From positions 1-28,127 of IMG/VR virus record IMGVR_UViG_3300032309_002770: DNA of 28,127 nt. One strand, 5' to 3'. A program made the translations under genes and the position numbers. Position 1 is the first letter of the stretch. Every line of letters starts with the position of its first letter. Positions 1 to 28,127 of the stretch are shown here, in pieces. The notes beneath the pieces are model-generated. The model saw nothing but the letters and a program-made list of their open reading frames with translations, had not been told where the DNA came from and did no database searches. Source of the DNA: a virus.

Positions 1-1
1 C

Positions 2-475
2 GGAACCTGGCATTTTTACGTGGATGACGCCAAATTCGCCGCCCTCCGCCATCGCCCCGATGCCCCCCTGGCCACTGCTGCAACCAGTCTCGTGGAGCCC
101 AACTTTTCCCTGGACGACTCCACCCCTTTCTGGCTCGGACTGCAAGCCATCGGTTGGAAGCGTTGGATCGCTCGCTACTGGCAACAGGACGGCCGCCGCA
201 TCCTCGTAGACCTGCACGTCCCGGACAAATTCGCCCAACTCAACCTCCTCGGCGTCCCCAAGGGATGGACTGCATACGCGACCCGCGCGGCGGAACGCAA
301 GATCACCGACCTCGAAAGCGATCACATGCTGGCCATGGCCCACGCTGGTTCGTCAGACCCTCAAGACCTCATTTTCCTCGTCTACGGCGGCGATCACCGC
401 GTTCAGGCCTGGTGCCAGCGCCGCGCGGCAGAATGGGTGCCATGCGCCGCGCTCAAGGCTACTCCGGAGTCATAA
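2..475 (+). CDS. DUF4417-like protein, N-terminus outside window
   Basis: The reading frame is open from the left edge, so the start lies outside the window; the GTG at 20 is probably internal. The visible part (158 residues) resembles my memory of the DUF4417 family found in phages and plasmids: WHFYVDDAKF near the edge, then VEPNFS, a KRWIARYW segment, LLGVPKGW and a FLVYGG stretch near the C-terminus. The family has no established biochemical role that I know of. It is the only plus-strand gene here. It runs head-on into the end of the late operon, and its last 17 bases overlap the last bases of the minus-strand gene 459-821. It therefore belongs to a different transcription unit. Family assignment is from pattern recognition. 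Confidence 0.7.
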   Translation, partial: GTWHFYVDDAKFAALRHRPDAPLATAATSLVEPNFSLDDSTPFWLGLQAIGWKRWIARYWQQDGRRILVDLHVPDKFAQLNLLGVPKGWTAYATRAAERKITDLESDHMLAMAHAGSSDPQDLIFLVYGGDHRVQAWCQRRAAEWVPCAALKATPES

Positions 476-821
476 TGTCCCCAGATTGATACTGTTCTCG
501 CAACCTTTTGAGTCGTTGGTCAGCTAGCCGAGCAATCGATTGCACCTGGCGGCGCCCATCTGTGGCGATTGCATTGATGGCCTCCTTGGAGGCTCCATCT
601 GCCCCCATTTTTTTCATCTGCTCAATATTCTCATCCAAAACCTTAGCAGTCTCCTTGAGCGCCCAACCATTAATGCTTTCACTTCGCGCCAGGAATTCGG
701 CGGCTCTCTGCTCCCGTTTGGCGGTCTCCAGCGCTCCCACGGCTTCTTCGAGTTTGATCCGCAAGCCTGAGAGCGCCGCGCGCCCTTTGGTCCCCATCCC
801 CGCCGTTGCTCCACGTCCCAT
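459..821 (-). CDS. Small alpha-helical/coiled-coil protein, last gene of late operon
   Basis: A 120-residue protein with no recognised domain. It is charged and largely helical (repeated K, R, E and A between about residues 18 and 115) with no membrane segment. The first ATG at 821 has no Shine-Dalgarno sequence but has TTGAC 15 nt upstream (837-841), the recurrent spacing in this region. I therefore prefer it to the second ATG at 797, which has GGAG 11 nt upstream. The TGA inside that TTGAC is also the stop codon of the preceding 42-residue membrane protein. Base composition is more AT-rich than in the tail genes. It could be a lysis accessory protein or a small structural protein; the sequence does not decide. 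Confidence 0.7.
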   Translation of the reverse strand: MGRGATAGMGTKGRAALSGLRIKLEEAVGALETAKREQRAAEFLARSESINGWALKETAKVLDENIEQMKKMGADGASKEAINAIATDGRRQVQSIARLADQRLKRLREQYQSGDIMTPE

Positions 822-836
822 GGACCGGGCGAAGGA

Positions 837-841
837 GTCAA
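837..841 (-). promoter_or_regulatory. TTGAC start-associated motif, 15 nt before ATG at 821
   Basis: Minus-strand TTGAC with a 15-nt spacer to the ATG at 821. No GGAGG-like sequence lies between. Its TGA is the stop codon of the 838-966 gene. It supports the upstream ATG as the true start. Confidence 0.5.
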
Positions 842-966
842 CTCTTAAACATCGTGCCGATCGCCCAGCGCCAGATCCTGGCTAGATCCCACAAGGCCCA
901 AATCCCCAGCGCCAAGACCGCCACGAACACCCCCACAATCCCTAGCACGATCCACATCGGGTTCAT
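838..966 (-). CDS. 42-residue single-span membrane protein, possible holin
   Basis: A short ORF, MNPMWIVLGI... to ...GTMFKS. Residues about 4-26 form one strongly hydrophobic helix rich in V, I, L and A, followed by an amphipathic segment with several W and R residues (WDLAR, IWRW). The N-terminus is short and uncharged and the C-terminus is basic. TTGAC lies 14 nt before the ATG (981-985), and a weak AAGGG is also present. It sits between a lipoprotein-like gene and a helical gene at the end of the late operon, where phages often keep holins and spanins. A small one-span holin or antiholin is a reasonable reading by size and position only. Confidence 0.6.
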   Translation of the reverse strand: MNPMWIVLGIVGVFVAVLALGIWALWDLARIWRWAIGTMFKS

Positions 967-980
967 GCCACCCTTGCAAC

Positions 981-985
981 GTCAA
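981..985 (-). promoter_or_regulatory. TTGAC start-associated motif, 14 nt before ATG at 966
   Basis: TTGAC on the minus strand with a 14-nt spacer to the ATG at 966. Its TGA is the stop codon of the upstream lipoprotein-like gene. A weak AAGGG lies within the spacer. Confidence 0.5.
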
Positions 986-1230
986 AAGCGCGCCCTGAAG
1001 AAGCTCCCGATCGCGCTCCCCAGGAAGGCACCGCCCGCCATCGCTGCACCTGGGGCCTTGCTTGTAGTCGCCTCCACCTTCGCCCCTTCGATCCGAACGG
1101 TGGCCGCCGGTCCGAATGCCACCGTCCGGGTCAGAGTCCCCGTCGCCCGCACATACGTCGTATGCGAGGTGTAACACCCAACAGACTGCAAGGCCACCCC
1201 AACCAACAAAGCTCGAGACCACCCCTTCAT
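982..1230 (-). CDS. Small lipoprotein-like protein with C-terminal membrane segment, candidate u-spanin
   Basis: 82 residues. The N-terminus MKGWSRALLVGVALQSVGC has a basic start, a hydrophobic core and a Cys at 19 in a weak lipobox (SVGC). The middle (about 20-58) is Thr/Val-rich and probably extended beta. The C-terminus (about 60-77) is a Gly/Ala-rich hydrophobic stretch with a glycine-zipper pattern, then basic RARF. An outer-membrane lipid anchor plus a C-terminal inner-membrane span is the architecture of unimolecular spanins, which fuse the two membranes at the end of lysis. The start overlaps the stop of the upstream gene as ATGA, so translation is probably coupled. Alternatives are a glycine-zipper lipoprotein of host type or an exclusion protein. 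Confidence 0.65.
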   Translation of the reverse strand: MKGWSRALLVGVALQSVGCYTSHTTYVRATGTLTRTVAFGPAATVRIEGAKVEATTSKAPGAAMAGGAFLGSAIGSFFRARF

Positions 1231-1454
1231 TTCCTCAAAGCGTGGATTTCATCCCTCACGGCCACCAGTTCGTCCCGTAGATTAGACCGATCGTCCTCGC
1301 ATTTTTGTGCCCGGACGGTCAGATCCCGGCACAGCCCCTCCAAGGCATTGATTCGGGCTGTCTGCGCGACAGAATACTGGTTGAACATATAACAGATGGC
1401 GCCAGCCAGCGCCGCTGGCCAGCCCATCTCCGTGACAAACTGCGCGGGTTCCAT
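1227..1454 (-). CDS. Membrane-anchored coiled-coil protein, holin- or Rz-like
   Basis: 75 residues. An N-terminal hydrophobic helix (about residues 12-29, WPAALAGAICYMFNQYSV) is followed by a charged heptad-like helix (about 34-75) rich in R, E, D and L. One N-terminal span plus a coiled coil occurs in inner-membrane spanins (Rz), in XhlA and in BhlA/UviB-type holin-like proteins. I cannot separate these from sequence alone. It follows the glycosyltransferase gene after a 14-nt gap and is ATGA-coupled to the lipoprotein-like gene, which suggests the two products work together. Confidence 0.65.
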   Translation of the reverse strand: MEPAQFVTEMGWPAALAGAICYMFNQYSVAQTARINALEGLCRDLTVRAQKCEDDRSNLRDELVAVRDEIHALRK

Positions 1455-1468
1455 TCAGGAATCACCGC

Positions 1469-3184
1469 TCAGTTGAACAAACTGCGGAGGTGCTTCGCGA
1501 TCGGCAACACCGTGTCGTCGTCCAACTTCGTGGGGGTGGACTTCACCATGTTCTCGAGCTGGGTGACTAAGAAGTCCAACACCTCGCGGATCTTGTCCTC
1601 CGTCAGCACTGCCAGGAGTTGATTCACCAGCGCGGGGATCAAAAGCTTCAACATTTCCTTCTTCAGCATACCAGCAAAAGTCCTGTCAACCTGCAACAAC
1701 CCCAGCTTCACCTCCGTGCCCCACGACGCCGGTTCTGGATCGACCTCAGGCATCGCATCGATCACCGTCAGGCTTTCCGACTGCACCACACCCGCGCCCA
1801 AGCCCGTCGCGTGGTCGCAAACATACGGCACTAGCCAGCTCTTCCCTCCTCTGCGAGCCGACGCCAAATTCGCCGCCCAGTCCCACCCTCTCCCCATGTG
1901 ATCTGGCGGCAACGTCTCCAGATCACTCCGCCGCCACAGGGTAAATCCCGCCGCCGTGGATCCCACGATCCGCGCCGTCTCCACATCGTCCACCTGGATC
2001 GTCGGCACCCAAGCCTCCAACTCTTCGGACGCGCACGCATACCCGGGCCGATACCGCTCCTCATACACTGCACCGACGACGCCCACCGGCGTCCGGCCAG
2101 ATCCGGCCACCCACGGCCTCATCGTTACATTCATCCGCCGCCAGGTCTCTGCATGCTGGGGATAAACATCATCTTCCCAGGTCAGGATCCACGGCTCCGG
2201 CGTCATTTCCAGCGCACGTTGATACAGCCCATAGACCCTCGCGTGCCTCGCCAGGCGCAAGGCCTCGTCACTCATCCCCTGTGGAGCGCCCAGAGATTCT
2301 TCCCCTGTCACAAGCGCACGCACCACCCGCTCAGGGCCCACGATCCCGGCGATCTCCCCGGCCAGCCAATCCGCTGCCTCCGGTGGCCCATCCACCAGCA
2401 CCGTCACCGCCAGATCCGGCGGCAGCTCGTGCTCGCGCAAAGATTGCAACCACCGCTCACTCAAAGCCCGATCCCCCCGATGGATCGTCATCAGGCCAAA
2501 CTTCCGGGAGCCCCAAAGCTTCTCAGCCTCCGTCGCGGACTTGGACCGTTGCAACGGATGCCCACGCATCAGGATCGGCTCCCCCAGCATCCGCCGGAGC
2601 CGCCAACCCGCAATCTGCAACGTCCAACCCAGCCGCCAATCCTCCAAGAAGGTCCGGGGCCATCCACCCACACCCAACACCGCCTGGCGCCGCCACGCTG
2701 CGTTTGTATCCACCCCATACTCATCCCGAGCATCATCGGGAGTCATGAAACCAAGGTACGCGTCCCGATCATCCGCCCGGCCGATCGCCGACGTGAACTC
2801 CTGAGCCAATCCCGGGCGGGGCACATTGTCCGCATCCCAAAACACCACCCAAGGGCTCTGGCAACGCTCCAGCCCGGCATTGCGGGCGCCGCTGGGATGA
2901 CCTTCATTCACCTCCACGATCTCCCAACCGGGGAGCGTCACGCGCATCATGGCGCGATGCAATTCGCCAAACTCACATTGATCCAATACCAAGACCTTCT
3001 TCCCCGGGATATCTGCATTCGGCCATGCGGCCAAACATTCGTTGAGATACTCCCCAAGATACGGCCGATGGCACGTCACCACCAAATCCCACGGTACCGC
3101 AGACCTCCGCTCGGCAGGCGCCACCGGCTCACTCCGCCCCATCATCCGCGCGGCCACATCCGCCGCATTCACTCGCTGTTTCAT
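1469..3184 (-). CDS. Two-domain GT-A-type glycosyltransferase
   Basis: 571 residues. The first half is a family 2-like glycosyltransferase: a VVTCHRP opening at about 35-41, GARNAGL at 99-105, a FWDADN nucleotide-sugar/metal motif (DAD at 117-119), and FLEDWRLGW with the ED pair at 181-182. A second glycosyltransferase-like unit starts near 230 (MTIHRGDR) and carries TWEDDV with acidic residues at 337-339. The last ~75 residues are helical and amphipathic and may anchor the protein at a membrane. Likely role: transfer of sugars to virion proteins, phage DNA or host surface glycans; the acceptor is unknown. It closes the structural gene run, just before the membrane proteins. No Shine-Dalgarno or TTGAC motif precedes the ATG at 3184. 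Confidence 0.8.
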   Translation of the reverse strand: MKQRVNAADVAARMMGRSEPVAPAERRSAVPWDLVVTCHRPYLGEYLNECLAAWPNADIPGKKVLVLDQCEFGELHRAMMRVTLPGWEIVEVNEGHPSGARNAGLERCQSPWVVFWDADNVPRPGLAQEFTSAIGRADDRDAYLGFMTPDDARDEYGVDTNAAWRRQAVLGVGGWPRTFLEDWRLGWTLQIAGWRLRRMLGEPILMRGHPLQRSKSATEAEKLWGSRKFGLMTIHRGDRALSERWLQSLREHELPPDLAVTVLVDGPPEAADWLAGEIAGIVGPERVVRALVTGEESLGAPQGMSDEALRLARHARVYGLYQRALEMTPEPWILTWEDDVYPQHAETWRRMNVTMRPWVAGSGRTPVGVVGAVYEERYRPGYACASEELEAWVPTIQVDDVETARIVGSTAAGFTLWRRSDLETLPPDHMGRGWDWAANLASARRGGKSWLVPYVCDHATGLGAGVVQSESLTVIDAMPEVDPEPASWGTEVKLGLLQVDRTFAGMLKKEMLKLLIPALVNQLLAVLTEDKIREVLDFLVTQLENMVKSTPTKLDDDTVLPIAKHLRSLFN

Positions 3185-3211
3185 TTCTGTTGGATTTCGA
3201 TTTCATTTCCT

Positions 3212-4120
3212 TCAGCTCCCAGGCGAGCACCTTCCCGGCATCGTCATCACCTGCGAAGCGCTGGCCACCAAGTCCCCAGCCAACCGAGCCTGAGCCAGCA
3301 CCGTCTTGGTGGATGCCCAGGGGAACGTGAACGTCGTGCTCGGCAGAGGTGATGAGAACGTGATGGTCTGCCCCCGCGTCAGTGTTCCAGACCAGATCAC
3401 CGTGCCGATCGTGGACGGTCCGGAGGCTAGGCCGATTTGGACCGCATAAGTCCCCACAGGACCGCCGGTCAACGACACTTGGCCGATCGAGACCGTTGTT
3501 GACCCACCACCTGGGGATTCATCAACGGTCAGGCCGTCGATACAGAATCCCGTCGGCGCCAAGAATGATGAGACGTTGTTGCTCTGGGTGAACGCCAGCA
3601 CAGGGAGCCCGCCGCCGCCACCTCCAGCCGTTGGCCGATTCCGACGCCGTCCCGGCAGCCACTCCGGCTCAGACGGGCGCGGTGGCCATGGGATCGGCTC
3701 CTCCGGCCGCACCGGTTGCGGGCGGGCCCGTTCATCCACCGGCGGCATCGCCACATCCTTCCACGCCAGCGGCTCCATCGCATTGGCCACCGGCGGCAGC
3801 TCGCACCGGAGGCTCAGCGGATCCACCGCCGTGGTCAGCACATCATAGGGCCTGATCCGGAGCAGCTCCGCCAGGGCCGCCGCATCATTCACCCCTTCGC
3901 ATCCCACCTGGAGTGTCGTCCAATCCCACGCCAGCCAATCCTCCTCCGTCAGATCACCCGCCTGGAGCACTCGGAGCGTGGCCCCGCTCTGGTACCACCA
4001 CTTCCCCTCGTTCCAGCGGAGCCACTTGTCCGTCCACCCGGCGCGCCGGATCGGATAGCCGCGGCGGCCCACCCTCCGGGCGTAGGGGAGATGCATGCGT
4101 GGGGGGATCGTCGTCGCCAT
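3212..4120 (-). CDS. Virion-associated protein with possible Tad2/DUF2829-like N-terminal domain
   Basis: 302 residues in three parts. The N-terminal ~70 residues contain PIRRAGWTDKWL (23-34) and TEEDWLAWDW (58-67), the strand-turn and DLLAxDW pattern I associate with DUF2829, the family of the Thoeris anti-defence protein Tad2. A Pro/Arg-rich linker and a Gly run (about 168-173) follow. The C-terminal ~130 residues are Thr/Ser/Gly-rich and beta-like, as in tail-tip or carbohydrate-binding modules. This is one of few genes here with a good Shine-Dalgarno (GAGG at 4126-4129, 5 nt from ATG). Position among tail genes suggests a virion component. The Tad2 link is a motif-level guess. Confidence 0.65.
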   Translation of the reverse strand: MATTIPPRMHLPYARRVGRRGYPIRRAGWTDKWLRWNEGKWWYQSGATLRVLQAGDLTEEDWLAWDWTTLQVGCEGVNDAAALAELLRIRPYDVLTTAVDPLSLRCELPPVANAMEPLAWKDVAMPPVDERARPQPVRPEEPIPWPPRPSEPEWLPGRRRNRPTAGGGGGGLPVLAFTQSNNVSSFLAPTGFCIDGLTVDESPGGGSTTVSIGQVSLTGGPVGTYAVQIGLASGPSTIGTVIWSGTLTRGQTITFSSPLPSTTFTFPWASTKTVLAQARLAGDLVASASQVMTMPGRCSPGS

Positions 4121-4159
4121 GATTTCCTCAGGTTCAGTTCACTGCACCACCAGCGCCGC

Positions 4160-4930
4160 TCAGGCCACGTAATCCCGATGCGCCACCAGCCAGAACGATA
4201 AGCTGCTCCGGGTCGCGGGTCGTGGTTCCTCCTCGCCCATATCCACCAGATACTTCGTCTGGATCTGAGCCAGCAGCGGCACCGCGCTCCCCTGGGGCTT
4301 CTCGCGGTCCTGGATCAGATTCGCGATCATCGCGTCCGTCAGGACCAGCCAGATCGTGTATCGGGCCGTGTCGCCGTCCCCCTCCTTCACCGGCACCTCG
4401 TCGCCGCTGGGCACGAGCGAGATCCCTGACTCCGTGTCCTCCTCCCGCACCGTCACCCGGATCTCCGTCACCGGCAGATCGATCACCGTCTTCCGACGCG
4501 CGTACGTCACCGTGAGGGGGAACGCATCCCCGGCGCACACATGGACGATCTGCCGATGGTCCGGCGTCTCCTGCTCCTGCCCACGGAAACAAATCGCGTT
4601 CGTGTCCAGATCGATCACCGCGTGGAGCGCCCCGTCCGGCTCCACAACGGCATACTCCACCCCGAAGATGATCCGCACCGGCGTAGAGCTCCCGCTCCCG
4701 TTCGTGGCGATCAATTGCACCACCCAGAGGCTCCCCTCACTCTCCCGGTCCGGCGTCCCGCTGATCGCTCCCGTGCTCGTGTTCAGGGTGATCCCGGAGG
4801 GCAACGTCCCCACCACGCTCCAGCTCGTGGCGGCATCACTCCCCACCGCCACGCTCGGTTGGAACCGGTAAAGTTTCCCGCGTTCCATCGCGGGCAGGCT
4901 CGTCGTCGGGTCAATAATCGGTGCTGGCAT
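4160..4930 (-). CDS. Tail-associated protein with putative Ig-like (He_PIG) domain
   Basis: 256 residues. The N-terminal ~95 residues look like a He_PIG-type immunoglobulin-like fold, with the signature LPSGITLNTSTGAISGTP at 43-60 followed by an AT.GSGS strand region. Such domains decorate phage tails and bacterial surface proteins and usually bind sugars weakly. The remaining ~160 residues are unrecognised; they are acidic, beta-rich and contain VTYARRKTVIDLPV. It sits between the 802-residue distal tail protein and the Tad2-like fusion, with gaps of 20 and 39 bases. A role in the tail tip or in host-surface attachment is inferred. Confidence 0.7.
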   Translation of the reverse strand: MPAPIIDPTTSLPAMERGKLYRFQPSVAVGSDAATSWSVVGTLPSGITLNTSTGAISGTPDRESEGSLWVVQLIATNGSGSSTPVRIIFGVEYAVVEPDGALHAVIDLDTNAICFRGQEQETPDHRQIVHVCAGDAFPLTVTYARRKTVIDLPVTEIRVTVREEDTESGISLVPSGDEVPVKEGDGDTARYTIWLVLTDAMIANLIQDREKPQGSAVPLLAQIQTKYLVDMGEEEPRPATRSSLSFWLVAHRDYVA

Positions 4931-4950
4931 GATCGTTTGTCAGTTCGTCC

Positions 4951-7359
4951 TCACACAATCTTCGCGATTCCCAGGGTCTCGTCTTCCGCCCCCGTGGAGC
5001 CGATGTTCAGCCCCCGCGCGGCCGCCAGGCCCACCGGATTCGCCTCATTTCCCGGGTCAAATCGGGTCAACCGCCCCCGGATCACAAACTCCGCTGCCGC
5101 TGGCGTTTGGGTCGAAGTCTCGTCGCCGTAAAGCCTCTTCAAGGCCGTGATCGTCCCATTGGCCGCCCGATCGATCGTCAGGCCCAGGCGATGGATCGTC
5201 GGGATCGGGCTCAGGATCATCCGCTGGCTGATCGCCGGAGTCGTCACCGCCCAGGTGATCCCGCTCAAGTTCGGCCCTTGGACCGTCGGCGTCGTCACTG
5301 CCCCGGGCACCCCATACTCCACCGCCAGCACCCACTGAGCCCGGCTCGTCGCGTTCAGGATCGCCAGCTCCAGGCCCAGATCGAGCGTAAACCGCCGCTT
5401 CGCCCGGAACTGCTCCGCCAGCACCGCGAATTCAAACAGCGGCACCTCAAACTGCAACGGATAGAACGTTTTCTCCGTCCCAAACTGCTCCACCGGATAC
5501 CAATACCCCCGGCTCTTCACCGCATCCCAATAGACCGAGGCCAGCCCGTTCACGGGTAACAAATACCCGGCCCGACCGGACCCACCAGGGAGCCTCACGG
5601 CGGCGGAGCCCACATTCCGATAAATCTTGCCGGCATGAGTGGACCCGGCCGTGGGCAATGGGACAGGCAAGTCCGCCACCGCCACACTCGTGCTCACGGC
5701 AGGCATCAGCCCGCCTGGGCGGATCCCGCTCACATCCAGGCTCAAGAGAGAGCCCGTCACCGGGATCGCCTCCCGGGTCGGATACACAGAACTGATCGGC
5801 GGCAGCTCCCAGCGGGTCACCACATCCTCACCCGTCACCCGGGCCGCCAAAGCACCCGCTGGCACCAGCGTCTCCAGAGCCGTCACCCGCGCGCCCAGGC
5901 TCTCGAATGAGGCGTTCAACCCCGTGATCGCCGTCATCGGGTGCGTGTGCGCCTCGAACGCGCTCTTCGGCCCCGCCGCCGTCAACGTCACGATCAGCCC
6001 ATCCGTCCTTGGGACTCCTGGCTCTTCGGCGGTCGCCCCATTCCAACTTGGCTTGATCGTCAGAGTGATCGAGTCGTCTCCCAGAAATACGACGTCATAA
6101 TGGGTGCCCAGCACCATCATCGCGCCATTCGGCTCATTCTCGGCGACCGTGATGTGGAGGTTCCAGCTCCCCAGCTCGTGGTCGATATCAAACTGATCGT
6201 CCGTTCCGTTTCCGACCTCGCGCACATAATGCTGATCCCCCGTGATCACACTGTCCGGATCGTACGGGATATGATCCCGTGGCCCAGGCGGCCGAAGCCA
6301 ATCAATACTCTGGCGCGCCGCCATCCCGGCCCGGATCACTTCGCGCCGGAGGGTCACAGCATCGCGGCAGACTGTGTAAACAAACGGAATATCCTCTTCC
6401 TCAATCTCCACCTCGATCTCCACCGCCAGGTCGGTCACATCGCCAGAGCGGAGCAGGGCCGCCACCTCGCGCGTGTTCAGCGGCATCACCAGCGTCACAT
6501 CCCCGGGCGGAGCATCCACCACGAAGACCTCCAAAAGGGGATGATCGATCCCGATGAAATCCGTCCCGGTGAACTCGATAAACGCCGTGTTCCCGTCAGG
6601 ATTACCCACCGTCCAGCCTTCCCCTTCCAGCGCGATCGCATTGAGGGCGGCCGCGATCTCCTCCGCCCCATCCGCCGCCGTCAGGGGTACCGTCCGGCGG
6701 AGATCCCACCGGAGCTGGTACGTCCCCACGAACCGCGGATCCACGTAAAGCTTCTGGACCTCGTTCCAGGTCGTCCCCTCGCTTTCGCCCCCGGCCTGGA
6801 CCTCCGTCACCACCGGCGCGGGTGGGACGATGCGATCGAACCCGCTCGTAAACGCCACCGGCGCCTGGACCAGCCGGATCTCGTGGGCCAATCGCGACCC
6901 GCGCCGATAGGTCGATGTTTGCACAAAGCAATCCGGCTCCAGGCTGCTGGACGCGAACCCGATCGTCACCGGATCATCATCATGGGCCACATCGGGGAAC
7001 GTCAGGCGATACCCCCCAGGCACCGCATCCACCGTGGGCGCGCCACCCGGCCGGGCCGCCAAGACCGTGGCCAGCGCTGGGGCATCCACGTTCCAGCTCA
7101 CCTCAGGCGCCGTCCAGGCGCCGATCAGGAGGGAAAATCGGCCGCCCGTGGGCCGTGCATCCACCCGCCCCAAAGACATCCGCGCCGCCGTCACCGTGGG
7201 CCGCACCTCCACCAGATCCCCGCTGTCCACGCTGCGCGTGAACCGGAGCTGGACCCGCACATCGTCCCCCTGGATCAGTGGGGGCCAGGAAAACTGGGTC
7301 CCGTCCGCCGCCCCACTGACAAATCCCCGATCCAGGTTGGCGAAGAGCAGACTATCCAT
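4951..7359 (-). CDS. Large distal tail / fibre-like protein (802 aa)
   Basis: The largest product in the window. It is beta-rich throughout with many V, T, P and G residues. An AHTHPMTAITGL segment around residues 468-480, followed by a short heptad helix (SFESLGARVTALETL), is typical of trimeric tail-fibre hinges with metal-binding HxH motifs. The C-terminal third is again beta-rich (YWYPVEQFG and following). I find no catalytic domain. The ATG at 7359 is preferred over an in-frame TTG at 7380 because TTGAC (7376-7380) lies 16 nt upstream, and because this start overlaps the previous stop by only 8 nt. Probable role: baseplate hub, tail-tip or receptor-binding protein. Which of these cannot be told. 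Confidence 0.75.
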   Translation of the reverse strand: MDSLLFANLDRGFVSGAADGTQFSWPPLIQGDDVRVQLRFTRSVDSGDLVEVRPTVTAARMSLGRVDARPTGGRFSLLIGAWTAPEVSWNVDAPALATVLAARPGGAPTVDAVPGGYRLTFPDVAHDDDPVTIGFASSSLEPDCFVQTSTYRRGSRLAHEIRLVQAPVAFTSGFDRIVPPAPVVTEVQAGGESEGTTWNEVQKLYVDPRFVGTYQLRWDLRRTVPLTAADGAEEIAAALNAIALEGEGWTVGNPDGNTAFIEFTGTDFIGIDHPLLEVFVVDAPPGDVTLVMPLNTREVAALLRSGDVTDLAVEIEVEIEEEDIPFVYTVCRDAVTLRREVIRAGMAARQSIDWLRPPGPRDHIPYDPDSVITGDQHYVREVGNGTDDQFDIDHELGSWNLHITVAENEPNGAMMVLGTHYDVVFLGDDSITLTIKPSWNGATAEEPGVPRTDGLIVTLTAAGPKSAFEAHTHPMTAITGLNASFESLGARVTALETLVPAGALAARVTGEDVVTRWELPPISSVYPTREAIPVTGSLLSLDVSGIRPGGLMPAVSTSVAVADLPVPLPTAGSTHAGKIYRNVGSAAVRLPGGSGRAGYLLPVNGLASVYWDAVKSRGYWYPVEQFGTEKTFYPLQFEVPLFEFAVLAEQFRAKRRFTLDLGLELAILNATSRAQWVLAVEYGVPGAVTTPTVQGPNLSGITWAVTTPAISQRMILSPIPTIHRLGLTIDRAANGTITALKRLYGDETSTQTPAAAEFVIRGRLTRFDPGNEANPVGLAAARGLNIGSTGAEDETLGIAKIV

Positions 7360-7552
7360 TTCCGGGCGCCGGGGTGTCAACCGGCAGCGGGACGCATCCG
7401 AAGAATCCAGGGTCGAACGGCTCGACCGGCCAAGGATAGGGCGGGCTCAACGCCGCCGCCGCTTTAGGCGCATCCCGCTCTGCCAGGAGCCGACGCCGCT
7501 CCCGCTCCTCCGCCAGCCGCGCCTCCTTGTCCAACCCACGGGGAGGAATCAT
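7352..7552 (-). CDS. Small hypothetical protein between amidase and distal tail gene
   Basis: 66 residues. The N-terminal half is highly charged (KEARLAEERERRRLLAER, about 9-26) and helical; the C-terminal half is Pro-rich (SPPYPWPVEPFDPGFFG and PVDTPAPGNG). No signal peptide or membrane segment. The start overlaps the amidase stop as ATGA, so translation is probably coupled. The codons for the PVDT segment also form the TTGAC motif that precedes the next gene. Function unknown; a small tail assembly factor is possible. Confidence 0.6.
   Translation of the reverse strand: MIPPRGLDKEARLAEERERRRLLAERDAPKAAAALSPPYPWPVEPFDPGFFGCVPLPVDTPAPGNG
7376..7380 (-). promoter_or_regulatory. TTGAC start-associated motif, 16 nt before ATG at 7359
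   Basis: TTGAC on the minus strand in the context CGGTTGACACCCC. The same context occurs at 25555-25559, and nearly the same at 20215-20219. Here it lies inside the coding sequence of the 66-residue protein. Spacer to the ATG is 16 nt with no GGAGG. Confidence 0.5.
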
Positions 7553-8286
7553 GCCCGGCTCAGCGCCCAGGTTTGCAACCCCTCCAGATACATCTCGGCA
7601 AAGCCCTGGATGCCGATCCCCGCCGCCCGCGCCACATCGGACCGGTTCCCGCCGAAAAACGGCTCCACCAAGATCCCGGGCATGGATCCGTAATACACAC
7701 TCGCGGAGCCTCGCGCGCCGCGTGGCACCACCTTCACGTTCCGGTCAGGCAACCCCAGCTTTCGGACCATCGCGGATTGCACGAACTGGCCCAGCACATG
7801 GCTCGCTGCGCTGTCACTCACCAGCGTCTCCGTCCCCGTGGCCGTCGGGCCCGCATCATTAAAATGGAGCTCGATGCTGGCGATCGCGCCGCTGGCGTTC
7901 ACCGCTTTGTACACCGCCGCCAGCTCGGTCGTGTAGCTCTTGGCGGGTTTCCGGAGGAACTTCACGCACCGGAACCCATGCCGACTGCCCAAATCCACCA
8001 TCCGTTCCGCGATCAGGCTATTCCAGCGGAACTCACTCATCCCGATCGGCTCCACCGCATCCGCACCCTGGGCCGACTCATTGTGTCCCACGACCACCGC
8101 GATCACCGGCAGCTCCAAGGGCGTCGGCCGCTCAACCTTTACACTGGGCCCAGGCCCGGAACTCGGGAACCCGATCAACTTATCCAACAGCTTCTTGGCT
8201 TGCGCCTGGGATGCTGGATCCCCCCACTTGTGCTCAACGTACCACCTGAGAGAGGTCAGCTGTTCCAAATTCACTAGCACGCTCAT
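7549..8286 (-). CDS. N-acetylmuramoyl-L-alanine amidase (Amidase_3 type), endolysin or tail lysin
   Basis: 245 residues. A zinc amidase that cuts the bond between N-acetylmuramic acid and the stem peptide of peptidoglycan. Visible ligands: H68 in VVVGHNE, E85 in MSEFRWN and H141 in SIELHFND; the catalytic Glu is E208 in ILVEPFF. The N-terminal ~58 residues are a separate helical and Pro-rich extension, possibly a docking segment. No signal peptide. The ATG at 8286 has TTGAC 16 nt upstream and lies inside the preceding small membrane-protein gene. Location among tail genes allows either an endolysin or a virion-associated lysin; the membrane-protein partner favours lysis. Confidence 0.88.
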   Translation of the reverse strand: MSVLVNLEQLTSLRWYVEHKWGDPASQAQAKKLLDKLIGFPSSGPGPSVKVERPTPLELPVIAVVVGHNESAQGADAVEPIGMSEFRWNSLIAERMVDLGSRHGFRCVKFLRKPAKSYTTELAAVYKAVNASGAIASIELHFNDAGPTATGTETLVSDSAASHVLGQFVQSAMVRKLGLPDRNVKVVPRGARGSASVYYGSMPGILVEPFFGGNRSDVARAAGIGIQGFAEMYLEGLQTWALSRA

Positions 8287-8431
8287 GTGCTGGCTTTCGC
8301 GAGTCAATCCGGCCCTTCACGGCATCAGAGAGACAAGCCGCCAAGGCGCACAGCAGCGTCAGCCAAAGGATCAGGCAAAAGCATCCCATGGCATCCGCGC
8401 ACATCGCGCCCACTCGTTTCCATTTGCTCAT
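8234..8431 (-). CDS. Small membrane/lipoprotein-like protein overlapping the amidase gene
   Basis: 65 residues. A basic start (MSKWKR) is followed by a hydrophobic Cys-rich segment (about 12-33) ending in LAAC, a good lipobox with Cys at 33. The last 32 residues are short and polar. It could be an Rz1-like outer-membrane spanin lipoprotein or, if not lipidated, a one-span holin. The start overlaps the 316-residue gene's stop as ATGA, and its 3' end overlaps the amidase start by 53 nt in another frame, as often seen among lysis genes. The overlap and the gene chain make it likely real. Confidence 0.65.
   Translation of the reverse strand: MSKWKRVGAMCADAMGCFCLILWLTLLCALAACLSDAVKGRIDSRKPAHERASEFGTADLSQVVR
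8303..8307 (-). promoter_or_regulatory. TTGAC start-associated motif, 16 nt before ATG at 8286
   Basis: Minus-strand TTGAC in the context GGATTGACTCGC, with 16 nt to the amidase ATG. It lies inside the 65-residue membrane-protein gene in another frame, so its conservation is not explained by that protein or by a stop codon. Confidence 0.5.
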
Positions 8432-9378
8432 ACCGTCCAGATCTTCCCGGTGACTCGTGCCCCTTCCCCAGTCGTCAGAGATCCCCGCCGCGCCTGGTCC
8501 TCAAGCAAGGCTTGGATCATGTCATTCCCGCCGATCAGCGGGGGAAGCCGCAACCCACCGCGTGGGGAAGCTTCCAGGATCGGGAGCCGCACCCCAGCCA
8601 TCAGCGGCCGGAAGCAGAGCTGCTCCACATGCACCGTCCAAGTCCCGTCAGGTTCCCCCTCGTCCCCAGGTGGGGACACGATCCAGATCCGGCTCAACGG
8701 CTGGACCAGCGCGGCCTCCTGTTCCGCCGCTTCTCCGGCCAGGCCCTCCAGCCCGGCCACCCCGGCCCAAACACTGGCCACCTTCGGCGTCTGCCCGGCG
8801 CCGATCTCGATCTGGGCCCACGTATCCACCGGCTCCGCCAGGATCAACCGGCCCGCGTCGGGATCCCCCAGGGCTGCCGCCACGGCATCGATCTCCGCGC
8901 GCACCGTCGGAATGGGTTGGACCACGCTCACCGTCGCCGTCCGCACCTGGCGCACATCCGCCGCCGTCCGGATCTGGGGCGTGCCGGCCGCCGTGATCGC
9001 GCTCAGCCGGGCGGACGTGGCCCCCGTCTCCGTCAGGCGATACTCCGCCGTGGGCAGATCCGTCCCATACCGTTCCGCCAGCCAGGGCTGCTCCGCGAAT
9101 GTCCCGGGCCGGAAGGCCTCGATCGCCACCGGCACCACCGGGCGCGGCTCGTCAGACAGATCCACCCAGACACCCTCAATCTGCACCCGGGCACAAAACC
9201 CGTTCAGCGTCCCGGGCTGGATCCGCACCTGGAACACCTCTTCCTCAGGAGACCAGGTGCACCGCGTCAGCCAGGCATGGAGCGGCCGGGACGGCTTCGC
9301 CCGGCGTACAGACAGGATCTGGTTCCGCCGGAGGAAATCCACCACCTCCCGGTTCCAATCGTCTGCGCGGAGTCTCAT
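8428..9378 (-). CDS. Hypothetical tail protein (316 aa)
   Basis: No family recognised. The N-terminus MRLRADDWNREVVDFLRR is charged and helical, then a beta-rich part (about 40-130). A central Ala-rich region (about 160-235) contains VRAEIDAVAAALGDPDAG and VWAGVAGLEGLAGEAAEQEAAL, which look helical. The C-terminus ends in a Gly/Leu-rich segment. It lies in the distal-tail block after the tape measure, 6 bases from the previous stop, and its stop overlaps the next start as ATGA. The upstream sequence lacks both Shine-Dalgarno and TTGAC. A minor tail or tail-tip component is the natural inference. Confidence 0.65.
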   Translation of the reverse strand: MRLRADDWNREVVDFLRRNQILSVRRAKPSRPLHAWLTRCTWSPEEEVFQVRIQPGTLNGFCARVQIEGVWVDLSDEPRPVVPVAIEAFRPGTFAEQPWLAERYGTDLPTAEYRLTETGATSARLSAITAAGTPQIRTAADVRQVRTATVSVVQPIPTVRAEIDAVAAALGDPDAGRLILAEPVDTWAQIEIGAGQTPKVASVWAGVAGLEGLAGEAAEQEAALVQPLSRIWIVSPPGDEGEPDGTWTVHVEQLCFRPLMAGVRLPILEASPRGGLRLPPLIGGNDMIQALLEDQARRGSLTTGEGARVTGKIWTV

Positions 9379-9384
9379 ATCATA

Positions 9385-10047
9385 TCATACCGGCCAAAAA
9401 AAAGCGCGATTCGGCCCACCCGTGGCGTCCACCGTCCAGCCGATCTGGAAATCATGCGTGGCGCATTGCACCACCGCGATGGGCACCCCATCAGAGGACC
9501 AGCGCACCAGGGCCAGGGGATGATACACCCAGCCATCTTTTTGGATCACACTCCCGCCCCGGAGCAACGACCGGCGCGCCTCCGCCACCGCTTCCGGGCC
9601 CGGAGGCCTGCCGTCCGGCGTCTCCGTGGCCACCACCTCCGGCGGCACATCCGTGTCTTCCCCCGTCTTGCCAGATTGGACCCGGACGCAGACCCAGGAC
9701 TCAAAGCCCACGCTGGGCTTGGTCAGAGGCAAAAGCGGGACAGACAGCGTGGGGAGTCCCTCTTCATCCAATCCATCCAAGGGGATTTCGTCGATCGTCG
9801 CCATCCGCATCGCCACCCGCCCGGGGGCCACGCTGGCGCCATCGCTGGCCAAGAGCACACGCCACGCACACGGCCAGATCGACCGTTCCGGCCGCACCGT
9901 GACGCTGGTGCCATCAGACGTTTGCCGGACCTTCACCCCAGCGCCACCCTTGACGCGGTAGCGCTTCAAAAATTGGAGCAACAAATCCCACTTCTTGCGG
10001 ATCGACTGCCCCCGGCGCGCCTCAAGATCCCGGAGCGATACAGCCAT
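9385..10047 (-). CDS. Hypothetical tail protein (220 aa)
   Basis: No family recognised. It starts with a basic helix (LEARRGQSIRKKWDLLLQFL) and is otherwise beta-rich, with acidic Pro-rich stretches in the middle (DVPPEVVATETPDGRPPGP). It ends in AFFWPV, whose codons include an eight-base T run. TTGAC lies 15 nt upstream of the ATG (10063-10067), in the gap after the previous gene. It belongs to the distal-tail block; role inferred from position only. Confidence 0.6.
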   Translation of the reverse strand: MAVSLRDLEARRGQSIRKKWDLLLQFLKRYRVKGGAGVKVRQTSDGTSVTVRPERSIWPCAWRVLLASDGASVAPGRVAMRMATIDEIPLDGLDEEGLPTLSVPLLPLTKPSVGFESWVCVRVQSGKTGEDTDVPPEVVATETPDGRPPGPEAVAEARRSLLRGGSVIQKDGWVYHPLALVRWSSDGVPIAVVQCATHDFQIGWTVDATGGPNRAFFWPV

Positions 10048-10062
10048 AGCTCTCAGCTCTCA

Positions 10063-10067
10063 GTCAA
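10063..10067 (-). promoter_or_regulatory. TTGAC start-associated motif, 15 nt before ATG at 10047
   Basis: Located in the intergenic gap 10048-10074, so it belongs neither to a coding sequence nor to a stop codon. The spacer holds GAGAGCTGAGAGC, a weak purine tract that could also help ribosome binding. Confidence 0.55.
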
Positions 10068-10074
10068 CCCCGTC

Positions 10075-10299
10075 TCAGGACAGGTAAAGCCCCGGCAACC
10101 CGATCGGCCCGGCGAATTCCCCACTCTTCCCAGAGATCACCGGCCTCCAAGGCTGCCCGAGTCGTCGGAACACCACGCCTCCGTCCAGGTAGACGATCAC
10201 GCCCACCACCTCGGAGGATTCCACCGGGGCGCCAGGGCGGCGCCACCACCAGAAGCCCTCCCGCTCCGGCACAGGGCGCCATTCATCCCTCAGTTGCAT
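10075..10299 (-). CDS. Small beta-rich hypothetical protein
   Basis: 74 residues. Starts MQLRDEWRPVPEREGFWWWRRP and has a VVGVIVYLDGGVVFRRL strand pair. It is tryptophan-rich at the N-terminus with no membrane segment. The start lies 17 nt inside the reading frame of the orphan gene end (10283-10372) left by the neighbouring rearrangement, which suggests that this gene and the original full-length tail gene overlapped before the methyltransferase arrived. The region in front of the ATG has no Shine-Dalgarno or TTGAC. Probably a small tail protein. Confidence 0.55.
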   Translation of the reverse strand: MQLRDEWRPVPEREGFWWWRRPGAPVESSEVVGVIVYLDGGVVFRRLGQPWRPVISGKSGEFAGPIGLPGLYLS

Positions 10300-10372
10300 T
10301 TTGCTTTGGGGGCGATGAGGCCCGCATGAGAAGGTCCTCGGTGATCTCAAACGCATTCCCGCGCTGCCGGAT
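10283..10372 (-). pseudogene. Orphan C-terminal fragment related to the end of gene 11023-11895
   Basis: Directly after the methyltransferase stop, in another frame, the sequence encodes IRQRGNAFEITEDLLM and then RASSPPKQNATEG before a TGA. The first 16 residues match VRQRGNAFEISEELLM near the end of the 290-residue tail protein at 13 of 16 positions, and the three differences are conservative. The fragment has no start of its own. It reads as the former C-terminus of that gene, displaced when the methyltransferase unit entered and supplied a new ending. Confidence 0.65.
10325..10372 (-). repeat. Imperfect direct repeat, downstream copy flanking the methyltransferase
   Basis: 48 bases matching 11089-11136 at 37 positions by my alignment, in the same orientation. 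It encodes the 16-residue block IRQRGNAFEITEDLLM and begins 6 bases after the methyltransferase stop codon. Confidence 0.75.
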
Positions 10373-10377
10373 TTGAT

Positions 10378-11007
10378 CTAGGATTGCTTCTTCAAACATA
10401 GCGAAATACGCTGATTTACATCGTCCCGGTCCTCTCGCATTATTCGAAATCCGGCAGCGATTACCATATCCACAAGGCCACTCCTCGTTGGCCAAAATGA
10501 GATCGGATTAGACCATGCCGATTGGCTGAATGTCTCGATTTGCCCTAGTTTTGCCGCTTCTGGATATTCGCGAAACCACCGGCCAGGGAACCCCTCGTGG
10601 GTCTGGAGTTCCCCAAGCCTATCAGCAAATCGTGACGAGGTCTGCTCGTCCGAAAAATGCGTATCTACCACGGCGGAAATCCTCGTCACGGAAGCTAGGT
10701 TTCCTAGAAATTGTGCCGGACAATCGAGATGATAGAGCAACCCAGAGCAAAACGCATGATCCCATTGCCTGCCTAGCTCCGCAATCATTTTTGCATCGGC
10801 TTGGATATACTCACAGCCCCTGCCCCGTTCGCATTGCGCGAGGTTTGAGGCTCTCGCCTCAACGCCCGTGACGTCATACCCACCATCCGAGAATGCCTGA
10901 GCGTATGCGCCGTGTCTGCACCCGATGTCCACAAGGCTCTTGCCCTCGCAAAAAAATCGAATCGCACGCTCAAGCGTGTGAATGTTGGCTGGTGGATATT
11001 CAGACAT
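10378..11007 (-). CDS. Class I SAM-dependent methyltransferase (moron)
   Basis: 209 residues. A Rossmann-fold methyltransferase: SAM motif I LVDIGCRHGAY (25-35), acidic E50 at the end of strand 2 (TGVEA), YIQADA (67-72) and CSGLLYHLDCP (87-97), as in Methyltransf_23-like enzymes that often act on glycans or small molecules. The substrate is unknown; surface sugar modification would fit the glycosyltransferase elsewhere in the window. It has the best Shine-Dalgarno here (GGAGGA at 11013-11018, 5 nt from ATG), unlike most neighbours. GC is visibly lower than the flanks (28 of 60 bases in 10381-10440 by my count). It is flanked by duplicated pieces of a tail gene. These signs point to recent gain. 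Confidence 0.87.
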   Translation of the reverse strand: MSEYPPANIHTLERAIRFFCEGKSLVDIGCRHGAYAQAFSDGGYDVTGVEARASNLAQCERGRGCEYIQADAKMIAELGRQWDHAFCSGLLYHLDCPAQFLGNLASVTRISAVVDTHFSDEQTSSRFADRLGELQTHEGFPGRWFREYPEAAKLGQIETFSQSAWSNPISFWPTRSGLVDMVIAAGFRIMREDRDDVNQRISLCLKKQS

Positions 11008-11012
11008 GGCTC

Positions 11013-11018
11013 TCCTCC
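11013..11018 (-). promoter_or_regulatory. Strong Shine-Dalgarno of the methyltransferase gene
   Basis: GGAGGA followed by GAGCC and the ATG at 11007, a 5-nt spacer. Such a sequence is rare among the genes of this window and marks the methyltransferase as using a different initiation style. Confidence 0.75.
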
Positions 11019-11022
11019 ATCG

Positions 11023-11895
11023 TCATCTGCCGCCGAAACCGCTCTGGATCAACCCATGGACCGCCTCAGGCCAGCCGCCGTATGGGCTCATCAGCAGTTC
11101 TTCGGAAATCTCAAAGGCATTCCCCCGCTGACGCACCTTGGGAGGTTGCATCAGCCAATCATGCCCGTCCACGTTCAGCTCTTCATAGCCCGTGGGGAGC
11201 TTTTTGAGGATCTTGCCCACATTCGGGATCAAGTTGGAGGGGATCCTCTTCGTGGCATAGGTCCGACGGAAAACCGCCGTGAGCTGGGGATAAGTCCGCA
11301 TGCCGAACAGAGGGTTCTTTCCGTCCGCTCCGGCCGCTGCTGTTCCCGTCGATTTCGCTAACCCAGGCTTCCCTCTGCCGTCGGAAAATCCACCCCTCCC
11401 TCTGCCGGTAGAAAATCCCGGGCCGCCGCGTGATGCACGAGACCGATTGAGTGCGGTGGTAGCCGTTGGCGATCTTGGACCATAATACTTGTCCTTGTAG
11501 TAGTTGCCGCTCGTGTCCGGAGCTTGCAAAGGAAAGGTAGCCCGGCCGTCTTCTCCAATGCTGCCGCCAAAATTGGTCAGCAACTTCATCAAGAACGGAT
11601 GCTCCTCAATGTCCGCTTCCCGAAAAGTCCCGTCCCATTCCATCGTTTCCGCACCCGGCTCGTCCGTGTTCAGTCCCTCGTAGGACAATTGCACATCGTA
11701 TCCACCGATATTTCCAGACGGGGCCTTTTCATCGACCTGCCGATTCACCAGGGGCAACCCGATGATTTCCCGATCTCCACACGTGTCGGCATCCTCCAAG
11801 GTGGGCGCCCACCAAAGGATACTCAACTGTTTCAGCCCAGACTTAGCCGTGGTCAGCTTCGCGCCGCTTTGGCGGAATGGAGTGATATTGCTCAT
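11023..11895 (-). CDS. Tail protein with Gly/Arg tandem repeat and replaced C-terminus
   Basis: 290 residues, no family recognised. The N-terminal ~125 residues look globular and mixed alpha/beta (LKQLSILWWAP, YDVQLSYEGL, EEHPFLMKLLTNFGG). A middle low-complexity part contains a 9-residue tandem repeat of GFS.GRG.. type. The C-terminal part has TYPQLTAVFRRTYATKRIP and then VRQRGNAFEISEELLM. Start: the ATG at 11895 (MSNITPF) rather than an in-frame TTG at 11910. It follows the tape measure, a place typical of distal tail proteins. Its last residues are duplicated beyond the methyltransferase gene, so the present ending (PYGGWPEAVHGLIQSGFGGR) may be imported. Confidence 0.65.
   Translation of the reverse strand: MSNITPFRQSGAKLTTAKSGLKQLSILWWAPTLEDADTCGDREIIGLPLVNRQVDEKAPSGNIGGYDVQLSYEGLNTDEPGAETMEWDGTFREADIEEHPFLMKLLTNFGGSIGEDGRATFPLQAPDTSGNYYKDKYYGPRSPTATTALNRSRASRGGPGFSTGRGRGGFSDGRGKPGLAKSTGTAAAGADGKNPLFGMRTYPQLTAVFRRTYATKRIPSNLIPNVGKILKKLPTGYEELNVDGHDWLMQPPKVRQRGNAFEISEELLMSPYGGWPEAVHGLIQSGFGGR
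11089..11136 (-). repeat. Imperfect direct repeat, upstream copy flanking the methyltransferase
   Basis: Partner of 10325-10372, 37 of 48 bases identical, same orientation, about 760 bp apart. It encodes VRQRGNAFEISEELLM near the end of the 290-residue tail protein. Confidence 0.75.
11370..11420 (-). repeat. 27-bp tandem repeat inside tail gene
   Basis: Two copies of a unit with a 27-base period (TCCCTCTGCCG then GAAAATCC on the plus strand), in frame, producing two 9-residue Gly/Arg-rich units (GFSTGRGRG and GFSDGRGKP). A flexible linker is the likely result. Confidence 0.6.
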
Positions 11896-11902
11896 GTTCG
11901 GT

Positions 11903-13963
11903 TCAATCAAAGTACTGCTCCGACATCACTTGGTTTGTCTTGGCCGTGTTCGCCACGAGCTGTTTTAGCAAGGCCACCTGTTGCTCCCCGACCTGGTCTC
12001 GCTGGCCCCGGCCAAAGATCGAAGCAACTGCACCAGCCAAGCTCCCCAACGTGACCATGCGAGTGCCACCTCCGCCGCCTCCACCCCCTTCTTCTTCGGA
12101 GGCCATAGCGCGGGCCAAGGCCATGTTCTTGGGCGCATCCTTACGGGGGGCTGTGGCGGATGCCGTGGCGGGCGGTTCCTGAATGTTCAGTCCGGCTTGC
12201 CTCACGCTCTCCTGGATGCTCTGGGTCAGGCCCGCAAACTGCTCTTGGAGATTGGTCACATCGATCAACGGCGCGGTTCCTTGGCCCAGCTGTTGCACCA
12301 TCCTAGGGATGGATTCCCGGACAGCGGCCAGCGCCTCCACTGCGGCCAACCCACCAGTGGCCGTCTGATTCAGCGCCGCGCGCGCCCCGTCTCCGCCCAA
12401 AGCGGAAGGCAACTCGGCGAAACCCTTCAGGATCTCCGTGGCGCCCCGGGTCAGCCCGGCCACGATGTCCACCATTACCGCCACGGCTCCTTGGAGCGCG
12501 GTCGTGATCTCTTCCCCAAACACCCGGGCCACCGTCTTCACTCCTTCAAAGAGCGCGTTCACGCCCTGGGCCATGGCCAGCTTCATGCCAGTGGTGAGGA
12601 GTTCCACCACGGGTTGGATCCCGCTCACAAAGCCCTCAAAAAAGCCGTTCGAGAAGTCCGCATTCTGGACAATGCCCCGGAGGCCAGCGGCAAATTCACC
12701 CAACTGCGTCACGGCACTGCCCACCAACTCACCCAGCCGTTGGATCGCGCCGGTATCTCCCAGGGCTCGGAAAAACTTCGTGACCTCATTCGTGGCCGTG
12801 GTCAGGCCATCTTTGAACCCGCCGTCCCCAAACTTCAGCGCCAGCTCTTCGACGGAGCTTTGGAGGTTCTGATAGGCACCCTTGAGGGTGTTGTTCATGA
12901 TCGCGGCCAGCTCTTCCGCTTTCCCGCCGGAGTCGCCCAGTTGGCCGGTGAGGTTGCGGATGGCATCAATCTCCCGCGTGGCGATCAAGGCACCCAGTTG
13001 GCCCCGGGTCCCGAAGATCTTGGTGAACAGGCCCACCTGTTGGCTCCCGCTCAGGCCCTTGACGGCATCCCCGATCTTGCTCAACACCTGGGTGAAGCTC
13101 TGGCTGTCCAGGTTCACGTCCGCCATGCTCAGGCCCATCTCCGCCAGACCGTCCTTCACGGGAGTGATCCCGCTGGCCAGCCGCGAGAACATGGCCCGGA
13201 GGGCAGTGCCGCCCATTTCCGCGCGGATGCCATTCGTGGCCAGCACGCCCAGGATGGCGCTGGCTTCCTCGATCGGCACGCCCAGGGCCGCCGCCTGGCT
13301 GGCCGAAAACTTCAAGGCCTCGCCCAGCTGCTGGACGTTCGTGCCGCTCTTGGCCGCCGTCATGGCCATCACGTCGGCAACGCGCGCGGCCTGATCCGCT
13401 TCCAAGCCGAATCCGGCCAGGGCGCTGGTGCCGATCAGGGCCGCTTCCGCCAGTTCCAGGCCGCCTGACATGGCCAGGTTCAGCCAGCCCCCGGCACTGG
13501 CTAGGATCTGGTTTGCGTTGAAACCCTGTTGGGCCGTGAAAATCATGGCCTGAGCAGCCTGCCCGGCGGTGTATTTCGTGGTGGCACCCAGGCGCCGCGC
13601 CTCCTTTTCCAGGGAGGCCAGTTCCGTGCCCGTGGAGCTGGAGATGGCCGCCACGGAGGCCATCGAGGCATCGAAGTCCTGGATGGTCCGCGTGGCTCCG
13701 GCCAGGGAAAGCCCCGCGCCCAGCCCGCCCAAGGCCAGGCTGACCACGCCAATGGCTTTCGCCACCCCTCCCATGATGCCTTGCATGCTAGAGGCAAAGT
13801 TTCGCCCCGCCGTCATCGCGCCGCTGAAGAGGTTTCCGCTGAGCTGGGCGCCGATCTTCTTGGCTTGCTGCGCGAAGGCGGACATGGCCCGTTGAGCCGC
13901 CGTGATCGCGGCGTTCATTTGGGAGATATCGACCCCGATGCTGAGTTTCAGTGAGTTCGCCAT
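11903..13963 (-). CDS. Tail tape measure protein, TP901 family
   Basis: 686 residues. It sets tail length and is ejected with the DNA. The TP901-type core lies at about residues 90-390: TIQDFDASMASVAAISSSTG, then FTAQQGFNANQIL, VADVMAMTAAKSGTNVQQLGEALKFSA, GTALRAMFSRLASG and FGTRGQLGALI, all classic for this family. N-terminal and central Ala/Gly-rich helices precede it. The C-terminal ~300 residues include hydrophobic helical stretches (SNGFFEGFVSGIQPVVELL) and a Gly run near 640. At the usual ~0.15 nm per residue the tail would be near 100 nm. A short purine tract AAAGG lies close to the ATG. It follows the chaperone genes, as expected. Confidence 0.92.
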   Translation of the reverse strand: MANSLKLSIGVDISQMNAAITAAQRAMSAFAQQAKKIGAQLSGNLFSGAMTAGRNFASSMQGIMGGVAKAIGVVSLALGGLGAGLSLAGATRTIQDFDASMASVAAISSSTGTELASLEKEARRLGATTKYTAGQAAQAMIFTAQQGFNANQILASAGGWLNLAMSGGLELAEAALIGTSALAGFGLEADQAARVADVMAMTAAKSGTNVQQLGEALKFSASQAAALGVPIEEASAILGVLATNGIRAEMGGTALRAMFSRLASGITPVKDGLAEMGLSMADVNLDSQSFTQVLSKIGDAVKGLSGSQQVGLFTKIFGTRGQLGALIATREIDAIRNLTGQLGDSGGKAEELAAIMNNTLKGAYQNLQSSVEELALKFGDGGFKDGLTTATNEVTKFFRALGDTGAIQRLGELVGSAVTQLGEFAAGLRGIVQNADFSNGFFEGFVSGIQPVVELLTTGMKLAMAQGVNALFEGVKTVARVFGEEITTALQGAVAVMVDIVAGLTRGATEILKGFAELPSALGGDGARAALNQTATGGLAAVEALAAVRESIPRMVQQLGQGTAPLIDVTNLQEQFAGLTQSIQESVRQAGLNIQEPPATASATAPRKDAPKNMALARAMASEEEGGGGGGGGTRMVTLGSLAGAVASIFGRGQRDQVGEQQVALLKQLVANTAKTNQVMSEQYFD

Positions 13964-13970
13964 AAACCTT

Positions 13971-14645
13971 TCACCAGGTGTTCCCTCCCGTGCGTTTGCG
14001 GAGCAGCACCGCCATCTGGCGCTCCGTCTTGTTCCGCTGGTACATCACCGCCCAAGCCAGGCGTCGGTCCATGTCCCGGATCGTGTGCCCGTAGGTCACG
14101 GAGTTCTCCGCCACGATGAAGGTGCCGTTCCGGGTCTCTTTTACGATGATGTTCCCCGGGCCAGCGTGCCGACGCGCCCAGGCGGGCATGGCCACGCCCA
14201 TGCGCTGCGCGGCCGGTTTCCAACCGCTCATGAGGATGCCCACCTTCTTTTTCCGGTCCCGGATGTACGCGGTCAGGTCCGCGTCTGGCACCGGGATCAC
14301 GGCGCGGCGTTTCCCGCCCAGAACTCGGCCGGTGCGGCTGCTGCGGTTCGCCTGGTGTTTGGCGCGGATCTCCACCCGACCGGCAGCGGTGGAGCGTCGG
14401 GACGGGCCGGCCCAGACTCGGGCGGGTTTGAAGATCTTGCGGATGTCACCCTCCACCCGGGCTTCCCCGCGTTGTTTGGCCGCCGTAAAGGTATCGTTCG
14501 GCCCCGTGCCGGGCGGGGTGATCATGATCACCGTCTTGAGGATGCCGCGCATGGCCTGGTCTGCCACCTCCTTGGCATCCCGCCGCGTCATGGCCGCGAA
14601 CCGGGACAGGGAGCGATTGAGTTGAGTGACATCGGCCGTTATCAT
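13971..14645 (-). CDS. Basic minor tail / tail-completion-like protein
   Basis: 224 residues, strongly basic. It begins MITADVTQLNRSLSRFAAMTRRDAKEVADQAMRG, an amphipathic helix resembling the start of HK97 gp10-type tail-completion proteins. A central TGRVLGGKRRAVIP segment follows, and the C-terminus ends RKRTGGNTW. I do not recognise a clear family. Position between the chaperone pair and the tape measure is unusual, since in lambda these are adjacent. The ATG at 14645 lacks both Shine-Dalgarno and TTGAC. Role inferred from neighbours. Confidence 0.65.
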   Translation of the reverse strand: MITADVTQLNRSLSRFAAMTRRDAKEVADQAMRGILKTVIMITPPGTGPNDTFTAAKQRGEARVEGDIRKIFKPARVWAGPSRRSTAAGRVEIRAKHQANRSSRTGRVLGGKRRAVIPVPDADLTAYIRDRKKKVGILMSGWKPAAQRMGVAMPAWARRHAGPGNIIVKETRNGTFIVAENSVTYGHTIRDMDRRLAWAVMYQRNKTERQMAVLLRKRTGGNTW

Positions 14646-14660
14646 AGGGAGGCAAGGTTC

Positions 14661-14900
14661 TCACTCTTCCTCGGAGTCATCCGCCCCCACCTCATCCCGG
14701 TAGACCCGGGCGCGGGAGCGGAGGGCGGCGAATTCCGCCTGGAGATCCGATGTGGTCCGGGCGGCGGTGCCGTCCGGGCGGACGGTCCATTCCCCGGAGG
14801 CGCGGAGGATGTAATGCCGGTATTGGAGGGCCCGGGTAAACGGGAGCCACCACAGGATCCACTGCTCCTCCCAGCCCGTGTGCCCGGCGATCATCATCAC
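14661..14900 (-). CDS. Tail assembly chaperone T-like frame, made by -1 frameshift
   Basis: 79 residues as a separate frame from GTG at 14900; it contains HTGWEEQWILWWLPFTRALQ near the start and an acidic end (DDSEEE). It is the likely counterpart of the lambda T domain, made as a fusion to the upstream chaperone (G domain) by -1 frameshifting at 14930-14936. The -1 frame is open from the slip site to 14900 (VLAPGWTASI), giving a fusion of 233 residues. The G-like stop overlaps the GTG as GTGA, so low independent translation is also possible. T-like domains recruit the tail tube protein to the tape measure. Confidence 0.75.
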   Translation of the reverse strand: MMMIAGHTGWEEQWILWWLPFTRALQYRHYILRASGEWTVRPDGTAARTTSDLQAEFAALRSRARVYRDEVGADDSEEE

Positions 14901-15361
14901 GATGCTGGCCGTCCACCCGGGCGCGAGGACTTTCCCCGCGGTTTGGGGGTGGATCCCCCGGAGGCAGTGGGCTGTTTTTCCACGTCCACCACGGCACCGG
15001 CGGCCTGTTCACCCATGCGCTTCACCTCCACGGTGAGCTGGTTCAGGGTGGACGGCGGGAGCTCAAACGCCCACAGCTCCACCTTTTCCTTCCAGGTGCC
15101 GTCCCGGAGGCACAGGAGCACATGCGGCAGGGGCTCGCTCTGGAGCCAGGCCAAGGCCACGAGCTGCTCCAAGGGCGGCATCGTGTCCTCCGTGGCTTTG
15201 GCGCCCGTGAACAACGTGAGGCCCATTTTTCGGCAGGCATTGAACGTGCCGATCGAGAACGGACGGAGGCCCAGCTCAGGCTCTGGCAGGGTCAGGAAAG
15301 CGTCTTCGCGCAGGTCTGGCGCGGCGGTGGATTTGGATTTCGGGTTGGATGTCTTGCTCAT
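14897..15361 (-). CDS. Tail assembly chaperone, G-like
   Basis: 154 residues. A polar N-terminus (MSKTSNPKSKSTAAPDLRED) is followed by a helical core (about 25-120) with PFSIGTFNACRKMGL, LVALAWLQSEPL and a Pro/Ser/Arg/Gly-rich tail. Size, place between tail-tube candidates and tape measure, and the frameshift near its end all match lambda gpG and the tail assembly chaperones of siphoviruses. Such proteins keep the tape measure soluble while the tube assembles. The ATG at 15361 has no Shine-Dalgarno or TTGAC. Confidence 0.8.
   Translation of the reverse strand: MSKTSNPKSKSTAAPDLREDAFLTLPEPELGLRPFSIGTFNACRKMGLTLFTGAKATEDTMPPLEQLVALAWLQSEPLPHVLLCLRDGTWKEKVELWAFELPPSTLNQLTVEVKRMGEQAAGAVVDVEKQPTASGGSTPKPRGKSSRPGGRPAS
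14930..14936 (-). promoter_or_regulatory. Programmed -1 frameshift slippery site GGGAAAG
   Basis: In the frame of the G-like gene the codons read CGG GGA AAG (residues 142-144), giving G_GGA_AAG, the same heptamer used by lambda G/GT. Slipping to GGG AAA continues in the frame of the T-like ORF. The site lies 31 bases before the zero-frame stop. Confidence 0.82.
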
Positions 15362-15378
15362 GAGAATGGGACTGGGCT

Positions 15379-15855
15379 TCAGGCCGGTGGATCCAGGGCC
15401 AGGAGTTCCGCCACCCGCTCATCCGTGGCGTCCGCCGGGATGAAGTACTTCCGGTCTCCCTGACGGATCAGCACCGTGGGTGTGCCGGATTTGATGGCCT
15501 TGATCAGGGTTTTGTAGTGGCCGAACCCGTATTTCAAGAATGCGATCGGGTGATCCAGATTGCCTTGAAGCCACGCCTCATCATTCCACCGGCGGGCGAA
15601 TTCCAAGAACGTGATGCGTTCTGTCTCCCCGCTGGGCAGGCGGAACTCAATGTGTTGGGCGGAATTCAGGACCCAGGTCACCTGGTGCTGCTCCCGCCCA
15701 TCTCCGTCCGCCTTTTCCACGGTGTGGAAGTAGGCCTCTTTGGGATTGTGAAACCTCGCCCCACAGGCCAGGGCGGCGGCGATCAATTGGGTGTTCGTGG
15801 ACCGGTCCGGACGTTCGTTGTCCTGGAGCGTGCTGAATTGGTCGCCTTCTTTCAT
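15379..15855 (-). CDS. Hypothetical tail-assembly-region protein (158 aa)
   Basis: Starts MKEGDQFSTLQDNERPD at the ATG at 15855. The core has AALACGARFHNPKEAYF, VTWVLNSAQHIEFRLPSGE and a C-terminal ADATDERVAELLALDPP segment. No family recognised. It stands between the hairpin after the tail-tube candidates and the G-like chaperone. TTGAC is present upstream (15883-15887) but 27 nt from the ATG, outside the usual 14-16 range. It may be another assembly chaperone or a minor tail protein. Confidence 0.6.
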   Translation of the reverse strand: MKEGDQFSTLQDNERPDRSTNTQLIAAALACGARFHNPKEAYFHTVEKADGDGREQHQVTWVLNSAQHIEFRLPSGETERITFLEFARRWNDEAWLQGNLDHPIAFLKYGFGHYKTLIKAIKSGTPTVLIRQGDRKYFIPADATDERVAELLALDPPA

Positions 15856-15902
15856 GTCGGGTGGATTTGTGAGGCGCACCCTGTCAACCCCAGACACGAC
15901 AG

Positions 15903-15930
15903 AGCCCGTGGGGACCCCTCCCCACGGGCT
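15903..15930 (-). terminator. Perfect 12-bp stem hairpin, attenuator or partial terminator
   Basis: AGCCCGTGGGGA, loop CCCC (plus strand), TCCCCACGGGCT: a perfect inverted repeat in the 140-base gap 15856-15995. On the minus transcript it is followed by TCTGTCGTG, not a U run, so complete intrinsic termination is unlikely. It sits just after the two tail-tube candidates and would lower transcription, or protect the 3' end of the upstream message, so that tube protein is made in excess over tape measure. Confidence 0.6.
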
Positions 15931-15995
15931 GTTGCTATCGCCGATCACTCAGTTGTCCAGTCGTACTACTTCGCAAATAAAAGGGGGCACGCGGA

Positions 15996-16325
15996 TCAGG
16001 CCGCGTTCGGGTAATTCGTCCCGCTGGCTTCCCAGTCCGGCCAGCGGGTGTTCCCTTGGCTGCGGCGGACACGTTCCACGATGGTTTTGCCGCTGGAATA
16101 CATGTTCCCGGAAGCGTCCACGCCCAGGGCCAGGGCCACGGGTAGATCTCCCGCACCGCGAAGGGAAAACTTCCGGGTGGGAGAGTGCGCCCGCACGGAG
16201 ACAAAGCCGCCGGAATAGTCCAGGAGTGGCTCCGTGACTTCCACGGACTTCTCGTCCTCGAAGGACTGGAGGAGCGCGTACGCCGTCACGCTCTGGATAC
16301 CTGGGATGGAGGGATTGGCTGGCAT
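15996..16325 (-). CDS. Small tail protein, tail-tube candidate 2
   Basis: 109 residues, beta-rich, ending in SGTNYPNAA. It shares a weak pattern with its upstream neighbour: MPAxP start, an E-rich strand, a Gly-containing turn, an R..F/I.L..G motif (here RKFSLRGAGDLPVALAL) and a similar closing segment, so the two look like diverged copies. Followed by a strong hairpin, which fits a highly expressed virion protein. Tail tube proteins are usually 130-250 residues, so it may instead be a stabiliser or partner of the tube. No Shine-Dalgarno before the ATG. Confidence 0.6.
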   Translation of the reverse strand: MPANPSIPGIQSVTAYALLQSFEDEKSVEVTEPLLDYSGGFVSVRAHSPTRKFSLRGAGDLPVALALGVDASGNMYSSGKTIVERVRRSQGNTRWPDWEASGTNYPNAA

Positions 16326-16337
16326 GCTCTGGCTGGT

Positions 16338-16670
16338 TCAGGTGCGGTTTGCGTAACTGCGCGCGGAGATCTCAAACGTGGGCATGTCCGTGTTTGTCTC
16401 CATGTTCTTTGCGGAGACGATCAGCACATCCCCCAGGGACACGTTGTTCACACTGACCACGGCCGCCAGATCCGCCGCCCCGCGCCCCGTCATGGTGATG
16501 TTCTTCGTGATCAACCGCCGGGGCTCCGCCAGGATGATCTCGCCCACCTGGTTGCGCGCGATCACGGTATCCAACGATTGTTCCTCTGTCACCTCCTCGC
16601 AATATCCCCCCACCGGCACAGACATGCCATAGGTGGAAGTCACGCCGAAATCTGGTGGAGTCGCGGGCAT
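16338..16670 (-). CDS. Small tail protein, tail-tube candidate 1
   Basis: 110 residues, beta-rich and acidic. Contains VPVGGYCEEVTEEQSLDTVIARN, and later KNITMTGRGAADLAAVVSVNNVSLGDVL, which reads like a compact beta sandwich with an alpha segment as in tail-tube folds. Twelve bases separate it from its probable paralogue. TTGAC lies 15 nt before the ATG (16686-16690). It is the first gene after the receptor cassette and metzincin. The tube assignment rests on position before the chaperones and on fold-like pattern, not on a family match. Confidence 0.6.
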   Translation of the reverse strand: MPATPPDFGVTSTYGMSVPVGGYCEEVTEEQSLDTVIARNQVGEIILAEPRRLITKNITMTGRGAADLAAVVSVNNVSLGDVLIVSAKNMETNTDMPTFEISARSYANRT

Positions 16671-16685
16671 CGTAGAGCGGTGGCA

Positions 16686-16690
16686 GTCAA
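16686..16690 (-). promoter_or_regulatory. TTGAC start-associated motif, 15 nt before ATG at 16670
   Basis: Context GATTTGACTGCC in the 43-base intergenic gap 16671-16713. It is independent of the upstream stop codon and of any coding sequence I can support. Confidence 0.55.
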
Positions 16691-16713
16691 ATCCGGAAGA
16701 TGGGAGATGTCAG

Positions 16714-17181
16714 TCAGTGGGGCGCGTGCGTCTCACCGATCAGGTGCCGCCCCTCGTGTCGACAAATTCGGACCATGTCTTTAACTGCATCCGGGCGAAT
16801 GCGGATCAAGGATCTCCCCGTGGGGCGCAAGAGCACCTCCCCCGGCGCGCCGGTCGTGGTCGTCAGCACGGCGACGACGATCAAGGCCTCGTCCTGGCTG
16901 GCGAGTTTCCATTTCACCGGCCCGATGCCAGGCACATGCACATCCCCCACAGACTCGCGGCCTGGAATGGCTTGCTTCACGAATCGTTTTGTCCGGGTGC
17001 GAAAGCTTTCCGTGATCGCATCCCCGCACCCCCTCTTTTCCTCCAGAGTCCACTCGTGATGGACGCTGTCCACAAACGCAATCGGGACCGTCTCCGGCCA
17101 ATACCACGCCAGGCCGGAGGATTGCCACTCGGTCGCCTGAGTGGCGGTCAGGGCGAGGAGGAAGAGGAGGATGGATTTCAT
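16714..17181 (-). CDS. Secreted metzincin-like zinc protein
   Basis: 155 residues. The N-terminus MKSILLFLLALTATQA is a clean signal peptide with probable cleavage after A16, so the product should reach the periplasm or outside. The rest follows a zincin plan: strand VPIAFVD, a helix with CGDAITESFRTRTK, a strand near EALIVVAVLT and a final helix with C140, then HEGRHLIGETH at 142-152, an exact HExxHxxGxxH motif with ligands H142, H146, H152 and general base E143. The protein stops three residues later (APH), so the usual Met-turn is absent. The start overlaps the previous stop as ATGA. Possible roles: cutting cell-surface protein, lysis aid or virion enzyme. Confidence 0.75.
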   Translation of the reverse strand: MKSILLFLLALTATQATEWQSSGLAWYWPETVPIAFVDSVHHEWTLEEKRGCGDAITESFRTRTKRFVKQAIPGRESVGDVHVPGIGPVKWKLASQDEALIVVAVLTTTTGAPGEVLLRPTGRSLIRIRPDAVKDMVRICRHEGRHLIGETHAPH

Positions 17182-17615
17182 GGCAGTGCGGCCAGGGCGG
17201 CTGCCCGGGTGAAGAACGCGGTTTGGTAGGCCTGACCAAGGCCAACGATGGCCTCGCGAAACCTCGTCAGCGTGAGTTGTCGGGGCGTTCCGGTGATGTC
17301 CAGGAAGTTCACCGGGGATTCACCGGTGAGCCCGCCCAATCCCTCAGCCTCGCGCAACAACACAAGGAGTTGTGACCAGTTGGCTCGGTCGATATCATCC
17401 ATGGCCAAGCACCACCCTTCCGGCGTGATGCAATGCCCGGCGGCAATGGTGGTTCGGAAGGTGGCTTCGATTGTTTCGCGCGGGTCAGGCTCCGGTTCTG
17501 GCGGTGCGTCAACCTCAACCCATCCCTTGCGGAGCAGGTTCGCGATCTCGGTCGCGTCTGCGGTAGACCGGTCAAAAGTCTGATTTTCAGGTGTGGTGAA
17601 TTGCAGATAGGTCAT
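17178..17615 (-). CDS. DUF4376-type tail fibre assembly protein
   Basis: 145 residues from MTYLQFTTPE. The C-terminal part, about 52-145, fits DUF4376: FRTTIAAGHCITPEGWCLAM, then a helix, then DITGTPRQLTLTRFREAIVGLGQAY and AAALAAL. Such domains occur in tail fibre assembly proteins next to fibre genes. A Pro/Glu-rich linker (about 37-48) precedes it. The ATG at 17615 overlaps the lectin gene's stop as ATGA, which selects it over the upstream in-frame codon at 17705. It probably helps fold or attach the fibre or lectin encoded just before. Confidence 0.75.
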   Translation of the reverse strand: MTYLQFTTPENQTFDRSTADATEIANLLRKGWVEVDAPPEPEPDPRETIEATFRTTIAAGHCITPEGWCLAMDDIDRANWSQLLVLLREAEGLGGLTGESPVNFLDITGTPRQLTLTRFREAIVGLGQAYQTAFFTRAAALAALP

Positions 17616-18298
17616 GAGCAAGCGATTTTGAAACTGGCGGCGATAGATTGTTCGAGCCTTCGCAACAGGGGCAATGAAAGCGCGACTGGAAATCCTACAA
17701 TGCACGCGATTTTCCCGTCTATACCCCGATCCGAGGTTAGGCGATTGCCAATATACAAATCAAGGTTGGACACAGCAATGTTGGATACAGCTCCTGGCGA
17801 CCCGGATGCGGCTCCGTTCACGCGCAGTAGCGGAGCCGACCCGCTTGAATGACTAACTGAAGCAATCCGCCAGACTCCTATTGTGTCACTTCCTGATAAA
17901 AAATCGGAGTTTACCGCAGTGCTCGTGTATCGCAAAAAACCTGCTGCCTGATTGTAAAACAGAATCCTGACGGTAGCATCAATAATCCGCCCAAAATTCC
18001 CCGCACCTGAACGAAGGCTGAGCGCCACAATACTCAGCGACCCTCCGTCTGTCCATGCTGTTGAGGCGGTCAATCTGTCGTCCGTTCCATCAAAAATTAG
18101 CGACGGTTGGCCTCCGACAGAGACCGACTCCATTGTCGGTCTCTGTGTCCCGGTCCCGAGCGCGTGCTTGCTGTTCCCGCTCCGATCACTCCATTGATCT
18201 ACGGGGCTGCCATTGGACACCCCGGAGATGTATCGCGCGTCATAGGCGACGATTGCCCCCATGTGGCGTGGGGCGAGGTGTCGTTGGCGGCGGCTCAT
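17612..18298 (-). CDS. LamG/concanavalin A-like lectin protein, receptor-binding candidate
   Basis: 228 residues. The pattern AYDARYISGVSNGSPVDQW, SDRSGN, QPSLIFDGTDDRL and later LDLYIGNR is that of Laminin_G_3-type beta-jelly-roll lectins. It likely binds host surface glycan. Base composition is clearly lower in GC than flanking genes (25 of 60 bases in 17881-17940, 29 of 60 in 17701-17760 by my count), suggesting that the gene came from elsewhere. It is ATGA-coupled to the tail fibre gene before it and to the DUF4376 gene after it, so the three genes form a host-recognition unit. Confidence 0.8.
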   Translation of the reverse strand: MSRRQRHLAPRHMGAIVAYDARYISGVSNGSPVDQWSDRSGNSKHALGTGTQRPTMESVSVGGQPSLIFDGTDDRLTASTAWTDGGSLSIVALSLRSGAGNFGRIIDATVRILFYNQAAGFLRYTSTAVNSDFLSGSDTIGVWRIASVSHSSGSAPLLRVNGAASGSPGAVSNIAVSNLDLYIGNRLTSDRGIDGKIACIVGFPVALSLPLLRRLEQSIAASFKIACS

Positions 18299-19350
18299 GA
18301 CGCTTTAAGTAGCAAAACCCCTGTGAGCATGGCATCTAGGGCCATGTCGTCCGCTCCCGCTGTTGGGTCGCGGGAGATACCAAGCAACGCGCGCTTGCGA
18401 GCCCCTACGGTCCCGCCCGGGGTAATTCCTGCCGTTGCCGACGTTTCGCGGTGAGTGTTCGCGCTCGCGGCGGCATCAGTCACGGTTTGCGCGGTTCCGA
18501 ACGCGGAATCAATCGCATCGCCGTCAGTGAACACAAGCAGCCGCGCGGACCAGACCACGGAGCCGGTGCCTGTTGCGCACTGCCAGAAAAATGTCGCGGT
18601 GGCGGTCAACCACCCCTCAGGCCAGTGAAACCAAGCCTGCGCAAACTCCTGCGTCGCCGGATCAAAAAGCAACCCGTCCCGGTTGATGCGGTTGGTTGCC
18701 GTTTCCGAGCTGTCGATGCCACATCCAAGGGTTGTTCGGGGGATGAACTCGGATGCGTCGAATTTGATGTAATCAGCCCCTGCACCAATTGTGGCCCGCA
18801 CCGCCGCCGCGTCTGCGTCATCCAACAGCGTCAAGCTGAACGCACTGACCGCCGAGGAGTTCAACTTCCCGGCCAAGGCCGTGGTCACGCTGGAGGCGAA
18901 GTTCGCGTCGTCGCTCAACGCCGCGGCGAGTTCGTCCAGGGTATTCAGCGCGCCGGGGGCGGCGCCGACCCAGGCGGCCAGATAGGCATCGAACGCTTGT
19001 TTCAGCCGCAAGGCGGAGACGCTGCGCGCGGTTTCTTCCGTGCCCGCTTCCGCGGCTGCTTGGCTGATCAGGCTCAGGGCTCCACCACCGCCGCCGCCAC
19101 CATGCGTGCCCGCGATGGAGGCGACGTCTTCCACGGCGTAGGCCCGGATGGTGCCCGCCGGGCTGGAGGCTCCGGCGGTGATCTCTCCGTTCGTGGGCCG
19201 GATGGCCACGGCGATGGCGCGGAGATGGGCCACGATGCGGAGGAGGAGGTCCAGATCACTCTGGAGCTGGGCCGGGTTCGCGGCATCGATCCCGCTGAGC
19301 CGGGCCAGTTCCGCGTCCGCTTGGCGGTAGAGTTGGAGGGAGTCAGGCAT
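18295..19350 (-). CDS. Tail fibre protein
   Basis: 351 residues. The N-terminal ~70 residues are helical (LQLYRQADAELARLSGIDAAN...) and probably attach to the tail. A Gly run (about 84-90) follows. Next comes the common fibre repeat ALNTLDELAAALSDDANFASSVTTALAGKL (about 134-163) and an AAAVRATIGAGA block, seen in many trimeric phage fibres. The C-terminal ~150 residues are beta-rich with FHWPEGW and end in LTGVLLLKAS. It lies between the tail-terminator candidate and the lectin, earlier than fibres usually lie in siphovirus maps. No Shine-Dalgarno or TTGAC before the ATG. Confidence 0.8.
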   Translation of the reverse strand: MPDSLQLYRQADAELARLSGIDAANPAQLQSDLDLLLRIVAHLRAIAVAIRPTNGEITAGASSPAGTIRAYAVEDVASIAGTHGGGGGGGALSLISQAAAEAGTEETARSVSALRLKQAFDAYLAAWVGAAPGALNTLDELAAALSDDANFASSVTTALAGKLNSSAVSAFSLTLLDDADAAAVRATIGAGADYIKFDASEFIPRTTLGCGIDSSETATNRINRDGLLFDPATQEFAQAWFHWPEGWLTATATFFWQCATGTGSVVWSARLLVFTDGDAIDSAFGTAQTVTDAAASANTHRETSATAGITPGGTVGARKRALLGISRDPTAGADDMALDAMLTGVLLLKAS

Positions 19351-19361
19351 GGTAAAAGGAT

Positions 19362-19778
19362 TCAGGTGAGGGACAGGCCCAGGACGAACTCGACCCGGGT
19401 CTCCAGGGCGTCTTCAGAGGAGGCATCGCTCTCTCCCACGGCCACCAGTCCGCCCAGGGTGATGCCTTCCCCGGCCAGGGCGGTGCGGAGCTGGGGGAAG
19501 GTGGCCACGTTCCTCACATGCGCATTTCCCCGGCGGGTCAGGTCCGCATGGCGGCCAGGGGTGGCCATTTCCGCGCTGAGTGGGGTGTGGACGGTGAGGG
19601 TGGCCCGGATCGTCCAGAGGCCTCCCACATCGTTCACCGCCTCCGTGATCATGAGGATGATTCGCGGTTCCGTGGGCGGGAGATCTTCTACGGAGCGCGA
19701 GGGCCGGATTAGGGTGCCCGCCGGGAAATCCCCAACAGAGCACCAGTCAGCCAGCGCGCTTTCGACTTCCGCCGTCAT
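19362..19778 (-). CDS. Tail terminator / tail completion candidate
   Basis: 138 residues. A helical start (MTAEVESALADWCSVG) is followed by strands with EPRIILMITEAVNDVGGLWTI and ATLTVHTPLS, a short helix, and a final strand ETRVEFVLGLSLT. The mixed alpha-beta order and size fit tail terminator proteins such as lambda gpU and DUF3168-type proteins. Position after the head-tail block agrees. The family assignment is by shape rather than by motif. Confidence 0.6.
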   Translation of the reverse strand: MTAEVESALADWCSVGDFPAGTLIRPSRSVEDLPPTEPRIILMITEAVNDVGGLWTIRATLTVHTPLSAEMATPGRHADLTRRGNAHVRNVATFPQLRTALAGEGITLGGLVAVGESDASSEDALETRVEFVLGLSLT

Positions 19779-19792
19779 GATGCCGATCCTGA

Positions 19793-20200
19793 TCAGGCGG
19801 CCACGCCGTCCCCACGTAGGGCGCCCAAGCTGAGAAGGCCAGAGGCCAGGACAGTGCCGGCCACGCTGGGGACATCACCGGAAGCCAGGTCCTCGGCCGG
19901 CATGATTTTACCCGCCGTCGGGCTGAGGACGAGGAGGGTCTGAGCCGGGGCTCCGCCGCCGATGTTCACGAGGCCGCCGGTCTGAGCGGCCAAAGGCTGA
20001 TCCGCCAGGGCTCCGTTCAGCGCGATCCCGAAGAAGACAGAGGAGGCTGCCGCGTTCGCGTCCGTCTTCCAGAGCTTTCCGTCCGATGTTTTCAGGTAAA
20101 CGGCCTCACCGACCGCAACGGTTTCCCCGGCGTTGTAACGCTTATCAACCACAGCGGTGGCATGCGGGGTGATGGTGGTGGGGATGGTGACGTTCGCCAT
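19793..20200 (-). CDS. Capsid decoration-like protein
   Basis: 135 residues, Gly/Ala/Thr-rich and beta-rich, with no charged helices. The segments AVVDKRYNAGETVAVGEAVYLKTSDGKLW and TAGKIMPAEDLASGDVPSVAG resemble DUF2190-like and capsid spike or cement proteins that sit on capsid surfaces. TTGAC lies 14 nt before the ATG (20215-20219). It is five genes away from the protease-scaffold pair, whereas decoration genes often lie next to the capsid gene, so a connector or tail role is not excluded. Confidence 0.6.
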   Translation of the reverse strand: MANVTIPTTITPHATAVVDKRYNAGETVAVGEAVYLKTSDGKLWKTDANAAASSVFFGIALNGALADQPLAAQTGGLVNIGGGAPAQTLLVLSPTAGKIMPAEDLASGDVPSVAGTVLASGLLSLGALRGDGVAA

Positions 20201-20202
20201 GG

Positions 20203-20400
20203 TCAGGATTGGGTGTCAACCGGCTCCCCATGGACGCTGATCTCGGCCAAATGGGCATCGGCCCGGATCAGGCGGACCATGTCGATGCAATGCTGCTTGT
20301 GGACATACCCTTCACCGCTGTCCGCGATGATCTGCCCGTTGCTGGCCACGAGGTGCCAACGCCATTCGTTCGCTTGATCTTGGAAAATGTTGAATTTCAC
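20203..20400 (-). CDS. DUF1508/YegP-like small protein
   Basis: 65 residues from a GTG start that overlaps the previous stop as GTGA. The sequence reads FNIFQDQANEWRWHLVASNGQIIADSGEGY and then IDMVRLIRADA, which is the DUF1508 (YegP) repeat: strand, WRW, NG..IA.S.GY turn, then helix. These are small beta-alpha proteins widespread in bacteria, and I know of no firm function. Inside a capsid-tail gene run this is unusual. No signal peptide. The end of its coding sequence (PVDTQS) contains the TTGAC motif that precedes the next gene. Confidence 0.8.
   Translation of the reverse strand: MKFNIFQDQANEWRWHLVASNGQIIADSGEGYVHKQHCIDMVRLIRADAHLAEISVHGEPVDTQS
20215..20219 (-). promoter_or_regulatory. 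TTGAC start-associated motif, 14 nt before ATG at 20200
   Basis: Context CGGTTGACACCC, nearly identical to the sites at 7376-7380 and 25555-25559. It lies inside the coding end of the DUF1508-like gene and has a 14-nt spacer without Shine-Dalgarno. Confidence 0.5.
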
Positions 20401-20711
20401 GATAGGGATGCCCTGACAAACCAGGTGGTGGCGGTGGGGGTGTCTCCGCGCACTTCATCCACCGTAAACACGGCGCCGCCGTATTCGATCCGGCTCTTGT
20501 CCGGCGGGGCCTGGGGCAGGATGGTTTTGCGGATGGATGCGGTCAGGGTCCGGACCCGCTGGGTGCCCCCATCCACGCGCTGGACTTCCACAGATCCCAG
20601 GGTGATGGCGGCAAAGATGACGGAGCCGTTGACGGTGATTTCCTCCCCGCGAAGGGCGTGATTGGCCTCATCCGCGGCGGCGTGAAACGCGGCCAAGCTG
20701 GCGCGGGTCAT
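20397..20711 (-). CDS. Head-tail connector candidate
   Basis: 104 residues. A helical N-terminus (LAAFHAAADEANHALRG) is followed by beta strands with VNGSVIFAAITLGSVEVQRVDGG and a closing TVDEVRGDTPTATTWFVRA. Short helix-plus-beta-sandwich proteins in this place are usually head-tail joining or stopper proteins (lambda gpFII-like). No specific family recognised. Start and stop codons share a base with the upstream gene (TAATG), and a GGAG lies 9 nt upstream of the ATG. Its stop overlaps the next GTG. Confidence 0.6.
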   Translation of the reverse strand: MTRASLAAFHAAADEANHALRGEEITVNGSVIFAAITLGSVEVQRVDGGTQRVRTLTASIRKTILPQAPPDKSRIEYGGAVFTVDEVRGDTPTATTWFVRASLS

Positions 20712-21160
20712 TACTTCTTCTCCGGTTTGGCGCCTGCCTTGGCGGCCGGGAAGGTGGAGGCGGCAGCTTCCGCCGCGCGGGCGGCTTCTTCCGCTTCCTG
20801 GGCCCGGGCCTTGGCTCGGGCGGCCTCGGCATCAGCAGCGGCCTGGGCGGTGGCCTGAGCGGCGGCAGCGGCTTCGGCGGCCTGACGGGCTTCCCGCGCT
20901 TTCGCTTCCAAGTGGAGGCGGCGCTCTTCGGTTTGGTCCGGGAAGTTGTACTTCGCCGTGACGACGTTATCCACCAGGACGATCACGTGATCGTATTTGT
21001 CCCGCAACTCTCGACCCCGGGGGGTGTCAGACACCAGCTCCGCATGGGCCACGGCCACACCTTCCGCTGGGCTCCCGCCTGGGGAGACGCTGGCCGCTTC
21101 GGCCAGCGTCTCCAGGCTATGGGAGGAGCGAACCCGGGCCTTGATGGTTGAGAGATACAT
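20711..21160 (-). CDS. Ala-rich coiled-coil protein in head-tail region
   Basis: 149 residues. The first ~75 residues are mixed (MYLSTIKARVRSSHSLETLAEAASVSPGG, YDHVIVLVDNVVTAKY), the last ~70 are a long Ala/Glu/Arg helix with heptad spacing, and the C-terminus is basic (AKAGAKPEKK). No known family. It sits between the major capsid and the connector candidate, so a head-completion or DNA-contacting role is possible from the basic helix. The region before the ATG has no Shine-Dalgarno or TTGAC. Confidence 0.65.
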   Translation of the reverse strand: MYLSTIKARVRSSHSLETLAEAASVSPGGSPAEGVAVAHAELVSDTPRGRELRDKYDHVIVLVDNVVTAKYNFPDQTEERRLHLEAKAREARQAAEAAAAAQATAQAAADAEAARAKARAQEAEEAARAAEAAASTFPAAKAGAKPEKK

Positions 21161-21206
21161 GGAAAAGGGGGATCAGTTCAGCTCAGCACACTCACACGCC
21201 CACGCC

Positions 21207-22172
21207 TCAGGCGGAGGCGGTGGCGACGATGCGCTGGAGCGCTTCCGCTTGGAGCTTTTGGAAGAGGTAGATGATGGCCAGGTCGAACTGGATTTGGCCG
21301 GTGCCGCTGTTCTTCCAAACGCGGGAAAGGAAGGTAATGCCGCTTTCCGGGTCCACCACTTCCGCCAGGGACACGGGATCCCGGTCGAAGGTGGGCTCAT
21401 CCGGCACCCGGGCCACGAAGAGCCCGGCGGAGCGGGTGAAGGCAAAGCCGCGGGCGATCGGGGTGCCCAGCGTCATGTTCGTACGCCAGAACTGGAACGG
21501 GGTGATGTTGGAAAACACTCCGCCGGTCATGAGGCGGGAGCTTTGGTCCTGGCCCGTGTTCGTGTGCACGGCGATGTGGTCCGTGGCCCATTCGCCATAG
21601 GCCGCCGGGGAAAGGACCACGGTGGCGTTGGTGCGATCGACCAGGTCCCGGCCGAAGAGCGCGGTGTCGATCTCCACTTCCTTGGCGCGGGTGAAGGTGC
21701 TGGCCGCACTCACAGTTTCCGTGGGGTAATTCACCACGGTGAGGGTGGCCAGGAAATCGGTCACCATCTTCTTCTTCAGGCCGTGGAGCATCATCCGGTT
21801 CACTTTGGAACGGAGGGTGTTGTAGGCCAGATCCTCGCGCGGGGCGCCCGTGAGGACGCGGTATTCCGCGGCCGTGAGGGCCATGGACACGGCCGTCACG
21901 GCCGAGGGCAAGGTGACGGTGACGTCCGCCTTGGCGGTGAAGTCCGGCGCGATGTAACCGCCAGCACCGACGGTGTACGGCGTGAACGCGGACGAGAAGT
22001 CCTTGATCGTCACCGTGCTCCCGGGGCGGAGACTGCGGACCAGGCCGCCGTCCGCCGTTTCCTCCCCAAAGTTCAGGCTCAACCGGAGCAATGGCCGAAG
22101 ATCGGTCACGAGATCATCCACGATGTCGTGGACGAGGAGAGAGTTCGTCAGGGCTCCGAAATTGTTTGCCAT
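21207..22172 (-). CDS. Major capsid protein candidate (321 aa)
   Basis: 321 residues. Long mixed alpha/beta protein with ALTNSLLVHDIVDDLV and LRPGSTVTIKDFSSAFTPY near the N-terminus, then DVTVTLPSAVTAVSMALTAAEYRVLTG, an SPAAYGEWA helix region and a C-terminal TFDRDPVSLAEVVDPESG. Placed just after protease and scaffold, as major capsid genes are. The pattern suits an HK97-fold coat protein, closer in feel to P22/N4-type coats than to lambda gpE; I do not name a family. The region before the ATG is CT-rich without Shine-Dalgarno. Confidence 0.82.
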   Translation of the reverse strand: MANNFGALTNSLLVHDIVDDLVTDLRPLLRLSLNFGEETADGGLVRSLRPGSTVTIKDFSSAFTPYTVGAGGYIAPDFTAKADVTVTLPSAVTAVSMALTAAEYRVLTGAPREDLAYNTLRSKVNRMMLHGLKKKMVTDFLATLTVVNYPTETVSAASTFTRAKEVEIDTALFGRDLVDRTNATVVLSPAAYGEWATDHIAVHTNTGQDQSSRLMTGGVFSNITPFQFWRTNMTLGTPIARGFAFTRSAGLFVARVPDEPTFDRDPVSLAEVVDPESGITFLSRVWKNSGTGQIQFDLAIIYLFQKLQAEALQRIVATASA

Positions 22173-22240
22173 AGGAGTGGTGAGTTAGTGAGGGAGGTGA
22201 AAAATCAGGTGCGTGCTGTCGACGTGGCCGGAATGTCAAA

Positions 22241-22765
22241 TCAGGCCTTGATGTCCCGGAGCTGACGGGCCAGTTGGGCTTTGCGGAGCGGATCCTGCTC
22301 CACCGCAAACTCTTCGGTGATGCGCTCCCGGTCCGTCTGGCCAGGAGTGGCGCTGGACGCGGGCAGATCCGTGGAAGGCACGCCCAGGGCGGCCAGCTCA
22401 TCCGTGACAGCGGCGCCCAGGGTGCGATCGCGCTCTTGCGCCTGAGACAGCAGATCCGTGGCAGCGGCAGCCTCTGCGGCCAGCCGATCACGCTCCGTGG
22501 TGAGGGCGGTGACCTGCTCCGTGAGGCGGGCGTTTTCCGCGCGGAAGGAGCCCAGCTCGGCCCGCATGGTGCGGTTTTCCGCCAGGAGCCCGGCTTTCTC
22601 GGTCACCATGGCCCGGGCCTGATCCAGGAAGCCGGGACGCGGCGCGCTGGCGGATTCCGGAGCGGTGCCCGCTTCCACGGACGGCTCAAAAGAGGTGACC
22701 GCCAGAGCCGGAGCTTCCAGGGCAGCGGCGGCGGGAGATTCGGTGGAGGCGGGCTCGTTGTCCAT
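22241..22765 (-). CDS. Capsid scaffold protein
   Basis: 174 residues from MDNEPASTES. The first ~55 residues are Ala/Pro/Glu/Ser-rich and flexible. Residues about 56-135 are a long coiled coil (LLAENRTMRAELGSFRAENARL, then QVTALTTERDRLAAEAAA). The C-terminus is an acidic-to-basic helix (EEFAVEQDPLRKAQLARQLRD) that would bind the capsid protein. In lambda, Nu3 is made from inside the protease gene; here the scaffold is a separate gene 16 bases after the protease stop. The start at 22765 is selected by TTGAC 15 nt upstream. Confidence 0.83.
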   Translation of the reverse strand: MDNEPASTESPAAAALEAPALAVTSFEPSVEAGTAPESASAPRPGFLDQARAMVTEKAGLLAENRTMRAELGSFRAENARLTEQVTALTTERDRLAAEAAAATDLLSQAQERDRTLGAAVTDELAALGVPSTDLPASSATPGQTDRERITEEFAVEQDPLRKAQLARQLRDIKA

Positions 22766-22780
22766 CTCTGGCGGGGTAGC

Positions 22781-22785
22781 GTCAA
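22781..22785 (-). promoter_or_regulatory. TTGAC start-associated motif, 15 nt before ATG at 22765
   Basis: Context CGTTTGACGCTACC on the minus strand. The TGA is the stop codon of the S49 protease. Spacer to the scaffold ATG is 15 nt and contains CCCGCC, no Shine-Dalgarno. Confidence 0.5.
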
Positions 22786-23672
22786 ACGAACCGGGTCTGG
22801 CGCTCTTCCATGAGGCGCGCCAGGAGGTGGTGCACGGAAGGGACGATGCCGTCGATAAGTCCCGCTTCCAGGGCTTCCTCCCCAGACATCCAGCGGCCAT
22901 CCAACGCGGCGCGACTGATCCCGGGGCGCCAGTCCGTCACCGCCTTCTTGAAGGCACCGCCAGTGGCATCCACCCGGGCTTGGAGGAACTCTCGCTCCTC
23001 TTTGGATAGGGCTTTGCCCGGGATGCCGATGCCTTTGAGCGCGCCGTCCCGGAAGACGTCCATCTTGAGGCCTTTCTTGGCCATATACTCGCCCTGATCG
23101 AGGAGGGCGATGTAGGCCGAAATACTGCCGACGACGGCGGTGGATGGTGCGTAAATCTCCTGGCACGCGGCCGCCAGCCAATATCCAGCAGAGGCGGCCT
23201 CCACATCCAGATACCCCACGGTCCGCTTGTCTGCCGATAGCTCCCGGATCAGTGAGGCTACGTCTCCCACGCCGGACGCTGTCCCGCCCGGTGTGTTGAA
23301 GCGGAAGACGACGGTGTGGACATCCCTCCGGCGGCCCAGGGCCACGACGGCATTTTCCAGCGTGGCCAGATCGTAGCCATCCGCACAGAGCATCTCCAGA
23401 AGGCTGAGGTGTTTGCCGATGGTGCCCGCGACGTCGATGAGCGCGAACCCGGCATCGATCTTCACCGGGGCCAGGGCTTGCTCACCCACAGGGAAAGCGG
23501 CCGTGCCGGGAGCGATGGCGGCATGTTCGATCGTGGTCCCTGCCGGAAGCTGGACCGGCAACGCGCTGCCCGCCAGGTAATCCGCCAATCCCGCCCCCAT
23601 GGCCCGGTGCACATCCGGCCGGATGAGCCAGGGTTCAGCGAGGAATTTGGTGAGGAGACGCGTGGGGATCAT
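22782..23672 (-). CDS. S49 family capsid maturation protease
   Basis: 296 residues. A serine-lysine peptidase of the SppA/lambda gpC type, expected to process portal, scaffold or capsid during head maturation. NTPGG at 126-130 forms the oxyanion region; the nucleophile is S161 in AASAGYW; VVGSISAY at 180-187 supports the fold; K213 in DGALKGIG is the likely general base. The C-terminal WMSGEEALEAGLIDGI is typical of the family. There is no signal peptide, as for phage members. A near-match to the recurrent motif, TTTAC, lies 14 nt before the ATG. The portal gene ends 19 bases upstream. Confidence 0.9.
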   Translation of the reverse strand: MIPTRLLTKFLAEPWLIRPDVHRAMGAGLADYLAGSALPVQLPAGTTIEHAAIAPGTAAFPVGEQALAPVKIDAGFALIDVAGTIGKHLSLLEMLCADGYDLATLENAVVALGRRRDVHTVVFRFNTPGGTASGVGDVASLIRELSADKRTVGYLDVEAASAGYWLAAACQEIYAPSTAVVGSISAYIALLDQGEYMAKKGLKMDVFRDGALKGIGIPGKALSKEEREFLQARVDATGGAFKKAVTDWRPGISRAALDGRWMSGEEALEAGLIDGIVPSVHHLLARLMEERQTRFV

Positions 23673-23691
23673 GTCAGAGGGAGGGTGTAAA

Positions 23692-25230
23692 TCACGCGGC
23701 CTGGGCTACCGGCGGCGGTGGTGGTGGGAAGAGGCCTGGGAAGGCCTCGTCCGGGCGGAGTTGGTTCTCCGCGCAACGCCGCTTGATGTAGGCCGTCTCG
23801 ATGATCTTCTGGTCGATCTTGTCTTGCCAGAAAGCGCCGCGCTCGCCCCACTCGTCAAGGAACGTGGTCATGCCCGCGCCAAGCTGGGTGATGGAAAGCG
23901 CTCCATCCCGGCCCAGATCGATGGTCATGTCCGGCTGGCCAATCCAAAGGACTTTCCCGGGGAGATACCAGAATTCGTCAGACGGGGCGCGGAGTCGACC
24001 CGCTTTGATCTCCCGGGCGATGAAGTAAACGAACACCCGCTGGCACCATTGGGCTAAGAGGTGGTGCTCATTCAGGAGCCAGCGCTGGACCTCAGCCAGC
24101 ACTGATCTCACCCCGGGCCCGGTCAGGCCGGAGATATCGCACATGACCTCATAAGGGAAATCCGCCGCCCAGGAGCAATCCCGCATCAGGGCTTTTTCAA
24201 AATCTTGCTGGTTCGGATGCGGCCGCCCATCCGCCACCACTCGGACGTGCTCGCCCGGGGCCAAGCGCGGCACGGATGCCCCGGCGTAGACCGCCTCCCA
24301 GTTGATCGCGACGTTGCCGCCCTTGCCATCCGCCTCTTGGGTCTGGATCAGGGGCCCGGTCATCCCGCCGCCGGGGAAGTTCACAACCTGGCCCAGGTCG
24401 CGCTCGATCACGGTGCCGACCCTCGCCCGCTCCTTGATCCCCACCTTGGTGAAGCCTCGGCTCTCCACGATGTCGATCATGTTGCACACCGCGCCGGTGA
24501 GGATGGACTGGCCACGGGTCTGGCCGTGAGACTTGAAGGTGCCCAGGTAGATGGTGTTGCGCGCCGCGATCTCCGAAAACTTGCTGGGATCTACTCCGTC
24601 CCGGATCTGGTAGGCCAGGTGTTTGCCCCATGGATCCAGCCGGACTCCCATGTGATCCCGCCAGTCTGGCTTGCGGGTTTTGCTCAGCGCGGCCCGGCCG
24701 GTGATCTGGTGCCCTTCGTAAAAGCCGAAACGGGCGCCGCCCGCCTGGGTCTCCGTGAGGACGGTGAGGTGATCGCCATCCCGGAACCGGGAGCGGTTCG
24801 CCTGCCGTTGCGCGCCCCAAAAGTCGAACCGGCCCGCCATATCGAACAGCTCCGGAGACCCGGCCCGGGCGCGGAAGGCATCGAACGCCAACTTGTTCCA
24901 GGCCTCGTCACTGCTGATGGGCTGCGGGGTGAGGGTGCCCACGAATTTCGTGAGGCCATCGATCATGCGGTTCGCGAACCCGAAGTTCCCCACCAGCCAG
25001 TGGACCCGGCGCCGGATTTCCGCGTGGCTCAACTCCGTCCACTGGCGGCGGGTGTCGTCGGTGGGGAAATAGAGGTAGCCGCGATTTGGGCTGTCGTTGG
25101 CCGCCTCGAACCCGGAGGACAGGAAAAACGGGCGCGGGCCGGAAGTCGGGCCCGTGGCGCTAACGGACAAGTTGGGGCGGCTCCCCGCGCGGGGAGCCGT
25201 CCCAGCCTTCTTGGTAAGTTTCTTGCCCAT
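23692..25230 (-). CDS. Portal protein, lambda family
   Basis: 512 residues from MGKKLTKKAG. The portal ring forms the DNA channel and nucleates capsid assembly. Family signs: R..VHWLVGNFGFANRMIDGL (about 70-90), a FDFWGAQRQANRSRFRDGDHLTVL region (about 150-173), YQIRDGVDPSKFSEI, then LLAQWCQRVFVYFIAREI near 400, a basic N-terminus and a Pro-rich end (FPPPPPPVAQ). The ATG at 25230 is two bases after the upstream stop. An in-frame TTG at 25236 overlaps that stop as TTGA and has TTGAC 17 nt upstream (25254-25258), so initiation might occur there. No Shine-Dalgarno. Confidence 0.92.
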   Translation of the reverse strand: MGKKLTKKAGTAPRAGSRPNLSVSATGPTSGPRPFFLSSGFEAANDSPNRGYLYFPTDDTRRQWTELSHAEIRRRVHWLVGNFGFANRMIDGLTKFVGTLTPQPISSDEAWNKLAFDAFRARAGSPELFDMAGRFDFWGAQRQANRSRFRDGDHLTVLTETQAGGARFGFYEGHQITGRAALSKTRKPDWRDHMGVRLDPWGKHLAYQIRDGVDPSKFSEIAARNTIYLGTFKSHGQTRGQSILTGAVCNMIDIVESRGFTKVGIKERARVGTVIERDLGQVVNFPGGGMTGPLIQTQEADGKGGNVAINWEAVYAGASVPRLAPGEHVRVVADGRPHPNQQDFEKALMRDCSWAADFPYEVMCDISGLTGPGVRSVLAEVQRWLLNEHHLLAQWCQRVFVYFIAREIKAGRLRAPSDEFWYLPGKVLWIGQPDMTIDLGRDGALSITQLGAGMTTFLDEWGERGAFWQDKIDQKIIETAYIKRRCAENQLRPDEAFPGLFPPPPPPVAQAA

Positions 25231-25232
25231 GT

Positions 25233-25538
25233 TCAAACGCGCACTGCGGACAGGTCAAAGCGGACGTGAGGCTGGCCTCCGCCATCCGGCGCGGCGGCGG
25301 GATTCCCTGGATCGCCCAGGCGCCGCAAGGCTTCCTGGCAGGCGCGCATGAAGTTTTCCCGAAGCTCCGGCTTGTCGAGGACGATGCCGGAGTGGGCCTC
25401 GCCCTCCAACTGGCTGCCGGTAATGACCACGGTGGTGCTCAGTCCACCCATGTGGGCCTGGAGCACGGACTTCCAAGCCGCCCGGATCGCGGCAGCATCA
25501 AGAAACTCGATGAGGCTCGCGACGAGAATTTGGTCCAT
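25233..25538 (-). CDS. Small protein between large terminase and portal
   Basis: 101 residues from MDQILVASLI. Helical N-terminal part (ASLIEFLDAAAIRAAWKSVLQAHMGG), strands TTVVITGSQLEG, a helix ELRENFMRACQEALRRLG, then a flexible Gly/Pro end. Lambda gpW stands at this place, but I see no gpW signature. The start lies 41 bases inside the terminase gene; TTGAC is 16 nt upstream of it (25555-25559), which selects it over a TTG at 25559. It may be a head-completion factor. Confidence 0.7.
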   Translation of the reverse strand: MDQILVASLIEFLDAAAIRAAWKSVLQAHMGGLSTTVVITGSQLEGEAHSGIVLDKPELRENFMRACQEALRRLGDPGNPAAAPDGGGQPHVRFDLSAVRV

Positions 25539-27288
25539 CGTCTGCGGTCGGGGTGTCAACCGTGCCGCCCTGGGCCATGGCCCGCCGTTGCGTCTCCACG
25601 ATCATGGAGCTGAGGAGGATCTGTTTCAGGCAGTCGCCCCAGTGGTCATTCGGCAGGCGCTTCCACCGCCGGGTGCGGGACAGGGCCCGGTCTTCCATCA
25701 TCTGCTGGCCGGAGAGATGGGCCACCAGCTCGGCATCGGCATCCCCAGGGATCCAGACGCGCGGGGTGCCCAGCTCTTGGATCCGGCGGACGTAGAGTTC
25801 GTATTTCAGCGTGAAGTCGCTGAAGTTGTAGATCTTCAGGCCCGGATGGCTCCGGACGTCCGCCTCGGACCAGGTGCCAAAGGTGGCGTCCTGCCCCCGC
25901 GTGGGCCACCAGCGGCCTTTCGTGTTGTAACAAAACGTTTCCACGCGCTCCGGCATGTAACCGGCATCGCACAAGCCGCGCGGCCAGGTGTGGCCATCGA
26001 TCGCGTCCGGCAGCTTGCCCAGGTCTTCGACCGCCATGCACGTGCCCCAGTCCAAGACCGCGATGTCCCCGTTCTTGTGCACGGCGCCGATCATCCAGTG
26101 CGTCCGGTGCTGGCCCGGATCCGCCGCCGCCAGGAGGTAATCCACCTCCCCCCGGACCTGGCGCCGGAGATACCAATCCGCCCGGCAGCGCTCCACCGCC
26201 TCCTTCTTGACGCGGACCGCAACCTTGGAGAAGGGCTTGGCCAGCCAGGAGTTCGTGAAGTTCTCGAGGCCGAAGAGGTCGTGGCCGTTCAAGAACTCCA
26301 CCGCCACGTCTCCCCAGGTGATCCGTGGAGAGTAAAGGGACGGGAGCCGGAAGGACCGGAACGCCTGGGTGCCAGCGGGGAACTCCGGGACCCATTGGCC
26401 GGTGTCCAGCATGTCGATCTTGGCCTCGTTGGGGATCGGGAACCCGCACTTCGGGCAGATGTAACGGGCCTGGGCCTTCACGGCATCCTCCACCCAGACC
26501 CCTGCGGCATTGCGGCACGTCTCTGGCCAGACGATGGACCGGTAGCCCGTGGCCTCGTCGTGGTCGAACTCCAGCGGGAAGTCGCCCCGGCAGTTGGGGC
26601 ACTCCAAATGGTTCAAGCACTGATCGCCCCGGCAAAACTCGTGCCAGAAGAGGTGGTTCTCGTGGTTCGGGCTGGACGAGAGGTAGCGGAAGGCGATGTC
26701 CTTGAAGTCCTTGGCGCGCTCCGTCGCCAGCTTGATGGGGTGCGCTTCCGGGGCATCCTCGCTCTCGCGGTGGATGATCTTGCAAGCCTCGTCGATGACG
26801 ATGATCCCTTTGCTCCGGCCGGAGAGCTGAGTCGGAGAATTCGCCCCCACCAGGCTCAGCTCCATCCCCAGCATGTGCATTTCCAGGGCCTGGAACAGAT
26901 CGGCGTTCGGGGGCTTGAGCTCCGCCAAGCAGGGGTTGGCATTGATCAGCGGGTGGAACTTCTCGAACGCGATGACCTTCCGGGCAAAGTCCTCCGCCGG
27001 GACCACGTAGAGCGCCGGGAGCGGGTTCCACTTCATCCGATACGCCACCCCCAGGACCGCGCTCAAGGTCTTCATGAGCTGCGTGCCGGCCGCGACGACG
27101 ACGTCATTGGTTCCAGACTCCGGGTGCCAGGTGTTTAGGATCTCGCGCTGGAACGGCAGCGCCCGGAACGGCCCCGGAGATCGCGGGGACATCTTCCGGG
27201 GGATCTTGATGTTCTCCTCCAACCAATCGGCAGGGAGCGGCCGCTTCCGCACCGCGAAGGAGCGCATGAACTCAGCGTAACGGCTCAT
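25498..27288 (-). CDS. Terminase large subunit, GpA (lambda) type
   Basis: 596 residues. The ATPase and nuclease that packages DNA into the prohead. The ATPase half has VVAAGTQLMKT (about 64-74) as the Walker A-like loop and GIIVIDEA (161-168) as Walker B with D166/E167. Two CxxC pairs (C230/C233 and C278/C281) suggest a zinc knuckle between the domains. The nuclease half has AAADPGQ with D390 and CDAGY with D441. Length is close to lambda gpA (641). Start at 27288 overlaps the upstream stop as ATGA, which rejects an upstream in-frame codon at 27345. GpA-type terminases usually act at cos ends. Confidence 0.93.
   Translation of the reverse strand: MSRYAEFMRSFAVRKRPLPADWLEENIKIPRKMSPRSPGPFRALPFQREILNTWHPESGTNDVVVAAGTQLMKTLSAVLGVAYRMKWNPLPALYVVPAEDFARKVIAFEKFHPLINANPCLAELKPPNADLFQALEMHMLGMELSLVGANSPTQLSGRSKGIIVIDEACKIIHRESEDAPEAHPIKLATERAKDFKDIAFRYLSSSPNHENHLFWHEFCRGDQCLNHLECPNCRGDFPLEFDHDEATGYRSIVWPETCRNAAGVWVEDAVKAQARYICPKCGFPIPNEAKIDMLDTGQWVPEFPAGTQAFRSFRLPSLYSPRITWGDVAVEFLNGHDLFGLENFTNSWLAKPFSKVAVRVKKEAVERCRADWYLRRQVRGEVDYLLAAADPGQHRTHWMIGAVHKNGDIAVLDWGTCMAVEDLGKLPDAIDGHTWPRGLCDAGYMPERVETFCYNTKGRWWPTRGQDATFGTWSEADVRSHPGLKIYNFSDFTLKYELYVRRIQELGTPRVWIPGDADAELVAHLSGQQMMEDRALSRTRRWKRLPNDHWGDCLKQILLSSMIVETQRRAMAQGGTVDTPTADDGPNSRREPHRVS
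25555..25559 (-). promoter_or_regulatory. TTGAC start-associated motif, 16 nt before ATG at 25538
   Basis: Context CGGTTGACACCCC inside the coding end of the large terminase (TVDTP). Spacer to the ATG is 16 nt with no Shine-Dalgarno. Confidence 0.5.
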
Positions 27289-27449
27289 CCCAACGGCCCC
27301 CAAAACGCGCGCGGCACCTCCGCCACCTGGCCGTCGATCACCCACCGGTGGAGATCACAGACATCGCCCCAGAAATCGCAATGCCACCGGGCCACCGCTA
27401 CGCACGGCCGCCCCTCGGTGCACTGCTGGCACTGACCCGCCGGGATCAA
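27285..27449 (-). CDS. Cys-rich small protein between terminase subunits
   Basis: 54 residues if it starts at the TTG at 27449, which overlaps the previous stop as TTGA; an ATG at 27500 in the same frame would give 71 residues but a 55-base overlap. The Cys/His pattern, CQQC, GRPC, HCDFWGDVCDLH, looks like a small zinc-binding unit with five Cys and two His. Its stop overlaps the large terminase start as ATGA. A regulatory or DNA-binding partner of the packaging enzyme is possible; no family recognised. Confidence 0.55.
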   Translation of the reverse strand: MIPAGQCQQCTEGRPCVAVARWHCDFWGDVCDLHRWVIDGQVAEVPRAFWGPLG

Positions 27450-28054
27450 GCAGCCGTCGCCAGCTCCTCCACCGCGGGGTTGAACTTCAATTCCAGCCAT
27501 TTGGTTCCTGCCCGAATCGCCTGAATGGGATTCTCTGGATTCGCTTCGGACGCGATGTCCTGGGGAAACCGCTCAATTACCCCAGCCAGAAGCTGAGCCC
27601 CGCTGAGTAGTTTCTCATATTCGGCCCGGGACAATAGCTCCCGAGATTCTATTTGAGCCTGGACCCGGGCCCGCCGGGCTTCGATGTAGGCCTTCCGGGC
27701 CTCACAAGCCAATTTCGTGAACCCGCCCGCCAGCATGGCCTGACCTTTCTGAGTCGCGGCCAGCGCTTGCCGACTCGCCTCCTGCCACAGCTCCCAGTGG
27801 CGCCGCTCCATCTCCACAGGATCCCCCATGATCGGCGGCAGATCCATGCTCACCGGGCCCGCCGGATCCACCGGCCCGCATTTCGGTTCCAGGACCAACT
27901 CCTCCCCGGAAGCCCGAACCCGGCCCTCAGCGGTGGCCACGAACTCCCGCCACTTCTCGGTCTCGTGCTTGGCATTCCACTGAGCCGACCGGAGCTTCAA
28001 CCCCGACGCCTCGGCAAAAGCCCGAATCATCTGAGCCCTGGAGTGGTTCGCCAC
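27446..28054 (-). CDS. Small terminase subunit candidate
   Basis: 202 residues from GTG at 28054. Starts with ANHSRAQMIRAFAEASGLKLRSAQWNAKH, a helix-turn-helix-like opening as in Nu1-type subunits. Residues about 80-160 are a long helical region (MERRHWELWQEASRQALAATQKGQ, EARKAYIEARRARVQAQIESREL) that would form the oligomer. The C-terminal stretch is acidic to neutral. TTGAC lies 14 nt before the GTG (28069-28073), supporting that start over the in-frame ATG at 28030. Location two genes before the large terminase fits, but no family match is claimed. Confidence 0.65.
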   Translation of the reverse strand: MANHSRAQMIRAFAEASGLKLRSAQWNAKHETEKWREFVATAEGRVRASGEELVLEPKCGPVDPAGPVSMDLPPIMGDPVEMERRHWELWQEASRQALAATQKGQAMLAGGFTKLACEARKAYIEARRARVQAQIESRELLSRAEYEKLLSGAQLLAGVIERFPQDIASEANPENPIQAIRAGTKWLELKFNPAVEELATAA

Positions 28055-28127
28055 ATTGCGCCCCGCCTGTCAATTGCGCTTTGCTCATTGCGCCACTTCT
28101 CCCGTTTCGAGCGGGGGACAAGAGCCC
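28055..28127 (-). other. Non-coding right edge with GCGCAAT repeats
   Basis: No supported gene. The heptamer GCGCAAT (minus strand) occurs three times (28055-28061, 28073-28079, 28087-28093), with start-to-start distances of 18 and 14 bases. A weak 6-bp hairpin (CCCG...CGGG) lies near the edge. It could hold terminase-binding or cos-related sites in front of the small terminase gene. Confidence 0.3.
28069..28073 (-). promoter_or_regulatory. TTGAC start-associated motif, 14 nt before GTG at 28054
   Basis: Context CAATTGACAGGCGG in the non-coding right end of the window. Spacer to the GTG is 14 nt. No -10 element follows at 16-18 nt, so a promoter reading is weak. Confidence 0.5.

Follow-up and report, generated by a model that had tools for sequence, protein, structure and literature searches.

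The window analysed here, a stretch of 28,127 nt of viral DNA, is part of a siphophage-type phage with a lambda-like GpA terminase and a Verrucomicrobiota host. Its portal gene served as the marker through which related phages were found. No known structured RNA family of Rfam 15 was matched in the window at gathering scores. Overall the pentamer TTGAC is rarer in the window than chance would have it (30 occurrences seen, 43.8 expected), with 25 minus-strand and 5 plus-strand copies. The original prediction placed ten minus-strand copies 14 to 16 nt before start codons, and all ten were verified (Table 1).

Table 1. TTGAC sites before start codons, and the portal gene, in the window
Feature	Position	Strand	Distance and start codon	Gene or setting
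TTGAC	28069..28073	(-)	14 nt before GTG 28054	202-aa gene upstream of TerL
TTGAC	25555..25559	(-)	16 nt before ATG 25538	gene of ~100 aa, between TerL and portal
TTGAC (doubtful further site)	25254..25258	(-)	23 nt before ATG 25230, or 17 nt before TTG 25236	portal
Portal gene	23692..25230	(-)		phrog_21 match and alignments A5, A7
TTGAC	22781..22785	(-)	15 nt before ATG 22765	includes TGA stop of protease gene
TTGAC	20215..20219	(-)	14 nt before ATG 20200	
TTGAC	16686..16690	(-)	15 nt before ATG 16670	intergenic gap
TTGAC	10063..10067	(-)	15 nt before ATG 10047	
TTGAC	8303..8307	(-)	16 nt before ATG 8286	endolysin gene
TTGAC	7376..7380	(-)	16 nt before ATG 7359	802-aa gene; site within preceding reading frame
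TTGAC	981..985	(-)	14 nt before ATG 966	includes TGA stop of preceding gene
TTGAC	837..841	(-)	15 nt before ATG 821	includes TGA stop of preceding gene

Two of these starts, 28054 and 821, are less certain because a motif-blind gene caller favours ATG 28030 and ATG 797 instead. The site of the 25538 gene sits within the TerL reading frame, and the gene at the same place in L103, L106, L108 and L110 has TTGAC at 14 nt. The L103 homologues of the 16670 and 7359 genes carry it at 14 and likewise at 16 nt, respectively, and the window and L103 have the site in common at three of the four or five motif genes with homologues, despite diverged DNA. The 20200 gene, judging by a weak Pfam match, possibly encodes a cement or decoration protein. 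The remaining genes had been thought to begin mostly by overlap or with another signal, which is true of some, but many lack both overlap and a Shine-Dalgarno sequence (starts 23672, 22172, 21160, 19350, 16325, 15361 and 1454).

With gene calls from a codon-model caller blind to the motif, TTGAC lay 14 to 16 nt before 8 of 36 minus-strand starts in the window, against 0.096 expected, and at a spacing of 0 to 13 nt before none of the 36. This was the best of 1024 pentamers in 38 spacing windows, with p = 1.6e-13 before correction for the 38,912 tests. The signal is much larger in extent than is visible from the window alone: in a family of viruses of Verrucomicrobiota bacteria, between about a quarter and a third of gene starts have TTGAC 14 to 18 nt ahead of them. 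It recurs in relatives of the window. Of 80 IMG/VR contigs carrying a related portal, 77 had it (398 of 1,295 genes); spacers of 14, 15, 16, 17 and 18 nt occurred there 213, 37, 35, 95 and 18 times and others at most 11 times, and related prophages in Verrucomicrobiota genomes had it at 14 to 17 nt before 72 of 469 genes. Counted without gene calling, sense-strand ATG codons followed TTGAC 124, 63, 39, 83 and 26 times at 14 to 18 nt, against about 9 elsewhere, while the same count on the antisense strand gave no peak at 14 to 18. By these spectra TTGAC is clearly commoner at 14 to 16 nt than elsewhere, as had been predicted.

Chance, composition or protein coding, such as the TGA of a stop codon, has next to no prospect of accounting for this pattern. 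Among the 101 sites of an early batch, 20 did include the TGA with which the preceding gene ends, and spacers of 14 and 17 set the TGA within TTGAC in frame with the start, but 62 of the 101 sites were intergenic, and independent phages repeat the pattern with almost nothing at other spacings. The spacing spectra already refute this explanation, and the uncorrected p value in the window also counts against it.

The signal occurs across deeply diverged portal clades, and the phages that carry it do not make up one portal clade, so that the motif was rejected as a lineage marker. It lies mostly in the late region, mainly before structural genes. It was not found in contractile-tail loci, in Akkermansia phages or, as a start signal at 14 to 18 nt, in phage P8625; the best named TerL hit, Akkermansia phage Moulinsart, has no TTGAC at 14 to 16 nt before annotated genes, with the exception of one short 16-nt case (ORF 19108). 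A possible second cluster of TTGACA sites in genome G129 (1.36-1.38 Mb) was not start-associated.

The core of the element is TTGAC; outside the window's own clade it is extended to [GT]TTGACA(C), often with a GG 11 to 12 nt later whose position is fixed relative to TTGACA and not to the start. It is always in the sense orientation of its gene, with the start codon 14 to 18 nt after TTGAC, and among degenerate variants at these distances only TTAAC and TTTAC showed a weak excess. GTG starts made up 36 of 129 at spacer 14 against 2 of 109 at spacers 15 to 18 (p = 5.5e-9), and because they hardly occur at 15 to 18, spacer 14 looks as if it were the optimum. The motif preceded 52% of internal genes lying 11 to 40 nt behind their neighbour, 23% of overlapping genes and 39% of operon-first genes, and is therefore not mainly a feature of operon heads.

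Only 3 of 559 host genes in the prophage-bearing genomes had the motif. An apparent host-wide excess in a first genome-wide count came from a misleading reversed-pattern control; a spacing control across 241 genomes gave about equal counts, direct spectra were flat, and a host-wide Verrucomicrobiota signal was accordingly rejected. Because TTGAC is common before virus starts and almost absent before bacterial genes, the viruses appear to bring a 'start here' signal of their own, distinct from the textbook ribosome-binding site. As for the non-Shine-Dalgarno start signal originally proposed, its existence, its fixed distance and its replication in scores of related phages stand, but the signal does not belong to the host. 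Shine-Dalgarno sequences are not clearly enriched in the hosts, and scarcity of Shine-Dalgarno despite a normal CCUCC is on record for some Verrucomicrobia (PMC10783764). Host 16S rRNA 3' ends read ...GGATCACCTCCTTTCT, and the motif lacked the complementarity to this end that a Shine-Dalgarno sequence would have; a look for 16S complementarity had been proposed as a check in the original prediction. TGTCAA did not occur in the 16S rRNA of the three genomes searched (G025, G079 and G112), and a single GTCAA, at ~1188, was present in G079 only. At motif sites 5-mer Shine-Dalgarno sequences were at control level, and among non-overlapping genes the motif does not tell against Shine-Dalgarno (p ~0.2). 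The element shares with a Shine-Dalgarno sequence its shortness and its narrowly defined distance from the start codon, but differs from it in lacking 16S 3' end complementarity and in lying 14 to 18 nt, not about 5 to 10 nt, upstream.

Motif starts are more structured than others outside the window's clade. The MFE z-score over positions -14 to +20 was -0.67±0.08 at 240 motif starts against 0.05±0.05 at 250 others; in the window's own clade the hairpin signal was not significant (-0.24±0.23). A fixed hairpin with covariation was rejected, as the register of the stems, which span the start, varies and none of the individual pairs shows strong covariation.

Taken together, the element is phage-specific and start-associated, and the reading slightly favoured here is that it is probably a non-Shine-Dalgarno initiation signal acting on mRNA as UUGAC; from the data above we infer its action on mRNA, the involvement of a factor, and a positive rather than negative effect. 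UUGACA would mark cistrons that need initiation on their own, often behind or within the preceding cistron and at more structured starts, in a setting where hosts hardly use Shine-Dalgarno and other phage starts may lie in weakly structured leaders. It might be bound, close to where mRNA leaves the 30S subunit, by a factor of the host or of the phage; alternatively, it could be the site at which a phage protein regulates late genes. A more elaborate and rather doubtful form of this idea is a dedicated initiation system, in which a phage-encoded factor or specialised host component reads UUGACA-N10-GG and the ribosome is placed on the start 1 to 5 nt further on, even in a hairpin; late genes would thereby be translated without Shine-Dalgarno and apart from host mRNAs. 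Gene families common to signal-bearing prophages (integrase, AAA ATPase, helicase, ParB-like, DUF669 and DUF1016) included no translation-factor-like family as a candidate.

Counting against a signal on mRNA, the GG is anchored to TTGACA and the word is the -35 consensus, which could point to recognition of DNA. It is possible, though improbable, that the element is a promoter specific to these phages and used for mRNAs with no leader or almost none. A modified RNA polymerase would read TTGACA...GG and start transcribing about 14 nt past TTGAC, on the start codon itself or no more than 4 nt upstream of it. Such a promoter would suit the abrupt cut-off of spacers below 14 and the rigid inner spacing of the bipartite element; if leaderless mRNAs began at this fixed point, the near confinement of GTG to spacer 14 would fit too. 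In that case, hairpins with their 5' arm within the spacer would act to silence read-through transcripts alone; T4 lysozyme mRNA, where a hairpin silences read-through transcripts, offers a parallel. The hosts themselves seem to have short-leader promoters (TTGAC at 28 to 48 nt before 21 of 559 starts), the motif's presence before operon-first genes agrees with a promoter, and the Verrucomicrobia phage P8625 has TTGACA-N17-TATtgG-like-N7-ATG. The likeness to the sigma-70 promoter of leaderless genes in P8625 extends to the word, its fixed distance to the start and the phage's host phylum, but there TTGAC precedes the start by 31 nt and a -10-like box intervenes, unlike the 14 to 18 nt without a -10 box seen here. 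The original rejection of a sigma-70 promoter was borne out: TANNNT 13 to 17 nt after TTGACA occurred in 0 of 240 sites, and the putative melting region is unusually GC-rich (AT 19-35% at most spacer positions, against 38-54% at other starts). TTGACA would have to sit at about -19 to -14 from the transcription start, and we know of no sigma factor suited to that. The spacer-15 class also lacks a pyrimidine-purine step at a fixed start, and a promoter sits badly with a motif found at half of the closely spaced internal genes and at nearly a quarter of overlapping ones.

That the sites are operators for a DNA- or RNA-binding phage regulator, either a repressor or a late regulator, is unlikely. 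The model would be the stoperators of cluster A mycobacteriophages (L5 and its kin), which are repressor sites without fixed distance to start codons and whose consensus, on the other strand, contains TTGACA. Both are repeats specific to phages, asymmetric, uniform in orientation and placed close to gene boundaries, and the largely late location of the present word would suit a regulator. However, the present element keeps a fixed distance to start codons, and a DNA operator would need no start codon in the 5-nt window behind it, as is seen here also at sites inside the preceding reading frame. There is no shared palindrome, and the signal spans deeply diverged portal clades, whose repressors should differ. 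Stoperators have been named as transcriptional (PMC3203893).

Among known systems, the element also has a counterpart in the Start-Associated Sequences (SAS/ESAS) of cluster K mycobacteriophages, 13 bp long (GGGATAGGAGCCC, with AGGAG), which lie 3 to 7 nt before starts in the non-structural half of the genome and for which a role in translation was proposed, untested (Pope et al. 2011, PMC3203893). Like SAS, the present element is a short asymmetric repeat in one orientation just before the starts of many unrelated genes, in phages and not in the host (here with a sense-strand peak only and 3 of 559 host genes). Unlike SAS, which holds a Shine-Dalgarno core, it consists of TTGAC(A) without Shine-Dalgarno, and it lies 14 to 18 nt before starts of mainly structural genes. 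Initiation at locally unstructured starts has been described for Shine-Dalgarno-scarce bacteria (Scharff et al. 2011, as cited in PMC10783764); the hosts and the other starts of these phages resemble that pattern, whereas the motif starts show more structure than would be expected.

How bacteria translate beyond Shine-Dalgarno is little understood, particularly in Shine-Dalgarno-scarce phyla, and a defined word at a defined distance, in phages and not in hosts, provides a testable handle on start-codon choice by such ribosomes or phages or, if it is a promoter instead, on an unusual promoter class. In practice, gene starts can be called more sharply with the element, which may also be of use in spotting Verrucomicrobiota phages in metagenomes.

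The linear IMG/VR virus record of 28,127 bases (64% GC) carries nearly all of its genes on the minus strand, and PHROGs identify among them a terminase large subunit (TerL), portal, head protease, tape measure and endolysin. The original prediction, that TTGAC stands 14-16 nt before ten start codons, was confirmed at all ten positions (Table). Because starts should not be picked by the motif, a home-made, motif-blind gene caller using codon usage only was written. With its calls, TTGAC occurred at a spacer (nt between TTGAC and start) of 14-16 before 8 of the window's 36 minus-strand starts, where 0.096 were expected, and at 0-13 before none of the 36; it ranked first among all pentamers and spacings in the window (p = 1.6e-13, uncorrected for 38,912 tests). 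The excess is therefore real.

Coordinates of the starts behind the motif and of other features
Stretch	Position	Strand	Feature	Spacer (nt)
Window	28054	minus	start after TTGAC	14
Window	25538	minus	start after TTGAC	16
Window	22765	minus	start after TTGAC	15
Window	20200	minus	start after TTGAC	14
Window	16670	minus	start after TTGAC	15
Window	10047	minus	start after TTGAC	15
Window	8286	minus	start after TTGAC	16
Window	7359	minus	start after TTGAC	16
Window	966	minus	start after TTGAC	14
Window	821	minus	start after TTGAC	15
Window	1469-3184	minus	one of the tail-end genes, for a 571-aa protein that has a glycosyltransferase family 2 domain	
Window	10378-11007	minus	within the tail gene region, an inserted gene for a protein with a methyltransferase domain of small-molecule type	
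L103	near 10939-10957		doubled core TTTGACTTGACTTGATGCC before GTG 10957	13 and 8
L135 and L136	G079:C1:3723001-3763000		two copies of certain motif sites with their genes, e.g. before GTGCAGCTCTACTTC	
L140	3186-4733		ParB N-terminal-domain protein, upstream of terminase	
L140	1469-2119		ParB N-terminal-domain protein, upstream of terminase	
P8625	5448, 10772, 15594, 22442		starts with TTGAC upstream	31 at all four, exactly

Counting by distance in relatives, as had been proposed, showed the signal to recur there and in prophage stretches. The closest TerL relative in IMG/VR, L103 (IMGVR_UViG_3300032249_001011; 48% identity), has TTGAC at 13-17 nt before 6 of 24 starts, and shares with the window three homologous genes that keep the site despite diverged upstream DNA. 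Four further relatives were found by portal alignment; one of them, L106, has it at 14-17 nt before 7/23 starts, with just 12 TTGAC in total on its coding strand. The signal precedes a gene of about 100 aa between TerL and portal in the window, L103, L106, L108 and L110.

A further portal alignment, drawn from the second of the two deep groups on the portal tree described below, matched 413 IMG/VR stretches, and the signal was present in 77 of the best 80 of these loci, before 398 of 1,295 starts. Spacers of 14-18 accounted for 213, 37, 35, 95 and 18 sites and a spacer of 21 for 11, with at most 3 elsewhere; these contigs are uncultivated and mutually related, and near-duplicates were dropped for site statistics but kept in raw counts. 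When gene calls were set aside and every coding-strand TTGAC was simply scanned for an ATG behind it, distances 14-18 gave 124, 63, 39, 83 and 26 cases, compared with about 9 at other distances; this ATG peak was missing from the antisense strand. GTG peaked at spacer 14 only (77 against about 10); among unique sites it was the start in 36/129 at spacer 14 and 2/109 at 15-18 (p = 5.5e-9). Spacers 14 and 17, at which the TGA within TTGAC and the start codon share a reading frame, outnumber 15 and 16 also when no genes are called (loci L253-L332 and pooled sites).

The 240 pooled unique sites gave the consensus [GT]TTGACA(C), with A after TTGAC in about 80% and C before it nearly never. The core is followed by a preference for G at +11 and +12 that keeps its distance from TTGAC rather than from the start codon (G at +12 in 43/73 sites with spacers 16-18, p = 1e-9). 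In the window clade the core is kept and the extensions weakly so (A 43%, G+12 43%). The original prediction had held that a promoter reading fails, and TANNNT at spacings 13-17 was indeed found in 0/240 sites, which rejects a sigma-70 promoter. A promoter for leaderless mRNAs would account well for the lower spacer bound at 14 and for the GTG restriction, yet is doubtful, as it would have to work without a -10 box and with a GC-rich melting region, the spacer between motif and start being GC-rich. A known Rfam element was also rejected, there being no Rfam match in the window.

At motif starts, the stretch formed by spacer, start and first codons has a more stable fold than shuffled versions (z -0.67+-0.08; prophages -0.88+-0.16, second IMG/VR group -0.63+-0.09), and a stem often bridges the start codon; other starts show no such added stability (0.05+-0.05), and in the window clade the extra folding was not significant (-0.24+-0.23). 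Bridging pairs numbered 4.63, compared with 2.52 at other starts; shuffling the spacer alone retained 3.85+-0.30, so the effect is partly due to composition.

Portal profile matches were found in 32/388 Verrucomicrobiota genomes. In 20 stretches of 20 kb around portals (469 genes), spacers 14/15/16/17/18 had 34/14/8/16/6 sites, with at most 3 at any other, against 3/559 genes with the signal in background stretches of the signal-bearing genomes. A host signal was thus not borne out: across 241 Verrucomicrobiota genomes, a control spacing of 26-28 gave about as many matches as 14-16, which rejects a host-wide habit, and in G079 and G129, both complete genomes, matches to TTGACAN{13,16}ATG concentrate in prophage (5/13 and about 9/51). 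Contractile-tail loci of the same phylum had 1 site in 231 genes, and the signal was absent from Akkermansia phage Moulinsart, the Moulinsart-like prophage of four genomes (G025, G112, G150, G324) and phage P8625. On the portal tree, signal-bearing phages fall in two deep groups, with several changes. The signal is therefore phage-borne and widespread, though not universal, among lambda-like siphophages of Verrucomicrobiota. Judged from its relatives, the window's own host is probably also a Verrucomicrobiota bacterium, the phylum covered by the portal search. The ParB N-terminal-domain family occurs in 10/15 signal-bearing and 0/5 signal-free phages. The duplications in L135 and L136 appear as if two related prophages lay side by side.

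Host background stretches had no clear Shine-Dalgarno enrichment, in agreement with a survey listing Akkermansia and Verrucomicrobia bacterium IMCC26134 as Shine-Dalgarno-scarce with CCUCC intact (PMC10783764). The host 16S rRNA ends in the usual CACCTCCTTTCT; the search for complementarity to TTGACA that had been proposed found none at its 3' end, and a Shine-Dalgarno site is accordingly rejected. Internal genes that follow their neighbor at a distance of 11-40 nt carry the motif most often (52%), ahead of operon-first (39%) and overlapping genes (23%), and at gaps of 0-10 nt it is rare (6%); such a pattern would be expected of a signal for independent initiation. An operator for a phage regulator seems improbable. 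A structured start without a Shine-Dalgarno sequence would need other help, and UUGACA, located at about -14 to -22, would by established ribosome geometry be close to where the mRNA leaves the 30S subunit. For these reasons, together with the gene positions, we favor with some reserve the reading that the motif acts at the level of translation.

Among known systems, the Start-Associated Sequence of cluster K mycobacteriophages comes nearest (PMC3203893), but its word, its spacing, its Shine-Dalgarno content and the classes of gene involved are different; no description of the present motif was found in the open-access, published literature searched. In the host background (L152-L171, L207-L224), starts are preceded at spacers 31-36 by an excess of the pentamers GCTTG and CTTGC, which suggests -35 boxes of short-leader or leaderless transcripts. 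Three of the four sites in Verrucomicrobia phage P8625 (L204, KP792622) read TTGACA-N17-TATTGG or TATCTG-N7-ATG, are accompanied by an inverted repeat, GTATCC...GGATAC, and look like promoters for leaderless mRNAs combined with an operator.
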